DNA from: Terriglobus albidus
GTDB lineage: Bacteria; Acidobacteriota; Terriglobia; Terriglobales; Acidobacteriaceae
NCBI RefSeq assembly: GCF_025685425.1
Contig: NZ_JAGTAS010000056.1
Coordinates: forward strand, 186,001-250,000
Direction of reading: 5' to 3'
Length of the DNA: 64,000 nucleotides
Part shown: positions 1 through 64,000 of the stretch, piece by piece
How positions within the stretch are numbered: the stretch's first letter is position 1
Layout: each line of letters begins with the position of its first letter
The notes under the pieces: model-generated
Database searches by the model: none
Told to the model about the DNA's origin: nothing
Seen by the model: only the letters and a program-made list of their open reading frames with translations
Program-made: the position numbers and the translations under genes

Positions 1-1161
1 AACCGATTCCGGATGCAGCACATCAATGACTTCTATTATGGGTGGTCGGCGACGGCCGCCGATGTCAACCACGACGGCGTTCTCGATATCATCTCCGGTC
101 CTTTCTATTATCTCGGTCCTGATTACAAGGTCTCCCGCGAGATCTTTCTCAGCAAGACGTCCGATGTGACCTCGCAACTTACACCTAACATGGTGAATTT
201 TGCTTATGACTACACCGGCGACGGTTGGCCGGACCTGCTGGTCTCGAAAGGCAGGTCCATGTCGCTCTATGTGAATCCGAAGGGTGAGCTGCGACGATGG
301 GACCGTTATGATGTACTGCCCGCCGTATGGGGCGAGATCGTCGCCTTCAAGGATGTCAACGGAGACGGTATACCCGATGCCGTCTACGTTGGCGGCGGTT
401 ACGTGTGCTGGGCCACTCCCGATCCCAAAAATCCGACGGCGCCCTGGATCGTGCACAAGATCTCTGAGGAAGGCTACAACGTCCCTGCGCAGCACGGCAT
501 CGGCGTGGGAGACATCAACGGCGACGGCCGTATGGATATCGTCTCTCCGCATGGCTGGTGGGAACAGCCTCAATCCGGAATGCCGGACAAACCTTGGCCC
601 TATCATCCCGCGGAGTTGGGGCGCTGGCCGCGCGCCGGAGGCAGCGTAGGCGGGGCGGAGATGGCTGTATGTGACGTCAATGGAGACGGGCTCAACGACG
701 TCGTCACCAGCCTGGAGGCACATGGGTGGGGCATCGCCTGGTTCGAACAAAAGCGCGACAAAAGCGGCACGATCTCTTTTGTCGAGCACATGATCATAGA
801 CGACTACTCCACTAAGAACGCCGGCGATGTAACGTTCTCCGAGCCGCATGGAGCAACATTCGCAGATGTGGACGGTGATGGCATTCCCGATTTCATTGTG
901 GGGAAACGCGTTTTTTCGCACCAGGAGAGCTATACCGATCCAGACCCGTTTGGGCCGGCGGTGCTGTACTGGTTCCGCACGACGCGCAATCCGAAGGCCC
1001 CCGGAGGGGCCGAGTTTAAGCCTGAACTGATTCACAACCGGTCTGGCGCCGGGTCTACGATTCTGGCGGCCGATCTGAATCACGATGGCGCTGTCGATAT
1101 CGTTACGTCGACCAATCGAGGGACCTTTATCTTCTGGGGTAAGCCGAAAGCAAGGAAGTAA
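1..1161 (+). CDS. FG-GAP/VCBS repeat protein (5'-truncated by window edge)
   Basis: The frame is open to base 1, so the gene begins before the window; the first visible ATG is at 13. At least seven calcium-binding type loops of the form D-x-N/D-x-D-G are spread evenly (DVNHDGVLD, DYTGDGWPD, DVNGDGIPD, DINGDGRMD, DVNGDGLND, DVDGDGIPD, DLNHDGAVD), each followed by a short hydrophobic strand. This is the FG-GAP/VCBS beta-propeller pattern, as in integrin-alpha-like propellers and exported carbohydrate-binding or lyase-associated proteins. It precedes an exported PQQ dehydrogenase on the same strand with about 40 bp between, so an envelope or extracellular role in sugar processing is inferred. 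No catalytic motif is visible and substrate is unknown. Confidence 0.85.
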   Translation, partial: NRFRMQHINDFYYGWSATAADVNHDGVLDIISGPFYYLGPDYKVSREIFLSKTSDVTSQLTPNMVNFAYDYTGDGWPDLLVSKGRSMSLYVNPKGELRRWDRYDVLPAVWGEIVAFKDVNGDGIPDAVYVGGGYVCWATPDPKNPTAPWIVHKISEEGYNVPAQHGIGVGDINGDGRMDIVSPHGWWEQPQSGMPDKPWPYHPAELGRWPRAGGSVGGAEMAVCDVNGDGLNDVVTSLEAHGWGIAWFEQKRDKSGTISFVEHMIIDDYSTKNAGDVTFSEPHGATFADVDGDGIPDFIVGKRVFSHQESYTDPDPFGPAVLYWFRTTRNPKAPGGAEFKPELIHNRSGAGSTILAADLNHDGAVDIVTSTNRGTFIFWGKPKARK

Positions 1162-1202
1162 GTTCGGCTTGCCGCATTCGTTTCAGGATGGGGAGAGAGT
1201 AT

Positions 1203-3452
1203 ATGTTGTGCTTTGGCTGCTTTCTTAGAGGATTCGCTGGGACCGTCATCATTGCAGCCGTTGGCGCAAATGCACAGCAGTCTACGATCGGCTGGACAGA
1301 CTATCTGGGCGGTCCGGACAGCTCGCACTTTTCTCCTTTGAAGCAGATAACGCCGGCCAACATCAGCAAGCTTGAAATGGTATGGAACTTTCCGGCAGGC
1401 GATGGCAACTACACCTTCAGTCCATTAGTAGTGGATAACATCGCGTACGTTGCTGCGCACCAAGGTGCGCTGGTCGCTTTGGATGCCACGACTGGCAAAG
1501 AGATCTGGTCGCATCCATTCGCCGGTGGTGGTGTACGCGCCGGCATTGGTGGCCAGCGTGGCTTGAACTATTGGGAGAGCAAAGATCGCAAAGATCGTCG
1601 AATCTTCGTCACCACAAACGGCTTCCTTTATTGCATTGACGCGATAAACGGCAAGGATATCGACTCGTTCGCCGACCATGGGCGGCTGGACCTGAAAACA
1701 GGTATCGATCGCACGCCGGTCTCTCTCGGTTCCAGAACCCCGGGAAGGACATTCGAAAATCTGATCATCCTTGGTAGCTTTCCTGGCGAAGGCTACCTCG
1801 CGCCTCCCGGCGATATTCGTGCATTCGACATTCACACGGGTAAGTTGGTCTGGATCTTCCACACTATCCCACGCCCTGGCGAGATGGGCTACGAAACATG
1901 GCCGAAGGATGGGTACAAATACCTGGGCGGTGTAGACGTGTGGGGTGAGTTCACCATAGACGTGAAGCGCGGCATCGTCTACTTCCCGGTCTCATCGACG
2001 AAGTATGAGTTATATGGAGGTGACCGGCATGGGAATAATTTATTCGCGGATAGCCTGTTGGCTCTCGACGCGCGTACCGGCAAGTATCTGTGGCACTTCC
2101 AGACCGTTCATCACGATGTGTGGGATTACGATCCCAACCAGGCGCCGCAATTAGTCACGGTCCGTCATAACGGCAAGATGGTCGACGTCGTCGCTCTTGC
2201 TTCGAAGAACGGCTTCCTCTATGTCTTTGACCGCGTCACGGGCAAGCCTCTCTGGCCAATCGTCGAGCACCCAGTGCCCCAGTCCGATCTGCCCGGCGAG
2301 CAGACATCGCCTACGCAGCCCTTTCCCACTGTAGTGCCGCCGTTTGCTCGTCAGAGTATGACTGTAAATGACCTATACACCGGTTTTATGACGCCCGAAG
2401 AGGCGGTCTGGTGGAAGGACAGAATCTCCAGGGCAAGGGGCGGTTTATTCACCCCGCCCAGCGATAAGTACGAGACCATTCAGATTCCCAGCGTCACTGG
2501 TGGAGCGGCGTTCTTCGGTAGCGGTGCGGATGCAGCTAAGGGCATGGTCTTTATCGAGACCCGAAACCTGCCTTCCATTCTCAAGATGGTGCCGGCGGGG
2601 GAGTCGACCTCCGCCAACAACGGTGGCCTGATCCCGGGAAGGATTGCCTCGGCTACGCCCCGGCCGACTCCAACCTTAGCCGGAGGAGCAGTCATGCAGG
2701 CACGGCTGGGCCGAACCATCTATGAGCAGACCTGCCTGATCTGCCATGGTCCGGATCTGAAAGGAGACCGCGGCCCCGCGCTCGACACCGTTGTTAGCAG
2801 GCTCGGTCCGGAAGGAGTGAGCACCATCATCACTCACGGACGAGGCTCAATGCCGGCGTTTTCTTCTATTCCCGCGCAGGGTATTACCGACGTGGTCACG
2901 TTCCTGAATCAGCCGGATCTGGCGCCGCCCGGAACGGGGATCGGCGGGAATGCCTTCACGGAACGCATCGAACCCGAGTATCCCGCTGACCTGAATCCGA
3001 AGCCACAACGGTACAAGACGGGGTACGGGCAAGAGGGGTACATCATCAAGCCGCCCTGGAGCACGATCACTGCCTACGATCTGAACACCGGCAAAATCGC
3101 ATGGCAGACACCTTATGGCGATATGCCACAGGCAGGTCCAAGTGATCAACTGCGCGGCAATATCTTTCCCAAGAGCGGATTTGTTGTACTCGCATCCGGA
3201 CTAATCGTCTTCGTGGATAACCAGGGAGTGCTCTACGCACTTGACCAGAAGAGCGGCAAGGTCATCTTCAGCAAAATGGTGCCCAATGGCGGAGTGGGTG
3301 TTCCGGCTGTGTATGAGGTGAATGGGCGCGAGTACATCTTGTTCGCACTTACTGCAGGCCCTGCATTTTCGCAGGGGCTCAGGATGGCTCCTGGTGGAGT
3401 CAATCCGCCCGCAGGACCGAAAAGCTACGTCGCCTTCGCGCTCTCTCAATAA
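1203..3452 (+). CDS. PQQ-dependent dehydrogenase with inserted cytochrome c domain
   Basis: Exported quinoprotein dehydrogenase (749 aa). The frame opens at 1188, but the ATG at 1203 has a GGGGAGAG ribosome site just upstream and begins a clean Sec leader (MLCFGCFLRG..ANAQQ), so I prefer 1203. The N-terminal two thirds carry PQQ propeller repeats (ALDATTGKEIW, FDIHTGKLVW, ALDARTGKYLW, FDRVTGKPLW). A haem c site CLICH lies at residues 511-515 counted from 1203, and one more propeller blade follows (AYDLNTGKIAW), so the cytochrome domain is inserted in the propeller instead of being C-terminal. The family oxidises aldoses or alcohols in the periplasm and passes electrons to the respiratory chain. 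Neighbours suggest a sugar substrate; the exact one cannot be told. Confidence 0.9.
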   Translation: MLCFGCFLRGFAGTVIIAAVGANAQQSTIGWTDYLGGPDSSHFSPLKQITPANISKLEMVWNFPAGDGNYTFSPLVVDNIAYVAAHQGALVALDATTGKEIWSHPFAGGGVRAGIGGQRGLNYWESKDRKDRRIFVTTNGFLYCIDAINGKDIDSFADHGRLDLKTGIDRTPVSLGSRTPGRTFENLIILGSFPGEGYLAPPGDIRAFDIHTGKLVWIFHTIPRPGEMGYETWPKDGYKYLGGVDVWGEFTIDVKRGIVYFPVSSTKYELYGGDRHGNNLFADSLLALDARTGKYLWHFQTVHHDVWDYDPNQAPQLVTVRHNGKMVDVVALASKNGFLYVFDRVTGKPLWPIVEHPVPQSDLPGEQTSPTQPFPTVVPPFARQSMTVNDLYTGFMTPEEAVWWKDRISRARGGLFTPPSDKYETIQIPSVTGGAAFFGSGADAAKGMVFIETRNLPSILKMVPAGESTSANNGGLIPGRIASATPRPTPTLAGGAVMQARLGRTIYEQTCLICHGPDLKGDRGPALDTVVSRLGPEGVSTIITHGRGSMPAFSSIPAQGITDVVTFLNQPDLAPPGTGIGGNAFTERIEPEYPADLNPKPQRYKTGYGQEGYIIKPPWSTITAYDLNTGKIAWQTPYGDMPQAGPSDQLRGNIFPKSGFVVLASGLIVFVDNQGVLYALDQKSGKVIFSKMVPNGGVGVPAVYEVNGREYILFALTAGPAFSQGLRMAPGGVNPPAGPKSYVAFALSQ

Positions 3453-3528
3453 GAGGATGCCTTAGTCCCATTACGTGTATAGGCGGCTCCTCGGGGAGCG
3501 CCTCAACAAAGCGATAGGAGTTTTCTCA

Positions 3529-5529
3529 ATGAATCCGCTACGACTGTTGTCTCAAGAGAAGCACATGGTATGCGAGCAGATGAAACACGCCTCGCTTCTT
3601 GCCCTGCTCCTCCTCACTGGAACATCTGCCGCTTTCGCCGATAACTCTCGCCTTCCGGACGGTACTGAATTCCCAGTATGGGAGAAGCCGCTTCACTTCA
3701 CGAAGACCTACTACGTTGACGCAAACGCCAGGAATGCAACCGACAGTGGCCCAGGTACAAAGGAGCATCCGTTCCGTACCATCGACCATGCAGCACAGGT
3801 GCTGCAGCCGAGTGAACAGGTCATCATCGCCAGCGGAGTGTACCGCGAGGCGATCCGCCCGGCGCGGGGAGGCACAAGTCCCGACGCGATGATCAGTTAC
3901 GAGGCGGCGCCGGGCGCGGATGTCGTTGTATCAGGCGCGGTCGTGACGGCAGGATGGCAGCCCAGCGAGGGCTGGAACATCGGCCCGGACCGGGAGACGA
4001 ATCAGCCTGTGAAGGCATACCAGCTTCACCTTGATCCCAAGATGTTCCCGCTTGGGTATAACCCGTTCGCTCTCGACAACGTGACTGACGACCGCTACTG
4101 GATCAACTACGCCAAGGACAATATGTGGAACTACTTCCGGCGGCGGGGGCTGGTCTTTGTGGATGGCAAGCCGCTGGAGCAGGTGGAATCGCCATCGGCT
4201 CTCGCGGGGCTTTCGCCGCGCTCGCTGAGTTTCTTCAGCGACATCCGCTGGACACCGTTGTTCCAGGAGTTTTCGCCCTATGCCGGGAAAGTGTGGGTCG
4301 AATCAGACGGACTGACATTGCATATCCGGCTGGCAAATGACGATGATCCGGCGAAGCACGTGATCGAGATCACGAACGAGGAGTCGGTCTTCTCTCCTGC
4401 AAAGCCGTACCAGTCATATATCCGGGTGAAGGGCATCAAGTTTCGGTATGCCGGAAACAGTTACCCAAACCCTCAGCGAGGGCTGGTCTCGACCAATCAC
4501 GGCAATCACTTCATCTTTGAAGACAATTCTTTCGAGTGGGCCAATAGTGTGGGGCTCGATATTGGTGACGTTGACTGGGCAGCGGCGCGGCCGCCGCAGC
4601 CAGTTGGTTTCGACGTTATCCGTCACAATGTCTTCCGGTACTGCGGAATCGAGGGGCTTGGTGGAACGGGCGGCCCACAGAATGTGCTGGTGGAGAAGAA
4701 TCTCTTTGAGTGGATTGGCTGGCAGGATGCCGCCCGAATGTCGGAGTCCGGCGGGACAAAGATGCATCGGACCCGGAATCTGCTGTTCCGAAATAACGTG
4801 GTACGGCACATCCGGCATGCCAACGGCATCTGGCTGGATATCGGCAACACAAATGATCGGCTTACGGGGAACGTCTTCGCAGACATCCCCGGCGATGTGA
4901 ATCCACACGCTATTCACATCGAGGGCAGCGACGCGCTGAACGAGATTGATAATAATATCTTCGACCACCTCACCGGCGGAGTTCTGATCCGCGACACGAA
5001 CCATGTCATCATCGCGTACAACCTGTTCGTGGACTGCGCCAAGGTGTGCATCGATACTGCGTCAGGCCTCGGCGCACCGCGTCCAATCAATGGCCACACG
5101 AACGACGTACACGATCTGAGAGTCTTCGGAAATGTGTTCTCGGGCATCGGCCAGTCGGCTATCGAGTTCAACAATCCACGTAACACTGCGGACGGAAACG
5201 TCTACGGCTTCGCGCCGGGCCGACGGGCGGGAATGCAGCCCTACCTGCGTGTGAAATTCCCGGATCCGCCGGAGTGGGACAACCTGGAGTCCTGGCGCGA
5301 TCAGCACGATTGGGACAAGACGGGAACTACGGCGGAGGTCGCAGCGACATTCAACCCTGATGCTCTTGAGATGAGCGTGGCGGTGAAGGGCGATGTGAAA
5401 GCTCTACCGGTGTACGGCGGAATCGATGTGGACTTCTACGGCCACCCAATCACTGAGACAAACCGGATGCCGGGACCCTTCGCTGATCTAACGGCTACTG
5501 CAGGTTCACGAACCATCGACCCACGCTAA
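3529..5529 (+). CDS. Exported right-handed parallel beta-helix protein
   Basis: Predicted secreted beta-helix protein (666 aa from 3529). The frame opens at 3475, but 3529 has TAGGAG eight bases upstream; the leader itself (MKHASLLALLLLTGTSAAFA) could also start at 3580. The mature N-terminus has the pattern YYVDANA..DSGPGT..PFRTI..AAQVL..V.I..GVYRE, typical of pectate-lyase-like and DUF1565 helices of carbohydrate-active proteins. Repeated short strands with N and G (NHFIFEDNSF, NVLVEKNLF, NLLFRNNVV, NDRLTGNVF, NHVIIAYNLF) are the helix coils. It probably binds or cuts plant polysaccharide, in keeping with the GH127 gene downstream, but I cannot assign a lyase or hydrolase family. Confidence 0.8.
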   Translation: MNPLRLLSQEKHMVCEQMKHASLLALLLLTGTSAAFADNSRLPDGTEFPVWEKPLHFTKTYYVDANARNATDSGPGTKEHPFRTIDHAAQVLQPSEQVIIASGVYREAIRPARGGTSPDAMISYEAAPGADVVVSGAVVTAGWQPSEGWNIGPDRETNQPVKAYQLHLDPKMFPLGYNPFALDNVTDDRYWINYAKDNMWNYFRRRGLVFVDGKPLEQVESPSALAGLSPRSLSFFSDIRWTPLFQEFSPYAGKVWVESDGLTLHIRLANDDDPAKHVIEITNEESVFSPAKPYQSYIRVKGIKFRYAGNSYPNPQRGLVSTNHGNHFIFEDNSFEWANSVGLDIGDVDWAAARPPQPVGFDVIRHNVFRYCGIEGLGGTGGPQNVLVEKNLFEWIGWQDAARMSESGGTKMHRTRNLLFRNNVVRHIRHANGIWLDIGNTNDRLTGNVFADIPGDVNPHAIHIEGSDALNEIDNNIFDHLTGGVLIRDTNHVIIAYNLFVDCAKVCIDTASGLGAPRPINGHTNDVHDLRVFGNVFSGIGQSAIEFNNPRNTADGNVYGFAPGRRAGMQPYLRVKFPDPPEWDNLESWRDQHDWDKTGTTAEVAATFNPDALEMSVAVKGDVKALPVYGGIDVDFYGHPITETNRMPGPFADLTATAGSRTIDPR

Positions 5530-5572
5530 ATCCATTGTGGAGGGTGAGCCTTTCATCACTGACCGAGTTACG

Positions 5573-5602
5573 TTGACGTAAGTATTGTTTTGACGCTGTA
5601 AA
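5573..5602 (+). promoter_or_regulatory. Candidate promoter before the dehydratase gene
   Basis: TTGACG at 5573-5578 and TGTAAA at 5597-5602, 18 bases apart, in the 157-base gap before the sugar-acid dehydratase. A second TTGACG lies at 5590. No clear operator was found. Confidence 0.3.
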
Positions 5603-5686
5603 TCTGAATAAGTCGGCTGTTCGGCCGTATTCTCTGAAACGCTTACGGTCGCCACAACAGATTCAAGAACTGAGAAAGGTGGAACA

Positions 5687-6955
5687 ATGGCAAATCTCTC
5701 CAGAAGATCAATGCTGAAGCACGGCGGCCTGGCACTGGGTTCTTTGGGAACGTTTTCTCTACCGGCGCTCTCACAGGCTATCCAGGCGAGCAGCTCTCCC
5801 TTCAAACGTCCCAGGCTCAAGATCACCGATGTTCGTACGGCACAGGTCAGTGTGCATGGGCCGCAGACGCATGTCCGCATTTACACCGATGCGGGACTGA
5901 TCGGTCAGGGAGAATCGACTGACGCTGCCGTTGGGTCTGCTGCGCTGATTCGGAGCTTCCGCCGCGGCCTGGTAGGGCAGGATCCGCTGAACGTTGAAGC
6001 ACTTTGGGAGAGGATTCGTACCTCCGGAGTGTTCGCCGGCGCGCAGGGCGGCCAATACACTACGGCTCTTACCGGAGTTGAGATCGCGCTTTGGGACCTG
6101 GCCGGCAAGGCGCTGGGTTTGCCGGTTTACCAACTGCTCGGTGGGAAGTTCCGCGATAAGGTTCGTATCTATTGTGACTCCGGACGGGACGATGTCCTCA
6201 CCCCCGAGTCGGAGAAGAAGATTGACTGGATCAAGTCACAGGGCTTCACCGCGATGAAGGTCGATCTTGATGACGCCGCCGACCCAAATCGTTTCGACCG
6301 CGTCAACTGGACAGCGAACAATGCCGAGATCGATCGCATGGTGAAGTGGGTCGAGCACGTCAAGGGCATCATTCCCGCAAGCATGGACTTCGCATGCGAT
6401 ATGCATGGGCGTTACGATGCGCCGACCGGGAAGAAGGTCGCGAAGGTATTGGAGCCCTTCCGTTTGCTCTGGCTGGAAGAGCCCGTTCCGCCTGAAGATA
6501 TCGATGCGTTGGTGGATATTCGGCACTCGACAACCACGCCTATCTGCGTTGGCGAGAACATCTACATGCGCTGGGGATACAAAGAGATCTTTGAGAAGCG
6601 TGCGGCGGACATCATCATGCCCGACATCCAGAAGACAGGCGGTCTGGCCGAAGCAAAAAAGATCGCCGACATGTCTCACGCTTACGAGATCCCCTTCGCT
6701 CCGCACTGTGTTGTTTCGCCCATCGGCCAGATGGCTTCGGCGCACGTCTGCGCCTCTATCCCCAACTTCCTTGTCTGTGAGTGGCACTGGATCGACAACC
6801 TGGACACCTGGAAGAGCTTCGTCCAGGAAGGCGAGATCATTCAGAAGGGATACATCACCGTCACTGACAAGCCAGGTCTGGGGGTCGAGATGAATGAAGA
6901 AGCAGCGAAGAAGGTACAGATCCCCAACACGCCATGGTTCGAACCGGGTATGTAG
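5687..6955 (+). CDS. Tat-exported enolase-superfamily sugar-acid dehydratase
   Basis: Mandelate-racemase/muconate-lactonising family enzyme (422 aa), closest in motif layout to galactonate/mannonate-type dehydratases, which turn sugar acids into 2-keto-3-deoxy acids. Start has AAAGGTGG just upstream. The N-terminus carries a twin-arginine signal (SRRSMLK) and a hydrophobic stretch, so the enzyme is likely exported, unusual because homologues are often cytosolic. Visible active-site residues are K191-V-D193 on strand two, D238-M-H240, E264-E265, E290 and H340; D238, E264 and E290 would hold Mg. The TAG stop is the first three bases of a palindromic repeat (see 6953). Substrate is not determinable; galactonate, gluconate and rhamnonate are all possible. 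Confidence 0.88.
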   Translation: MANLSRRSMLKHGGLALGSLGTFSLPALSQAIQASSSPFKRPRLKITDVRTAQVSVHGPQTHVRIYTDAGLIGQGESTDAAVGSAALIRSFRRGLVGQDPLNVEALWERIRTSGVFAGAQGGQYTTALTGVEIALWDLAGKALGLPVYQLLGGKFRDKVRIYCDSGRDDVLTPESEKKIDWIKSQGFTAMKVDLDDAADPNRFDRVNWTANNAEIDRMVKWVEHVKGIIPASMDFACDMHGRYDAPTGKKVAKVLEPFRLLWLEEPVPPEDIDALVDIRHSTTTPICVGENIYMRWGYKEIFEKRAADIIMPDIQKTGGLAEAKKIADMSHAYEIPFAPHCVVSPIGQMASAHVCASIPNFLVCEWHWIDNLDTWKSFVQEGEIIQKGYITVTDKPGLGVEMNEEAAKKVQIPNTPWFEPGM

Positions 6956-7068
6956 AGCATTTTCCCTGTTGCTGGGTACCCCGGAAGAGGAGTGAATCGG
7001 CGTTTTCATTGCGGAAAACGCCCATAAATGCAGAATCCCTATGCTACACCTACAGGAAAAATGCTCTA
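6953..7068 (+). repeat. Palindromic dispersed element, copy A (116 bp)
   Basis: Begins TAGAGCATTTTCCCTGT and ends with its near inverse (ACAGGAAAAATGCTCTA), giving 17-base terminal inverted repeats. An inner hairpin GGCGTTTTC-attgc-GGAAAACGCC occupies the centre. Left end overlaps the TAG stop of the dehydratase gene; right end is 12 bases before the ATG of the next gene. Flanking and terminal TA suggests a TA-targeting non-autonomous element (MITE-like); no transposase is present in it. Confidence 0.9.
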
Positions 7069-7080
7069 GCCCAAGGAGTA

Positions 7081-8070
7081 ATGAATCGCATGTGTGCAAT
7101 AAAAAAAATGATAAGCGGCGCATCTCTGGTGTTTTGCGTTCTAATCGCGGCAGGGCCTGCCGTTAAAGCACAGGAAGGCTTCTTCACTCCGGAAGAGGTC
7201 ATCAAGTACACGCCGGAATGGAAAGGGGAGCGCTTTCCTGACGGACGTCCCAAGGTGCCCGACGGCATCCTGGACCGTATGAAGAACGTGACTCTGGAAG
7301 AGGCCTGGGCTACGCTTCGCTCGGCCAACTTCAATCACGAGTATGAGGACGGTTGGTTTGTCATTCACCCCGACCGAGTGCTGGTAGGAAGAGCTTTGAC
7401 TGCCATGTGGATGCCCGGTCGGCCAGACATCCAGAAGGTGATCGAAGAAGACCAGAAGGGCAAGCGCAAGGGCGCCATGAACGCCTGGCCTGTCGATATG
7501 CTTCAACCGCGAGACGTCTATGTTGCCGATCACTTTGGATTGAAAGTGGACGGGCCGTCAATCGGCGATAACGTCGGCAATGCCATCTATGCGCGCTCTG
7601 GAAACGGGATCGTCTACGACGGCGCCGTTCGCGATATCAATGGGCTGAACGAGCTCCCTAACTTTGACTCGTTTGTCCGTTCGTATGATCCGTCTCATCA
7701 CTTCGGAAGCCTCGCTACGGGCGCTCGCCTCAACTCCACCATGGTCAGCATCAACGGTCCGGTGCGTATTGGCCATGCGCTTGCCATGCCAGGTGATGTG
7801 GTTCTCGGCCGCAATGGTGGGGTTCTATTCATTCCCCCGCAGTTGGCGGAGAGAGTCGTAAAGGATTCAGAACGTACACGCTTGCGGGACACGTTCGGAC
7901 ATCAACGTCTGAATGAAAAGAAATACACTGCGGGTCAGATCGATACCCGATGGACGCCCGAGATCGAGCAGGACTATCGCGCGTGGCTGAAACAAAACGA
8001 AGACCATTTGCCCGTCGCCAGACAGCAGATTGAGGAGATTCTGAAAGAGTCGCCCCCTCCTAACCAGTGA
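7081..8070 (+). CDS. Sec-exported RraA-family (aldolase-like) protein
   Basis: RraA/HMG-aldolase-fold protein (329 aa from 7081; the frame opens further upstream inside the dehydratase and the repeat, which is an artefact). ATG 7081 has AAGGAG only two bases before; ATG 7090 has better spacing, so either may be used. A Sec leader (SLVFCVLIAAGPAVKA) is clear. The family pattern GDNVGNAIYARSGNGIVYDG followed by AVRD gives the Mg-binding G-x-x-x-D and R-D residues. Known relatives are 4-hydroxy-4-methyl-2-oxoglutarate aldolases and RNase E inhibitors; an exported copy beside an exported sugar-acid dehydratase hints at pyruvate-releasing cleavage of a keto-deoxy acid, which is inference. Confidence 0.8.
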   Translation: MNRMCAIKKMISGASLVFCVLIAAGPAVKAQEGFFTPEEVIKYTPEWKGERFPDGRPKVPDGILDRMKNVTLEEAWATLRSANFNHEYEDGWFVIHPDRVLVGRALTAMWMPGRPDIQKVIEEDQKGKRKGAMNAWPVDMLQPRDVYVADHFGLKVDGPSIGDNVGNAIYARSGNGIVYDGAVRDINGLNELPNFDSFVRSYDPSHHFGSLATGARLNSTMVSINGPVRIGHALAMPGDVVLGRNGGVLFIPPQLAERVVKDSERTRLRDTFGHQRLNEKKYTAGQIDTRWTPEIEQDYRAWLKQNEDHLPVARQQIEEILKESPPPNQ

Positions 8071-8080
8071 GGGGGACGTT
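8053..8080 (+). terminator. Hairpin at the end of the RraA-like gene
   Basis: CCCCCTC at 8053-8059 pairs exactly with GAGGGGG at 8069-8075 around a nine-base loop that contains the end of the reading frame; GTTTTCC follows. T-tract is short, so it may only be an attenuating or mRNA-end hairpin. Confidence 0.4.
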
Positions 8081-8139
8081 TTCCGCCGTAAGTGCTCTAT
8101 GGCGTATGCTGATCTGAGCAACCAACCGATAGAAGCGAA

Positions 8140-10104
8140 ATGATGCAATCAAAGCTCTCACGACGAAAGATGCTTCAGGGAATCGGTGGCCTCGGGTTCA
8201 CGGCCACGACTCCCAACGTGTTCGCCACGCAAGCAGCGGCGACGCAGGTTCCATTGCTCAATCCTGCCCCGTCGCCTGTGGCCCGGCAGGTGACACCATT
8301 CGCGCTGAACGATGTGGAGCTAATGCCCGGGCCATTCTTTCAGGCACGGCTTCGTTGCCAGCAATATCTATTGTCACTTGAACCAGATCGCATGCTCCAT
8401 ACCTTCCGCGTGAATGCTGGTTTGCCGCCGAAGGCAGAGGTGTATGGCGGCTGGGAATCGAATTCAACGTGGGCCGACATCCACTGCCAGGGCCATACGC
8501 TGGGTCATTACCTCTCCGGCTGTGCGCTGATGTATGGCGCTACGCAAGATGCTCGTTTCAAGCAGCGGACGGATTACATCGTCTCCGAGTTACGCGACTG
8601 CCAGACTGCCAGTAAATCCGGTCTGATCACAGCGTTCCCTGAAGGCAACTCCCTGATGGAAACCGTCCTAAGTGAAGGGAAGTACACCGGGGTTCCCTGG
8701 TACACCCTTCATAAGATCTACGCCGGTCTGCGCGATGCCTGCCTCTATACGAACAACCCCACGGCAAGGGAAGTGCTGGTCCGATTCTGCGACTGGGCCC
8801 TCACCGCGACCTCTCCGCTCACTGACGCGCAGTTTCAAAAGATGCTCGAAAGTGAGCACGGGGGCATGAACGAGGTGCTTGCCGACGCCTACGCTATGAC
8901 CGGTGACGAGCGGTATCTCTCACTTGCGAACCGCTTCTGCCACCAGAGCATCCTCATCCCTCTCGCCATGAAGCGTGACTATCTCGACGGTCTCCATGCC
9001 AATACACAAATCCCGAAGATCATCGGCTTCCGCAGGCTCTACCAGGAGACAGGGCAGAAGGACTATCAAGTCGCATCCGAATTCTTCTGGAAGACGGTTG
9101 TGAACACGCGTTCCTTCGTGAACGGAAACCACGGCGACAACGAGCACTTCTTTCCGCCGGCACAGTTCAGTGAGCATGTTTTCTCAGCGAAAGCCTCCGA
9201 GACCTGCTGTGAATACAACATGCTCAAGCTGACGAAGATGTTGTTTGAAGATAATCCCTCCGCGGCTTATGCGGACTTCTACGAGCGTGCTCTCTACAAC
9301 AACATCCTTGCATCGCAAGACCCGGACACAGGAATGGTGACCTACTTCCAGGGGAACCGTCCGGGATATATGAAGCTCTATTGCACTCCCGTTGATTCGT
9401 TCTGGTGCTGCACAGGTTCAGGCATGGAGAATCATGCGAAGTACAATGAGTCCATATACTTCAAGAGTGCGGATGCGGTATACATCAACCTCTTCATCCC
9501 TTCCACGGTTCGCCTGCGGCCAGGAGTATCGCTTGCACAGACGGCGCAATTTCCCGAGCAAGCCAGCACTAAGCTGCAGTGGAAGACAGACGCACCGATT
9601 CATTTCAAGATGAAAATACGGCATCCTTACTGGTGTAAGAGCGTCACGGTCAAGATCAACGGCAAGACGGTTCTCACGTCAAAAGACGCAAGCTCCTATA
9701 TGGAGCTGGACCGCGAGTGGCACAACGGGGACGTGGTAGAGGTCGATCTTCCAATGCACCTGCGAGCAGTCGCGCTACCCGGTGAGGAGCGGATAGTTGC
9801 TTTTGTGTACGGCCCTGTTCTCCTGGCAGGAGCGCTGGGCCGCGAGGGTATCTCCACGGGCAGTGATCTGAATGTTAATGAGAGGCTCTACGGCAGTGTC
9901 CTCAATATGCCTTTCACGCCACCAACCTTATCAGGGGACCCGCACGATCTTGTGAGACAAGCAAAGCCTGCTGGAGAGGCGCTCCACTTCGACATCCCCG
10001 CGAGTGGATCTGATACGAAGGTCCGTCTTAAGCCTTACTACAAGATCGCGCACGAGAGATACGCAACCTACTGGAAGCTCTCCCCGGAAATTTCAGCGGT
10101 ATAG
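8140..10104 (+). CDS. GH127 beta-L-arabinofuranosidase family protein, Tat-exported
   Basis: Glycoside hydrolase of the GH127 (DUF1680) family (654 aa). A Tat leader is present (SRRKMLQGIGG), so it should act in the periplasm or outside. The signature metal/cysteine site is intact: E354-T-C356 in SETCCEYNM and C423-C424 in FWCCTGSG, matching the Zn-binding Glu and Cys residues and the cysteine nucleophile known from HypBA1. Characterised members release L-arabinofuranose from hydroxyproline-linked arabino-oligosaccharides or pectin side chains. Two ATGs are adjacent (8140, 8143) with only a weak upstream purine run. It closes the plus-strand sugar cluster. Confidence 0.9.
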   Translation: MMQSKLSRRKMLQGIGGLGFTATTPNVFATQAAATQVPLLNPAPSPVARQVTPFALNDVELMPGPFFQARLRCQQYLLSLEPDRMLHTFRVNAGLPPKAEVYGGWESNSTWADIHCQGHTLGHYLSGCALMYGATQDARFKQRTDYIVSELRDCQTASKSGLITAFPEGNSLMETVLSEGKYTGVPWYTLHKIYAGLRDACLYTNNPTAREVLVRFCDWALTATSPLTDAQFQKMLESEHGGMNEVLADAYAMTGDERYLSLANRFCHQSILIPLAMKRDYLDGLHANTQIPKIIGFRRLYQETGQKDYQVASEFFWKTVVNTRSFVNGNHGDNEHFFPPAQFSEHVFSAKASETCCEYNMLKLTKMLFEDNPSAAYADFYERALYNNILASQDPDTGMVTYFQGNRPGYMKLYCTPVDSFWCCTGSGMENHAKYNESIYFKSADAVYINLFIPSTVRLRPGVSLAQTAQFPEQASTKLQWKTDAPIHFKMKIRHPYWCKSVTVKINGKTVLTSKDASSYMELDREWHNGDVVEVDLPMHLRAVALPGEERIVAFVYGPVLLAGALGREGISTGSDLNVNERLYGSVLNMPFTPPTLSGDPHDLVRQAKPAGEALHFDIPASGSDTKVRLKPYYKIAHERYATYWKLSPEISAV

Positions 10105-10257
10105 GTTACGCTCTCCAGGTGATCGATTTGAGTTTGTAGGGCAGGGTGCTGGCCGTTTCGGAGTCCGTCGCCTCGCGCCTCATCGCATCTCGCGAGAGCT
10201 CGGGCTGATGGAGTGCAGCGGAACTCGCGGCTCAGAGCGGTATCCAGCACCACCGTA

Positions 10258-10274
10258 GCGAATTTTCGATTCGC
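10258..10274. terminator. Small hairpin between convergent genes
   Basis: GCGAAT and ATTCGC pair around TTTCG in the 173-base space between the convergent GH127 gene and the end of the cobalamin operon. No T-tract on either strand, so termination is a weak guess. Confidence 0.2.
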
Positions 10275-10277
10275 CGA

Positions 10278-11384
10278 TCAAGAGGAGCTGTGATTCAGCT
10301 CAGATAAGGATTTTTCGATTGCAACTGTTAGCTGGTTATTTTCCGTGGGCGTTTTGATCGCGACACGGAAATGCCCTTCAGATAAACCTTCATAGTCGGC
10401 GCAGGACCGTAGCACCACCCGGTGTTCCGTAATCATGAGCTGCCAAAAGGCAAAGGCATCAATCTCGGGTGGGATACGAAAGAGAAGGAAGTTTGCCGCT
10501 GCGGGATAAATAGGAAGCGACAGTCGTCTCAGGTTTCGCTCAAGCGTTCTCCTTCGTTCGAGATTGTTTGATCGAGTGCGTAATGCATAAGGGTGGTCGT
10601 CGAGAGCTGCGATGACTGCTCGCGAAGCGAGCGTCGTGATTGGCCAGGGCGGGAGGGCTTCGCTTATCGACGTCGCCAGCGATGGATGTGCAACTGCATA
10701 AGCGACGCGCAGCCCCGGAATGCCATGGAACTTCGTCACCGAACGGAAGACGATGAGGTTCGCTGATCGTTGCGCTTTTGCTGTGAGGGAGAGTTCAGGT
10801 ACGTAGTCGATGAACGCCTCGTCGAGCAGGATATAAATGTTTCTTTTAGAGGCTTCTTCAACGAGCCTTTCGAAAAATGACGGGTGCTGGCAGATGCCCG
10901 AAGGGTTTTGCGGATTCGCCAGCAGAATGGCATCGCACCCCCGGTCAAGCATCCTGTTTACGTCGTATTCAAAAGATCTTTCTGCAGATGCAACCTCTAT
11001 CTCAATCTCGACTCCCAGACGTTCGAGCGTCCTCCTGTATTCCACGAACGCAGGCACGACAAGCAGGCAGCGGCGTATCGAGAACGCACGTAGGGCGGCT
11101 TCGAGAAGTGGTACAAAACCATTCGCGACGATGATGTTGCCAGGTAAAACCTCTGAGTAGTTTGCGATGGCCTCTTTGAGATTCGTCGAGTCGAGGTCTG
11201 GATAAGCGGTGATTGTTTCGATCTCTTCGAGGCTTGCTCGCAAGGCGGACAGGACAGATGCAGGAGGGCCATCCGGATTAATGTTGGCGCTGAAATCGAG
11301 AAGGCAGGATACGGGAATGCCGAACCTGTTCGAGATTGATTGGAGCTGACCACCATGTTGTGGATAGTGCCCTGAACTATGCAT
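10278..11384 (-). CDS. cobD: L-threonine-O-3-phosphate decarboxylase
   Basis: PLP-dependent aminotransferase-fold enzyme (368 aa) that makes (R)-1-aminopropan-2-ol phosphate, the linker joining corrin to the nucleotide loop. The N-terminus GHYPQHGGQL and the D-F-S-A-N-I-N-P motif are typical of CobD rather than histidinol-phosphate aminotransferase. NPQNPSG and LLDEAFIDY are the PLP-binding motifs and K218 (SVTKFHGIPGLR) is the Schiff-base lysine. It is the last gene of the cobalamin operon and its ATG shares one base with the stop of cbiB. Symbol follows Salmonella usage. Confidence 0.9.
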   Translation of the reverse strand: MHSSGHYPQHGGQLQSISNRFGIPVSCLLDFSANINPDGPPASVLSALRASLEEIETITAYPDLDSTNLKEAIANYSEVLPGNIIVANGFVPLLEAALRAFSIRRCLLVVPAFVEYRRTLERLGVEIEIEVASAERSFEYDVNRMLDRGCDAILLANPQNPSGICQHPSFFERLVEEASKRNIYILLDEAFIDYVPELSLTAKAQRSANLIVFRSVTKFHGIPGLRVAYAVAHPSLATSISEALPPWPITTLASRAVIAALDDHPYALRTRSNNLERRRTLERNLRRLSLPIYPAAANFLLFRIPPEIDAFAFWQLMITEHRVVLRSCADYEGLSEGHFRVAIKTPTENNQLTVAIEKSLSELNHSSS

Positions 11385-12355
11385 TAATCGCGTCTCCTGG
11401 GCTTTCGAAGGGCCGTGATGAATAGGCCAAGGCCAAGACCAATGACGGTTGCGACCGATACGATGCGGATGGCCTGGACTACTTTTCTTGAATCGGGGGC
11501 AGCAAACTCGTCACCGATCCGTTGCCCCCGAATCAGTTCCCCTGCATAGGTGTTATCGCCGCCGAGAGCGACATGCAGCGCTCCCGCCATCGCGCTTTCC
11601 GGTTGGCCTGCATTGGGACTCTTGTGCTTTGTGTTGTCGCGCCGCCATGTGTCCCATGCGGACGATGCTTCCGCACCCTTTACAAGTTGCGCGGCTCCAA
11701 TAATGCTAAGAGCGCAAAGTCTTGATGGGAGAAAGTTCGCTGCGTCATCGCAACGGGCCGCGAATTTACCAAAGTAGAAGTAGCGATCATCGGCATGACC
11801 GATCATGGAATCGAGCGTATTGATGGACTTGTAGGCCATGGCGAGCGGTACACCACCAAGAGCCATATAAAAGAGCGGCGCCATAATGCCATCGGATGCG
11901 CTCTCTGCAACCGTTTCAATGACGGCGCGGCTGATCTCCTCGGGGTTCAGATGCTCGGTGTCACGGCCTACAATCCTTGACAGCCGCTTACGTGCAAGGG
12001 GGAGATTATTTGCATCGAGAGCCTGCGTGACTGCTCTCGCCTCCTGCTCGAGGTTGCGCGCTGCGAGACAGGTCCAGCCCAGAAGCAACTCCACAACTTC
12101 TCCTAGTCGTGCGGAGCGCCGACGGACTATGCGAGGGAGGGCCGCGGTAAGCCAATAGGTCGATCCAACGATCGCGATGGTGAGCACCGCACCGTTGATC
12201 AGCTCGGAACGAGCTGACTGATCTCGACAGCGCAGGGCTGCCTCTCCACGTGAGATCGCGGAACCGATCAGCCTGACCGGATGGGGAAACCACTCAGGGT
12301 CTCCTGCGAGTTGGTCAGCCAGATACGTCGAGATGAGGAGAGTCGCACGGTTCAA
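11384..12355 (-). CDS. cbiB: Adenosylcobinamide-phosphate synthase
   Basis: Integral membrane enzyme (323 aa) that attaches aminopropanol phosphate to adenosylcobyric acid. The start (LLISTYLADQLAGDPEWFPHPVRLIG) is the diagnostic CbiB N-terminus, and several hydrophobic segments follow (YWLTAALPRIV, IMAPLFYMALGGVPLAM, ATVIGLGLGLFI). ATGA overlap with cobQ upstream and TAATG overlap with cobD downstream show translational coupling with the gene that makes its co-substrate. Confidence 0.93.
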   Translation of the reverse strand: MNRATLLISTYLADQLAGDPEWFPHPVRLIGSAISRGEAALRCRDQSARSELINGAVLTIAIVGSTYWLTAALPRIVRRRSARLGEVVELLLGWTCLAARNLEQEARAVTQALDANNLPLARKRLSRIVGRDTEHLNPEEISRAVIETVAESASDGIMAPLFYMALGGVPLAMAYKSINTLDSMIGHADDRYFYFGKFAARCDDAANFLPSRLCALSIIGAAQLVKGAEASSAWDTWRRDNTKHKSPNAGQPESAMAGALHVALGGDNTYAGELIRGQRIGDEFAAPDSRKVVQAIRIVSVATVIGLGLGLFITALRKPRRRD

Positions 12356-13929
12356 TGCTGCTCCTTTTTATGCAGCTCTTCACGATATGCGAGACCGGTA
12401 AGATCAAAGATCTTCGTCAAATCAATTGAGTCTCGCACGGTAGCTGCGAGGCGGTTGAGAGATTGCTCTCGTCGCTGCTTCCAGTTTTCGAGCTTTTGCG
12501 GAGCAGAAAGATGACAAAACTTTCGAGCCGCTGCGAGAAATGAATGACGGAAATCATCTGCGTCGAAGATGCCATGGAGATAAGTTCCAAATACATTGCC
12601 TCTGTCCGTTATGCAGCCATCGAGAAAAGGGTTGTCGCCGCGTTCGTTAGCCAGGCGCGCAAATGGAGCCGCTCCATCGAGATACTCAGTCTCGCCGATG
12701 TGAATCTCATAGCCACTCACACTTGTTGAAGTGACGGGCTGCCCGAAGAGAGAAGGCGTGAGTAAATGACCATAACTAATACGGGTCATTTTGTTAGGCT
12801 GCATACTCGTGCGTATGGCGAGCAGCCCGAGACCGTTGATGGTGGATGCGCTCTCCATCTTGAGAGGGTCAGCTATTTCTGTGCCAAGGATCTGCATGCC
12901 GCCGCATATTCCGACAATCAAGCATGTATCGGCGTAGCTCAATATGGCAGTGTCGATATTCTGGGAGCGCATCCAAAGGAGATCGTCGGCAGTCTGTTTG
13001 CTGCCGGGAATGATGATAACGTCGGCACCGCCGAGTTGATCGGGCGTTCTGCAGAACTGCAGAGATACACAAGGTTCTGCGTTCAGCGCGTCGAAGTCAG
13101 TGAAGTTTGAAAAAGATGGTAAAGCTATCACGGCGATTCTCAAACGCCTCGACGGATCGTTGGATGGTTGCCACGATAGGTTCGGCTGGGAATCAAGATC
13201 GGGAAGCCCCAGGCTATCTTCCTCGTCAAGCGAGAGCCCGGGGATATATGGCACGACACCGATGCAGGGCTTGCCAAGGCGATCCTCAATCATGCGAATA
13301 CCGGGCTCCAGTAGTTTCACATCGCCACGAAATCTATTGATGATAAATCCGGCGATTCGAGCGCGTTCATGGAACTCGAGCAGTTCAACGGTGCCGAGGA
13401 GCGATGCAAAGACGCCGCCGCGATCGATGTCTCCAATCAGGATGCATGACGCATCTGCGAACTCGGCCATGCGCATGTTAACGATGTCCTGAGACTTGAG
13501 ATTGATCTCGGCGGGGGATCCCGCTCCCTCGAGGACGATGACATCGTTCTGCGAGGCGAGTGTCTGATAGCTCTCGCACACAAGCGGAAACAGTTCGCTG
13601 ACCCTTCGCAGGTGATAGTCAGCAGCAGAGAGATTGCCCCATATCTTGCCATGGACAACAATCTGCGAGGTCATACTGCCGCTTGGCTTGAGCAGGATGG
13701 GATTCATGTGGACGGATGGCAGGATGCAAGCGGCCTCAGCCTGGAGCGCCTGGGCGCGGCCTATCTCGAGTCCCTCGTGTGTCACCGCAGAGTTGAGAGA
13801 CATGTTCTGTGACTTGAAGGGCGCTACACGATAGCCTTCCTGGGCAAAGATGCGGCAAAGCGCCGCGGTGAGCAGTGACTTGCCGACATGCGAGCTGGTT
13901 CCCAGCAGCATAATGGAACGTGCTGTCAT
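12352..13929 (-). CDS. cobQ: Cobyric acid synthase (amidating)
   Basis: Glutamine-dependent amidotransferase (525 aa) adding four amides to adenosylcobyrinic acid a,c-diamide. The frame extends upstream, but ATG 13929 gives the normal N-terminus (MTARSIMLLGTSSHVGKS) and an ATGA overlap with the stop of bluB. The P-loop-like GTSSHVGKS, the APFKSQNMSLNS motif, and the C-terminal GATase with nucleophile Cys in VGICGGMQILG and His in GTYLHGIFD are all visible. Normal length for the family. Confidence 0.95.
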   Translation of the reverse strand: MTARSIMLLGTSSHVGKSLLTAALCRIFAQEGYRVAPFKSQNMSLNSAVTHEGLEIGRAQALQAEAACILPSVHMNPILLKPSGSMTSQIVVHGKIWGNLSAADYHLRRVSELFPLVCESYQTLASQNDVIVLEGAGSPAEINLKSQDIVNMRMAEFADASCILIGDIDRGGVFASLLGTVELLEFHERARIAGFIINRFRGDVKLLEPGIRMIEDRLGKPCIGVVPYIPGLSLDEEDSLGLPDLDSQPNLSWQPSNDPSRRLRIAVIALPSFSNFTDFDALNAEPCVSLQFCRTPDQLGGADVIIIPGSKQTADDLLWMRSQNIDTAILSYADTCLIVGICGGMQILGTEIADPLKMESASTINGLGLLAIRTSMQPNKMTRISYGHLLTPSLFGQPVTSTSVSGYEIHIGETEYLDGAAPFARLANERGDNPFLDGCITDRGNVFGTYLHGIFDADDFRHSFLAAARKFCHLSAPQKLENWKQRREQSLNRLAATVRDSIDLTKIFDLTGLAYREELHKKEQH

Positions 13930-14594
13930 GGCCGACTCTCTGCATGATAGAAATCGTAGAAGACCGTGGTCTCCAGGGGAACGCGCTTCTCCCATCCAGC
14001 GCGCTGCAGGTCAGGCTCAGTTCCGAATTCCTCAACGTAGCCAACGCAGAGATAGGCGACTGGAAGAATGTGTTCGGGGATGCGGAGTACCGCCCGCAGG
14101 CGTGCGGGATCAAGGATACTAACCCAGCCAACTCCTATGCCTTCAGCACGCGCCGCAAGCCACAGGTTCTGTATCGCGCAAACCGTCGAGTAAGCAGCGG
14201 TCTCGGGCATGCTGAGACGGCCGAGGCCGTGACCCCGTTGGCTATGTGTGTCGCAGACAACGCAGATATTCTGTGGAGCTTCGAGAATGCCCTCAAGCTT
14301 CAGGGAATCGTATTGCTCCTTCCTGTCACCCTCATAGAGTTCTCGTGCCTGCGCGTTTGCATCCTTGAAAATGTCGTAAACGGCCCGGCGAGTGGTGTCA
14401 TTTCGGATCACAATGAAGCGCGACGGCTGCATCAATCCAACCGAAGGCGCATTGTGAGCCGCGGAGAGCAGCCTCTTGAGTATCTCGTCGGGTAGGGGAC
14501 GGCTGGTGAATCCACGCCGGACGTCTCTGCGCAGGGCGATAGCTCGATAGATAGCCAGACGATCGGCATCGCTGAAAGGTTGATCTGCCGACAT
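13926..14594 (-). CDS. bluB: 5,6-dimethylbenzimidazole synthase
   Basis: Flavin-destructase of the nitroreductase fold (222 aa) that converts reduced FMN to DMB, the lower ligand of cobalamin. ATG 14594 (MSADQPFSDADRLAIYRAI) overlaps the adenosyltransferase stop by one base (TGATG), so the long upstream extension of the frame is not used. Typical BluB features are the RRDVRRGF motif near residue 25, the NAPSVGLMQPSRF stretch and EGIGVGWVSILD. Oxygen is needed for this reaction, so the host is likely aerobic and makes its own DMB. Confidence 0.94.
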   Translation of the reverse strand: MSADQPFSDADRLAIYRAIALRRDVRRGFTSRPLPDEILKRLLSAAHNAPSVGLMQPSRFIVIRNDTTRRAVYDIFKDANAQARELYEGDRKEQYDSLKLEGILEAPQNICVVCDTHSQRGHGLGRLSMPETAAYSTVCAIQNLWLAARAEGIGVGWVSILDPARLRAVLRIPEHILPVAYLCVGYVEEFGTEPDLQRAGWEKRVPLETTVFYDFYHAESRP

Positions 14595-15169
14595 CACCAG
14601 GCTCTCGACCATCTGGGACCGCCTTTTGACTCGGGACGGAGCCGCGACTCGACACCAGCCAACACTTCGATCCTCCGGCCGAAGAGCCAGATAACATCCG
14701 ATAGCCGGTTGAGGTACGGCAGGATGGTCGGTTGAACGATTCCACCGTTTTCGACGAATCGGACGGCAGCACGTTCGGCTCGACGGCAGACGGTTCGGGC
14801 GACCTCGTAGGCTGCAGATTGAGTGTGAGCCCCGGGTAGTGACCAATCAGAAAGAATACCTTCCGTAGCTTCGATCTGATGTACGAGACCAGTGAGCATA
14901 TCGACGTCTTCCTGGCTGATCACAGGTGGTTGCTTTTTGCTCTCCGGTGGTGTCGCGAGTGCGGAGCCTACCCGGAAGAGCGTGCGCTGAATCGCTTCGG
15001 TCCAGTCTGCGATCTCCTTCTGTTGACAGATGCTGCGAGCGAATCCGAGAGCGCAGTTCAGTTCGTCGACCGTGCCGTAGGCCTCAACACGAAGGTCTGC
15101 CTTAGAGACGCGAATACCACCGGCCAGGCCAGTCTCTCCTCCGTCACCACGTTTGGTTGCGATGCTCAT
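14594..15169 (-). CDS. PduO-type ATP:cob(I)alamin adenosyltransferase
   Basis: Corrinoid adenosyltransferase (191 aa) of the PduO family; transfers the adenosyl group of ATP to Co(I) corrinoid. The N-terminal ATKRGDGGETGLAGG is the ATP-binding signature, and SRRAERAAV-type residues appear in CRRAERAAVRF followed by YLNRLSDVIWLFGR. Two bases separate it from the uncharacterised gene upstream, and its stop overlaps bluB. Could be called cobO/mmaB/pduO; sequence alone does not decide a symbol. Confidence 0.93.
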   Translation of the reverse strand: MSIATKRGDGGETGLAGGIRVSKADLRVEAYGTVDELNCALGFARSICQQKEIADWTEAIQRTLFRVGSALATPPESKKQPPVISQEDVDMLTGLVHQIEATEGILSDWSLPGAHTQSAAYEVARTVCRRAERAAVRFVENGGIVQPTILPYLNRLSDVIWLFGRRIEVLAGVESRLRPESKGGPRWSRAW

Positions 15170-15171
15170 GT

Positions 15172-15984
15172 TTATTCTCCTGCTTTTGACTCTGGAACCA
15201 GAGTGTCTTCAATGGTTAAACGCAGCGTTCTGATCAGTCGAGGACGATCGTATTCGTTGACGAGGTCATCTTCAAGAAAGTCCGTCACGAGTGGAGGAGC
15301 CTGGGAGAAGAGGATCTTTTCCGGGAAGAACCATGGCTGATTGGCGCCAACCTGTTCGATTGTCTCGGCATTAATGATGACTGCGGGCACGTGGTGGATG
15401 TCTGCCTTGAGAAGAGAATAGGCCCGGTGATAACCGTCGCGCAGGAACCAACGGCCTGCATAGCTGGCGACCTCGAAAAAAGGACTCCCGGTGTGAACAG
15501 TGATCGGAAATGTCGCGTCATTCGTCATCCGAATATGGGTGTTTGGGTTGTCGGAACGCAGTACCAGGGTGTTCCTCGATGGATCATGTGTCTTGTCAAA
15601 CTCCGGCGGCTTTACTGTTCCGAATGAATGCTCGATAAGAGCCGGCCAGTCACCCGCGGCGGGAGGAAGAGGATGAGAGATTTCTTGTGGGAAATATAAC
15701 CTGCGTTGAAACGCGATGAGCGATCTCAGGTCCACAATGCCCAAGGTCCATGAGAGTCCGGACATTTCCTCGAGGAGATCGGAGCGGGAGGCATGTGGCT
15801 CAAGAAGATCCTTCAACTGATGCGATTCTGACGCACACACGGGATCGAGCTGTGTGAAAGCGGGTCGATGCTGCAGGAATGCCCGGGCTCGTAGAAGCTT
15901 GTCGCCATTGATAAGCGGTCGATATTGGTAGTCATCCAGATCCCAGCCGGCGAGTTCGCGAATGTGCACGCGTTTCGTGGTCAT
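15172..15984 (-). CDS. Uncharacterised protein with ParB-like DGYHR motif in the cobalamin operon
   Basis: Not recognised (270 aa). It is a real gene: it overlaps cobC by four bases (ATGA) and ends two bases before the adenosyltransferase. The only motif I can see is WFLRDGYHRAYSL (D183-G-Y-H186-R187) followed by a short strand HVPAVII, which is the layout of the ParB/sulfiredoxin nucleotide-binding loop. The N-terminal half is predicted soluble and mostly polar, with no leader, membrane segment or zinc motif. Placement among nucleotide-loop and adenosylation genes suggests a corrinoid-related role, perhaps ATP- or CTP-dependent; this is inference. It could also be an unrelated passenger. Confidence 0.75.
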   Translation of the reverse strand: MTTKRVHIRELAGWDLDDYQYRPLINGDKLLRARAFLQHRPAFTQLDPVCASESHQLKDLLEPHASRSDLLEEMSGLSWTLGIVDLRSLIAFQRRLYFPQEISHPLPPAAGDWPALIEHSFGTVKPPEFDKTHDPSRNTLVLRSDNPNTHIRMTNDATFPITVHTGSPFFEVASYAGRWFLRDGYHRAYSLLKADIHHVPAVIINAETIEQVGANQPWFFPEKILFSQAPPLVTDFLEDDLVNEYDRPRLIRTLRLTIEDTLVPESKAGE

Positions 15985-16559
15985 CGCACTACCTCACGGG
16001 TTGTTGCAGCATCTCCAAGTTCAAATGAGCAGCAGTATTCCCTGGTGATTTCGTATGCTTCTTGCTGCCCGCAGCCCAGAAGTCCGCAGAGCACGAGACG
16101 CATTATACCCGCATGCGTGACGACCACGGCTTTCCTGTCTGGCTCTCCATCCCGTAGGCATCTAACGGCTTGCATGACTCGGTCTTCGAAGGCGGCAAAC
16201 AATTCGCCATTGGGTGATGGCATAGAAGGGAAGCACTTAAGCCACTTGTGGGCGTAGTCCGGATCGCGCTCTTCAATCTCTTTCCACGTCAGCCCCTCCC
16301 AATCACCGAAATAAATCTCCCGCAGAGTGGAGTCTTTATGAAGTGGCAGGTGGAAGGCCGCTGCGATGGGCGTCGCTGTGTCCAGGGCTCGTCTCAGATC
16401 GCTGCTGTAGATGGCATCGAACTTCTGTTTGTCGCCGAGATGCGATATGAGGTCCAAGACCTGTTTCCGGCCTGCTTCATTGATGGAAGGATCCGAATGT
16501 CCGCAGAACTTGCCTGCCATGTCGGTTTCGGCGTGACGGACGAATACAAGATGGCTCAT
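15981..16559 (-). CDS. cobC: Alpha-ribazole-5'-phosphate phosphatase (histidine phosphatase family)
   Basis: Phosphoglycerate-mutase-like phosphatase (192 aa). ATG 16559 gives MSHLVFVRHAETD and an ATGA overlap with cobS; an ATG nine bases earlier is less likely. The catalytic loop is V-R-H-A-E-T (A in place of the common G of RHG), with R in SSDLRRALDTA, E in LREIYFGDWEG and the second His in VVVTHAGIMR. In the pathway it removes phosphate from alpha-ribazole phosphate or adenosylcobalamin phosphate. Family members are broad, but operon context supports CobC. Confidence 0.88.
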   Translation of the reverse strand: MSHLVFVRHAETDMAGKFCGHSDPSINEAGRKQVLDLISHLGDKQKFDAIYSSDLRRALDTATPIAAAFHLPLHKDSTLREIYFGDWEGLTWKEIEERDPDYAHKWLKCFPSMPSPNGELFAAFEDRVMQAVRCLRDGEPDRKAVVVTHAGIMRLVLCGLLGCGQQEAYEITREYCCSFELGDAATTREVVR

Positions 16560-17335
16560 AGAATCCACGCTCCACAGAGATAAACGCCAATCTCAGTAAT
16601 CTGAATTGTGGCGCCGAAACAGTCACCGGTAACACCTCCGATGCGCCGCTTGTAATAAATGGCGGTAAGCCATGTAATAGCAATGCTTGCCAGTAGCGGG
16701 GCGATTGCGCGCCCTCTTAGCAGCACGATAGGAATAGCAGAACTGACTACACTTCCTGCGATCAGTGAAGCAATCGTTGTACGGCTAGCGATACGCGCAC
16801 CCTGGCCGTCGGCGGGGTGCGCTCCCTCGTTGCGAGCTGCCGGAAGGAAGTAACTTAGCGGAAGTGGTGTCCACCGGCACAGTACACCCGCCGCAATGAG
16901 ATAGCCGGAAACATTCTGCGGTTGCAGCGCGGTAATCAGGAGCATACGGCCAACGAGGCTCACAATGAGCGCCATGCCTCCGTAACTTCCAATACGGCTG
17001 TCGCGGAGTATGAGGAGGATCTTTTCCCGGCTAGTACCGCCGCCAAATGCGTCGGCGACGTCGGCGAGCCCGTCCTCATGCAGACCTCCGGTAAGGCACA
17101 CAAGAAAAACGACTGTAATGAGCGCGGCTACAATTCGAGGAAGATGTGGAGCGATGAAATGATGCAGAAGCGCGCCGCACGCCCCGACGATGAGCCCGAT
17201 GATGGGGAAGAATTTGACAGATCGTGCAAGCGCTTCGGCTTCGTAGGGCCACGCGGGTACGGGCAGGCGCGTCAGGAACTGTAAGGCTGCAAGGAACTCG
17301 GAGACGGTCCGCCGAGGCAGAGTCGCTGCGCTCAT
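16556..17335 (-). CDS. cobS: Adenosylcobinamide-GDP ribazoletransferase (cobalamin synthase)
   Basis: Membrane enzyme (259 aa) joining activated cobinamide-GDP to alpha-ribazole (phosphate). The N-terminal FLAALQFLTRLPVP and KFFPIIGLIVG, the acidic motif HEDGLADVADAFGGG and the closing GGVTGDCFGATIQITE are all diagnostic. Several hydrophobic helices are evident. ATGA overlaps with both cobT before and cobC after. Confidence 0.95.
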   Translation of the reverse strand: MSAATLPRRTVSEFLAALQFLTRLPVPAWPYEAEALARSVKFFPIIGLIVGACGALLHHFIAPHLPRIVAALITVVFLVCLTGGLHEDGLADVADAFGGGTSREKILLILRDSRIGSYGGMALIVSLVGRMLLITALQPQNVSGYLIAAGVLCRWTPLPLSYFLPAARNEGAHPADGQGARIASRTTIASLIAGSVVSSAIPIVLLRGRAIAPLLASIAITWLTAIYYKRRIGGVTGDCFGATIQITEIGVYLCGAWIL

Positions 17336-18405
17336 GAGGCACCACTTACGCCGGCGGATGCGAATGTTGCCATCCGTGTGTAGAGCGCAATCGCGGATTC
17401 TATGAGCGGCATCGCAAGCACCGCGCCGGTACCCTCGCCGAGACGCATATTGAGCGACAGGACGGGCGTCAGCTGCAGACGGTCAAGCAGGAGGCGGTGA
17501 CCGGGTTCTTGCGATTGATGGCCGGCTATAAGGTAACCCGCGACCGATGGAGCCAGCGACACGGCCAGCGCCGCCGCGGCGGTAGAGATGAAGCCATCGA
17601 TGACAATGATGAGTCGCGCCCGTGCTGCGCCCAGAATCATTCCAACCATTGCGGCGATCTCAAGACCACCCACACTGGCCAGGATGTTAAGGGGCGAGCA
17701 TTTTGTCTTACCGACAAAATGCTTTTCCAGGATTGCACAAACAACCGACACTTTATGAAGATGGCCATTGGTGGAGATCCCCGTCCCGTGGCCAGTGGCC
17801 TCTTCCGGTGGCGCGTTAGTCAAAGCACAGGTAATTGCGCTTGCCGAGGTCGTGTTACCGATTCCCATCTCCCCAATGGCAATCATTGCTACTCCTGCGG
17901 AGGCTGCATCAGAAGCGAGCTGCACGCCGATTGAGATCGCTTCTTCGGTCTCCTGCGGTGTCATGGCCGCTTCATGAAGCATGTTGCGGGTGCCTCGACG
18001 CACTTTATGGTGCAAGAGCCCTGGAATGTCCTCGAAATCTGCATCGACTCCAATGTCGGCGACACAGAGCTCGACGTTGTGAAGTGCGGCCAGGACGTTG
18101 ACTGCGGCGCCATGATGCAGGAAGTTCAGGACCATCTGGTGGGTGACTTCCCTCGGGTAGGCACTGACTCCTTCGGCGGTAATTCCATGATCGGCCGCGA
18201 AGACGAAGACAGCCTTCTTAACCGGCAAGGCAATCTCCTGCCTGCGAATTGCGAGAACCTGTGCGACGAGACCTTCCAGGCGGCCGAGACTGCCGAGAGG
18301 CTTCGTGAGTGTGTCCAGATGCGCCAGCGCCTTCTGCCGCCACTGCTCACTTGGCGGTTCAATCGTTCGTGCGAGCTCCTGGAGGAGGGGTGTTTCGAAG
18401 GTCAT
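17332..18405 (-). CDS. cobT: Nicotinate-nucleotide:DMB phosphoribosyltransferase
   Basis: Activates the lower ligand base to alpha-ribazole phosphate (357 aa). Start ATG 18405 (MTFETPLLQEL) forms ATGA with the btuD-like gene; the frame upstream is artefactual. Motifs DTLTKPLGSLGRLE near the N-terminus, FAADHGI, EMGIGNTTSASA and the catalytic glutamate region MRLGEGTGAVLA are intact. Regular length for CobT. Confidence 0.95.
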   Translation of the reverse strand: MTFETPLLQELARTIEPPSEQWRQKALAHLDTLTKPLGSLGRLEGLVAQVLAIRRQEIALPVKKAVFVFAADHGITAEGVSAYPREVTHQMVLNFLHHGAAVNVLAALHNVELCVADIGVDADFEDIPGLLHHKVRRGTRNMLHEAAMTPQETEEAISIGVQLASDAASAGVAMIAIGEMGIGNTTSASAITCALTNAPPEEATGHGTGISTNGHLHKVSVVCAILEKHFVGKTKCSPLNILASVGGLEIAAMVGMILGAARARLIIVIDGFISTAAAALAVSLAPSVAGYLIAGHQSQEPGHRLLLDRLQLTPVLSLNMRLGEGTGAVLAMPLIESAIALYTRMATFASAGVSGAS

Positions 18406-19175
18406 AAGGTTTCCACTAGATCGGATGGATGAAATGGTAGCTGGTGGCGTCGAGAGACATAGTTGAAAGCCTTCTGCAGATTTTCCGTAGTAAGAATGGC
18501 GTCGGGCGGCCCGCTTACGAACGATGTTCCGGGACCGAGAAGATGCACCTCCGAGAAGTTCCACCGGATCAGGTGCAGATCATGTATCGACGCGAGGACT
18601 GCAAGGCCCTCCCCGCGGAGGCGCCGGAGCAGTTCCATCAGCTCAACCTGACGGCCTATATCGAGATTCTGTGTCGGCTCGTCGAGCAGCAGGAGTTGCG
18701 GGTCCTGAGCGAGTCCCAGGGCAATCTTGACGCGTTGGCGTTCACCACCACTCAGCTCGTTGAAGATCCGCTTTCTCAGCGTAGCCGTGTCTGTCCATTC
18801 GAGTGCGCGTTCGACGGCGGCGCGGTCCTCAGGAAGTAGCCCCCGAAGCATGCCCAGATATGGAGTCCTACCTTGAGCGACAATTTGTTCGACGGTGAAG
18901 TCGAATGGCACATCAAGTTCCTGCGGCACGAGAGCGACGAGGCGGGATCGATTGCGGTGGGACAGCCCATTGATTTTCTTTCCGTTCACAAGTACCGCAC
19001 CTGACGTTGCAGTAAGCGCACCTGAACCAAGCCGCAGCAGTGTCGTCTTGCCGACTCCGTTAGCACCGATCAGGGCAGTACACGTCCCGCTTCTCACAGA
19101 AAAGGAGATGTTCTCGAGGACCTGTCGTCCGGAGTATCGGAAGCTCGCGTTCTCAAAACGAAGCAATGGGGTCAC
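18402..19175 (-). CDS. btuD: Cobalamin-type ABC importer ATP-binding protein
   Basis: FecCD/BtuCD-class ATPase (257 aa). The start is GTG 19175, sharing four bases (GTGA) with the stop of the permease and preceded by AAGGAG; the longer upstream frame is an artefact. Walker A is GANGVGKTT, the signature is LSGGERQRV, Walker B is LLLLDEPTQNLD and the switch His is in SIHDLH. With the permease, BtuF-like protein and TonB receptor it forms a complete uptake route. The family also imports ferric siderophores, but riboswitch control and neighbours point to cobalamin. Confidence 0.9.
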   Translation of the reverse strand: MTPLLRFENASFRYSGRQVLENISFSVRSGTCTALIGANGVGKTTLLRLGSGALTATSGAVLVNGKKINGLSHRNRSRLVALVPQELDVPFDFTVEQIVAQGRTPYLGMLRGLLPEDRAAVERALEWTDTATLRKRIFNELSGGERQRVKIALGLAQDPQLLLLDEPTQNLDIGRQVELMELLRRLRGEGLAVLASIHDLHLIRWNFSEVHLLGPGTSFVSGPPDAILTTENLQKAFNYVSRRHQLPFHPSDLVETL

Positions 19176-20194
19176 AGTGCGTACTCCTTTTTCCTCTTCC
19201 GTAGAAGGTAAAGAAAGAAGGGACCTCCCAGGAAGACCATCAGTATGCCGACCGGCAGCTCGGATGGCGCGACGATCGAGCGGGCAAGAGTATCGGCGAT
19301 CACCAGAAAGATGGCGCCGCTGATGACCGTTACAGGCAGCAGGCGCACATTGTCGGGGCCGAGAAGAAGCCGGATGACATGAGGGATAATGAGCCCGGCA
19401 AAGCTGATCAGTCCTCCCAGTGATACAGCAAGTGCTGTCAGCCATGAGCCGGTGATGATGATGGCGATTCGAGTGGCCTCGACTCGCACTCCCAGCTGCT
19501 GCGCATATTCATCTCCAAGCGCCAGCGTATTGAGCCGTCGCATCAGGGGATAGCAGGCAATGAGTGCGAGAAAGAACAGCACAAAGGTGATTGCAAGCTG
19601 TCTCCATCCCGGGACGCTGATGGTGCCGTGAAGCCATGCGGCAACAATTCTGGTGCCCGATGATGAGTTGGGATCAAGCAGCTGCAGCAGGTAGGTCGAG
19701 TTGCTCAGCATCGTGCCGACGGCGAAGCCCGCCAGCAGCAGCGTCACGCCGTTGGTGCGACCGCGCACTCGCGCCAGAGAGTAGACCACGGTCATGGTGA
19801 GTACTGCGCCGACGAACGCCAGGAGAGCGGTGGAGCTGAATCCGAAGAAGGTGAGTTGTGAAAGAAAAATAATGCCGACGCACGCTCCGACGGCAGCGCC
19901 TCCGGATGCGCCGATGATATATGGGTCCGCCATGGGATTGCGAAACAGCCCCTGGAACATCAGCCCTGAGGCTGCGAGAGCGGCGCCGACAATTGCCGAA
20001 GCAAGGACGCGCGGAAGCCGGATGCTCAGGAGGATGGTACTTTGTGTCTCCGTCAGTGCCCGGTCCCGCAATGCCGCATGAAGTAAATCGTGTGTTGGGA
20101 TGTGAACGGCGCCGATGGATGCGGAGGTAAGTAAGGATATAAGCAATATAAAGAGAAGCAGGCAGACAATCCCGAAGTAGCCGAGATTACTCAT
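19172..20194 (-). CDS. btuC: Cobalamin-type ABC importer permease (FecCD family)
   Basis: Inner-membrane permease (340 aa) with about ten hydrophobic segments (FGIVCLLLFILLISLL, LASAIVGAALAASGLMFQG, TVVYSLARV, LAVSLGGLISFAGLIIPHV and others). The PRVLASAIVGAALAASG and FAGLIIPHVIR motifs are typical of FecCD/BtuC permeases. An 83-base gap separates it from the TonB receptor; no good ribosome site is seen before the ATG, so translation may depend on upstream ribosomes or an unusual start. Confidence 0.92.
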   Translation of the reverse strand: MSNLGYFGIVCLLLFILLISLLTSASIGAVHIPTHDLLHAALRDRALTETQSTILLSIRLPRVLASAIVGAALAASGLMFQGLFRNPMADPYIIGASGGAAVGACVGIIFLSQLTFFGFSSTALLAFVGAVLTMTVVYSLARVRGRTNGVTLLLAGFAVGTMLSNSTYLLQLLDPNSSSGTRIVAAWLHGTISVPGWRQLAITFVLFFLALIACYPLMRRLNTLALGDEYAQQLGVRVEATRIAIIITGSWLTALAVSLGGLISFAGLIIPHVIRLLLGPDNVRLLPVTVISGAIFLVIADTLARSIVAPSELPVGILMVFLGGPFFLYLLRKRKKEYAL

Positions 20195-20277
20195 TGAGGC
20201 GAACAGCCCAGGTATTTTCTGAGCCGTTCGCTCCTGTCCTGGCTTTACGATGCCGGGAACGGGCGCTCCCCCCTTGT

Positions 20278-22833
20278 CTACCTTAGCTTCCAGGATTCGC
20301 CTCCAAGCGTGATGCGCAGTCCAGAACGAAAGTTGAACGGGAGCGCACGATATCCAAACGCCTCAGAGTAGTGTTCATTGAGAAGGTTCTGTACCTCTGC
20401 ATAGGCGGTCATGTGGTGGGAGACTCTGTACTCGCCAGTCAACTCGAGCCGTTGGTATGCACCCCCGAGGTTTTGGTTGGGCAGCAGCATCGTGCCCGAG
20501 AGAAAGTCGCTGTCGTCTCTGAGTCCAACGAGGGTTCCGCTTAGTTGGGCGTTCCAACGCGAACGGGTGTACTGCAGACCGAAGTACCCTGAGTTTCTCG
20601 CGCGGCGGAACGGACGATTATTCTTGAGGGGGCCAGAGCTGCCTATCAAAATACCTGGAAAGAGCGGGTTAATCGTAGGCTTGAGAGCCGACGATGCGAA
20701 AGAATTCTGGACCTTCGCGTCGAGCAACGTGTAACCTCCACGGGCAAAGAGGGACTTGCTGAGTTTCATCTCGAGCTCGACTTCGAGTCCCTGTGCGCGA
20801 TAGGCGAGACTGTTGACGTATGCGCCGCCAGAGAAGGCTTGGTTTGACGCGCCTGAAAATCCGTTGGCTACAAGATTTGCCTGGGAGACGAACTCAAGAC
20901 CGCCATTGTATTCGTTGTGAAAGTAGGTCAGGCCGAGCCTTGCGTGTCCGTTTCCAAACTCCTGGTCGACCCCACCGTCATAACTGCGTGACTGTTCGGG
21001 TCCTGCCTGGGAGATACCATACTGCGAGATGAGAGCGGGGTTGCTGATGGCAAGCAGTCCATACAGAGAGTGATTCTGGATATAGATGCTCGGTCCCTTG
21101 ATGCCCTTGGAGAAGCTGGTATGCAGTTTAGTTCCGCCGAGCAGTCCCTGGTGGGTGGGCCGCACGAGGTAATATGCCGCCGAGGCGCGGGGAGTCGCCG
21201 CGAAGCCGTAGACCGCATTGTTCTCGAGTCCGGTCCCGACGGTGTAGAAGAGGCGGCTTGCGAAGTCGCCCTGCATTTCCAGCATCGTTGAGTAGTTGTT
21301 ACGGTCGGCCGCCCCGGTAGGACTACCGGTCGAGGCACTTGTTCCGCGTTCGCTCTCATATTTGAATCCGCCAAATAGCAGGGTATGCACAGGTCGGCCG
21401 AAGATCGAATCCAGACGATAGTCCGATTGTGCATAGACAAAATCGCGCTGGCTGAGATTATTTGTGATGCTCGGATATGTTCCCGGAAAGTTGAGCGTTG
21501 CCTGACCCGAGACGACATAGCCGTTCGCGCCGCGGATTGTTACAGGGTTTCCGATATAGCTGGTGATTACACCACTCGCGTTCTTCACTGGATTACCTGC
21601 TGGGTATGACTTGTTATACAGGTAGTTCAGGCGAAGTCCGCCATAGCGAACTAGATTGTGCCAGTGTTCCGTCGTTCGGTTTTCGAGTGTGCCAGCGACA
21701 AAGAGATCGTGCTCCGCCGAATATGCTGAGTCTGGAAGACCATAGAGTGCAAGCGCGTTCGGTTTGCCTCCTCCGGCGGAGACGTGGCGGAGCGTGAAGC
21801 GAATGTCCGTAGCGGAGTTTGGTTGGTAGCCAAGATTCTCGGCAAAAGTTACATTGTGAAACGCGCTTGAGGCAAGGCTGTTATCTGTATCGAAGCGCGC
21901 AAAGCTCGAGAGATAGTCGACGCGGTGCGCGGCGCCGGAGAGTACGGACTCCTGGCGCCAGGTGTTGAAGTTTCCACCGTCGATGGAATATTCGAGCTGG
22001 GGAAGCGGGGTAGATCCACGACGTGTTGTGAGAGAGACGACACCGGCAAGCGCTTCCGATCCGTAAAGCGCGCTGTTCGGTTCGCGAAGCACCTCAACGC
22101 GATTGATGCCGGTGCTGGCGATGTTCGCGAATTCAACGGAGCCACCTAGATCATTGGCCGGGATCCCATCGATCAGAACCTTGTTGGCGTTCGTGTTTCC
22201 ACCGCGGATGTAGAGTCCGCTGGTCCCACCTGCTTGCCCCGTTTGCGTGATCTGCGCGCCGGGGAGATAGCGCAAGGGCTCCTGGATGTCGCGTGTGTAT
22301 TTGAACCAGTCTCTGTCGAGGATGGTCACCGATGCGGCGACCTGAGCGATGGGCGTTGGCGTGCCGGACGCTGTAATGGAGACCTGCTGCGTGTCCGTGG
22401 GGGTAGCAACGATGAGGTCTGTCATCGTTGCGGCGTCGGCGCTGAAAAACATCGCAGCTGTTGTTGCAGCGTTGAATGTGGGAGCCGACGAGCGCAGCTG
22501 GAATCGTCCATTTGAAGGAACTCGAACTCTGTAGTGGCCCTGCGCATCAGTAACGCCGGTAGCGACCGCCGAAGAGCCCGCGAGAAGCTCGACCAGGGCG
22601 CCCGGCACGACAGCACCGAGCGGATCGCGAACGGTACCGTATACGAAGCCACGGCCGCGCGTTGCATCCTGTGCGGGTTGCTCTGCGGAGGCGGCGCTGG
22701 CAGCAATTTGAGCAAGGCTCGCAGGCACAAGGAGCGAGAACCATAAAGAGGCGGCAACACATTTTAGACGAATGGAGGGTGATCCACCCCTGGGGCCGCA
22801 GACGCGGGACTTATATTCAAATGTTTGTTTCAT
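20278..22833 (-). CDS. TonB-dependent outer-membrane receptor, cobalamin operon
   Basis: Outer-membrane transporter (851 aa). ATG 22833 has GAAAGG six bases upstream; the longer frame start at 22896 is not supported. After a leader with hydrophobic core (AASLWFSLLVPASLAQ) comes a carboxypeptidase-regulatory-like domain (FVYGTVRDPLGAVVPGALVELL), a plug (ITASGTPTPIAQVAASVTIL, GLYIRGGNTNANKVLIDGIP, VEVLREPNSALYGSEALAG) and a long beta-barrel. The extra N-terminal domain is common in acidobacterial receptors. Function as corrinoid receptor (BtuB role) is inferred from the operon. Confidence 0.88.
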   Translation of the reverse strand: MKQTFEYKSRVCGPRGGSPSIRLKCVAASLWFSLLVPASLAQIAASAASAEQPAQDATRGRGFVYGTVRDPLGAVVPGALVELLAGSSAVATGVTDAQGHYRVRVPSNGRFQLRSSAPTFNAATTAAMFFSADAATMTDLIVATPTDTQQVSITASGTPTPIAQVAASVTILDRDWFKYTRDIQEPLRYLPGAQITQTGQAGGTSGLYIRGGNTNANKVLIDGIPANDLGGSVEFANIASTGINRVEVLREPNSALYGSEALAGVVSLTTRRGSTPLPQLEYSIDGGNFNTWRQESVLSGAAHRVDYLSSFARFDTDNSLASSAFHNVTFAENLGYQPNSATDIRFTLRHVSAGGGKPNALALYGLPDSAYSAEHDLFVAGTLENRTTEHWHNLVRYGGLRLNYLYNKSYPAGNPVKNASGVITSYIGNPVTIRGANGYVVSGQATLNFPGTYPSITNNLSQRDFVYAQSDYRLDSIFGRPVHTLLFGGFKYESERGTSASTGSPTGAADRNNYSTMLEMQGDFASRLFYTVGTGLENNAVYGFAATPRASAAYYLVRPTHQGLLGGTKLHTSFSKGIKGPSIYIQNHSLYGLLAISNPALISQYGISQAGPEQSRSYDGGVDQEFGNGHARLGLTYFHNEYNGGLEFVSQANLVANGFSGASNQAFSGGAYVNSLAYRAQGLEVELEMKLSKSLFARGGYTLLDAKVQNSFASSALKPTINPLFPGILIGSSGPLKNNRPFRRARNSGYFGLQYTRSRWNAQLSGTLVGLRDDSDFLSGTMLLPNQNLGGAYQRLELTGEYRVSHHMTAYAEVQNLLNEHYSEAFGYRALPFNFRSGLRITLGGESWKLR

Positions 22834-22925
22834 CGTACCTTTCAACCTTCCAGGGAGAACGTCTCCAGCGGCCGTCTTTTCGGTTGTCTCACACACGTAT
22901 CGTTCAGGCGGCGATAGATGCTCAC

Positions 22926-23783
22926 CTAGGGATGAAGTTGTTTCGCCAGATCCTCCAGGGCATCGACGGCGACAGGGCTGGGAAAGCTCACTCTCTTATC
23001 CACGTAGTAGACCCGGCGATTTTTGACGGCAGGAAGGATGTTCCAGCCGGGACGGTTCTGGAGCGAGTCGAGAGTGATGGTGCCGCCGCGCATCATGAGA
23101 AGCGCCGCTGGAGCGCGGGCAATCACAGCCTCCAGGCTGATATGTGGCCATTCCTGATTGATGTCGGAGGTGATGGAGTGACCGCCTGCGGCGTCGATGA
23201 TCTCCGAAATAAACGATCCCTTGCCGATGGTGACGACAGGGTCATATGAAACGGGCATGTAGACGTCGATGACGGGAAGTCCCTTCACCCTCGTGCGGAC
23301 GGCATCGATGCGCTGTTTTAGCTGCCGCGATACCGCTGTGGCCTGAGCTTCATGTGCAGTTGCCTGTCCCAGGCTCTCGACGGAGCGAAGAATTCCCTGC
23401 ATACCATGCGGATCGACGATGTAGAGAGGTACTCCGAACCGTTGCAGTTGATCAAGGATCGCAGGCTGATTTTGATGAGGCATGCCAAGGACAAGATCAG
23501 GATGGAAAGAGAGGATAGCCTCCACCGAAGGGTTGCTGATGGATCCGACGCTCGGCCTTTTCGTGGCCTCCTCGGGATATTTCACGTAGTCGCTGATTGC
23601 CACAACTTCATTGCCTGCGCCAATGGCAAAAACCGTGTCCGTGATGCTTGGAACGAGACAGATGATGCGTTGCGGATGGTCGGGCACTGTCACCACACGA
23701 CCCGTCTCATCCGTAACAGTACGAGCTGCGGTGCAGGGGAGAGTCGCGATAAGCAGAGTGAGGATAGCAAAAGTTTTTTTCAT
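22926..23783 (-). CDS. btuF: Periplasmic corrinoid-binding protein
   Basis: Class III substrate-binding protein (285 aa) with Sec leader (MKKTFAILTLLIATLPCTAA). Motifs PQRIICLVPSITDTVFAIGAG, VGSISNPSVEAILSFHPDLVLG and the GSFISEIIDAAGG lid are typical of BtuF and helical-backbone metal receptors. No lipobox Cys is evident after the hydrophobic core except C17, so it could be soluble or a weak lipoprotein. Its ATG overlaps the stop of cbiA by four bases. A 92-base gap to the receptor gene holds no second riboswitch that I can see. Confidence 0.9.
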   Translation of the reverse strand: MKKTFAILTLLIATLPCTAARTVTDETGRVVTVPDHPQRIICLVPSITDTVFAIGAGNEVVAISDYVKYPEEATKRPSVGSISNPSVEAILSFHPDLVLGMPHQNQPAILDQLQRFGVPLYIVDPHGMQGILRSVESLGQATAHEAQATAVSRQLKQRIDAVRTRVKGLPVIDVYMPVSYDPVVTIGKGSFISEIIDAAGGHSITSDINQEWPHISLEAVIARAPAALLMMRGGTITLDSLQNRPGWNILPAVKNRRVYYVDKRVSFPSPVAVDALEDLAKQLHP

Positions 23784-25171
23784 GGGGCGGCCTCTTCATG
23801 ATTTCTAGCGGTGGAAGCAGCCTCAACGAAGTACTTCGCTACATGCGGTGAAGTGCGGAAGTGGAGATGAATGTAGCTGGCGAAAATATTTCCGACGAGG
23901 TAGCCTTCGTCTTCTTCTCGTTTGGATAACGAATATTGAACGTGGTAACAGGTGTCACTGGTCGGGGTTCCCAATATCCGTGAATAGTGAAAACTGTGGC
24001 CTCGCAGGGATGTACCGGTTTTCCCAAGAAGACAGTCGCGTGTAGGCCGCACGGTGACGTAACCAAACTGCACTAGCTTGTCTGTCATCTCGAACGTGAA
24101 GGGAAGCACACCAGCGAACTGAGAGGACGCTCCGTCCGTCCTCGCGATGGAGCGGGACAGGTAGATCATGCCCCCACATTCGGCGTAGACCGGCTTACCG
24201 GAGGATACGAAATCGCGAATCGACTGGAGCATCCCTTGATTGGAACTCAATTCCTCTGCATAGAGTTCCGGATAGCCTCCACCAAGGTAGAGGGCGTCGA
24301 GATCTTCCGGAACCGCAGCATCCTGCATGGGACTGAACGAAACAATCTCGGCGCCGGCGGCGCGCAATAGATCGAGATTGTCTTCGTAGTAGAAGCTGAA
24401 CGCTTTGTCTCTCGCAACTCCGATACGAACCCGGGTTTCCGCTGAAGTTGGGGTGAGGGAAAGGTCTTGTTCAAAGTAGACGCCGCACTCAAGCGAGAGC
24501 AATGCTTCCAGGTTGACGTGGTCTTCGGCAACGGAAGCGAATCGCTCAAGTTGCAGGCCGGCAGAGTCGTCCCCGTAATGTTCCTCAGACGTCCTAAGGC
24601 CGAGATGTCTCTCAGCAATGGCAATCGCGGGCTCTTGCGGTAGCCATCCCAACACCGGCGTCCGGCAGGACGAAGTGATGGACGACCTCAACATCTCGAA
24701 GTGGCGTTGATTGGCGACACGATTGAGAATCACACCAGCAAGGCGAAGGTCTGGATCGAATAACTCGAAACCGAGTACGGTGGCGGCGATGCTTTGCGAC
24801 GTCTTGGCTGCATCGAGCACAAGAACGATAGGAAGCTCGAACAGCTTTGCGATCTCGGCGGTGCTGCCGCTTTGGGTTATGCCGTCTTTGCCGTCAAACA
24901 GCCCCATCATGCCCTCAACCACAATGACCTCAGCGCCGGTTGACGCCTGACGAAGAACGTCACGGTTGGCATCGATCGAGAGCATCCAGGTATCGATATT
25001 TCTAGCGGTTCGTCCGGCAATACGCGTGTGGTGACCGGTATCCAAAAAATCGGGTCCCGCCTTGAATGGCTGAACGGTAATCTGTCGTCGCATCATCATC
25101 GCAATGAGTGCGAGGGTGACCGTAGTTTTGCCTACGCTGCTGGCTGTGCCGGCGATCAAAAAGCCTTTCAT
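23780..25171 (-). CDS. cbiA: Cobyrinate a,c-diamide synthase
   Basis: Glutamine-dependent amidotransferase (463 aa). P-loop GTASSVGKTTVTLAL at the N-terminus, the APFKAGPDFLDTGHH-like motif (VQPFKAGPDFLDTGHH), EGMMGLFDGKDG, and a C-terminal GATase with Cys in YAECGGMIYLSRS. It amidates the a and c side chains of (hydrogeno)cobyrinic acid. Its presence along with cobQ means the operon covers steps before cobinamide, although no corrin-ring genes are in the window. ATGA overlaps on both sides. Confidence 0.93.
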   Translation of the reverse strand: MKGFLIAGTASSVGKTTVTLALIAMMMRRQITVQPFKAGPDFLDTGHHTRIAGRTARNIDTWMLSIDANRDVLRQASTGAEVIVVEGMMGLFDGKDGITQSGSTAEIAKLFELPIVLVLDAAKTSQSIAATVLGFELFDPDLRLAGVILNRVANQRHFEMLRSSITSSCRTPVLGWLPQEPAIAIAERHLGLRTSEEHYGDDSAGLQLERFASVAEDHVNLEALLSLECGVYFEQDLSLTPTSAETRVRIGVARDKAFSFYYEDNLDLLRAAGAEIVSFSPMQDAAVPEDLDALYLGGGYPELYAEELSSNQGMLQSIRDFVSSGKPVYAECGGMIYLSRSIARTDGASSQFAGVLPFTFEMTDKLVQFGYVTVRPTRDCLLGKTGTSLRGHSFHYSRILGTPTSDTCYHVQYSLSKREEDEGYLVGNIFASYIHLHFRTSPHVAKYFVEAASTARNHEEAAP

Positions 25172-25731
25172 GCGCCAGCCTCGCGTGGAATGCTGCCTTT
25201 GAGTGCGAGCGGAAGGCCGGCGACCATGAACAGCACTGTGTCTGCCACCGATGCCACACGTTGATTGATTTCGCCAACAAGGTCACGAAATTGGCGGCCC
25301 AGTTCGTAAGCAGGCACGACTCCGCTGCCCACTTCGTTTGACACTAGGACGACGGAGCAGGCAGTGTTACGCAGCGTCGCGCAAAGCTGATCGATCTGAA
25401 ACTCCTGCTTTGACCGGTCTGCGCCACAAGATTCCAAGAGGTTTGAAGCGAAAAGAGTCAGGCAGTCGACGATGATGATCTCGTGATCTTTAGCTGATTG
25501 CTGAATCGTCTCGCCAATCCGAAGGGGCTCTTCAACCGTCGTCCAATGTGTGGGCCGATCGGCGCGGTGGCGCTCAATCTTGGCTGTCATCTCCGGGTCG
25601 TTGCGGCGTTCGGCTGTGGCAATAAACGCTACACGCTCCCAGCGTTCCGCGAGCTGTTGAGCGTAGCGACTCTTTCCACTGCGCACACCGCCGAGCACGA
25701 GAGTCACGGAAGCAGCTTCAGGGTTCTGCAT
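25168..25731 (-). CDS. cobU: Adenosylcobinamide kinase / adenosylcobinamide-phosphate guanylyltransferase
   Basis: Bifunctional CobU/CobP enzyme (187 aa), first gene of the operon. ATG 25731 has AGGAG seven bases upstream; the frame opens earlier without a site. P-loop VLGGVRSGKS, the R-N-D-P-E-M-T-A-K-I-E-R-H-R motif with the GMP-accepting His, VDCLTLFASNLL and SNEVGSGVVP are all present. It phosphorylates cobinamide and transfers GMP from GTP to it. Likely controlled directly by the cobalamin riboswitch 137 bases upstream. Confidence 0.95.
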   Translation of the reverse strand: MQNPEAASVTLVLGGVRSGKSRYAQQLAERWERVAFIATAERRNDPEMTAKIERHRADRPTHWTTVEEPLRIGETIQQSAKDHEIIIVDCLTLFASNLLESCGADRSKQEFQIDQLCATLRNTACSVVLVSNEVGSGVVPAYELGRQFRDLVGEINQRVASVADTVLFMVAGLPLALKGSIPREAGA

Positions 25732-25868
25732 ACATCGCTCCTGGCGCTTGCAAAGAGAGTCTGCAAGGACGCCGAGCGGGATTGGTAATAGGCAGCTGCC
25801 ACGGGCGGTCAGATCGCACGTGGATAAGCTCTTCAACTCTCCCAGCGAAGTTGAATCAGCCCGATCGT

Positions 25869-26012
25869 ATCTGGCCGGTCTCCTGACTTGCGCTTCGCTG
25901 GACTAAGGCGGCCTTCCCCGGGCTTTCGCCCGAGTGACCCTAAAGTGCCCGTCCTCAACGCTTACAGTTACGGGGTAGTGGCGGACTCGCACCGCCTTCC
26001 CGAACACCAGAT
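25869..26012 (-). promoter_or_regulatory. Cobalamin riboswitch
   Basis: On the minus strand the outer stem ATCTGG (26012-26007) pairs with CCAGAT (25874-25869). Inside are the conserved blocks GGGAA, GGTGCGAGTCCGCCACTACC and, near the 3' end, the B12 box AGTCAGGAGACCGGCC (25888-25873). These match the family core almost exactly. It lies 137 bases before the cobU ATG. In that leader TTCAACT and AGTTGAA form a 7-bp stem and GGCG..TTGCA pairs with TGCAA.CGCC just before the AGGAG site, so translation control by ribosome-site sequestration is plausible. B12 should repress the whole operon. Confidence 0.96.
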
Positions 26013-26018
26013 AGAGGA

Positions 26019-26047
26019 TTTATACCGCCCTTTCCAATGGCGGTCAA
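26019..26047 (-). promoter_or_regulatory. Promoter of the cobalamin operon
   Basis: On the minus strand TTGACC (26047-26042) and TATAAA (26024-26019) are separated by exactly 17 bases. The predicted start of transcription falls at or next to the first base of riboswitch stem P1 (26012), which strongly supports both calls. Confidence 0.8.
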
Positions 26048-26174
26048 TTGGGTAAATTACGGACCGGAGGCAAATGCCAAACCGAGGTGGATAGGTCATA
26101 TCACGCTGAAGCGATCATCTCGGATGTACGGGACACTGTCGCGATCACTCGTCCTGCAATTATTTATGCAGCGA

Positions 26175-26290
26175 TAGAGCATTTTCCCTGTAGGTGTAGA
26201 GTAGGGCTTCTGCATCTATGGGCGTTTTCCGCAATGAAAACGCCGCTCTACTCCTCTTTCGGGCTACCCAGCAACAGGGAAAATGCTCTA
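26175..26290 (-). repeat. Palindromic dispersed element, copy B (116 bp)
   Basis: Same family as the element at 6953, in the opposite orientation. Ends TAGAGCATTTTCCCTGT and ACAGGGAAAATGCTCTA are a perfect 17-base inverted repeat; the inner hairpin is GGCGTTTTCC-gcaat-GAAAACGCC. It sits in the gap between the cobalamin promoter and the end of the ADOP permease gene. The remaining 241 bases to 26531 show no gene or motif that I can support. Confidence 0.92.
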
Positions 26291-26531
26291 GTCTCGTCTT
26301 TGCAGTCACCGGTCAGCTCCTTCTAGAGGATTGAAATCTCTCCTCTCAGATACAGACCTCCGATTCAATTGGAAAAATTAGACGCTACGATCGTCAGTAT
26401 GTCCGCTGTGAGTCGCTGGTGATGTCTCGCAATTGTAAAAAGTCCCATGACCGATCTACTCGCCCAGACTCTGATCCGTCTGCAGGGCGGGAGCGAGAGC
26501 CTTTGCCACAGCCATGGGTTGGCTTTTGTTA

Positions 26532-29222
26532 TTACTGAACACGGAGAGCAGCAAGCGGATCTACACGAGAAGCCCTCCGCGCTGGTAAATATCCGGACAT
26601 CAGGGCCACCGCAATGATCGCTGACATCATGGCAGTATAGGTAGCCATATCCCAAGGTGAAGTACCGAAAAGCAGGGATGCGATGAGATGAGACGATGCG
26701 ATCGAGACGCTTGTCCCCACCAGAATTCCAATGGCCGCGAGGCGTAATGTGTTAAGAATGACATCACGCTGGACGCGGCCCGAGCTTGCCCCGAGCGCCA
26801 TGCGAACCCCGATCTCTTGCGTCTTTTGTGTGACCGAGTAGGAGATAACTCCATAAATGCCCAAGGCCGCAAGCAGGATGCCGAGAGACGCGAAGGCCCC
26901 CACAAGCATCATGAAGAAGCGACGCGGAGAGACGGCACGATCGACGATTGTGCGAAGAGGGCGGAACTCAGCGGCAGGTTGTCTGGGATTCAATGCACGC
27001 AGAATATGAAGAACGCTCGTGGCAAGCGAAGCCGGCGGAAGACTCGTGCGGATGACAAGCTGGGCTCCAGCAGGATTTTGCTGTGTCGCCGGATAATAGA
27101 TCTGCGATCCGGTCGCTGACTCAACGTTCTCTTCACGAACATCATCCACGACTCCAATCACATGGTCTGCCTCGTTGCCGCGCATAAGGATCTTTCCCAC
27201 GGCGCTTTCGCCTGGCCAGTAGACTCGTGCAGCAGACTGATTGATGAGAACAACCCGTTGACTCTGCAGATTGTCGGCCCAGGTGAAATCTCGGCCTTGG
27301 AGCTGAATGCCCATCGCACGGAAGAAGCCCGGCGAAACAACATACACAAGAGGAGCGGGAAGCGTGCCGGGTGCGAAGGTCTTTCCCTGTGGAGCCGGTT
27401 CATCCCATTGACGATTTGGGCCAAGCGGAAGATAGTCTGCTATACCGGCAGCTTCAACCCCTGGTAGCGCGCTGATCTGCGCGATGACCTGCTGAAAGAT
27501 CGCGCCGCGTTTGGCCGCAGCTGCCTCGGAGGTGGGAGCGCTGTCTTCATAATCAAGTTTGATCGAGGCAGCACTGTCTGGCCGAAACCCAAGGTCAACA
27601 TCTAGCACTTTTAGGAAACTGCGCAACAGTAATCCGGCAGTGATCAGAAGAACACATGCAAGGGCGATCTCAGAGACAACAAGAATTGACCGTAGACGGT
27701 CATGGGTGCGACCAAGACCCGCTCCTTGCCCTGAATCCTTAAGTACCTCCTGATGATTGATCCTGGACATCCTTAATCCTGGAAGAAATCCGAAGAGAAG
27801 GGCAGTGAAGGTGACGATGAGAACCGTCCAGCCTGCCGCGTGGCTGTCAATCTGTAAGGTGCTGAGGAGTGGCAGCGCCAGCGAACCCTGATGTGAAAGC
27901 CATTTGAGCAGAGTCGCAGCCAGGGCAACACCGAGAACCGCGCCCGCAGATGAGAGCACGAGGCTTTCTATCAGCAATTGACGCACAACCCGGCTGCGGC
28001 TTGCGCCGAGTGCGCCACGGATAGCGAACTCCTTGGCGCGGGCGGCCGAGCGGGCAAGCATGAGGTTGGACAGATTCACTCCAGCAATAAGAAGAATCAG
28101 GCCTACCGCGGACCATAAGATAATCAGGGAACGACGTAGCGCGCCCGTAACATGGTCCTTGAGCGCCACGGGAATGAGATTGCCTTTGTAGCGGCCCTTT
28201 GTCTCAGGGTATTTCACGTTGAAATAAATATCTGGAGCAATACGATTGGCATCGTCGAGTGCTTGCGCGATCGTGACGTGCGGCTTGAGGCGGCCAACAA
28301 GAGTTACAATATTGCCCCAATTGCGAGCCTGATCGAGATACAAGGGGGTGAAGACATCGACCTTGGTACCCGGGGCAAACACAGCGCCGAAGTCGAAGCT
28401 TGCCGGCAACACACCGACAACCGTAACCAACTCGCCTGCCTGTCCGCTCAGGCTGATCGCCTTGCCGACGATGTTTGAATCTGCGGCGAATTGCCGTCGC
28501 CAGAAGGCATTGCTCAATAACACTACAGGCCGCCCGCCATTACGTCCTTCGTCAGCCGTGAAGAGACGTCCCATCGCCGGCTGAACTCCCAGCACCTGAA
28601 AGAAATTGCCGATGACATCGAGACCGGTCACTGGGATTGGGTCTCCATGACCTCTCAGGCGCAGATTGTCCGCCGTCGAAAAGGCAAAGTAGCCTGTGAC
28701 GTCCTGAAACGTACGGTTTCCGGCACGGAATTCGTCGTATGCGTCGGCAGAGTAAGTAGCGCAGGAAAGGCCGCATTCACTCGGCGGCGGAGCAATCCAT
28801 ACCAGTCGATCCGACTCAGGAAACGGAAGCGGCCGTAAAAGCAGTGAATTCACTACGCTGAAAACAGCAATGTTGGCGCCGATCGCCAGGGCCAGAATAA
28901 AGACCGAGATTACGGCGAATCCACGATCACGAAGAAGAATGCGAAAGGTATATCGAAGGTCCTGGCGAGCATCGCTCCAATAGTCCCTGGAATGTTTGCG
29001 CTTCTCGTCTTTTTGTCCGAAGGCCCTGCCAACCTTCCGTATAGTGCTAAGATCTCCGAACTGCCGCTCTGCCTCTTTACGCGCCTCATCCGGCTGCCAG
29101 CCTTGCGCGATCAGCTCTTCCGTTTTGGTTTCGAGATGAAATCGCAATTCATCTTCGACGTCAGCTGCAGGGTCTGCGCCGAAAAAACGTGCGTAGCGGC
29201 GCCACATGGGAGTGGGTATCAT
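26532..29222 (-). CDS. ADOP-type ABC permease (double MacB/FtsX domain)
   Basis: Permease of 896 aa with the layout typical of acidobacterial duplicated orphan permeases: an N-terminal cytosolic segment rich in charged helices (DVEDELRFHLETKTEELI, ERQFGDLS), a first membrane helix (AVISVFILALAIGANIAVFSVV), a MacB periplasmic core, an FtsX unit (LIILWSAVGLILLIAGVNLSNLMLA..IRGALGASRSRVVRQLL), then a second periplasmic core and FtsX unit ending VDPLAALRVQ. No ATPase gene is adjacent. Role is not known; drug or peptide export is often proposed. GTG/ATG junction with padR overlaps by four bases. Confidence 0.93.
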   Translation of the reverse strand: MIPTPMWRRYARFFGADPAADVEDELRFHLETKTEELIAQGWQPDEARKEAERQFGDLSTIRKVGRAFGQKDEKRKHSRDYWSDARQDLRYTFRILLRDRGFAVISVFILALAIGANIAVFSVVNSLLLRPLPFPESDRLVWIAPPPSECGLSCATYSADAYDEFRAGNRTFQDVTGYFAFSTADNLRLRGHGDPIPVTGLDVIGNFFQVLGVQPAMGRLFTADEGRNGGRPVVLLSNAFWRRQFAADSNIVGKAISLSGQAGELVTVVGVLPASFDFGAVFAPGTKVDVFTPLYLDQARNWGNIVTLVGRLKPHVTIAQALDDANRIAPDIYFNVKYPETKGRYKGNLIPVALKDHVTGALRRSLIILWSAVGLILLIAGVNLSNLMLARSAARAKEFAIRGALGASRSRVVRQLLIESLVLSSAGAVLGVALAATLLKWLSHQGSLALPLLSTLQIDSHAAGWTVLIVTFTALLFGFLPGLRMSRINHQEVLKDSGQGAGLGRTHDRLRSILVVSEIALACVLLITAGLLLRSFLKVLDVDLGFRPDSAASIKLDYEDSAPTSEAAAAKRGAIFQQVIAQISALPGVEAAGIADYLPLGPNRQWDEPAPQGKTFAPGTLPAPLVYVVSPGFFRAMGIQLQGRDFTWADNLQSQRVVLINQSAARVYWPGESAVGKILMRGNEADHVIGVVDDVREENVESATGSQIYYPATQQNPAGAQLVIRTSLPPASLATSVLHILRALNPRQPAAEFRPLRTIVDRAVSPRRFFMMLVGAFASLGILLAALGIYGVISYSVTQKTQEIGVRMALGASSGRVQRDVILNTLRLAAIGILVGTSVSIASSHLIASLLFGTSPWDMATYTAMMSAIIAVALMSGYLPARRASRVDPLAALRVQ

Positions 29223-29575
29223 TTCGCTACCTCCGACAGAGAAGGCTCCTTCGCGCTAAGGACCTTGGCAACAGCGGTCGCATACGCTTCCCAGATTTTG
29301 ATCTCCTGATATAGCTGGCGACGTCCCTCAGATGTGAGCCGATAGAACTTTGCCTTGCGATTGTTCTCGGATAGTCCCCATTCGGCCGCAAGGAGCCCTT
29401 TGCTTTGTAACCGCCAGAGAGCGGGATAGAGCGTGCCCTCTTCCAGCAGCAGGGCATTATCACTGTGTCCCCGAATAAGGCTGGTGATGGCGTAGCCATG
29501 GAGAGGTCCCCAGACCAATGCCTTGAGGATAAGAACATCGAGTGTGCCGCGAAGAAACTCGAGTTTGGTGTCCAC
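29219..29575 (-). CDS. PadR-family transcriptional regulator
   Basis: Small winged-helix regulator (118 aa) starting at GTG 29575 with GGGGAG just upstream. The pattern KLEFLRGTLDVLILKALVWGPLHGYAI, ..LEEGTLYPALWRLQSKGLL and W..SENNRKAKFYRLTSEGRRQL is the standard PadR domain. It overlaps the ADOP permease by four bases, and this pair is a well-known acidobacterial arrangement. Two matching inverted repeats at 29581 and 29615 may be its own operators. Confidence 0.95.
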   Translation of the reverse strand: MDTKLEFLRGTLDVLILKALVWGPLHGYAITSLIRGHSDNALLLEEGTLYPALWRLQSKGLLAAEWGLSENNRKAKFYRLTSEGRRQLYQEIKIWEAYATAVAKVLSAKEPSLSEVAK

Positions 29576-29580
29576 GTGCT

Positions 29581-29633
29581 CCCCTTTGATTGCAAGGGGA
29601 GAATCTCATGGTTTCCCCTTGGTACGCAAGGGG
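29581..29633. promoter_or_regulatory. Tandem CCCCTT-N7-AAGGGG operators before padR
   Basis: CCCCTTTGATTGCAAGGGG at 29581-29599 and CCCCTTGGTACGCAAGGGG at 29615-29633: two 19-base inverted repeats with identical six-base arms and different seven-base centres, 34 bases centre to centre. The first overlaps the padR ribosome site, so binding would block transcription or translation of padR and the permease. Confidence 0.6.
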
Positions 29634-29785
29634 AGGTTCGGACCTATGCGCTCAACGTGCCTGACTTGGAACGCTTCAGGACATAAATCGGCGTCTCAAT
29701 GAGTGATTTTGAGAGAAATCGTCAATTGAGTTCGAAACTTCCGCATCGCCGGTAAGTCCAGGAAGCCGGGGCAATCCTGGATAGA

Positions 29786-32700
29786 TCAGCATGCCTTCAC
29801 TTCAGGGGTGCCGCTCCCAAGGAGCACATCGAGCCTGTAGCCCGCGGACGCAGCTGCCTCCAGGGCCTGCTTGATCGCCTTACTTAACTCCGCGATTGCG
29901 CTTTGGTCTGGCACTTCTTTGCCAGCTACCTTACGCAGAGCTGGCAACTGGAGCCACCAAATCAACGCCTCGTAGGATTCTTTGACGAAATAGGTATGCC
30001 CCTGCGCCTCGTGTACGCCGGTTAGCCAGCGCACATCCGGGTCGTGCCACAGGATAGGTGAGAGAGCCGCGGCAGCCTGCTTCTGCTCCTGCTCCTCTGG
30101 CGCTTTGACCGGAGCAGTTTTCGTAGCAATTGCAGATGCAGCTACGCCTTTAACTGGCATTGTTTCCGGCTTATCAGGTTGAGCCATTGTGCTGACGGCT
30201 TTGGGCCTGGTTACTTCGGCCTCAACCAGCAGGGCAACCTTGATTCGAGCCGCCGCACGCCAGCTTTCTTCCCCTTCGAATCCCAATGCAGAGAAGGCGT
30301 GTGCCAAAGGTTCCCGCAGGCGTAGCCGATCAAACAGATCGAGTGCCGCGCGCTCCGGTTTCTGCGGATCGATCGATTCTGCGAGCAGTTCCAAAACACA
30401 CCAGCTGAGCACTGGACCCCAAATGGCGGTGGCGATCAATTCGGGGCTCAGGCTGGGCAGTAATCGGCGAGCCCCGACCTTCCAAGGCGTAGGGAACAGG
30501 TTTTCGAGCGCTGGGATATTCATCGCGGCACGTACACGCTCGCGGAACTTCTCTGCGAGCACGGCTGGATCCGTCGGTCTGACTGCGAGAGATGCCTCTT
30601 TGCGAGCGCCATACGCAAGCTGCGACTCACGCAGGAAATCCTGGCTTCGTGTCCATGCGTTCTGAAGGAACTCCTCTTTCTGCAGCTCGATATTCCTTTG
30701 TTTCTCCGAGCCTTTGGCCGTATGCGGATGTTCGGACAGCTCGGCGAATATTCGCACCAGCGCGGGATCCAGCAGTCTGCGGAGCGCGTCGTGTCCTGGC
30801 CGCAATGCCAGGTTGATCAGCTCATCTTCCAGATTGGTAACGCCGCGCCCGTTTAGCTCGTCGCACAAGCGGTCCCATGGTTTGTCTGCGGTCGAACGCA
30901 TCTCACGCCAATCCAGAAAAACGTGGCATTGGTAGGCGTGCAGTTCGATGCTCAGTCCCTGCTCTGCCGTATTCTGAGCGCGCCGGAGATACTCCAGCCC
31001 GGTCAGGGAATCGCGATACCTGAGTATGATCGCGGGATCGCCGCTTAGACCCAGACCATCCTTTAATCGTTGCTGGCGCAGTTGTCCCGAATGCTTGTCG
31101 GCGTAGGCCGCCGACCAGTCGACGGTCCCTTTTGTCGTGGAGTAACGGTTGTTGTAGAGAACGAGTCCGCGTTGGTCACCGCGCCGGTTCGAGTAAGCGA
31201 AGACGTTTTCGTCGACCGTGCCGTTGTCGTTAAAGAAATCATAGAGCAGGAAGTTGCTGCTCTCGGCAAAGAGTGCCCGTTGGTGCAGCAAGGGAGCTAT
31301 TTCGCGCTCATGTCGTTCCACCAGCCAGTGGTTCGGAGTCTCGTCATACCGCGGCCTCCGATACTCCATGCCGTACTTCTCGGTGAACCCGTCTATCTGA
31401 CCGTGACCGAACATCGGCAACCCCGGCAAGGTCGCCATCATCGCCGTAACTCCGAAGCACTTGTCGCCGTCGCCAAACTGATCAATGGTCGTCCGCTCAT
31501 CAGGATTGCTCATGAAGTTTACGTAACGCTTCATAATGTCCGGGTCGAACTCCAGCGTGTTCTTGAGCACAGAACGATATTTTGCGTTCTCCTCGTCACG
31601 CATCATGTTCATGAAGGCGCTGTTATAGACACGATGCATTCCGAGCGTTCGGACGAAGTAACCCTCCATCAGCCAGAAGGCCTCGGCCAGCAGGAGCGTT
31701 CCCGGAACCTCGGCAGCTACTCTGTCGACGACCTCCCGCCAGAACTCATGCGGCATATGCGCATTGAACTCGTCATTCGACATCCCGTATTCGGCGCGGG
31801 AGGGAATCGCTCCGCTGCTGCCGGGGCCCGGAAACCAGAGCCGGTGAAAGTGGCGTTTTGCGAGGGTCATAGCAGCGTCGAAGCGGATGACCGGGAACAG
31901 GCGTGCCACATGCAGAATGGTCTGGATGACCTGTTCCCGTACAGCGGGATTCAGATAGTCCAGTTGGGCGGTATCGTTCCACGGGAAGCTCGTGCCATCA
32001 TTTCCGTGATAGATGTACCTTGTCTCCCCTGACGCACGGTCACGCCGCCGAAACACGACCGCTGCGTCCGTCTGCTCGTAATAGTGGCGTTCGATCTTGA
32101 TCTCTACACGCGGGTCCTGCGACAGGTCAGGGCCATCAAAGTTGTAAGCAGGATAAGGACTATCCTGCCGCGAGATGAACCAGTCCGGATGCTCTACGAC
32201 CCATGGCGAATCGATACCCATATGGTTTGGCACCATGTCGCTGGCCAGCCGGATGCCCCGCGCATAGGCGCGATTCCGCAGGTTCACGTACGCGGGTTCC
32301 CCGCCCAGATCCTCGGCGATGGTGTAATCGAAGAGCGAGTAAGCTGAAGCCACCGCATCTGGATTTCCGCAGAGCTGCTTAATTGTTTGCGACGCCCGGC
32401 TGCGTTCCCAGATCCCGATCAGCCACAGCGAGTTCATCCCGCGACGTGCCAGAGTGTCCAATTCCTCATCCGGGATCTGATCCAGCCGATGAATCGGCCT
32501 CTGGTATCGCTTACTGAGCTGCGCGAGCCAGACGTAAGTGCTCTTGGCGATCAACACGGCGCCGGGCATCCAGGCCACGTCCGGGCTGAACTTTTCAGTT
32601 TCATGGACGGCTTCGCCAAACTGCGGCACTTCCGAATGGCTCACGCTCGAAGGCCATTGCTGTTTTCCGCTCTCCCTGCGTCGTTGCGCTGCCGCTGCTG

Positions 32701-33706
32701 CTGCGGCCTCCACAGCGGCCCTGGCAGCCGCTTCGCTCGCAGCGTTCGGTGGATTGAATTGCAGCCAGATAGCCAGGTCTTCTTCCTGCAGGATCTCGCC
32801 TGCGATCGACAATAAGCGATCGAGACTACCCCCGATCAGCCGTCTCCACTTTATCCGGATTAGATCAAGTTGTTCCCTCAGCGAGGCTGGAGCGGCCACC
32901 GCGGGCGCTCGCAATACGTCAAACAGGCTTTGCGGCTCGGAGTCCTCCATCGGCACAAGGGGGCGGGTCGCAAAATAAGCCGGCAGCTTCTCCACGACGC
33001 TCCGATAGGCGGTTTGCTCCGCCAGGCTCCTGTCCTCGAACAACTCTTCGAATGGCCGGAAGGCCTCATTGCGGTTTGCCAGCCAAAGCAGCATCATCTC
33101 TTCCAGCGCGACCGCCCGGTGCGGTGTACCATCGGTCGATCCTGCGAGCCATTCCTTCGGGGTTTGCAGCCCGCGATAGACGCTGCTGCCGGGAAATTGC
33201 TCCACAAAGCTCAGCAGCATCCGGTCCAATTCACGCGATCCGACGTGTCCGGAGAACCAGGTGAGGGCATCTGTCATTGCGGCGGGATCAAGCTCTTGCC
33301 GATAGCGCTCCAGGAGTACATGGCTGGCCTCGTCAATCAACCCCATGGCGTAAAGCGCTCCCGCATGCATCGCACGCTCCGGATGCTTCTGCACGTCACG
33401 GACCTGATTCATCCGGTGCGCAAACTCACGGCTAGCCGACACATTCGCGAAGACTACGTTGCCCGTAAACGAAAAGAGGTTTCCCGCGAACTGGTAACGC
33501 TCTCGCGCGCCTCTCGAAATATGAAATTCCATCATCGCGAACTTGTCCCCAATCAAACTCTGGTATTCATCCATGCCTTGGTTTTGGAACCCGGACTCAA
33601 TCCCGAGGTTGGCTCTAAAGAAATACGCAGGATCGTCCAGGTGAGTCAAGTGAAGCCAGGTCCCCCAGAGCCGATCCAAAACCGGTGGACCTCGTTTTGC
33701 GAGCAT
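29786..33706 (-). CDS. Very large GH13-type alpha-amylase-family protein
   Basis: 1306 aa, two to three times a usual GH13 enzyme. The first ~390 residues are helical with no recognised domain and contain an Ala-rich stretch (residues ~320-345). A GH13 TIM barrel follows: ASDMVPNHMG (region I), PVIRFDAAMTL with nucleophile D610 (region II), LLLAEAF with acid/base E675 (region III) and SNPDER with D736 (region IV). Region IV normally reads N-H-D, so the substrate-binding His is replaced by Pro here. A ~400-residue C-terminal helical part ends with a K/P/A-rich linker and a small domain. No leader is seen, so it is probably cytosolic. Specificity is unknown; glycogen or maltodextrin turnover is a guess. 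The start may differ, since the ribosome site is weak. Confidence 0.85.
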   Translation of the reverse strand: MLAKRGPPVLDRLWGTWLHLTHLDDPAYFFRANLGIESGFQNQGMDEYQSLIGDKFAMMEFHISRGARERYQFAGNLFSFTGNVVFANVSASREFAHRMNQVRDVQKHPERAMHAGALYAMGLIDEASHVLLERYRQELDPAAMTDALTWFSGHVGSRELDRMLLSFVEQFPGSSVYRGLQTPKEWLAGSTDGTPHRAVALEEMMLLWLANRNEAFRPFEELFEDRSLAEQTAYRSVVEKLPAYFATRPLVPMEDSEPQSLFDVLRAPAVAAPASLREQLDLIRIKWRRLIGGSLDRLLSIAGEILQEEDLAIWLQFNPPNAASEAAARAAVEAAAAAAAQRRRESGKQQWPSSVSHSEVPQFGEAVHETEKFSPDVAWMPGAVLIAKSTYVWLAQLSKRYQRPIHRLDQIPDEELDTLARRGMNSLWLIGIWERSRASQTIKQLCGNPDAVASAYSLFDYTIAEDLGGEPAYVNLRNRAYARGIRLASDMVPNHMGIDSPWVVEHPDWFISRQDSPYPAYNFDGPDLSQDPRVEIKIERHYYEQTDAAVVFRRRDRASGETRYIYHGNDGTSFPWNDTAQLDYLNPAVREQVIQTILHVARLFPVIRFDAAMTLAKRHFHRLWFPGPGSSGAIPSRAEYGMSNDEFNAHMPHEFWREVVDRVAAEVPGTLLLAEAFWLMEGYFVRTLGMHRVYNSAFMNMMRDEENAKYRSVLKNTLEFDPDIMKRYVNFMSNPDERTTIDQFGDGDKCFGVTAMMATLPGLPMFGHGQIDGFTEKYGMEYRRPRYDETPNHWLVERHEREIAPLLHQRALFAESSNFLLYDFFNDNGTVDENVFAYSNRRGDQRGLVLYNNRYSTTKGTVDWSAAYADKHSGQLRQQRLKDGLGLSGDPAIILRYRDSLTGLEYLRRAQNTAEQGLSIELHAYQCHVFLDWREMRSTADKPWDRLCDELNGRGVTNLEDELINLALRPGHDALRRLLDPALVRIFAELSEHPHTAKGSEKQRNIELQKEEFLQNAWTRSQDFLRESQLAYGARKEASLAVRPTDPAVLAEKFRERVRAAMNIPALENLFPTPWKVGARRLLPSLSPELIATAIWGPVLSWCVLELLAESIDPQKPERAALDLFDRLRLREPLAHAFSALGFEGEESWRAAARIKVALLVEAEVTRPKAVSTMAQPDKPETMPVKGVAASAIATKTAPVKAPEEQEQKQAAAALSPILWHDPDVRWLTGVHEAQGHTYFVKESYEALIWWLQLPALRKVAGKEVPDQSAIAELSKAIKQALEAAASAGYRLDVLLGSGTPEVKAC

Positions 33707-33721
33707 CCAATCTTATGATTA

Positions 33722-34345
33722 TCAGCCATGGTCTTCAGCGGACATGCGTTCTTTGCTGGCTGCCTTCCAGACGGTCTTCGCAGCATCCGCGTTCATGATG
33801 GCAATGCCAAAACCTACAATCAGGTCAGGCCAGCCAGTGCGCCACCCAAGCGTGATGAGTCCTGCCATGATGATGGCAATATTGGCCAGCGTGTCATTGC
33901 GGGCTGACAGGAAAGCAGCTCTCGTCAAACTCCCACTGTGATGGCGAAACCTGGCTAGCAAGAGAGCGCAACCGAAGTTCACAACAAGGGCCCCGAGCCC
34001 TGTGCCAGACAGCAGCCGCGGTTCCGGGGGCCTTGGCGCAATTAATTTTTGCCATGCAGTCCAGAGGAGAGCTGCTGTTGGAATAAGGATGATACCTGCA
34101 AGCAACATTCCGACTCGGGCACGTCTCTTGAGAGACCAGCCAAGGGCGATGACGATAAGCAGATTGATAGCGGCATCTTCCAGGAAATCGATACTGTCGG
34201 CAAACAGGGATACGGATCCAATCCGCTTTGCGACCGCAAACTCAACAAAGAAATATGTCAGATTGGCCAGAGCGACGATCCGTACCACACGACGCAAGCC
34301 GGCGTCTGCATGCCCGTTAGATAGAGTGGATAAAGAATTCTGCAT
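33722..34345 (-). CDS. Short cation-diffusion-facilitator-like membrane protein
   Basis: Membrane protein of 207 aa with about five to six hydrophobic helices. GGAG precedes the ATG. VSLFADSIDFLEDAAINLL resembles the helix-2 metal site of CDF transporters (usually H/D-x3-D; here D-S-I-D-F-L-E-D), and SARNDTLANIAIIM resembles helix 5. The C-terminal cytosolic domain of ordinary CDF proteins is missing, so this is the short membrane-only form. It lies 15 bases upstream of the GH13 gene on the same strand and probably shares its mRNA. Metal specificity cannot be read. Confidence 0.7.
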   Translation of the reverse strand: MQNSLSTLSNGHADAGLRRVVRIVALANLTYFFVEFAVAKRIGSVSLFADSIDFLEDAAINLLIVIALGWSLKRRARVGMLLAGIILIPTAALLWTAWQKLIAPRPPEPRLLSGTGLGALVVNFGCALLLARFRHHSGSLTRAAFLSARNDTLANIAIIMAGLITLGWRTGWPDLIVGFGIAIMNADAAKTVWKAASKERMSAEDHG

Positions 34346-34738
34346 GAAACTCCGTTAATTCAGTGGCGCCTACTCCGTCGCGGGAACGATTCTTGAATCC
34401 ATGAATGGAAAACCTATAGGTTAGCTGGTGTCGTCATACTAAGAGTTATATCTGTACCTAAGTCTGCTCGGAGCGGCTTCATTGCTTTCACCGAGTAACT
34501 CGACTGTGCACCAATTGATGATGACGGACAAGGCAAGAAGAGGCGTTGAATCACAGAAAGCACTCGTGGAACACTCGAACGTCAGGAGTCGTTATGGTAG
34601 ATGATTGAGTCTACAAAAGGTATTGCTCGTTTCCGGGGTGGAAGATTTGCTCTGAATTCTCCGTCGAGGCCCTGGCCCCACTTCTATTGACAATCTGTAG
34701 GAAATGCGAACATATACCGCCATTCGCACGGATGCATA
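34346..34738. other. 393-base gap upstream of the CDF-like gene
   Basis: No gene seen. Contains a 12-base perfect palindrome AACCTATAGGTT (34411-34422), about 66 bases before the CDF-like start, which might be a metal-regulator operator. A TTGACA at 34687 with CATATA at 34711 looks promoter-like on the plus strand but faces into the neighbouring minus-strand gene. Confidence 0.4.
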
Positions 34739-35458
34739 TTAATTCTGTGCTGTTGATGAAAGGTGATACGTAATTCCTACCCGGACTGCGATCTGGTCCA
34801 TGCCGGGGTTACTTGCAGCCATATAACCATTAGAGATATGGAAAAATTCGAAGGGTTCCACGCGCAGGTCATATCTCCCTTTCATCCTGAATAAGAGGCC
34901 GGCTGCGGCCTGGATATTGAAGTTGTATTTGCTCGCGGCGGGTGAGAACGCTTTTTGATTGAAAATAGCTGCTCCTAGTTTTCCAACGGCGAAAGGCCTG
35001 ATTCTGCTTTTCTCGAACAACAGGAACCGAAACCCGATTGGCAGGATGGAAATGCCAGGGACTGGCTTCTGATTGTGGCTTATACCATTTCCCCAAAAAT
35101 CCGACCTTGCTGGCTGGCTTAGAAGAAAGACCGGAATCGCCTCGACGGCATAGTCTACACGCATTCTGAACATGTGCATCATAGGACGCTCGTATTCAAC
35201 TCCCACCGTCCATGCGTAGCATCGTGTCGTCGCGCTGAATAGCTGATAATCGCCGTCTGGAATCATCAGAGTGACGGAAACTTCACTGCCCGGAGCTCGA
35301 TAAGCCTTGGCTGGAGGTCGCGGAGGGGGCGAGATCCCAATGGCAAGGTCATTGCCTTTAGCAGCGGCCAATTCGACGGACTGGCCGATTAGCGGGGGTG
35401 AGAACAGAAGGAACGTAAGAATGACAACCTTACAGGGGGCCGGCGAGCCGAGTGGCAT
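34739..35458 (-). CDS. PagL-like lipid A deacylase / acyloxyacyl hydrolase
   Basis: Outer-membrane beta-barrel candidate (239 aa) with a Sec leader (VVILTFLLFSPPLIGQ). The C-terminal EFFHISNGYMAASNPGMD contains H207-x-S209-N, the catalytic His/Ser motif of PagL, followed by the usual NPG; the barrel closes with VRVGITYHL. PagL removes the 3-O acyl chain of lipid A in the outer membrane. The N-terminal part (residues 40-60) is Pro-rich and unusual. Without alignment I cannot exclude a related inactive barrel. Confidence 0.75.
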   Translation of the reverse strand: MPLGSPAPCKVVILTFLLFSPPLIGQSVELAAAKGNDLAIGISPPPRPPAKAYRAPGSEVSVTLMIPDGDYQLFSATTRCYAWTVGVEYERPMMHMFRMRVDYAVEAIPVFLLSQPARSDFWGNGISHNQKPVPGISILPIGFRFLLFEKSRIRPFAVGKLGAAIFNQKAFSPAASKYNFNIQAAAGLLFRMKGRYDLRVEPFEFFHISNGYMAASNPGMDQIAVRVGITYHLSSTAQN

Positions 35459-35560
35459 AACCTCACCTCACATGGACTAAGATGCACGCTGGCCTCAAAT
35501 TGCTTAAAGAGGATTACCAAAGATTAAGGCGCCGAAGGTACAGCGCTAAGGCGGGTACTC

Positions 35561-35637
35561 TAGAGCAATTCTCCTAACACCGCAGCTCTGGATAAATCTG
35601 CGAAACTCCGCTCTATACCTTCAGGAGATCTGCTCTA
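35561..35637. repeat. Short palindromic element (77 bp), TAGAGC family variant
   Basis: Begins TAGAGCAATTCTCCT and ends AGGAGATCTGCTCTA, so the same outer six bases as the 116-bp elements but a different interior. It lies in the 457-base gap between the PagL-like gene and the alpha/beta hydrolase. A matching 3' half is at 44790. Confidence 0.65.
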
Positions 35638-35708
35638 ACGGAAATCCCCAGAAACTAGACTGAGGTATTACGGATGGTGGATATCCCACGCGCCTATTAG
35701 TTTCCGGA

Positions 35709-35915
35709 TTATCCATGATTCCGCTCCGCAAGACTGTTCAGGTGCGTCTGCAGCGAGAACTTGCGGAGCAAATCAAGGGGGCAGGCTCCGAATCGTGTCA
35801 CGAGATCGAGCTGGATATCTGACATCTTCTCTTTCGTCGTCTCGGGTCGCCAATCGCTCTTACGAAGAGGGAAGTAGCGGTTGAGCACAAACCATTCGGA
35901 GATTCGGCTTTGCCT
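35709..35915 (-). pseudogene. Remnant of a tyrosine integrase N-terminal region
   Basis: Read on the minus strand directly after the hydrolase stop codon, the same frame stays open for about 68 codons and gives ISEWFVLNRYFPLR, KSDWRPETTKEKMSDIQLDL and RKFSLQTHLNSLAE before a TAA at 35711. This resembles the N-terminal DNA-binding part of acidobacterial tyrosine recombinases. There is no start codon, no catalytic domain and no neighbouring mobile gene, so it would be a decayed fragment. Recognition is from memory of the family, hence moderate confidence. Confidence 0.5.
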
Positions 35916-36947
35916 CTAAAGGAAAGGAACAACGGGATTCCGAGACACGCCATAGAAGCGTTGTAACGAGCTAACGATCAGATCGGGCCGGTCCAACTGT
36001 ATCCAGTGGCCGCTCCTTTCAGCAATGATGTGCTCGCCTTTGCTGGAGAGGGAAGCTAGCTTGTGATGCTCCCTTACTTCTGACTCAGTTGCACTTTCGG
36101 CCGAAATCACAGTTAACGAAAGATGACCTAGCGATGTGTAAGCAATTTCACTCACGCACCGCGTGAGTTGAGACAAATACTGGGCCAGGGTCTCAAAACT
36201 CTGCGGGCGCGACCAGTGTGCGCGTACCGCAGGCAACAGTTCGCGTGGCATCTTGCTGACCTCGCCCGTGACGCGCGCGAGAACACCCTCGCCGCCGGTG
36301 CCACTTGCCATGCGTGCGATCCACTTCGGTAGCGTTTTTGCTCCTGCCGACAGCAATAGCAGGGAAAAACGAACCACACCTACCCGCGCTAGCCAGGCGC
36401 CGCGTCTTGCCAGCCTGGCGCCGAGTGCCAATCCTTCCCGGCCTTCGGGAAGCAGCGTGCGCCAATGCTCACAATCGATTGGATCCAGTAGCAGAAGGCC
36501 AACCACACGATTGGGATTGCGGTAACAGTAGTCACGAGCAATCAAACTACCGAACGAATGTGCGACCAGAATAAGAGGTCCACAGATGCCAAGCCCGTCA
36601 AGCATCTTCTCTAATTCGGAGGCTAAATTGTCGATCGTACGCGGGGTATGGGCCGCCTCGCTCCACCCGAAACCTGCACGGTCATAACTGATCACACGCG
36701 CGAACTGCGCTAACTCTGATTGCACCGTTCTCCAGTTCAGCGAAGACGCTGCGATTCCTGATTCCAGGATGATCGTCGGCTCGCCTTGACCTTCCGCATA
36801 GGCGTGGAGGCGGCTATTCTGTATCGGAACAAGGCTGCCGGGTGCAGGATAGCGGCGGCGATCAATCGCTGAACCTATCGCTTGAAAGAGTGCCCCAATC
36901 AGCAATATGGCCAAAGGCACAGTTACCGCCCAAAGTAGGATGCTCAC
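35916..36947 (-). CDS. Membrane-anchored alpha/beta hydrolase
   Basis: Alpha/beta-fold hydrolase (343 aa). An N-terminal hydrophobic segment (ILLWAVTVPLAILLIGALFQAIG) should anchor it. The nucleophile is S131 in A-H-S-F-G-S, a variant of G-x-S-x-G; the oxyanion region IILESGIAASSLNW precedes and the terminal His is in RSGHWIQLDRPD. ISYDRAGFGWSE is typical of lipase/haloperoxidase-like members. It starts 58 bases after the AMP-ligase/ACP/PlsC fusion on the same strand, so a role in lipid or acyl metabolism is possible. Confidence 0.85.
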   Translation of the reverse strand: MSILLWAVTVPLAILLIGALFQAIGSAIDRRRYPAPGSLVPIQNSRLHAYAEGQGEPTIILESGIAASSLNWRTVQSELAQFARVISYDRAGFGWSEAAHTPRTIDNLASELEKMLDGLGICGPLILVAHSFGSLIARDYCYRNPNRVVGLLLLDPIDCEHWRTLLPEGREGLALGARLARRGAWLARVGVVRFSLLLLSAGAKTLPKWIARMASGTGGEGVLARVTGEVSKMPRELLPAVRAHWSRPQSFETLAQYLSQLTRCVSEIAYTSLGHLSLTVISAESATESEVREHHKLASLSSKGEHIIAERSGHWIQLDRPDLIVSSLQRFYGVSRNPVVPFL

Positions 36948-37005
36948 TGCCAGCCTCCTGCTCTATGAGATGCGGTATGGACGAATCCCAAACATCCGTA
37001 CGGAT

Positions 37006-39690
37006 CTAATCTTTGGATAAAAGCTGCCGTACGCTCTCCTCGAGCTTTGCGGTTAGTTGCGCGGGCTCTGCACCTTCCTCGACGGCTACAGGCTCGCCTA
37101 CATGCACCTCCAGTTGTCCTGACCGGAACCATCGAGTCTTGCCTGTGCGCATCTCGCCCAGCCCGATCAACGCTACCGGCACAACAGGTACGCGCGACTG
37201 CTGCGCCAGCAGGCCGATTCCGGGCCTGAACGGTTGTAGCTTCCCGTCGGGGCTACGGGCCCCCTCTGGAAAAATCAGTACGGAGTAGCCTCGATCCATT
37301 GCCTTGCCTGCATGGGCAAAACTTTTCCGGAATCCACGCAGCCGCGGCAGAGGAAATACATTGAACAACGCCGTCACCAGCCAATACCCCGTAGGTGCGA
37401 GCAGATTACGAAGCGTGCTCTGCTGGTTTCGCCCCCTCCGAAGATCCAGAAGAACCTCAGCAGACATTGCAATTGCAACCCGTTGCCGCAGTTTTGCCGG
37501 GAGTGAATATAAGATCAGTGCGCCATCGTAGGCTGTCACATGATTCGCAATGATCAGCAGTGGCCCTGGCGGTAGCTCAGCCTTCTCTCGCGCTACGTGT
37601 GGTGCCGCGAGCAACCATGTCAGGGGACGCATCGTGAGTTCGATAAAAGCAACGCGGACCGCATGAATCGGCCAACTCCACGGCCATCGCCAAAGCGAAA
37701 GCTGAGATACATACCGCTCTTTCGGGAGCGCTGTTTGAGGCAGGGACATCGCAGTCGCCACTTCACCAGGGCTCACCGAAGCAGGGCCGACCTCACCCGC
37801 GATACGAGCTGCCTTTACCGCTGGGAATGTTCCTTCCTTCTGCTCCAGCAATGCCCGCAAATCGCCCAGCGTCTCCACTCCGGCAATGGCATCGTCCTCA
37901 AGCTCGAAGGCCCACCGGTGCTCGAGCGCCGATTGCAACTGTACACGCCCCAGACTGTCCAGATGGAGATCCTCTGACAGCCTTAGACTGTCGCCGCCGC
38001 CCGTGATCGATTCGCCGGTGATCTCCGCAATCAGATTGAGTAGGGCATCGGCTTCCGCGGCGACCTCCGCAGTTCCGTCCTGCCTGAAGAGCGTCGCGCG
38101 AACCCACTCTGCCACCTCCCTGCGCAAGAGCTTCCCCGTCGAGGTGTATGAGAACTGCGGATCAGGCCACCGCAATGCTCGTCGAATGTGCTGATACTCT
38201 GCCAGCCCACGGTTTGCCTGACCGACAAGTACGTTAAGATCGGAATCGCCTCCTGAAAGGAGCACCACCGCAACCGGCTCCGGGCCCTGGATTGTCTCAT
38301 ACGGGACCACGACGCATCCGCGTACTCCGGGTAGTTTGGCCATCGCCTCTTCGAGATCTGAGGGGTACACGTTCATCCCTGCACCGGTGACGATCACGTC
38401 TCCCTTTCTGCCAAGGAACCGCAGCTCGCCGGACGTATCCTTCGTCGCCAGGTCACCGGTTGCCAGCCACTCTGCCTGGCGCGGACGCAATGAGCCCCCC
38501 TGCCACGTCGCGGTTGCCACCATGTCTCCGCGAACAAGAATCTCGCCGTTGTCGCTGATGCGAACCTCGCGACCTGGCAGGGCTTTGCCGATTGTTCCGC
38601 GTCCGATGCGAAATGGATGATTGAGCGTCACAAGGGCGGTTGTCTCTGTCGTGCCATATCCCTGAATCAGCGCGAAGCCAAGTTTGTTCCAGAAATCTTC
38701 AAGATCGGCAGCTAACGTCGCTCCCCCGGAGATAGCCGCCCAGAACTTCCACCCGAAAGCGCGATGCACCTGCCGGAAGCGCCACCATCGCTTCCAGACC
38801 GGGAGATCGTTTGCGGATTCCAGGTCGTGTGCGAGCGAATCATAGTGCGACAGCAGATGCATCCGAAGCAGATGCAACACACGCGGCACGGTGACCAGGA
38901 CTGAGATGCGTTCGCGATGTATCAGCTCCATCATCCGCGACGGCTCAAGCTGTTCACCAAAGTGGACCTCGGCTGCCAGCAGGGAAGGCGTCCACATGCC
39001 CATGAATTGGCCGAAAACATGGCTCAGCGGCAGGGTATGTAGAAAACGCAATGGATGCACCCACCGCTCGTACTGCAGGTATTTGGCAATCTCGGCCTCA
39101 ATAGGCTGCAGGCTCGCAAGAACATTGCGATGCGTAAGAACGATTCCCTTCGGCTCCGCGGTTGTGCCCGATGTAAAGACGATCTGAAACGGTGTCTCAC
39201 CGCTGACGGCATCGCTCACCGACAACATCGGCGCGGCTGGCAGCTGCGTGTTCACTTCTGAGAACAATAACCGCGGAACATCGCTGTCTACAGAAGCCAA
39301 CAGGCCGCGATCACCCACGATAAGCTTCGGCGAAACATCTTTCACGATGCGATTGGCGAACTCGGCCGAACCTGCCGCGTCTAATGGAACCGCGATCACT
39401 CCCCGCAGCAGACAGCCGAAGAAGACGCCAATCCATTCCGCTGAGTTCTCACCCCAGAGCACAACCCGTTCCCCCGGGGCTATTCCGCGGCGCTGGAGTT
39501 CGGCAGCAGACCGGCCGGCGAGCTCCGCGAGCTCACCATACGTTGTCGCATAGCGCCGATTGCCTCGATAAGCCACCACTGCGGTGTCCGCAGCGTGCTG
39601 GCGAAATTCCTCAACGAGGCTGGCCAGATGAAGTCGCACTCCGACATGATAGTTCTCGCCGTTCCAGCTTGCTGCCGATACATGACTCAT
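37006..39690 (-). CDS. Acyl-ACP synthetase / ACP / PlsC acyltransferase fusion
   Basis: Three-domain protein (894 aa). Residues ~10-500 are an AMP-binding ligase (IVFTSGTTAEPKGIVLTH, GYGTTETTALVTLNHP, ATGDLATKD, FLGRKGDVIVTGAGMNVYP). Residues ~530-620 are an acyl-carrier domain with phosphopantetheine Ser S579 in LHLDSLGRV. Residues ~680-890 are a 1-acyl-glycerol-phosphate acyltransferase with H717-x4-D722 (NHVTAYD) and FPEG at 807-810. The enzyme could activate free fatty acids, hold them on its own ACP and transfer them to a lysophospholipid. The E. coli Aas protein has the opposite domain order and no ACP. Ribosome site before the ATG is weak. Confidence 0.9.
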   Translation of the reverse strand: MSHVSAASWNGENYHVGVRLHLASLVEEFRQHAADTAVVAYRGNRRYATTYGELAELAGRSAAELQRRGIAPGERVVLWGENSAEWIGVFFGCLLRGVIAVPLDAAGSAEFANRIVKDVSPKLIVGDRGLLASVDSDVPRLLFSEVNTQLPAAPMLSVSDAVSGETPFQIVFTSGTTAEPKGIVLTHRNVLASLQPIEAEIAKYLQYERWVHPLRFLHTLPLSHVFGQFMGMWTPSLLAAEVHFGEQLEPSRMMELIHRERISVLVTVPRVLHLLRMHLLSHYDSLAHDLESANDLPVWKRWWRFRQVHRAFGWKFWAAISGGATLAADLEDFWNKLGFALIQGYGTTETTALVTLNHPFRIGRGTIGKALPGREVRISDNGEILVRGDMVATATWQGGSLRPRQAEWLATGDLATKDTSGELRFLGRKGDVIVTGAGMNVYPSDLEEAMAKLPGVRGCVVVPYETIQGPEPVAVVLLSGGDSDLNVLVGQANRGLAEYQHIRRALRWPDPQFSYTSTGKLLRREVAEWVRATLFRQDGTAEVAAEADALLNLIAEITGESITGGGDSLRLSEDLHLDSLGRVQLQSALEHRWAFELEDDAIAGVETLGDLRALLEQKEGTFPAVKAARIAGEVGPASVSPGEVATAMSLPQTALPKERYVSQLSLWRWPWSWPIHAVRVAFIELTMRPLTWLLAAPHVAREKAELPPGPLLIIANHVTAYDGALILYSLPAKLRQRVAIAMSAEVLLDLRRGRNQQSTLRNLLAPTGYWLVTALFNVFPLPRLRGFRKSFAHAGKAMDRGYSVLIFPEGARSPDGKLQPFRPGIGLLAQQSRVPVVPVALIGLGEMRTGKTRWFRSGQLEVHVGEPVAVEEGAEPAQLTAKLEESVRQLLSKD

Positions 39691-39735
39691 TAGCTTCGCC
39701 GCTTGGGGATCTCGGAGCGGAAAAGAGGCCGAAAA

Positions 39736-39803
39736 TTTTGAACATGTTCGAAAATATCTTGACGCGAGTACTGCATTGTGCGCACTATTTGGACATGGTC
39801 AAA
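39736..39803. promoter_or_regulatory. Paired operator-like palindromes around a promoter, divergent region
   Basis: TTTTGAACATGTTCGAAAA (39736-39754) contains the perfect palindrome GAACATGTTC; TTTGGACATGGTCAAA (39788-39803) is a close second copy, 51 bases centre to centre. Between them TTGACG (39759-39764) and CACTAT (39783-39788) may be a plus-strand promoter for the SRPBCC gene. The layout would suit a TetR- or GntR-type repressor controlling both divergent units; no such regulator is adjacent. Confidence 0.5.
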
Positions 39804-39920
39804 ATGATTCGGCCATCAACAAGGCGTTATCGGGACTTGCACAGTTTTGAAGCCAATCAGAACCAAGCTTCTTCTGCTTTTGCGACAGGTAGACCTTCTG
39901 CCGGGGAGTGAAAGCAACCT

Positions 39921-40436
39921 ATGATTCGACTCGAAGAGACCACCATCATTGAAGCGCCGATCGAACGTTGTTTCGATCTATCTCGTAGCGTCGAAGTACA
40001 TTTGCTCTCGAACATTCATTCTGGAGAGCAAGCATTGGCGGTCGGAGGCGTTACCTCTGGCCTTGTTGGCCTGTCGGAAGAGGTCACGTGGCGTGCCAAG
40101 CACTTTGGGCTCTGGCACAACCTCACCAACGAGATCACTGCGCTGGAATCGCCCCGCTACTTCCAGGTCACAATGGTTCGCGGAATTTTCCGTCTTATGC
40201 AGGCGGATCACCTGTTCGCGAGCCTGGAATCCGGCAGAACTGAGATGAAAAACATTTTCTCAATTGCCGCTCCTGTTCCGCTGTTCGGTCCGATTGCCGA
40301 GACTCTTTTCCTGCGGCGCTACATGCTGGCTCTGGTGCGCGAGCGCAATGCTGTCATTAAGCGCGTTGCGGAGTCTTCAGCGTGGGAACTGTACCTGCCT
40401 GGCACTCCCCAGTGGAGCAAGGACACTGCGCTATGA
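39921..40436 (+). CDS. SRPBCC-family (cyclase/dehydrase-like) protein
   Basis: Single START-like domain (171 aa): EETTIIEAPIERCFDLSRSVEVHL at the N-terminus, the EEVTWRAKHFGLWHNLTNEI sheet and a long final helix (FLRRYMLALVRERNAVIKRVA). This family binds hydrophobic ligands. It overlaps the next gene by four bases (ATGA); such SRPBCC/TIGR01777 pairs are common. Ligand unknown. Confidence 0.85.
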   Translation: MIRLEETTIIEAPIERCFDLSRSVEVHLLSNIHSGEQALAVGGVTSGLVGLSEEVTWRAKHFGLWHNLTNEITALESPRYFQVTMVRGIFRLMQADHLFASLESGRTEMKNIFSIAAPVPLFGPIAETLFLRRYMLALVRERNAVIKRVAESSAWELYLPGTPQWSKDTAL

Positions 40437-41386
40437 AGATCATGATCGCTGGAGGGAGCGGGCAGGTTGGAACGATCCTCGCGCGGCACTTTCACCGGAA
40501 TGGGCATAGTGTGGTTGTTCTGAGCCGTAGGTTGCAAAAGTCGCCGTGGCGCGTGGTTCATTGGAATGGCCTCGCCTTGGGGCCGTGGCTCGACGAACTC
40601 GATTGCAGCGATGTTTTGATCAACCTCGCCGGTAGAAGCGTAAATTGCCGCTATACCCGGAAGAATCGCCGGTCGATCCTTGACTCGCGTGTGCTGTCGA
40701 CGCGGGTCCTGCATCAAGCGATTGCTGAAATCAAACATCCGCCTCCAGTTTGGCTCAACGCGAGTACAGCGACCATTTACCGCCACGCACTTGACCGGCC
40801 AATGGATGAAGCGACGGGCGAGTTTGGCGGCAACGAGGCAGGAGCTCCCGACACCTGGAACTTTTCAATTCAGGTTGCGAAGGCCTGGGAAGAGAGTTTC
40901 TTCTCCACCCCGACTCCTGGAACCAGAAAGGTCACCCTCCGGAGCGCCATGACCTTCAGCGCTGATCGAGGCGGAGTCTTCGATGTATTTTTGAATCTTG
41001 TTCGCCATGGTCTCGGCGGGACGACGCTGCCCGGCACTCAGTTCGTCTCGTGGATTCATGAGGTCGACTTCATTCGCTCAGTCGAGTTCATTATCAACAG
41101 GACAGAGCTCACTGGAGCCGTAAACCTGGCTGCTCCCCACCCATTACCGAATCGCGAGTTTCTTAGCATTCTTCGAAAAGCATGGAGTGCGCGCTTTGGT
41201 CTGCCGACGACAAGGTGGATGCTGGAGCTGGGTACCTTCCTGCTGCGTACTGAATCCGAACTAGTCCTCAAGAGCCGCCAGGTCGTTCCCGGTCGTCTGC
41301 TCGACGCCGGCTTTCAATTCGAATATCCAACGTGGCCTCAGGCCGCAGAGGACCTGGTCGGCCAATGGAGGGCCGTCAATCTATAA
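40433..41386 (+). CDS. TIGR01777-family NAD(P)-binding epimerase
   Basis: Extended-SDR protein (317 aa) with start ATG 40433 inside the stop of the SRPBCC gene; the frame upstream of it is not used. Rossmann motif MIAGGSGQVGTILARHF, the VLINLAGRSVNCRYT stretch, WLNASTATIY, and the family-typical FSADRGGVFDVFLNLVRHGLGG and FVSWIHEVDFIRSVEFI. TIGR01777 proteins resemble the cell-division-linked YfcH; reaction is not established. Confidence 0.9.
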   Translation: MKIMIAGGSGQVGTILARHFHRNGHSVVVLSRRLQKSPWRVVHWNGLALGPWLDELDCSDVLINLAGRSVNCRYTRKNRRSILDSRVLSTRVLHQAIAEIKHPPPVWLNASTATIYRHALDRPMDEATGEFGGNEAGAPDTWNFSIQVAKAWEESFFSTPTPGTRKVTLRSAMTFSADRGGVFDVFLNLVRHGLGGTTLPGTQFVSWIHEVDFIRSVEFIINRTELTGAVNLAAPHPLPNREFLSILRKAWSARFGLPTTRWMLELGTFLLRTESELVLKSRQVVPGRLLDAGFQFEYPTWPQAAEDLVGQWRAVNL

Positions 41387-41487
41387 GGGAGTCTTCGGGT
41401 ATACAGGGAGAATTCTATTCTTCGTGATCCTTGCCGCCCGTGACGCGACATCATCGCGTCACAGGCGGGTTCACAGATTTCAGAGCT

Positions 41488-41599
41488 TAGAGCATTTTCC
41501 CTGTTGCTGGGTATTCCGGAATTGGTGTGCAGCGGCCTTTTCACTGGAAAATGCCCATAGATTCGGAGCCCCCTCTACACCTACAGGGAAAATGCTCTA
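41488..41599 (+). repeat. Palindromic dispersed element, copy C (112 bp)
   Basis: Same family and orientation as the copy at 6953: TAGAGCATTTTCCCTGT at the left and ACAGGGAAAATGCTCTA at the right, with a somewhat eroded inner hairpin (GGCCTTTTC..GGAAAATGCC). The last three bases, read on the minus strand, are the TAG stop of the YXWGXW gene. Confidence 0.9.
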
Positions 41600-41995
41600 G
41601 TCGTCATGGCCGTGGCCATGACCATGCCCGTGACCATGCTTCTCACCTTGATCGTCTTTGTACCATCCGAGATGGCGCCCACGATCATGGTGGTCCCAAT
41701 ATCCCCTGTGGTAACGGTAGCCGTCATCGTCGTGTTCCCAATAGGCCGGATGCCAGGCAGCGCCGTAGTAAGGCGGACGCATCCAGCGTCCCGGATACCA
41801 GGCATACCGCGGTCCGTCCGGAACCCAGTAACCCTGCACCCACACATAGCCCTCCTCTGGAGGAGGTGGTGGCGCCTCATACCGCACCGGCGGGGGCGGC
41901 GTTCCGATCATGACTCCAATTGAGACCTGTCCGAATGCGGGTGCCGATAAAGCCGACACAGCAAGTGCTGCACCAAGGAACCAATTCGCTTTCAT
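41597..41995 (-). CDS. YXWGXW-repeat protein with His/Gly-rich tail
   Basis: Small exported protein (132 aa). ATG 41995 is preceded by AAGGAAAGAG; the longer frame is not supported. Leader FLGAALAVSALSAPAFG, then a Pro-rich stretch (PPPPVRYEAPPPPPEEGY) and the W/Y-rich repeats WVQGYWVPDGPRYAWYPGRW. The C-terminus is charged and ends in alternating His-Gly (about six HG units) then HDD, a plausible metal-binding tail. Its TAG stop is the end of a palindromic repeat, so the original end may have been altered by that insertion. Confidence 0.85.
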   Translation of the reverse strand: MKANWFLGAALAVSALSAPAFGQVSIGVMIGTPPPPVRYEAPPPPPEEGYVWVQGYWVPDGPRYAWYPGRWMRPPYYGAAWHPAYWEHDDDGYRYHRGYWDHHDRGRHLGWYKDDQGEKHGHGHGHGHGHDD

Positions 41996-42242
41996 CTCTT
42001 TCCTTTCGTACTCTCCGCCATGCGAGCTCAATGTGGGCAGGTAATTTTTTCCCGTCAGGCGGTTTAACTTTCCTGCAAATGACGGGTAAACATCCTCTCC
42101 GCATCTGCTGCCAGTTCATGAATGCAATTAGGTCGCCATACCGCGCGCCTCGGATTGATGCGCAGTGATAGAGGGCAGTTTTGCTTTGAAGATGGACCCG
42201 AGATGGTATGGGTGCCTGGCCGGGGAGAGTTCTGTCTGAATC

Positions 42243-42647
42243 CTAGCTCATAACCCGTTCGATCTGACGGACAACGCGGAGAGCATCTTCTAAGGCTCTC
42301 TTTCCGACCTCACGTTCAAAGCTCTGCTGCAGGCGATCAAATGCACCGATGACACGGACGGCTGTGCGCTTTCCAGCGGGCTTTAGCGTTAGCAGAAATG
42401 CTCGAGCATCGTGCGGAGAGACCCGGCGTTGCAGAAGATCCTTCGCTTCCAACGATGAAATGCAATGACTAATGTTCCCTCTGGTCATTTCGAAGGTCTT
42501 TGCCAACTGCGATGGGGTGATCGGATCTGGCGATTCGAAGAAGATCGCCGCTAGAATGAGGCCCTCGATGAAGCTCAGTTCGTTATCAAGAAGTGTACGT
42601 TTCGCAAACGAGTCGAACGTACGAGACGCACGGTTGATGGCGAACAT
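42243..42647 (-). CDS. MarR-family transcriptional regulator
   Basis: Winged-helix regulator. I favour ATG 42647 (MFAINRASRTF, 134 aa) because a promoter-like TATACT and inverted repeats lie at 42685-42711, inside the longer frame that opens with GTG 42743 (166 aa). The DNA-binding part reads ITPSQLAKTFEMTRGNISHCISSLEAKDLLQRRVSPHDARAF, a normal MarR helix-turn-helix plus wing. It is divergent from the TonB receptor and probably controls it; ligand unknown. Confidence 0.88.
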   Translation of the reverse strand: MFAINRASRTFDSFAKRTLLDNELSFIEGLILAAIFFESPDPITPSQLAKTFEMTRGNISHCISSLEAKDLLQRRVSPHDARAFLLTLKPAGKRTAVRVIGAFDRLQQSFEREVGKRALEDALRVVRQIERVMS

Positions 42648-42684
42648 CGGGCTTTCGGCCAGAAATGCATTGATTCGCACGTTC

Positions 42685-42711
42685 AATAGTATAGCAACTA
42701 AACTATTTAGT
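42685..42711. promoter_or_regulatory. Operator-like inverted repeats between marR-type gene and TonB receptor
   Basis: AATAGT (42685-42690) and ACTATT (42702-42707) form one inverted repeat; ACTAAA-cta-TTTAGT (42697-42711) forms an overlapping one. TATACT on the minus strand (42693-42688) may be a -10 box, so the regulator would cover its own promoter. Confidence 0.5.
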
Positions 42712-42788
42712 ATCAGATCAAATCGAGATTGTTTTGAATACACCTTGCTTGCAGAATCGGGAGGTATAGGAGCTGTAGAGCTGCAGGC

Positions 42789-44600
42789 ATGAAACCCAAA
42801 CTCCGATTGTTGACTTTCCTCTTTGGCGTGTCGATTACCGCGCTACCGGCACAGAATGCTTGCCAGCAAATTCCGACAGTAGAAACGAATGTGATTGTTC
42901 TGGGAAATGTAGAACCGATCAGCGTGAGCGAGGCGTCACGACCGGTCGTCTATATCGATATAGACCAACATCGGCTCGCGTATCCCTCTGTCGAGGATTA
43001 TCTGCGGATGGATTCCAGCGTTGACATTCAACAGCGTGCAGGGGCGGGAATCATGTCGGATATCCTGGTCCGCGGTGCATCCTTCGAGCAGACGTTGGTT
43101 CTTCTCAATGGGCTGAGAATGGATAGTGCGGAGACTTCTCACTTCAATCTGGATATTCCTGTTCCGTCGATTGGTCTTGGGAGCGCCAATATTCTGCATG
43201 GCGCAGGCTCGACGCTTTACGGATCGGACGCTATCGGTGGGATTGTCAACTTTATGACATGGCATCCCGAGCTTAGTGGCGCCAGGGTACAGCTTGCGGG
43301 CGGCAGCTTTGGAACGAATCGAGAGGCCGTGAGTGGTTCTCTTGTTGAAAGCCGGTGGAGTGAAGTACTTTCAGGGGATCGCGAGTTTTCGACCGGATTT
43401 ATCCGCGGCCGCGACTACCGGACAGAGAATGTCAGCTCTGATAGCCGTTTCCACTCGCGTGCTGGCGATACAGAGATTCTAGCCGCAGGGGACGATCGCG
43501 CTTTCGGCGCTGATCAATTCTTCGGGAACTATGATTCCTGGGAGCGAACCAAAGGATGGTTTGCTGGTATGAATCATCAATTTGATTCCAAGACCGAGCT
43601 TGATGCCGGATACCGACGGCACTCCGATATTTTCCTTCTCGAAAGGAATCAGCCGCTTGGCTATAAAAATCAGCATGTGGATAGTGGCTTCCAGGGCTCC
43701 CTTCGCCGGCGGTCCAATCTGCGTTCTAATGTCGTTCTACTCAGCGGCATTGAGGAGTTGACGGAGCAAATTCAAAGCACAAATTTGGGAAATCACGGGA
43801 GGAATCGCGGAGCAGGTTATGGCCAGGTGAATTGGAGAGTTCCGGCCAGAGGATCCGTTTCCCTGGGTATTCGGGAAGAGTTGTTTAGTGGTGGCAGGTG
43901 GGTGTCGAGCCCGATGGCGGCAGGTTCACTCTGGCTTCCTAAACGTATCAAACTGCAATCCTCAGTAAGCTACGGTTTCCGAATTCCTACGTACCTGGAT
44001 CTCTACTACAAGGACCCAAGCACAATTGGAGACCCCAATCTAAAACCCGAAAAGGCATGGAACTTCGAGGGCGGTTTGAGTTGGTTCCCGTCGCAGCGCT
44101 TAACGACAATCATTACGGGTTTTTATTCTCGACAGAAGGACACCATTGATTACATCCGCACATCAGGGGCAGGACAATGGCGGGCAACCAACCTGTCGGG
44201 ATTGCACTTTGCAGGAGTAGAAGCTAGCGCTGATTGGAGACCCCTTTCGCGCACTCAGATTGGTCTCAGTTGGTCGCTTCTGAAGGGTGAGCAGAATAGC
44301 CTTGGCGGGTTGGAGTCCCGATATGTATTCAACTACCCGGTAAACAATGGACGGTTGCAATGGACGTGGAACGCGCCTCGCTCCATCTTGGTGCATTCGC
44401 GGCTTGGAGTTCTTCAGCGCTATGGAAAGGATCCCTATGCCGTGTGGGATGCTTCGGTCGCTCGAGAGGCCGGCGTTGTCAGACCGTTTTTACAGATGAG
44501 CAACCTGGCGAATACGGGATATGCGGAAGTCTTAAATGTACGTATGCCCGGCCGCACGATCATTGGAGGCGTTGAGCTGCTCTTTGGTCGAAAGCATTGA
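42789..44600 (+). CDS. TonB-dependent receptor (603 aa)
   Basis: Outer-membrane transporter with leader MKPKLRLLTFLFGVSITALPA. No carboxypeptidase-like N-domain, unlike the receptor at 20278. Plug motifs: SVDIQQRAGAGIMSDILVRG, FEQTLVLLNGLRM, GSTLYGSDAIGGIVNF; the barrel ends ANTGYAEVLNVRMPGRTIIG. Short for the class, more like BtuB/CopNPG-type receptors. It is followed by a strong terminator and then by a multicopper oxidase, so copper or a metal chelate is a possible substrate, which is inference. Confidence 0.9.
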   Translation: MKPKLRLLTFLFGVSITALPAQNACQQIPTVETNVIVLGNVEPISVSEASRPVVYIDIDQHRLAYPSVEDYLRMDSSVDIQQRAGAGIMSDILVRGASFEQTLVLLNGLRMDSAETSHFNLDIPVPSIGLGSANILHGAGSTLYGSDAIGGIVNFMTWHPELSGARVQLAGGSFGTNREAVSGSLVESRWSEVLSGDREFSTGFIRGRDYRTENVSSDSRFHSRAGDTEILAAGDDRAFGADQFFGNYDSWERTKGWFAGMNHQFDSKTELDAGYRRHSDIFLLERNQPLGYKNQHVDSGFQGSLRRRSNLRSNVVLLSGIEELTEQIQSTNLGNHGRNRGAGYGQVNWRVPARGSVSLGIREELFSGGRWVSSPMAAGSLWLPKRIKLQSSVSYGFRIPTYLDLYYKDPSTIGDPNLKPEKAWNFEGGLSWFPSQRLTTIITGFYSRQKDTIDYIRTSGAGQWRATNLSGLHFAGVEASADWRPLSRTQIGLSWSLLKGEQNSLGGLESRYVFNYPVNNGRLQWTWNAPRSILVHSRLGVLQRYGKDPYAVWDASVAREAGVVRPFLQMSNLANTGYAEVLNVRMPGRTIIGGVELLFGRKH

Positions 44601-44654
44601 GGCCTATAAGGCATTGAAGCGGATGAAGAAAACAGCTTCGAAGAAGTTTTGCAG

Positions 44655-44685
44655 AAGTGGCCTCAGGATCGGAGGCCGCTTTTTT
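44655..44685 (+). terminator. Rho-independent terminator after TonB receptor
   Basis: GGCCTC (44659-44664) and GAGGCC (44672-44677) enclose a seven-base loop and are followed by GC then six T (44680-44685), 55 bases after the receptor stop. The remaining ~330 bases to the multicopper oxidase hold only repeat fragments. Confidence 0.85.
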
Positions 44686-44729
44686 GCCGTGAGAACGGTT
44701 TCGGTTTCTCCCGGCCAAAACTTCACCCT

Positions 44730-44789
44730 GAACTCGTTCGCTGAGGACCCCGATTCTTCACCCCAGCGAACTCGTTCGCCAGGGACCCC
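44730..44789 (+). repeat. Two copies of a GAAC-GTTC-GGACCCC unit
   Basis: GAACTCGTTCGCTGAGGACCCC (44730-44751) and GAACTCGTTCGCCAGGGACCCC (44768-44789) differ at three to four positions. A third related copy (GAACAAGTTCACC then GGGGACCCC) is at 50723-50744. Function unknown. Confidence 0.7.
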
Positions 44790-44827
44790 GATACTCCGTT
44801 CTATATATCTTTAGAAGAACTGCTCTA
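44790..44827. repeat. Half copy of the 77-bp palindromic element
   Basis: ATACTCCGTTCTATA..AACTGCTCTA resembles the right half of the element at 35561 (AACTCCGCTCTATA..ATCTGCTCTA). The left half is missing or replaced by the GAAC-GTTC units. Confidence 0.5.
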
Positions 44828-45014
44828 CGTGCTTTTAAGCTGGACTTAAGGTCATTCCGTCACTATTGATATATCACCGCCTCATGATGCCATAGGAGCT
44901 CATGTCAGTGGCAGGGCGGGCAGGGAGTCTGCCGCTTTACAACGCGAATGAGCCGTTGAACGATGAGCTTTGCGCCATTCTTATCGGACAGAATTAGATG
45001 GTGTGGGAATAAGA

Positions 45015-46355
45015 ATGGGAACGATCTCGCGAAGAATGTTTGTGCAGCAAGTGGGCCTGCTGGCCGGAGCTACGGCGTTGCGTGGGGCTGAGCTACCCGC
45101 GGACTACAACCTGGAAATTGCCACCACGAAGGTTGAGTTCTCTCCCAAACATTCCATCCGGACGACTACCTATAACGGTCGGGTTCCAGGGCCGTTGTTA
45201 CGCCTTCGCGAAGGCAAGCCGGTCCGCATCAAGGTTACAAACCGCAGCCCCAACCCTGAAATTGTGCACTGGCACGGTCTGTTTCTACCATCGGAAATGG
45301 ATGGCGCCATGGAAGAGGGATCGCCGATGATCTCCCCTGGAGATTCTCTAGTCTACGAGTTCTCTCCGAGTCCGGCTGGTTTTCGCTGGTTTCACACGCA
45401 CACGTTTGCCGGGAATGACCTTAACAAGGGCCAGTACACCGGCCAGCATGGCCTGCTCTACGTGGAACCAGCGAACGAGCAAGGGGCGTTCGATGCAGAG
45501 TTCTTTCTTACCCTGCACGATTGGCGTGGGCAGATGATGGGCAGCGACGATGGTTCCATGAATCCCTCTTACGATATATCCACCATCAATGGCCAAATGT
45601 TGGGTTTCGGGCCTCCCCTGCGTGTGCGACAAAACCAACGCATCAAGCTTCACCTTCTGAACTCCAGTCCAACGGAGACACATTGGCTTGCGCTGCCGGG
45701 ACATACCTTCGAGGTGGTGGCACTGGACGGGAACCCGGTGCCACAATCGCGCGCCGTATCCATGGTGCGCCTTGCACCCGCGGAACGAGTCACCGCATTG
45801 GTGACAATGAACAATCCGGGCGTGTGGATTCTGGGCGAAGTCCGCAAGCATGTTCAGGCAGCAGGTATGGGCGTTGTCGTGGAGTATGCCGGCTCATCCG
45901 GATCCCGAAAATGGCATCAGCCGCAGACGTTGCAGTGGGATTACGCGATCTTCGGTGGAATTGAGCAGCAGCAGAAGGAGCACGTGGAGGAGATCCCTCT
46001 TGTTTTTACCTCGAAGTTTAAAGGTCACGGAGCGATGGAGGCCTGGTGCATCAACGGCAAGTCGTACCCATATACCGACTCTCCCGTATTACACGCCGGG
46101 CGACGATATCGTCTTCTTTTAAAAAACCCCAGTCTCGATGATCATCCCATTCATCTGCATCGCCATGTCTTTGAACTTCGCAGCCTGCCTGGAAAGGGTG
46201 CGACACAGGGCATTATGAAAGATACGGTGCTGGTGCCGTCACGCAGTGAGGTGTCAGTCGAGTTCGTCGCAAACAATCCTGGACAGACGCTGCTGCATTG
46301 CCATCAGCAGAATCATATGGATCTCGGTTTCATGATGGTGTTCCGTTATGCGTGA
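45015..46355 (+). CDS. Tat-exported multicopper oxidase
   Basis: Cupredoxin-type oxidase (446 aa from ATG 45015, which follows GGGAATAAG; the frame opens at 44970). Tat signal SRRMFVQQVGLLAG. Copper motifs in order: H85-W-H87-G, WFHTHTF, HPIHLHRHVF and H428-C-H430..H434 (HCHQQNHMDLGFM) for T1/T2/T3 copper. It resembles laccase/CopA-like cuproxidases acting in the periplasm. With a TonB receptor upstream and an outer-membrane protein overlapping its 3' end it may be part of a copper-handling set; no Met-rich region is visible. Confidence 0.92.
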   Translation: MGTISRRMFVQQVGLLAGATALRGAELPADYNLEIATTKVEFSPKHSIRTTTYNGRVPGPLLRLREGKPVRIKVTNRSPNPEIVHWHGLFLPSEMDGAMEEGSPMISPGDSLVYEFSPSPAGFRWFHTHTFAGNDLNKGQYTGQHGLLYVEPANEQGAFDAEFFLTLHDWRGQMMGSDDGSMNPSYDISTINGQMLGFGPPLRVRQNQRIKLHLLNSSPTETHWLALPGHTFEVVALDGNPVPQSRAVSMVRLAPAERVTALVTMNNPGVWILGEVRKHVQAAGMGVVVEYAGSSGSRKWHQPQTLQWDYAIFGGIEQQQKEHVEEIPLVFTSKFKGHGAMEAWCINGKSYPYTDSPVLHAGRRYRLLLKNPSLDDHPIHLHRHVFELRSLPGKGATQGIMKDTVLVPSRSEVSVEFVANNPGQTLLHCHQQNHMDLGFMMVFRYA

Positions 46356-47151
46356 TCTGCGTCTCGCCTTGCGCTTGGCCGCTGCGTTGTTCTGTGTTTT
46401 TTCCCTCAAGGCGTATGGCCAAGGGAACTATGAGATCCAGGTCTACGGATCGGATACGGTTCCACCGAAAACAACAATGGTGGAACTCCATTCGAATTTC
46501 ACCGCCAAGGGGCAGCGGTATCTCGTCGACGGTGTCTACCCTACCTACCATCAGCAACACGAGACGATTGAGATCACGCAGGGTATCAATAACTGGTCTG
46601 AGGTGGGCTTCTATATTTTCACCAGTGAACAGAACGGCCACGGCCTGCAATGGGTTGGGGACCATATTCGGCCGCGCGTGCGCGTTCCCGATAGCTGGCA
46701 TTGGCCCGTGGGGGTAAGCATCTCTACCGAGGTGGGATATCAGCGAGCGATGTACTCCCCCGATACCTGGACCTGGGAGATAAGGCCGATCATCGATAAG
46801 TCCATTGGACGGTGGTATTTCTCTGTGAACCCTGCGTTGGAGCGCACTTGGCATGGTCCGGATGTGAATCAAGGGCTTGGCTTTGCCCCTGGTGTTAAGG
46901 TGGGGTATGACTTCACCCGCGTCATCAGCGGCGGCGTTGAATATTACGCTGACTACGGAAGGCTAGGTAGCTTTGACGTTCTGCACAATCAGCAGCAACA
47001 GGTTTTCGTCGTAAGCGATCTAAACGTCTCGCCGCAATGGGAGATCAACTTCGGAGTCGGCCTCGGAGCGACCTCCGCGACAGATCACCTGATTATCAAA
47101 GGCATTATTGGCAGACGATTCTCCTGGGGCAAACATTCCGAAATTGAATAG
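46348..47151 (+). CDS. Outer-membrane beta-barrel protein, uncharacterised
   Basis: Protein of 267 aa whose ATG overlaps the oxidase by eight bases, so it is co-translated. Leader LALRLAAALFCVFSLKAYG. The mature part alternates aromatic/hydrophobic and polar residues in short strands (YEIQVYGSD, EVGFYIFTSE, VGVSISTEVGYQ, YFSVNPALE, SGGVEYYADYG, EINFGVGLGA) and ends in IGRRFSW, typical of a porin-like barrel. CopB-like copper tolerance barrels sit next to such oxidases, but I see no Met/His-rich segment to support that. Confidence 0.75.
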   Translation: MRDLRLALRLAAALFCVFSLKAYGQGNYEIQVYGSDTVPPKTTMVELHSNFTAKGQRYLVDGVYPTYHQQHETIEITQGINNWSEVGFYIFTSEQNGHGLQWVGDHIRPRVRVPDSWHWPVGVSISTEVGYQRAMYSPDTWTWEIRPIIDKSIGRWYFSVNPALERTWHGPDVNQGLGFAPGVKVGYDFTRVISGGVEYYADYGRLGSFDVLHNQQQQVFVVSDLNVSPQWEINFGVGLGATSATDHLIIKGIIGRRFSWGKHSEIE

Positions 47152-47197
47152 CGACTTTTCAGGGGTTACTACACCTCGATCTATGCAGAGGATCCGT

Positions 47198-47842
47198 CTA
47201 ATCCTCCATCGGAAACGGTACGCCTTTCATCCGATCGAGGACCTTTCGAACGACCTGGATCACGATCAGTAAGACAAGAACTCCTGCTGCTGCCAGCACG
47301 ATCGTTCTATGATCCTTCATCGCAGACCCGATAATTTGAAGAATCCGTGGACCGTAGAGCATCGCGATGATAGCCAGCACGCCAAAGCGAATAAACATCC
47401 CTGCGAAGACGGCGCAAAAGAGCGACATCACCCGCATCTCGAAGACCCCGGCTGCAAACAGGAAAATCTTTACCGGTATCGGAGGCGACATCATAGAAGG
47501 AATCATGATGGCTAGAAACTCCTGTCGTTCGAAGCGGTCGCGAAGCTTGTCATATCGGGCGCGATCAATCTTCTTCATCAGGAAGAGTTCACCGCCTGCC
47601 CGGCCCAGATAAAAGGGAACCAGGCTGCCGAAGGCCTCACCCGATGCCGCAACAAGACAATAGAGAAGAAATTTACGGTGGTCGTGGACTGAATATCCAA
47701 TAACGAGCGCGTCAATCGGAACGTAGATCGACGCAGAATCGATGGCCGCCAGCACACCCAGTCCCCATAGACCAAGGGGAGCCAACGCAGCAAGTATGGC
47801 GACGGTCCCACTGTGAAAGAGGGAGAGAAGTGGGGTCTGCAC
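47198..47842 (-). CDS. VTT/YqaA-like inner-membrane protein
   Basis: Membrane protein of 214 aa with about five hydrophobic segments (AILAALAPLGLWGLGVLAAI, FLLYCLVAASGEAFGSLVPFYLG, FLFAAGVFEM, FAGMFIRFGVLAIIAMLYG, TIVLAAAGVLVLLIVIQVV). The GEAFGSLVPFYLGRAGGE and PSMMSPPIPVKIFLFAAG stretches resemble the re-entrant helices of VTT (DedA/SNARE-associated) proteins. Role is probably lipid scrambling or membrane homeostasis; not determinable. Confidence 0.75.
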   Translation of the reverse strand: MQTPLLSLFHSGTVAILAALAPLGLWGLGVLAAIDSASIYVPIDALVIGYSVHDHRKFLLYCLVAASGEAFGSLVPFYLGRAGGELFLMKKIDRARYDKLRDRFERQEFLAIMIPSMMSPPIPVKIFLFAAGVFEMRVMSLFCAVFAGMFIRFGVLAIIAMLYGPRILQIIGSAMKDHRTIVLAAAGVLVLLIVIQVVRKVLDRMKGVPFPMED

Positions 47843-48235
47843 GCATCTTTGATTCTAGATCGGAAGAGGGATGCACCGTTGATTCGAAGATTTTTTGAGG
47901 ACTTTCCGTCATCGAAGACATGGCCCGAGGAGCCTCCCCCAATCTGAGTGATTTCTCTCCTAATGGGCGTACATTTACGGCAATCCATTTGGGCTACAGA
48001 TGATTGTCTGCGACGCTTGATCGTCGATAATTCAGGAAATCTTCCGATTTTTGGCGATATAGCATAACGCCCCAGAATCAAATACTCATTGACGTCTTTG
48101 CTGTAAAGGTAGTACCTTTCGTCTCGCTGTCTGATCTTACGGTGAATCGGCGTGTCGCGTGCGCGAGAGGCATGTGGCCTCATTCCGATGATCTTTGACG
48201 CAGCAATCTCTGTGGTGTTTTGAAAGGAAGCTTGT
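47843..48235. other. 393-base divergent intergenic region before GH3
   Basis: No gene seen. Contains the 15-base palindrome AAAGGTAGTACCTTT (48105-48119, seven-base arms around G) about 115 bases before the GH3 start, next to TTGACG at 48089; these may be an operator and -35 box for the GH3 gene. Confidence 0.4.
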
Positions 48236-50431
48236 ATGAAACTGTTTGCTTCAGTACTGTGCCTGTGTCTCGGAGGAGTGATGCTGGCGCAGAACTCACA
48301 AACGCCGGCATTTCGTAATACAAAGCTTCCGATTGAGGAACGCATCACGGATCTCATCGGGCGGCTATCGCTTGAGGAAAAGGCTCAGCAACTGAATCAT
48401 CTAAACCAGGGAATTCCAAGGTTGGGAATTCCAATGTGGGGCGGATGGAACCAGACACTTCATGGGGTTTGGTCCAAGCAACCGACAACGCTTTTTCCTG
48501 CGCCCATAGCTATGGGTGCGACCTGGGATCCTGGACTGGTTCATACTGTGGCGGAAAAGATGAGTGATGAAGCGCGCGCTCTCTATAACGCCCGCGCGGA
48601 TGGACCGCGGTCCAGGCATGGACTTGTTTTTCGCTCACCGGTGATCAACATCTCCCGTGACCCACGATGGGGCCGCATCCAGGAAGTATTCAGCGAAGAT
48701 CCACTACTGACGAGCCGTTTTGCAGTTGCTTACATCCGCGGCTTACAGGGCGACGACATCAATCATCTTAAATTAGCGGCAACTGTAAAGCATTTCGCAG
48801 TCAACAACGTTGAGACCGGCAGGCAACATCTCTCAGCAGCAGTCGACGAACGCAACCTCTTTGAGTATTGGTTACCTCATTGGAGAGCCGCAATCATGGA
48901 GGGTCACGCACAGTCCGTGATGTCCAGCTATAACGCAATCAACGGGACACCCGACGCCGTGAATCACTATCTTCTAACGGACATCCTTCGAAAGAAATGG
49001 GGGTTCGACGGGTTTGTCACGGATGATCTCGGTGCGGTTCACCTTCTTACGGGTGGAGGGAACAATCGGAATAGCTCGGAACCTGGTCAGAGATGGTCAG
49101 AAGATCCCGTTGCTGCTGCGGCCGAAGCTATTAAAGCAGGCAATGATTCGGATGATGCGGAGTTTGAGAAGAACCTTCCTCTTGCGGTCAAGCAAGGACT
49201 TCTCACCGAAAAAGAACTGGACGGAGCAGTGCGGAACGTTTTGCGCGTAGGCTTTCGCCTCGGCGCATTCGATCCGCCCGAGGCGAGCCCGTATGCCAGG
49301 CTGTCGATGGATGTGGTTCGTGCGCCAGAACATCTCGAACTCGCTCAAAAGCTGGCCGCGAAGTCACTCACCCTGTTGAGCAACCGGCAAAGCTTTCTGC
49401 CGCTCCACCGAGACGCGGTCCATAGGATTGCAGTGATCGGGCCCGCGGGCGGAGAGGAATACGAGACCGGCAACTACTACGGAACTCCCGCGCACAAAAC
49501 GAGCGTCGTTGCGGGATTGAAGCAGTTGCTTGGGGATTCCGTTCGAGTCGATTTTGCTCAGGGCGTTGGCTTCGTGGAGCAAGTAAACGGCGAGGAAATG
49601 GAAAAGGCAATAAGCCTTGCGAAACAGGCAGACGTTGTTATCCTTTGTCTCGGTACCAATGCTCGAGTCGAGGCGGAAGGGCATGATCGCCGCGGTCTGG
49701 ACCTTCCCGGCTATCAGGAAAATCTGCTCGAGGCTGTGTTTGCCGCAAACCCGAAGACGGCTGTTGTGCTGATGAACGCGGGGCCTATCGCATCGACGTG
49801 GGCGCAAGATCATGTTCCGGCGATTCTTGAGGCCTGGTACCCAGGTGAGTTCGGTGGGACAGCAATCGCTCGGGCTCTCTTTGGGATGGATAATCCGGGA
49901 GGGCACCTGCCGTATACCGTCTACGCCAGTCTCGACGGCGTTCCTCCGCAGAACGAATATGACGTTTCGAAGGGCTACACCTATATGTACTTCAAGGGAG
50001 TGCCCTTGTATCCATTCGGGCACGGACTAAGCTATACCCGCTTCGAATTCAGTGATCTCAAGGTTTCTCCTGGGCCTGTGACGCAGAACGGGAAGATATC
50101 CATCTCCTTCGATGTTCAGAACAGTGGAGAGTTGACTGGCAGCGAAGTGCCACAACTCTATACTCATCAGCGGGCCAGCAGGGTGGCTCAACCGATCAAA
50201 TCGTTGCGGGCATTCGAACGCATCGAGCTGAAGGCGGGGGAGAAGCGTCACGTGGAGTTTACGGTGCCGGTCAAAGATCTTGCATACTACGACGTCACGC
50301 GCCATGACTTTATTGTCGAACCGGGCATATTCGATGTGATGATCGGTGCATCTTCAGACGACATCCGGCTGCGCGGAAGCGTGCGCGTGGGAGCGGCTGC
50401 TACCGCAACGAAAAGTCCGGTGAAAAACTAG
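48236..50431 (+). CDS. GH3 beta-glucosidase/beta-xylosidase, exported
   Basis: Glycoside hydrolase family 3 enzyme (731 aa) with AAAGGAAG before the ATG and leader LFASVLCLCLGGVMLAQ. The GH3 N-domain has RDPRWGRIQEVFSEDP, KHFAVNNVE and the nucleophile D263 in FDGFVTDDLGA. The C-domain (about 370-600) carries GHDRRGLDLPGYQ and a Fn3-like domain closes the protein (SFDVQNSGELTGSEVPQLY). Such enzymes remove terminal beta-glucosyl or beta-xylosyl units; the layout fits beta-xylosidase or beta-glucosidase equally. It stands alone. Confidence 0.95.
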   Translation: MKLFASVLCLCLGGVMLAQNSQTPAFRNTKLPIEERITDLIGRLSLEEKAQQLNHLNQGIPRLGIPMWGGWNQTLHGVWSKQPTTLFPAPIAMGATWDPGLVHTVAEKMSDEARALYNARADGPRSRHGLVFRSPVINISRDPRWGRIQEVFSEDPLLTSRFAVAYIRGLQGDDINHLKLAATVKHFAVNNVETGRQHLSAAVDERNLFEYWLPHWRAAIMEGHAQSVMSSYNAINGTPDAVNHYLLTDILRKKWGFDGFVTDDLGAVHLLTGGGNNRNSSEPGQRWSEDPVAAAAEAIKAGNDSDDAEFEKNLPLAVKQGLLTEKELDGAVRNVLRVGFRLGAFDPPEASPYARLSMDVVRAPEHLELAQKLAAKSLTLLSNRQSFLPLHRDAVHRIAVIGPAGGEEYETGNYYGTPAHKTSVVAGLKQLLGDSVRVDFAQGVGFVEQVNGEEMEKAISLAKQADVVILCLGTNARVEAEGHDRRGLDLPGYQENLLEAVFAANPKTAVVLMNAGPIASTWAQDHVPAILEAWYPGEFGGTAIARALFGMDNPGGHLPYTVYASLDGVPPQNEYDVSKGYTYMYFKGVPLYPFGHGLSYTRFEFSDLKVSPGPVTQNGKISISFDVQNSGELTGSEVPQLYTHQRASRVAQPIKSLRAFERIELKAGEKRHVEFTVPVKDLAYYDVTRHDFIVEPGIFDVMIGASSDDIRLRGSVRVGAAATATKSPVKN

Positions 50432-50452
50432 GATATATCGAAAAATTCGGGA

Positions 50453-50569
50453 TAGAGCATTTCCGTGTAGGTGTAGTCCAGCGCATCCGCATTTTATGGG
50501 CGTTTTTCCGCAATGAAAACGCCGCTGCACGCCCCTTCAGGGATACCCAGCAACAAGGAAAATGCTCTA
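50453..50569 (-). repeat. Palindromic dispersed element, copy D (117 bp)
   Basis: Same family as 6953 in reverse orientation: TAGAGCATTTCCGTGTAGG at the left (one base missing in the T-run and a C to G-type change) and CAAGGAAAATGCTCTA at the right; inner hairpin GGCGTTTTTCC-gcaat-GAAAACGCC. It lies 21 bases after the GH3 stop. Confidence 0.9.
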
Positions 50570-50576
50570 GTCCATG

Positions 50577-50625
50577 CATGGGGTACCCCATGTCCGGGGG
50601 GCACCAACGAACCCGTTCGTTGGGT
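50577..50625. repeat. Two palindromes downstream of GH3
   Basis: CATGGGGTACCCCATG (50577-50592) is a perfect 16-base palindrome. CCAACGAAC-cc-GTTCGTTGG (50604-50623) has nine-base perfect arms. With the GAACAAGTTC/GGGGACCCC unit at 50723 they fill the 220-base space between copy D and msrA. No gene seen. Confidence 0.7.
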
Positions 50626-50722
50626 GGTGTCGCTCGGAGACATGGGCCCGGCCTTCATTTTCCCGACCACTCGTATCAATCTCTTCTATTCGCGCGAAGC
50701 GCGACACCCCACGCTAAACCCA

Positions 50723-50744
50723 CCGAACAAGTTCACCGGGGACC
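50723..50744 (+). repeat. Third GAAC-GTTC-GGGGACCCC unit
   Basis: GAACAAGTTCACC followed by GGGGACCCC, the same 22-base layout as the two units at 44730 and 44768 some 6 kb away. Confidence 0.6.
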
Positions 50745-50791
50745 CCAGCTTCGCGATAAAACTGCGAAGAACGGGGCAACTTCTCGCGGTC

Positions 50792-51319
50792 TCAATTATT
50801 TACTTGTTGAACCTCAGGCTGCGAGCGGTGCGGAAGCACCCAGTCCGGCCGGATAAAGTGGCAGGTATATCCATTCGGGATTCGCTCCAGGTAATCCTGG
50901 TGCTCTGGTTCCGCTTCCCAGAAAGGACCTGCGGGAGCGACCTCCGTGACGACCTTTCCTGGCCAGAGGCCGGAAGCATTCACGTCGGCGATGGTGTCCT
51001 CGGCGATTTGCTTCTGTTCGTCCGTGGTGAAGAAGATTGCGGAACGGTAGCTGGTGCCGACGTCATTGCCTTGACGATTGCGTGTCGTGGGATCGTGAAT
51101 CTGGAAGAAGAACTCAAGCAGCTTTCGATAGCTCAGTTTGGCGGGATCGAAGATGATTTCGATCGCCTCTGCGTGGCTGCCGTGATTTCTATAAGTGGCG
51201 TTGGGCACTTCACCGCCGGTGTAGCCTACGCGAGTCGAAATGACGCCGGGGTAACGGCGCAGCAGGTCCTGCATTCCCCAGAAGCATCCGCCGGCAAGGA
51301 TGGCAGTCTCTTGGCTCAT
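50792..51319 (-). CDS. msrA: Peptide methionine-S-sulfoxide reductase
   Basis: MsrA (175 aa). Catalytic motif GGCFWG near residue 13, then [26 protein letters not shown] and [17 protein letters not shown], all conserved. No leader, so cytosolic. One base separates it from msrB upstream, so they form one operon that repairs oxidised methionine of both epimers. A further Cys in YTCHFIRP is a candidate resolving residue. Confidence 0.96.
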
Positions 51320-51320
51320 A

Positions 51321-51773
51321 TTATTTTTGCTCCTTCTTGAATAGCTTCAGGTAATCGCCATAACCTTCGCTCTCGAGCTTGTCTACAGGAATAAAACGCA
51401 GCGAGGCTGAATTGATGCAATAGCGAAGGCCGCCTTTGTCACTGGGGCCGTCGTCAAAGACGTGGCCGAGGTGGCTGTCCCCATGTGCAGAACGTACCTC
51501 GGTACGAACCATGCCGTGCGTACGATCGGTGAACTCCTCGACGTGTTCACTCTCCAACGGTTTGGTAAAGCTGGGCCAGCCACAGTGGCTGTCAAATTTG
51601 TCAAACGAGGAGAAGAGCGGCTCGCCGGAGACGATGTCAACGTAGATTCCAGGCTCGTGATGATCCCAGAATTCGTTTTGAAACGGTCTTTCGGTTCCGC
51701 TTTCCTGGGTAACGTGGAACTGCTGAGGTGTCAGACGTGCAACGGCTTCTGGGTCTTTCGTGTAATTTGCCAT
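51321..51773 (-). CDS. msrB: Peptide methionine-R-sulfoxide reductase, zinc-free form
   Basis: MsrB (150 aa from ATG 51773; the longer frame to 51929 reads through repeat copy E and is an artefact). Motifs [21 protein letters not shown] and the catalytic Cys in [11 protein letters not shown] are intact. Both CxxC zinc pairs are lost (IVSGEPLF instead of Cxx[16 protein letters not shown] instead of RCxxCxxHLGH), so this belongs to the zinc-free form. ATG spacing from AAGGA is long, so the exact start is less sure. Confidence 0.93.
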
Positions 51774-51856
51774 TGTTTGGTACCAATCCTTCTCCACATT
51801 TGATTGAGGAATCTGCGTTTCGGTTACAAGTGACTTTAAATTAGCTTGGAGGGTTC

Positions 51857-51972
51857 TAGAGCATTTTCCCTGTTGCTGGGTATGCCGGAAGAGGCATCTA
51901 TGGGCGTTTTCATTGCGGAAAACGCCCATAGATGCGGATGCTCTGGGCTACATCTGCAGGGAAAATGCTCTA
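51857..51972 (+). repeat. Palindromic dispersed element, copy E (116 bp)
   Basis: Same family and orientation as 6953: TAGAGCATTTTCCCTGT and CAGGGAAAATGCTCTA at the ends, inner hairpin GGCGTTTTC-attgc-GGAAAACGCC perfect. Its right end supplies the TAG stop of the HD-domain gene on the minus strand, and it lies 84 bases upstream of msrB. Confidence 0.92.
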
Positions 51973-52617
51973 ATGTGCGATTTCGGCGAGCATCCCCGTG
52001 TAGAACTCCTGCAATTTGGTATGGCGCTCCTTTGCCAGCCGTTTGCCGGTGGGCGTTCGAAAGCCCTCGGATAGGATGAGCAACTTCTTCGGAAAGTGAT
52101 CGAGTGCAAAACGCTTATCATCTGCGAGCCTGTCGATTGGCTCCGGTTGATTGGGATGGTAGAGCGCGGAGCCCATACGGCCGGCGGTATAGAAGCAGCG
52201 TGCGATTCCGACGTATCCAATCGCATCGAGGCGGTCAGCGTCCTGGAGGATGCTTCCTTCCAGGCTGGTAGGCGTCACACCCGCCGAATAGCTATGGCTC
52301 TCGATTGCGGCGGCAACCACATCGATCCTATCTGCTTGCCACTCGAGCTGTTTCAGAACAATCCGGGCCTGGTCGGCGGCCAGAGCCGCGGCACGAGAGC
52401 GGAGTGGGGAATCTTTCGGAACCTGGACACAATCATGCAGTAGTACCGCGGCGGCCAGCATCTCCAGGTCGCCGCCTTCTAACTTCTGGATGGCTTTTGC
52501 GTTCTGCCATACCCGCTGAAGATGAGATAGATCGTGGGCTCCGTCCTCTGCTGACGGGAGGTAACCCTCAAGCTGGAGGAAGAGTTTGTCGTAGGGGTGG
52601 AAGGATTCCTGGATCAT
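51970..52617 (-). CDS. HD-domain phosphohydrolase
   Basis: Soluble metal-dependent hydrolase (215 aa). The HD signature is spread over GAHDLSHLQRVWQNA, AVLLHDCVQVP and ILQDADRLDAIG (H..HD..D), with SHSYSAG between; this resembles YedJ-like proteins of unknown substrate, probably nucleotides. The C-terminus MLAEIAH is followed by the TAG of repeat copy E, so the true end may have been replaced by that insertion. Confidence 0.88.
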   Translation of the reverse strand: MIQESFHPYDKLFLQLEGYLPSAEDGAHDLSHLQRVWQNAKAIQKLEGGDLEMLAAAVLLHDCVQVPKDSPLRSRAAALAADQARIVLKQLEWQADRIDVVAAAIESHSYSAGVTPTSLEGSILQDADRLDAIGYVGIARCFYTAGRMGSALYHPNQPEPIDRLADDKRFALDHFPKKLLILSEGFRTPTGKRLAKERHTKLQEFYTGMLAEIAH

Positions 52618-52872
52618 CGCTTATACCCTTGATGGTACCTGGCGATGCAATGGATGGGGCACCCAGACTATCCAGAATTGTTTCGGTACTTTAGCATGGT
52701 GAATCTGAAATTCTTAGCGAAGTTTGTCATCCCGAACAAAGTGAAGGACCTGCTTTTTAAAGCTCTGGATAGCAAACGCACTCATTACTTTATGGCGCTA
52801 ACTTTAGATTCAGGACACTAGGAAGAAGCTCGATTGATCCTGTTGATATGAGTCTTGCGCCCGGAGTGAGCA

Positions 52873-53316
52873 TTATGAACTGACGCTGTCCAGACTGAAT
52901 CTGTATTCGTCGCAGGTTGAAAGCAGAAACGCGCCGGCTGATGCCGAAAAGACCGAATAGCTCAGCGGTGGCTCTAGTCCAAGTCCGTAGATCATCGAGA
53001 GACCGAAGACAAGAAGCAGCAGGCCGCTGAGAAAGGCCGCGAGCCGCGTCTGCCATCCCAGGATAAGGGCGATTCCGAAGACAATCTCCGCGATGGTTGC
53101 GATCCAGGCCAGTGCTGGTACGGAGGAAGCTGGCATCATCGAGGTCAGCTTCCGGGTGTAGGTGATGAAGTGGGAGAAGTCGCCCCATCCCACGTTTCCC
53201 GTTCCGAGTGGCCCCCATAAACCGAAGCGATCCGCGACCGCGGAGAGGAATGCTGTCCCAAGCGCCAGTCTCAGGAAGACGATATAGATGTCTTTCGCCT
53301 GCCATTTCTTGTCCAT
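52873..53316 (-). CDS. DoxX-family membrane protein
   Basis: Membrane protein (147 aa) with four hydrophobic helices (IVFLRLALGTAFLSAVADRFG, VPALAWIATIAEIVFGIALILG, LAAFLSGLLLLVFGLSMIYG, SYSVFSASAGAFLL), the DoxX/DoxD layout. ATG 53316 is preceded by GAGAGGATTGAAA; the frame to 53427 is an artefact. Third gene of the unit AhpD-like/cupin/DoxX. Such proteins are linked to quinone or thiol redox stress, which is a family-level guess. Confidence 0.85.
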   Translation of the reverse strand: MDKKWQAKDIYIVFLRLALGTAFLSAVADRFGLWGPLGTGNVGWGDFSHFITYTRKLTSMMPASSVPALAWIATIAEIVFGIALILGWQTRLAAFLSGLLLLVFGLSMIYGLGLEPPLSYSVFSASAGAFLLSTCDEYRFSLDSVSS

Positions 53317-53398
53317 TTTCAATCCTCTCGAAACCTGTCCTAAAGATGCTTCGATAACTGTGGTCAGTACCTGGATCCTTCCAGGTGCTGACGGGACC

Positions 53399-53779
53399 CT
53401 ATTTGACGGGAATAGAAGTGGGAGCACCCTTGTCCATCACGAAGAAGACGACGAACTTCGCCGGAGCCGTCGTACTGGCGTTTTTACTGACGAGGTGAAT
53501 GTCTCCAGGCGCCTCATAGAAGGTTTGTCCGGCGGTAAGCGTCATTTCCTTTCCACCTTTTACCTGCATCACTACCGAGCCCTCTATGACATAGACAAAG
53601 ACGTCGGCATTATGCCGATGCACTGCCGAAGATCCGCCCGGCAAATAGTCCACGATGAGCATTCTGCCTTCCTTGCCTGGAAGATCCGGAAGGTCTTTGG
53701 AGAGTAGAGGTGTCACTTTGGCTTCCTGTGCTGCCAGTGTGCCTGCCATGAGCCATAAACACATGAGTATTTTCTTCAT
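53399..53779 (-). CDS. Exported cupin-domain protein
   Basis: Single cupin (126 aa) with leader MKKILMCLWLMAGTLAA. Metal-binding motif 1 is H-R-H-N-A-D-V-F-V-Y-V-I-E-G (residues ~55-70) and motif 2 is PGDIHLVSKN. It lies 10 bases after the AhpD-like gene and before the DoxX gene. Substrate unknown. Confidence 0.88.
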   Translation of the reverse strand: MKKILMCLWLMAGTLAAQEAKVTPLLSKDLPDLPGKEGRMLIVDYLPGGSSAVHRHNADVFVYVIEGSVVMQVKGGKEMTLTAGQTFYEAPGDIHLVSKNASTTAPAKFVVFFVMDKGAPTSIPVK

Positions 53780-53788
53780 ACTTCCTCC

Positions 53789-54253
53789 TTATTCGTGGGT
53801 ACCAGGCTGATACTCACCAGGAACATAGCGGAAGCCGATTGCGATACGGTTCCACCCGTTGATGGTGATGATCGCTAGGGTAATGTTAACGAGCTCTTCA
53901 GGGGAGAAGTATCGCTTAACCCGTTCGTATGTATCATCGGGCGCATGTCCGTCCGTGATCAGCGTGAGAGCCTCTGTCCATTCCAGGGCAGCGCGCTCGC
54001 GATCAGTGAAGAACGGAGCCTCGCGCCAGGCTGAAAGCGTATAGAGTCTCTGCTCACTCTCGCCCTGTGCACGCGCATCCTTCGAATGCATGTCGAGGCA
54101 GAAGGCGCACCCGTTGATCTGGGAGGCGCGCATCTTGATCAGTTCGAGCAGTGACGGTTCCAGCTTTGAGGCCTTGCAGAGAAATGCCTCCAGACCAAGC
54201 ATCGCGTTATAAGCCGCAGGGGAGGTTTTCTGAGCGTCCAGTCGTGATTGCAT
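53789..54253 (-). CDS. AhpD/carboxymuconolactone-decarboxylase-family protein
   Basis: CMD-fold protein (154 aa from ATG 54253; GAAAGGAAG upstream). The redox motif is C-A-F-C-L-D-M-H-S-K-D, as in AhpD-type alkylhydroperoxidases, with LIKMRASQINGC before it. It heads the three-gene unit with cupin and DoxX and is divergent from the MocR regulator, a common pairing in which the regulator responds to an electrophile or quinone. The longer frame to 54403 has no ribosome site. Confidence 0.9.
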   Translation of the reverse strand: MQSRLDAQKTSPAAYNAMLGLEAFLCKASKLEPSLLELIKMRASQINGCAFCLDMHSKDARAQGESEQRLYTLSAWREAPFFTDRERAALEWTEALTLITDGHAPDDTYERVKRYFSPEELVNITLAIITINGWNRIAIGFRYVPGEYQPGTHE

Positions 54254-54291
54254 CTCGTAGATCTTCCTTTCCCCTCCAGAATAGAGTTCGA

Positions 54292-54309
54292 CGGACCATC
54301 GGAAAGGTC
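54292..54309. promoter_or_regulatory. GGACC-N8-GGTCC inverted repeat between AhpD-like and MocR genes
   Basis: GGACC and GGTCC five-base arms around eight bases, in the 107-base divergent space; a further GTCC lies 20 bases on. Candidate site for the MocR protein, low support. Confidence 0.3.
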
Positions 54310-54360
54310 CATAATCGAAATGTTGAGTAGTCCACTTTGCGATGGGGTATCTAATTAACG

Positions 54361-55845
54361 ATGCCAAAGAAGGAAACATTTCAGGATCTGTCCCTGCCCG
54401 CACTCAAAGGCGAGCAGGAGCTGTGGCGCTGGCTCTATACCGAGCTTCGCGCCGCAATTCTCGGCGGCAGGTTGAAGCCCGGCGCACGGCTTCCATCCAC
54501 GCGCAGTCTGGCGAAGCAATACAGCCTCTCTCGCGGAACCGTCATCGCAGCCTTCGATCAACTGCTGTCGGAGGGATACATTCGCACCCAGGTCAGTTCC
54601 GGTACCTATGTCGCCCCCATCATGCCGGGTCAGTGGTTGCAGGCGAATCGTAGGCGCTCCACCCTGAAAGTGCCCGCCTCCAAGGCAACGCTGTCGAAGC
54701 GTGCCCGCGCGATGATTCACGGGATCGATCTTCTGGCGCCGTCCCACTCGGTGGGTAAGGCATTCCGATCCTACGAACCGGCGATCGATCTCTTCCCGGT
54801 GGAACTGTGGTCCCGGGTTGCGTCGAGAGTACTCAGGCATGCACCGCGTTCGCTCTACGGGCACGGGGCTGCCGGAGGCTATCAGCCCCTGCGGCGCGCA
54901 ATCGCCGAATATATTGGCGGGGCGCGTGGCGTACGTTGTGTGCCGGAGCAGATCATTGTCACTTCGGGAGCGCAGCAGGCATTGGATCTGGCTGCGCGCT
55001 TCCTGCTGGACCCGGGTGATCACGTCTGGATGGAAGATCCTGGTTATTCCGGAACCACGCAGACCCTACGGGCGGCCGGAGCGAAGATCATTCCGGTGCC
55101 GGTCGATCAGGATGGTTTCGACGTAAAAGCCGCACGCAAACTTTCCCCCAAGGCGAGAATGGCATACGTGACCCCAGCAAATCAGTTCCCCCTGGGCGTT
55201 ACCATGTCTGCCGATCGCCGCCTGGAGCTTTTGAACTGGGCAGCGAGCATCGGTGCCTGGATTGTGGAAGACGACTATGACGGCGAGTACCGCTATCACG
55301 GGCGTCCGGTTGCCGCGCTGCAGAGCCTGGATCACTCAGGTTCAGTCATCTATATCGGAACCTTCACCAAGATGCTGTTCAATGCGCTTCGTTTGGGTTT
55401 CATGGTGGTGCCGGAGCGATTGGCGAACGCATTCGAAGCCGCGCGCAGCTTTGTAGATCGCCATCCCCCAACGCTTGACCAGGCCATTCTTGCCGAGTTC
55501 ATTACGGAGGGGCATTTTGGTCTTCATGTGAGAAAGATGCGTCAGACATACCTGGAACGCCTATCCGTCCTTAAGGAGGCAGCACAAAAGCACCTCGATG
55601 GTTTGCTGACCATTGAGGATGCTGCGGCGGGCATGCGAACCATAGGCTGGCTTCCGGCCGGGGCATCCGACAAGCTCGCGTCAAAACAGGCGAGCATGCT
55701 TGGACTTGAGGTGAGCGCGCTCTCAGCATTCGCACTCAAGAAGACACAAAAGCCCGGCCTGATTCTTGGATTTGCCGGCTGTACTCCACACGAGCTCCGC
55801 AGGGGCGTCTCTGTACTATCGACTGATCTCAGAGGCAGTCGATAG
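54361..55845 (+). CDS. MocR/PdxR-type regulator (GntR helix-turn-helix + aminotransferase domain)
   Basis: Fusion protein (494 aa). Residues ~20-90 are a GntR winged helix (LRAAILGGRLKPGARLPSTRSLAKQYSLSRGTVIAAFDQLL). The rest is an aspartate-aminotransferase-fold domain with ALDLAARFLLDPGDHVWMEDPGY, TPANQFPLG and PLP lysine K337 in YIGTFTKMLFNALRLG. It most likely controls the divergent AhpD/cupin/DoxX unit. Specific effector is not known; PdxR is one member, but no pyridoxine genes are here. Confidence 0.92.
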   Translation: MPKKETFQDLSLPALKGEQELWRWLYTELRAAILGGRLKPGARLPSTRSLAKQYSLSRGTVIAAFDQLLSEGYIRTQVSSGTYVAPIMPGQWLQANRRRSTLKVPASKATLSKRARAMIHGIDLLAPSHSVGKAFRSYEPAIDLFPVELWSRVASRVLRHAPRSLYGHGAAGGYQPLRRAIAEYIGGARGVRCVPEQIIVTSGAQQALDLAARFLLDPGDHVWMEDPGYSGTTQTLRAAGAKIIPVPVDQDGFDVKAARKLSPKARMAYVTPANQFPLGVTMSADRRLELLNWAASIGAWIVEDDYDGEYRYHGRPVAALQSLDHSGSVIYIGTFTKMLFNALRLGFMVVPERLANAFEAARSFVDRHPPTLDQAILAEFITEGHFGLHVRKMRQTYLERLSVLKEAAQKHLDGLLTIEDAAAGMRTIGWLPAGASDKLASKQASMLGLEVSALSAFALKKTQKPGLILGFAGCTPHELRRGVSVLSTDLRGSR

Positions 55846-55993
55846 TAGCGTCCATGCCAACAAACCATGCAGAAAGGTGGGTAAGGGTTATACACCTATT
55901 GCGGATTGCATCAATACCGACTGTCGGTAGTCTGATATCCTTGCTTGCTCGTAGCGCTTCGTAAGCATCCTCGTTGAGGTCCGTAGGCTCTTT

Positions 55994-58939
55994 ATGCAGA
56001 AAGCTTCATCGCCCTTCGTCGTTCTACCGCGGGAACCGATGATCCTACCGCACCCCCATGAGTTCTTCAGGGACGCCCGGCGTTTGGAAGAGCGCCTACG
56101 GCAGGTGGTACAAGGAGAGGTCCGCTTCGACGAAGCGTCTCGCGCTCTCTACGCGACAGATGCATCCAATTATCGCCAGGTCCCCATCGGTCTCGTTGTT
56201 CCTCGCACCATAGAAGATGTGATTGCTACGGTAGCGGCCTGCCGAGAGTTCGGCGCTCCCGTACTATCACGTGGAGGCGGCACCAGCCTTGCCGGCCAAT
56301 GCTGCAACGTAGCGGTCGTACTCGATTTTTCGAAGTACCTGCGAAACATTACCTGGCTCGATCCGAGCCGGCGTCTCGCACATGTAGAGCCTGGCATCGT
56401 GCTCGATGCGCTCCGAACCGAAGCCGAGAAACACGAGCTTACCTTTGCACCGGACCCCGCTACTCATAGTCGTTGCACACTCGGCGGTATGATCGGGAAT
56501 AACTCCTGCGGCGTACACGCTCTTATGGGCGGCAAGACCGTCGACAACATTGAAGAGCTTGACATCCTGCTTTATGACGGCACGCGGATGACCGTGGGCC
56601 GTACCAGTGAAGAGGAGCTTGAGACCATCATTGCGGCCGGTGGTCGGAAAGGGCAGATCTACGACGGACTCAAACGTCTCCGCGATAGATACGCGCAACT
56701 TATCCGCGAGCGATATCCCGACATCCCTCGCCGCGTCTCAGGCTATAACCTCGATCAGCTTTTGCCCGAGAACGGATTCAACGTGGCACGTGCTCTCGTC
56801 GGAACCGAGGGAACCTGTGTCACAATACTCGGCGCGACCTGTGAGCTGAAGGCGAGCCCACAGCATCGCCGTCTGGTTGTACTGGGCTTCAAGGATGCCT
56901 TTCTCGCTGCGGATCATGTTCCCCTTGTACTCCGCCACAAACCGATCGGACTTGAAGGATTCGATGGTTTGTTGGTGGATTACATGCTGCGCAAGAATCT
57001 CGCAGTGGATGATGTTAAGCTTCTGCCTCCAGGGCGCGGGTTTCTGCTGTGTGAGTTTGGGGCGAACTCGCCGCAAGAGGTGGAGGCCATCGTTGACCGG
57101 TTCGTGGAAGATGCAAAGTTTTACCCTGAGCATCCCAGTGTCGATCGCTATTCTCCCGCCGAGGCCGCTCGGGTTTGGAAGGTGCGTGAATCGGCTTTGG
57201 GTGCGACCGTCTTTGTCCCCGGTGAGCGCCATAGATGGGAGGGCTGGGAAGACTCTGCTGTCCCGCCGGAGAATCTCGGCCAATATCTCCGCGACCTGTT
57301 CCATCTGATCAGCTCCTACGGTTACAGCACTCCGATCTATGGGCACTTCGGGCAAGGCTGCGTCCATATGCGCATCACCTTCGATTTCAGTAGTGCGCAG
57401 GGCGTAGCGAACTTTCGTCGATTTCTCGAAGAAGCGGCTGAGATCTGCTTGAAATATGGTGGATCATTTTCCGGCGAGCATGGCGATGGCCAGGCCCGCG
57501 GATTCCTGCTGCCGAAGATGTTCGGTCCTGAATTAATGGAGGCTTTTCGCGACTTCAAGGCGCTGTGGGACCCAACAAATGCCATGAACCCGGGAAAGAT
57601 GATCGATCCTGTTCGCGTCTATGACGCCACGGAAAACCAGCGCATCAGTCCAGCGTACTCGCCCGCGACCCCGAAGACATGGTTTACCTATCCCGGCGAC
57701 AGAGGACTCTTTAGCGAAGCGACCACTCGGTGCGTGGGGGTGGGAGCGTGCCGCAAGGTCGATCAGGGAACCATGTGCCCATCGTACATGGCAACCCGCG
57801 AAGAGAAGCATTCCACCCGAGGCCGCGCGCACCTGCTCTTCGAAATGCTTCAGGGAGAGACGATCAAGGACAGATGGCAAAACGAAGAAGTGCGTGAAGC
57901 ACTCGACCTCTGCCTCTCCTGCAAGGCCTGCAAGACTGAATGCCCGGTAAACGTTGACATGGCTACGTGGAAGGCAGAGTTCCTTGCCCATTATTATGGG
58001 CACTATAACCATCCCATGCGGCACTATGTCTTCGGGTTCATGGACCGCTGGGCCCGGTTCGCTTCATTCACGCCTCGACTTGCGAACCTGCCCAGCAAGA
58101 TCGGTGTTACCTCCTCCTTGATGCGCCGTCTTCTCCACATTGCCCCGCAACGTAAGATTCCGCAGTTTGCCAGGAGAAACTTCCGTAGGGAATGGAACAC
58201 TCGACACGGATGGAAGCCGGCAAATGCACAGGCAGATGTCCTGTTGTGGCCGGACACCTGGAACAACTACTTCCATCCCGATGCACTCCATGCTGCGCAT
58301 CGTGTGCTGGAGGACGCCGGAATACCCGTTACTGTTCCTCAACATCACGTCTGTTGCGGTCGTCCTCTTTACGATTTTGGTTTTCTTCATGCTGCAAAGA
58401 ACTATCTGAGTCAAATCCTCGACACCTTCGCCCCGCAAATTATGGCAGGCATCTCGGTCGTCATGCTCGAACCAAGTTGCGCCAGTGTCTTTCGCGATGA
58501 ACTTCTTAACTTCTTTCCAGAGGATCCGCGTGCGCAACGACTTGCGAAGCAGACAATGATGTTGAGTCAGTACCTTGCCGAAAATCGACGTGGCTGGAAG
58601 ATTCCAGACCTTACCGGCCGGCGCTTGGTCGTGCAAGGGCATTGCCATCAAAAGTCATTGATGACGATGAAACACGATGTCGATCTTATGCGCGCCACCG
58701 GCGCTGAGGTCGATCTGCTCGATTCCGGATGTTGCGGTATGGCAGGCCCGTTCGGCTTTGAGGCCGGGCACTATGATGTCTCTCAGACGCTCGCCGAACG
58801 GGTCCTGCTTCCCGCGGTCCGATCTGCGCGTCCAGAAGACATCGTCGTCGCGAACGGGTTCTCCTGCCGCGAGGCAGTAGAACAGAACAGTTCGCGGCGA
58901 GCCGTCCATCTGTCTCAGGTGCTTGCGGGCGAAGTTTAG
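55994..58939 (+). CDS. FAD-linked oxidase / Fe-S oxidoreductase fusion (GlcD+GlcF-like)
   Basis: Large two-part oxidoreductase (981 aa), D-lactate/glycolate/2-hydroxyacid dehydrogenase-like. The N-terminal 450 residues hold a PCMH FAD domain (PVLSRGGGTSLAGQ, TLGGMIGNNSCGVHAL) and FAD-oxidase C-domain (YGHFGQGCVHMRI, FSGEHGDGQARG). A ferredoxin-like part follows with C640-x2-C643-x2-C646-x3-C650 (CLSCKACKTECP); the other cluster keeps C580, C586 and C595 in an irregular spacing. Two CCG-type motifs (HVCCGRPLYD, DSGCCGMAGPFG) close it. Start may be ATG 56039 instead of 55994. Single-gene unit; substrate not readable. Confidence 0.93.
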   Translation: MQKASSPFVVLPREPMILPHPHEFFRDARRLEERLRQVVQGEVRFDEASRALYATDASNYRQVPIGLVVPRTIEDVIATVAACREFGAPVLSRGGGTSLAGQCCNVAVVLDFSKYLRNITWLDPSRRLAHVEPGIVLDALRTEAEKHELTFAPDPATHSRCTLGGMIGNNSCGVHALMGGKTVDNIEELDILLYDGTRMTVGRTSEEELETIIAAGGRKGQIYDGLKRLRDRYAQLIRERYPDIPRRVSGYNLDQLLPENGFNVARALVGTEGTCVTILGATCELKASPQHRRLVVLGFKDAFLAADHVPLVLRHKPIGLEGFDGLLVDYMLRKNLAVDDVKLLPPGRGFLLCEFGANSPQEVEAIVDRFVEDAKFYPEHPSVDRYSPAEAARVWKVRESALGATVFVPGERHRWEGWEDSAVPPENLGQYLRDLFHLISSYGYSTPIYGHFGQGCVHMRITFDFSSAQGVANFRRFLEEAAEICLKYGGSFSGEHGDGQARGFLLPKMFGPELMEAFRDFKALWDPTNAMNPGKMIDPVRVYDATENQRISPAYSPATPKTWFTYPGDRGLFSEATTRCVGVGACRKVDQGTMCPSYMATREEKHSTRGRAHLLFEMLQGETIKDRWQNEEVREALDLCLSCKACKTECPVNVDMATWKAEFLAHYYGHYNHPMRHYVFGFMDRWARFASFTPRLANLPSKIGVTSSLMRRLLHIAPQRKIPQFARRNFRREWNTRHGWKPANAQADVLLWPDTWNNYFHPDALHAAHRVLEDAGIPVTVPQHHVCCGRPLYDFGFLHAAKNYLSQILDTFAPQIMAGISVVMLEPSCASVFRDELLNFFPEDPRAQRLAKQTMMLSQYLAENRRGWKIPDLTGRRLVVQGHCHQKSLMTMKHDVDLMRATGAEVDLLDSGCCGMAGPFGFEAGHYDVSQTLAERVLLPAVRSARPEDIVVANGFSCREAVEQNSSRRAVHLSQVLAGEV

Positions 58940-58991
58940 TCTAGCTGTTAGAGATTTTGGGAACGGATTACAGGAGCTGTTCCAGCGCAGG

Positions 58992-60581
58992 CTACTTCCC
59001 GCAAGATGGATTGTGGGCACCGCGCAATGTCAAAACGTTGATCGAAAGGGGAAGGAGAGTAACTTTACCTTTTCGAAATTTTGTTCCCTCCAAATGCGGT
59101 ACTGTGCCGTCCTGAGCGAGCCGAAGTTCCTGTCCATTCAGGAAGACTGTCTTACTCAACAGGTCTGGTGATGTAAGCGTGTATCGGCTGCCGTAGGTCG
59201 GTACCTGTATTGTTTGTGTATTTGTTTTACTAAGATTCAATAAAAGGATGGAGACACCTCCAGCCGAATCTTTCATGCACTGCGCGTACGTGCGCATCTC
59301 TGAAGTTTGCGGAAGTCCAGGATCAAGAGAACGTGTCCCCATCGTCTGCTTCCACAGCAGGGAAGCCCAATAGTTAGGGCGGGGTTCATAGGTTTCCTCG
59401 TCGATGAGGCCGTAATCACTGCTCGCGAGTGTGTTGTACATGATCGACTTCACACCGCTCTGCGCCAGGTTTCCGAATTGGTCCAGGAGCCTGAAGCTGT
59501 CCACGAACTCTGCCGCCCAGGTGTCACCACCGCAGGAAGCCTCGCCGGTTTCTGTGAGCCAGATTGGTTTACCGGGCAGAAATTTATCGCGAAGCGCGGT
59601 AAAGTAGGCATTCGCTACCTTGCCGCGGTCCAGCCAATCCTGGGTAAGAAGCTCATTCAGTTCCGTGCCTTCGTTACGGGCACAGCGATGTGAGCGCGTG
59701 TAGTAGACGTGATACGAGAAGCCGTCGAACAGCGGTCCGATCTCTGTCATCAGGGTGGCAGTTGGGGTTAGTTTCAATCCGGGAAGATCTGGTGTTTGAG
59801 GGACTCCTTCGGCGGCGCCGCTTGGGCCGATGTAGATGGTGCCGGGAGACTCTTTCTTGAGGAACTCGGCGAAGATCTTACTGTCTCTCGCATACTCCTT
59901 TGCTCCATATTGGCCACCGCCGCCACCTACGCTCAGAAGGGTCGGTTCATTCATGTATTCAGTGACCGCGATACGTCCACCAATGGATTTGGTGTAGTCG
60001 AACCACTGTTTCGCCTGATCTGTGGTCCACACGCCCTCGGCATTGTGTGTCCCGGGACTAGTTGCAACCGAAGCTACGATCTCGCCATCGACAGCTTTGG
60101 CAAATTCCACCACCCCTTTCCATTGCGCGCGGGTCATCACGCCCTGGAAGCCGGGTGGAGGTGTCTTTATAGCGGGCTGATCGTCATCCTGGAAATACGT
60201 CGAATTCCGCCAGCTTCCGCTTACGCGAACATACGCCGGTCCAAGCGCGGCCGCCAGTTTCCGAAGCTTCGCATTGGACAGATCAATCGGCGGGCGATAT
60301 TTAAAGCGCGGTTCGTTGGTGTCGCGGATACCACCAAAATCTCCAGGTGCAGCTGGCGGCGCAGTCTTGGAGAAAGACTTGAAGGGAGCCCAAAAGCGGC
60401 CGCCAGTCACCTCAACGGCCTCTACGTTATAGGAGACGAAGCGCGGATCAACCTGTCCCAGAGCTCTCATCTGCTTTGGATTGAGAGCAGATTGTGCATC
60501 GATATTGCCGGGGGCTCCCGCGATAGCAACGGCTATCAATGCGAGTTGCCAGGAGTGCAGGGACGAAAGGCGAGATGTCAT
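58992..60581 (-). CDS. GH79-like (heparanase/beta-glucuronidase) exported enzyme
   Basis: Glycoside hydrolase of GH79 type (529 aa). ATG 60581 has GGAG eight bases upstream and begins the leader LHSWQLALIAVAIAGAPGNIDAQ; the frame to 60752 is artefactual. The retaining pair is E212 in VTEYMNEPTL (acid/base, N-E-P) and E344 in IWLTETGEASCGG (nucleophile), with a closing beta-sandwich (VSILLLNLSKTNTQTIQVP). Members release glucuronic acid from glycosaminoglycans, arabinogalactan or plant polymers. It stands alone, convergent with the FAD gene. Confidence 0.85.
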   Translation of the reverse strand: MTSRLSSLHSWQLALIAVAIAGAPGNIDAQSALNPKQMRALGQVDPRFVSYNVEAVEVTGGRFWAPFKSFSKTAPPAAPGDFGGIRDTNEPRFKYRPPIDLSNAKLRKLAAALGPAYVRVSGSWRNSTYFQDDDQPAIKTPPPGFQGVMTRAQWKGVVEFAKAVDGEIVASVATSPGTHNAEGVWTTDQAKQWFDYTKSIGGRIAVTEYMNEPTLLSVGGGGGQYGAKEYARDSKIFAEFLKKESPGTIYIGPSGAAEGVPQTPDLPGLKLTPTATLMTEIGPLFDGFSYHVYYTRSHRCARNEGTELNELLTQDWLDRGKVANAYFTALRDKFLPGKPIWLTETGEASCGGDTWAAEFVDSFRLLDQFGNLAQSGVKSIMYNTLASSDYGLIDEETYEPRPNYWASLLWKQTMGTRSLDPGLPQTSEMRTYAQCMKDSAGGVSILLLNLSKTNTQTIQVPTYGSRYTLTSPDLLSKTVFLNGQELRLAQDGTVPHLEGTKFRKGKVTLLPLSINVLTLRGAHNPSCGK

Positions 60582-60748
60582 GATGCTGGCTCCAATATGT
60601 TTTCGTATTCTTACGAGTCGAATCCGCATCATTGCTCGGTAAGTTTCGATCAGATTGAATACGTGCGAACACGAATTTACAGCACAGTTGACTCCATTGT
60701 CCCCTGTTTTTTTGCTGGCATGTAGATCCCAGAACCCCGGAGAGCGCG

Positions 60749-62467
60749 TCAATGCTTGTCGGTTTCCGCTAAGTCCATTGGATCGCGTCTCATCAGCCCC
60801 GGAAGAGTAACGACACCCTCCAGCATCCCTCCTGCACGGCTAATTACCGGCAAAAGATCCCACCGTTCAAGATGCGGGAGTGCTTTCGCCAGTGGCTGAT
60901 CCGGATACAGCACGGGTGTCCGCTCCCCGTGCATCAAGTCGCTGATCCGAGTCTCGCGTTCTGCGTTTTCAAGCTCGTCGCGCTGCATCACATACCATCG
61001 TCCATCCGCACAATGCACCAGCGCTATGCCGTCCTGTTCCATCACTTGCATCGCGTCCGCCACATTGACGGAGTCCTCGATCACGGGCACGGTCACGGGT
61101 TGCAGCGCATCTTCCAACCGCAGCTCGTCTTCCTCGCGGATTTCCTCCATCGAGGGGAGCACCAATCCGCTCTGCTTTGTTAATAACTCGAAGATTGGCA
61201 CCGGCTGCAAACTCCGCGACAACGTATACGCAATTGTGTTCGCCACAATTACCGGCAGAACGATTGAATAGTTCTGGCTTACCTCCAGCACCATAAAGAC
61301 GCTGGTCAGCGGTGCGCGGAGGAAAGCGGCAAACAACACGCCCATTCCTACGAGCGCGTACGAGCCGGTGGAGCCAGTCAGGCCGGGGAAGAATTTCTTC
61401 TCAAATACTCCGAGCGCCGCGCCGAGAGTTGCACCGATGAACAAGGTTGGTGCGAACATTCCCCCGGGCGTTCCGCTGGAGAAAGAAAGTGACGTTGCCG
61501 CAATCTTCAGGCCAGCCAGCATCAGCAGCATCTCCCAGGTGAACTGGGAGTGCATTGCCTGATCGATGGCGTCATAACCCGCGCCCATCACCTGGGGAAA
61601 ACCGAAATAGCCAATTGTCCCCACGATCAGACCGGCCAGCATTGGTTGCAGCATTCGTAATGCCGGTGGTTGCTTCCGTAACCACGGATGCAGCCAGCCA
61701 ATGGTCTTCGCGAAGATCAGGGCTGCAACACCGCCCGCAAATCCTAGCGCTGCGTACGCAAGTAGCTCACGTGGATCGCGCAGCATCACCTCTGGAATGC
61801 GGAACATCGGCTCCGAGCCCCAAAATGCACGTGCTACTACGACGCTTGCGACAGCCGATAGCACTACGGAGCCCAGCACCGCCGCGCTCCACTGGCCGAT
61901 GACCTCCTCAATCACGAACAAGATTGCTGAGATTGGCGCATTGAATGCAGCAGCCAAACCCGCCGCCGCGCCGACCGGTGCGAAGATCCGCAGTTTCCTG
62001 CGTGAGATTCCCACCTGCCGGCTCACCAGCGAGGCCACCCCCGCGCCGATTTGTAATGAGGGGTCTTCCGGACCTAAAGAGTGCCCGCTGCCAATCGCAA
62101 GCGCCGAGAGCAGAAACTTTCCAATCGTTGTCCTGAAGGAGATGTATCCGTTATGGATGTATAGCGCTGCCTTCGTCTGATTTACACCGCTGCCGCGAAC
62201 GTCGGGAAATACATAGCGTGTCGCAATTGCGACGACAAGTCCGATACCGGCAGGCACGAGGATCATGCGCAGCTGATGGGGTTCCGATACCGATCCCAGT
62301 AGTAGTACCTGGAGCCATTCAATCGCCATCCGGAACGATACGACCAGTAAGCCGGCAATGACTCCAATAAAAATCGACAGCAGCAGAAACAGCCGCTCTT
62401 CACGCCGCTGCTGCTGCCTTGGATCCAACGGGCTCTCCTCTGGCATCTGTTGCGTCGTGTCGCTCAT
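60749..62467 (-). CDS. ClC-family chloride channel/antiporter with CBS domains
   Basis: Membrane protein (572 aa). ClC motifs: RGSGVNQTKAAL, GSGHSLGPEDPSLQIG (gating-Glu loop, with G-P-E-D-P instead of the common G-R-E-G-P), GTPGGMFAPTLFIGA and FLRAPLTSVFMVLEVS. About ten to twelve helices, then CBS repeats in the last ~130 residues (VTVPVIEDSVNVADAMQVM, LMHGERTPVLYP). ATGA overlap with the TPR gene upstream. The altered gate sequence may affect Cl-/H+ coupling, an inference. Confidence 0.92.
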   Translation of the reverse strand: MSDTTQQMPEESPLDPRQQQRREERLFLLLSIFIGVIAGLLVVSFRMAIEWLQVLLLGSVSEPHQLRMILVPAGIGLVVAIATRYVFPDVRGSGVNQTKAALYIHNGYISFRTTIGKFLLSALAIGSGHSLGPEDPSLQIGAGVASLVSRQVGISRRKLRIFAPVGAAAGLAAAFNAPISAILFVIEEVIGQWSAAVLGSVVLSAVASVVVARAFWGSEPMFRIPEVMLRDPRELLAYAALGFAGGVAALIFAKTIGWLHPWLRKQPPALRMLQPMLAGLIVGTIGYFGFPQVMGAGYDAIDQAMHSQFTWEMLLMLAGLKIAATSLSFSSGTPGGMFAPTLFIGATLGAALGVFEKKFFPGLTGSTGSYALVGMGVLFAAFLRAPLTSVFMVLEVSQNYSIVLPVIVANTIAYTLSRSLQPVPIFELLTKQSGLVLPSMEEIREEDELRLEDALQPVTVPVIEDSVNVADAMQVMEQDGIALVHCADGRWYVMQRDELENAERETRISDLMHGERTPVLYPDQPLAKALPHLERWDLLPVISRAGGMLEGVVTLPGLMRRDPMDLAETDKH

Positions 62468-63123
62468 TGACCGGCACCGGCCTTTGCGAGCAGATCGTTG
62501 ACTTCTCGTTGCACTGCCGGGTCTCTGGGCCAGTTTCCTCTCACGACTAGCAGTTCCTCGCGAGCCGCAGGTTCATCATGTTGTGCGATCAGATATCGGG
62601 CTAGCTCCAGTCGTCCCTCGCGCCGGTGTACTGCTCCATTCTCGTCCCACCGCCCATCAATCGCCGCGCGATAATACCTGACTGCTGCTGTCGGGTCTTT
62701 GCGTCGTGCCGCGATCCGCGCTAACTGCAAGTTGATCAGCCCGTCGCCCGGGTGGACATCCCATAGCTCCAGAAAGGCGTTGTACGCCTCATCGGTATGC
62801 TTTGGTCCTGCCGCGGCGAGTGACTGTGCCAGCAATAGCTCATTCACAGAGGCCCCCGGAGCAAATGTCAGTGCGGTGCGAAAGTCTTTCACTGCATCTT
62901 CCGCGTGCCCGGCGTTCAGCGCCATTTGCCCCTTTGCCGTCCACGAGCGAGCCTGCTCTGAACGATGGTTTGTAAAGCTCCGGAACAGCAACAGTGTCAT
63001 CACAAACAGCGCCACTGTTATCAGCGTCAGCACGAAAAAAGCCAGCGCATCATGCAGCAAAAGTTCACGCCGAGTGAGCTTGTGTGTCTCCACGGAACCA
63101 GTGTAATGGGCCAAATGATCCAT
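62464..63123 (-). CDS. Membrane-anchored TPR-like protein
   Basis: 219 aa from ATG 63123; the longer frame to 63249 runs into repeat copy F and is an artefact. One hydrophobic helix near the N-terminus (ALAFFVLTLITVALFVMTLLLF) is followed by repeat units of TPR type (AKGQMALNAGHAEDAVKDFRTAL, LLAQSLAAAG, LQLARIAARRKDPTAAVRYYRAA, LELARYLIAQHDEPAAREEL). Overlaps the ClC gene by four bases, so they are co-expressed; partner unknown. Confidence 0.8.
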   Translation of the reverse strand: MDHLAHYTGSVETHKLTRRELLLHDALAFFVLTLITVALFVMTLLLFRSFTNHRSEQARSWTAKGQMALNAGHAEDAVKDFRTALTFAPGASVNELLLAQSLAAAGPKHTDEAYNAFLELWDVHPGDGLINLQLARIAARRKDPTAAVRYYRAAIDGRWDENGAVHRREGRLELARYLIAQHDEPAAREELLVVRGNWPRDPAVQREVNDLLAKAGAGQ

Positions 63124-63161
63124 CCTGCGCGTAGCGTGGCGAATCTTAGTCGCTGACGGCT

Positions 63162-63272
63162 TAGAGCTTTTTCCCTGTAGGTGTAGGGTTTCCGCATCTA
63201 TGGGCGTTTTCCGCAATGAAGACGCCGCTGCACTCCTCTTCCGGGACACCCAGCAACAGGGAAATGCTTTGG
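63162..63272 (-). repeat. Palindromic dispersed element, copy F (~111 bp, eroded)
   Basis: Same family as 6953 in reverse orientation: TAGAGCTTTTTCCCTGTAGG at the left, CAGGGAAATGCTTTGG at the right, inner hairpin GGCGTTTTCC-gcaat-GAAGACGCC with one mismatch. It lies 38 bases upstream of the TPR gene. Confidence 0.8.
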
Positions 63273-63331
63273 GCAGCCACGGCAGCTTCTAATCCGCCAG
63301 CACTCCGATCGATAGAGATCGCTATCTCCTG

Positions 63332-64000
63332 CTAGTCGAGATCGTATCCGAATAGACGGAGACGCTCGTTTTCACGCTCAATCGAGCGTTCTCTGCCTCG
63401 TAGCAGGCCCCTGATGGAGAGTTCGCCGCATATCTGTCCCGTTGCCCGCTCGACGACCGGTAATGCTTCTACTCCTTCAGTTGCCATAATCTCCGCTGCT
63501 CCGCGCGTCGTTGAATCGTCATAGGCATAGAAAGGCGGGAGCGCGTTGGCTGGGGGATCGGCTGTGAGAGGAGACATCACTTCACGGACAAGCACGAGCT
63601 CAAGCGGGTCAACACCGTATTCCCGCGTGAGGTGGAAGCCCCGCCGGCTGAGTTTCTCGGTCAGGATCGATCGAGGCATGATCAACGCTGTAACCAGGTA
63701 AGACGCGATGCAGGCCATCGAAAGAGGCAGCAGCGCGGGCAGGCAATGCGTTACTTCCAGGCTGAAGAGAATTGCGGTCAAGGGAACACCGAGGGAGCCG
63801 GCCAACATCGATCCCATGCCGATTAAGGCAAAGAAAGCCTGGGTTTCGGCCGAAGCGTGAGCCAGATGTCCAGCAAGCGCTCCAACGGCGCCTCCGATCA
63901 TGAGGAGCGGCGCAAGAACACCGCCGGAGGTCCCCGATCCCAGCGAGAAAGCCCACATCAGCGACTTCGCCAGAAGGATTCCAACGATCAGGGCAAGTGG
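63332..64000 (-). CDS. Second ClC-family channel with CBS domains (cut by window edge)
   Basis: Only the C-terminal part (about 222 residues) is visible; the frame is open to base 64000 and the first visible ATG at 63958 is internal (PLALIVGILLAKSL precedes it). GSGTSGGVLAPLLMIGG and GSLGVPLTAILFSLEV are the ClC pore and late-helix motifs; two CBS units follow (VREVMSPLTADPPANA, IMATEGVEALPVVERATGQICG). Distinct from the ClC protein at 60749; the two flank the TPR gene. Confidence 0.9.
   Translation of the reverse strand, partial: PLALIVGILLAKSLMWAFSLGSGTSGGVLAPLLMIGGAVGALAGHLAHASAETQAFFALIGMGSMLAGSLGVPLTAILFSLEVTHCLPALLPLSMACIASYLVTALIMPRSILTEKLSRRGFHLTREYGVDPLELVLVREVMSPLTADPPANALPPFYAYDDSTTRGAAEIMATEGVEALPVVERATGQICGELSIRGLLRGRERSIERENERLRLFGYDLD

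Follow-up and report, generated by a model that had tools for sequence, protein, structure and literature searches.

Six related elements in the window

The stretch of Terriglobus albidus DNA analyzed here (the window, 64 kb) carries six short palindromic elements, all of which belong to one family (Table 1). They had been listed in an earlier note made from the sequence alone, and a check against the sequence found every position given there to be correct. That all copies share the exact terminal sequence TAGAGCATTTT holds for the left end of four and the right end of five of the six copies, and is thus not universal. Likewise, the central hairpin ascribed to all six is degenerate in copy 41488.

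Table 1. Elements of the family in the window and their position relative to neighbouring genes.
Element	Coordinates	Strand	Length (bp)	Remarks
6953	6953..7068	+	116	Left TAG (6953-6955) is the stop of the MR_MLE enolase-superfamily gene 5687-6955 (Pfam)
26175	26175..26290	-	116	Intergenic; both ends exact
41488	41488..41599	+	112	Central hairpin degenerate; right CTA (41597-41599) is the TAG stop of the minus-strand ORF 41597-42031
50453	50453..50569	-	117	Left end diverged, reads TAGAGCATTTCCG; about 20 bases past the stop of gene 48236-50431
51857	51857..51972	+	116	Right CTA (51970-51972) is the TAG stop of the HD-domain gene 51970-52617 (minus strand; Pfam)
63162	63162..63272	-	111	Decayed; left and right ends both mutated; outside the 70 full-length host copies

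Three elements had been read as providing a neighbouring gene with its stop codon. Two of these overlaps, at 6953-6955 and 51972-51970, are real. The gene at the former, named a dehydratase in the earlier note, was placed by Pfam in the MR_MLE enolase superfamily, and the HD domain encoded at the latter was confirmed. The overlap at 41599-41597 is weaker, because the ORF ending there (144 aa, previously named a YXWGXW protein) matches no Pfam family and the codon-usage gene caller picked another short ORF at this site. Element 6953 also occupies the same site in genomes G015 (first codon TAA) and G012 (TAG). At the site of element 51857, the relative G002 is without the element and, by manual reading, has TAG at the same codon, the other flank aligning poorly.

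A dispersed, high-copy family

The family consensus is 116 bp long and has 17-bp terminal inverted repeats, TAGAGCATTTTCCCTGT, and a central hairpin; its predicted fold is a strong hairpin (-52.8 kcal/mol). It is short and non-coding and, as is typical of bacterial MITEs, bounded by terminal inverted repeats. With at most two mismatches, 313 forward and 312 reverse ends were found in the host genome (G000, 6.10 Mb), against 0 forward and 1 reverse end with a reversed-pattern control, and the copy number is far above chance. An HMM search of 1.184 Mb of this genome gave 96 matches, 70 of them full length; partial matches were excluded (26/96 in the host and 14/38 in G002). The stop-overlap statistics for the host rest on this 1.184-Mb sample, and the remainder of the genome was covered by computed searches. 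Of all end matches, 42/511 lay outside any HMM element, and the 13 of these that were inspected were chiefly decayed or lone ends. At loci from the outer genomes, paired ends were absent in 5 of 20.

The base pairs of the central stem show compensating differences between genera, according to a tally from which 7 of 97 sequences were left out and in which stem positions were counted from the loop outwards, since a 31-row alignment had misplaced the stems. No curated Rfam family was matched by the window elements at the gathering threshold, or by the elements of 12 loci at E values up to 1. The family was absent from the plasmid and phage records searched; four viral contigs contained the end pattern, and the sequence there was unrelated to the element.

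Insertion at TA

When the 70 full host copies were compared with G002, 34 showed no synteny, 25 faced a candidate empty site, 7 were filled and 4 fell into other categories. Among the candidate empty sites in relatives, a single TA replaced TA–element–TA in 17/28, the gap being exactly TA in 14 and the flank alignment one base off in three. The remaining 11 sites are less tidy. In six of them TA lies at the joint or next to it, slightly offset; another four (C28:300958, C28:376700, D1:149868 and D1:666154) lack TA at the joint; and at C28:301895 the relative has a unit of its own. Further pairs of empty and filled TA sites were found between other genomes, and in five arrays the joints are unexplained by simple TA insertion. 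The proposal that the elements are mobile and insert at TA is therefore upheld by the 17 single-TA sites. Empty sites with a different set of target bases, which would have spoken against it, did not occur, yet 4/28 are without TA at the joint. The element is dispersed, present in high copy number and polymorphic between related genomes, as bacterial MITEs are. The preferred target is Y-TA-N-(usually C, rarely A), with a leaning to Y-TA-R.

Gene 3' ends and stop codons

Genes were called with our own codon-usage caller. None of the 70 full host copies lies inside a called CDS, though 79% of TA is coding, a result that is partly circular in that an insertion would itself break the called ORF; five further copies overlap a called gene in part. 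Insertion of the consensus lengthens a site by 114 bp (38 codons), and manual reading showed some of its frames to be open; in-frame insertion into genes was considered and dropped, no full copy being found within any called gene. Divergent regions hold 8/65 copies vs 28% of intergenic TA. Copy density peaks at gene 3' ends; per TA site it is 6.5-fold at 1-5 nt past the stop (5 copies) and 4.4-fold in the stop itself (23 copies).

In the host sample 23/70 full copies end in the TAG stop of a gene, compared with 7.5% of non-coding TA (p 7e-10). The overlap was repeated in two further sets, in 14/24 copies in G002 and 30/71 in loci L053-L107. After removal of 12 duplicates among 165 copies the pooled figure is 60/153; the motif-weighted null is about 11%. 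The overlap is thus commoner than chance, as had been anticipated, and random insertion as its source is ruled out by the host, further and pooled counts alike.

The earlier note had also argued that stop codons are sites where insertion is tolerated. At all 12 testable host stop sites, i.e. those with a candidate empty allele (11/23 have none), the stop in the relative falls on the same codon, with TAA in six and TAG in six, which bears the argument out. Just outside the element, A or G is present in 44/44 stop cases of the two further sets and 22/23 in the host, as expected if the original stop was TAA or TAG. Tolerance is nevertheless an incomplete account, as part of the enrichment stems from the Y-TA-R leaning of the target and from an overall tendency towards gene 3' ends. 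Local tolerance together with target preference is compatible with the host copies within 50 nt and insufficient for the pooled set. Target preference and the tolerance of gene 3' ends explain most of the stop excess, and a modest excess remains after these controls in the pooled set only.

Two other explanations of the overlap were weighed. Insertions might truncate genes, the truncated ends then being called as stops by a caller that is admittedly simple, and in one of the 23 host cases (C28:711683, gene score 8) the flanking base does not fit an original stop. Such a gene-calling artefact is extremely unlikely, given that, wherever this could be tested, the gene in the element-free relative has its stop at the same codon, that A or G follows the element in 66/67 stop cases, and that stricter gene scores leave 21/70 and 18/70 overlaps against nulls that are also lower. 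Alternatively, the elements could be kept at stops not by tolerance but by a benefit to the host, acting as transcription terminators or as protectors of mRNA 3' ends. The strength of the consensus hairpin and the compensating changes of its stem between genera would fit such a role, as would the surplus that persists at the stop codon itself in the pooled set once local density and motif are controlled for (60/88 vs 50% within 50 nt, p 4e-4). However, 25 of 36 syntenic full host copies are candidate empty in G002, so that they are mostly unconserved, the density per TA just past the stop at least equals that in the stop, and the local excess in the host alone is weak (p 0.16, 0.05 and 0.008 within 50, 100 and 200 nt, respectively). 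We consider a host benefit unlikely.

Search for a partner transposase

DDE_3 (IS630-type) matches numbered two in the host, two in G002, none in G012 and one in G015, and a further 11 were spread over 5 of 12 outer genomes. DUF4096 gave three matches in 2 of 9 genomes, with none in the host or G002, and DDE_Tnp_1 gave 28 in 4 of 6 genomes, with none in the host. At the loci examined for these three families no gene has matching ends on both sides; a few of the DDE_Tnp_1 and DUF4096 loci adjoin a MITE copy or a lone end. A genome search for a transposase with the ends of the element had been suggested, and no intact transposon with TAGAGCATTTTCCC at both ends was found in the genomes and loci searched, in agreement with the description of the elements as non-autonomous.

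In two of 16 DDE_3 loci, from two other genera, the transposase gene is followed after 10 to about 16 nt by a matching right end. The match comprises 20/24 letters at L336 (genome G144) and 18/24 at L331 (G268). The two transposase genes are related, both are decayed and neither is in the host genome, and no left end was found at either locus. These are the only matches of at least 18/24 in 49 kb of the 16 loci, and 20 shuffles gave none. The end match by itself is weaker than the shuffles imply, because lone decayed ends occur elsewhere (five matches of at least 18 in 300 kb of element-masked G002 sequence); what carries the weight of the link is that the end directly follows the gene, and does so in two genera. 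The two relics thus favour an IS630-type transposase as the partner, which on these sequences is likely rather than proven. The former assignment to IS630/Tc1-like elements gains from the relics, and is tempered by their decay, by the missing left end and by their location outside the host. IS630 itself prefers a CTAG target.

The Y-TA-R leaning would also suit a YTAR-targeting partner of the IS5 type, and MITEPsy1, which resembles the IS5-family ISPsy2, is described as targeting CTAG or YTAA (excerpts of PMC3189936). On the other hand, the duplication is 2 bp here vs 4 bp in MITEPsy1 (same excerpts), the host has neither DDE_Tnp_1 nor DUF4096 and G002 has no DUF4096, no examined locus of these two families is bracketed by matching ends, and the right end sits at two IS630-type relics. 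We regard an IS5-type partner as quite improbable. In being palindromic, mostly intergenic and abundant, and in having GTAG near its right end, the element also resembles palindromes of the REP/RAYT kind, which a Y1 tyrosine transposase mobilizes. Filled sites are, however, flanked by TA on both sides and empty sites have one TA, the inverted repeats are long and both flanks show target constraints, all of which makes such an origin very unlikely. The odds of both the IS5-type and the REP/RAYT alternatives are lowered by the IS630 relics.

A mobile element with a probable refuge at stop codons

We consider it highly probable that the elements represent a non-autonomous, TA-inserting transposon (MITE) of Acidobacteriaceae, whose presence at stops would mainly reflect survival and which is probably moved by an IS630-type enzyme. 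It inserts at TA and has TA on either side, the outermost letters of its inverted repeats being TA-G. Where the target TA lies within a TAA or TAG stop, the TA and the first G of the element read TAG, so that the protein is kept unchanged and the element now supplies the stop codon. A DDE transposase would act in trans; the IS630 type is the most likely, given that a matching right end lies beside two decayed genes of this type in other genera. Selection would remove insertions within genes, the stop-codon niche would be mostly survivorship, partly favoured by target preference, and the central hairpin may be retained because it serves mobility or has some function as RNA or DNA.

A stronger reading is that the fold of this family-wide mobile palindrome (built 55-6-55 around its central hairpin, with compensating hairpin changes across genera) is itself selected and the preference for stops partly active, making the element a mobile stop codon; this would mean targeting of, or an advantage at, sites of translation termination. 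It is made less likely by the IS630 relics, and we regard it as improbable.

The element illustrates a simple, general rule, namely that a TA-targeting element with a G after TA silently turns TAA or TAG into TAG, and this can be checked on any TA-type MITE from the base just inside its ends. As the G keeps the stop silent, stop codons offer such elements a refuge where genes are dense. Of the TAG stops in the 1.184-Mb host sample, 23/291 come from an element, and mobile DNA thus measurably rewrites stop usage.

Relation to known elements

We assign the element to the TA-type bacterial MITEs, alongside RUP; in Acidobacteriaceae it is new. RUP of Streptococcus pneumoniae is 107 bp long and has ends of the IS630-Spn1 type, and according to the excerpts consulted (PMC2229807, PMC3049150) the two are alike in size, terminal inverted repeats, TA target and its duplication, a copy number of about 100 or more, over-representation between convergent genes and IS630-type ends, the last being deduced here from two decayed relics. 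In contrast to RUP, no intact partner IS was found here, the only candidates being the two decayed copies from other genera; the inverted repeat measures 17 bp vs 9 contiguous in RUP (excerpts of PMC2229807), and those excerpts of PMC2229807 and PMC3049150 describe no stop-codon niche for RUP.

Correia/NEMIS of Neisseria and ERIC/RU-1 of enterobacteria, compared by description and not by sequence, are likewise small, with TA termini, target duplication and a stable stem-loop, but have been reported inside open reading frames or fused to them (excerpts of PMC2229807), whereas 0/70 full host copies lie inside called genes here. MITEPsy1 of Pseudomonas syringae pv. phaseolicola (100 bp) has a CTAG/YTAA target close to Y-TA-R and differs in its 4-nt duplication, its few copies and its resemblance to an IS5-family element (excerpts of PMC3189936). 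Within the limited set of literature searched, in part as excerpts, no description of stop-codon overlap as a general niche of bacterial MITEs was found. For Coxiella, one element directly after a stop is mentioned in an excerpt of PMC5896051.

Build and fold of the element

All six palindromic elements previously reported from the window (at 6953, 26175, 41488, 50453, 51857 and 63162) were confirmed by a sequence check. The consensus, derived from a profile of 95 unique copies, is 116 bp long and carries TAGAGCATTTTCCCTGT as its terminal inverted repeat of 17 bp; just inside this repeat the two ends differ (TGCTGGGTA left, AGGTGTAG right). The 6-nt central loop sits on a stem, GGCGTTTTC / GAAAACGCC, and the consensus folds with an energy of -52.8 kcal/mol. 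The central stem was indexable outward from the loop in 90 of 97 copies. Of the 900 stem positions in these copies 772 pair, against 386-553 when one arm is shifted by 1-3 bases; the register was picked on how well the inner five positions pair, and these are thus biased to pairing by construction. The tenth position is mostly unpaired in these 90 copies. At pairs 6 to 9, outside the register choice, GC, CG, AT or TA alternatives occur between genera, and these alternatives, taken without kinship correction, suggest selection on the fold. No Rfam family matched the element. The copies form a new family of bacterial MITEs of the TA type, conserved in build and with a clear niche at stop codons.

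Copy number and spread

The host genome (G000, 6.10 Mb), in which the window is C50:186001-250000, contains 313 forward and 312 reverse element ends with at most two mismatches; a reversed-pattern control gave 0 and 1. At E <=1e-8 the element was matched in four of 61 genomes, all of the host's genus and including the host, and among the same 61 genomes 15 others of this genus had no match. With one mismatch allowed, 76 of the 398 genomes from the host's family contained the 16-letter end, often with one match each. Since the reversed pattern also gave single matches in 13 genomes, lone end matches are no proof of an element. Paired copies from other genera measured 114-117 bp in 13 of 15 cases in one set and in 16 of 18 plausible pairs in another, with off-length copies of 83, 143, 102 and 64 bp; 5 of 20 loci in the second set had no paired ends. 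Both ends are retained in these copies, and the interior is widely divergent.

Insertion at TA

Samples of the host genome (1.184 Mb) and of its relative G002 (1.089 Mb) yielded 96 and 38 element matches, of which 70 and 24, respectively, were full length. When the 70 host copies were compared with the G002 sample, 34 lacked synteny, 25 had a candidate empty site, 7 were filled and 4 were of other kinds. In both directions together there were 28 candidate empty sites: exactly TA replaces TA-element-TA in 14, TA appears with a one-base offset in the flank alignment in 3, and in 6 further sites TA coincides with the joint or lies next to it, slightly offset. The joint had no TA in 4 sites, and in one the relative itself bears a unit. 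Empty sites in other genome pairs were concordant, and the duplicated target is therefore TA, as the earlier note had proposed. At C28:213029 in the host, five extra bases (CAGTC) precede TA in the empty site of G002; they may be a footprint of excision or an indel.

Among copies not at stops, the base preceding TA is C or T in 83%. Two bases past TA, A is found in 0 of 47 such host copies and in 9% of the pooled ones (background 24%), where C makes up 52%. This asymmetric preference suggests that the target sets the orientation of the element.

Element ends as stop codons

Our own gene calling gave 829 genes, with 291 TAG, 260 TAA and 278 TGA stops. On this basis an element end coincides with a gene's stop codon in 23 of the 70 full host copies, against 7.5% in a null from non-coding TA sites (p 7e-10). 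Stricter gene scores gave 21/70 against 6.2% and 18/70 against 3.6%. The overlap was 14/24 in G002, 30/71 in loci L053-L107, and 60/153 after pooling and de-duplication.

An origin from TAA or TAG demands that the base past the far end of the element be A or G. This was so in all 44 stop cases of the two further sets and in 22 of 23 in the host. Moreover, at each of the 12 host stop sites (of 23) with a candidate empty allele, the G002 gene terminates at the corresponding codon, six times TAA and six times TAG, and the C-termini match. The element thus swaps the stop for TAG, to which the target contributes TA and the element its first G, and the earlier claim that terminal TAGs double as gene stops is borne out. 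At the dehydratase site in L171, a locus of the relative G015, the first codon of the element is now TAA instead of TAG and remains a stop.

Causes of the stop-codon overlap

Weighting by target preference raises the expected overlap to 11-12.5%. Copies also concentrate near gene 3' ends: host copy density per TA site is 4.4 at the stop, reaches 6.5 at 1-5 nt, from only 5 copies, and falls to 2.0 at 6-20 nt, 0.8-1.3 at 21-200 nt and 0.2 beyond, and divergent regions are poor in copies (8 of 65 against 28% of TA). The density at 1-5 nt speaks against a special role for the stop itself. With motif weighting, host copies at the stop numbered 23 of 41 within 50 nt (expected 47%, p 0.16), 23 of 49 within 100 nt (35%, p 0.05) and 23 of 56 within 200 nt (26%, p 0.008); the pooled set gave 60 of 88 within 50 nt (50%, p 4e-4) and 60 of 75 within 20 nt (70%, p 0.04). 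The overlap is mostly the result of the TA target, the Y-TA-R leaning and tolerance at 3' ends, with a modest leftover excess that may include gene-calling error.

Candidate mobiliser

None of the DDE_3, DUF4096 and DDE_Tnp_1 loci is bracketed by ends matching the element, no intact mobiliser was found among them, and the host genome has no DDE_Tnp_1 locus. In 2.27 Mb of joined sequence only nine ends lay outside an element, with no transposon-sized pair. In two of 16 DDE_3 loci (49 kb), L336 and L331, the transposase gene terminates next to a matching end. For L336, comparison of the end TAGAGCATTTTCATGGTAGCTGTA with the right end of the element gave 20 identities in 24 letters; behind the L331 remnant, which is related to the L336 gene (68% identity over 44 aa), 18 of 24 letters agree. 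The 49 kb contained no other match of at least 18/24, and none arose in 20 shuffles; five turned up in 300 kb of G002 after the elements had been masked, and lone ends thus occur elsewhere. No left end was found at L336 or L331. With right ends behind two decayed DDE_3 genes, the IS630 origin proposed earlier is probably right, and the two genes are possibly relics of an autonomous partner. In L325 of the relative G012 (~1423-2257), an element carries a DUF4096 gene close to CTAG-flanked inverted repeats, GGGTGTATCGACA, and its ends are unlike those of the MITE.

Decayed transposase genes beside a matching end, and arrays with a deviant joint
Locus	Genome	Coordinates	Feature
L336	G144, genus g63	1207-2011	Decayed IS630-type transposase gene; stop of frame at 1999-2001, matching end closes at 2011
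L331	G268, genus g80	1501-1697	Decayed IS630-type transposase gene, frameshifted remnant
C50	G000 (host)	302693-303137	Array
C50	G000 (host)	353173-353515	Array
C28	G000 (host)	301895-302126	Array
C28	G000 (host)	325486-325715	Array
C28	G000 (host)	471472-471703	Array

Arrays and neighboring sequences

Some copies form head-to-tail arrays of 2-4 units, each about 114-115 bp. Four joints in three loci share a TA, as insertion of one copy at another's end would produce. In five arrays the joint is TA-N-TCGCATTTT (in one of them TA-TCGCATTTT) in place of TA-GAGCATTTT, which simple TA insertion does not account for. At L279:11242 in G002, a copy of the element has beside or within it another palindrome, whose ends (GAGCATTTCTCCTAAAG) are related. 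In the window, ~140 bp at 5533-5673, distinct from the element, have no counterpart at the syntenic position of G012 and G015. A cobalamin riboswitch (Rfam RF00174, 101.5 bits) lies on the minus strand at 25856-26026; the element at 26175 is ~150 bases away.
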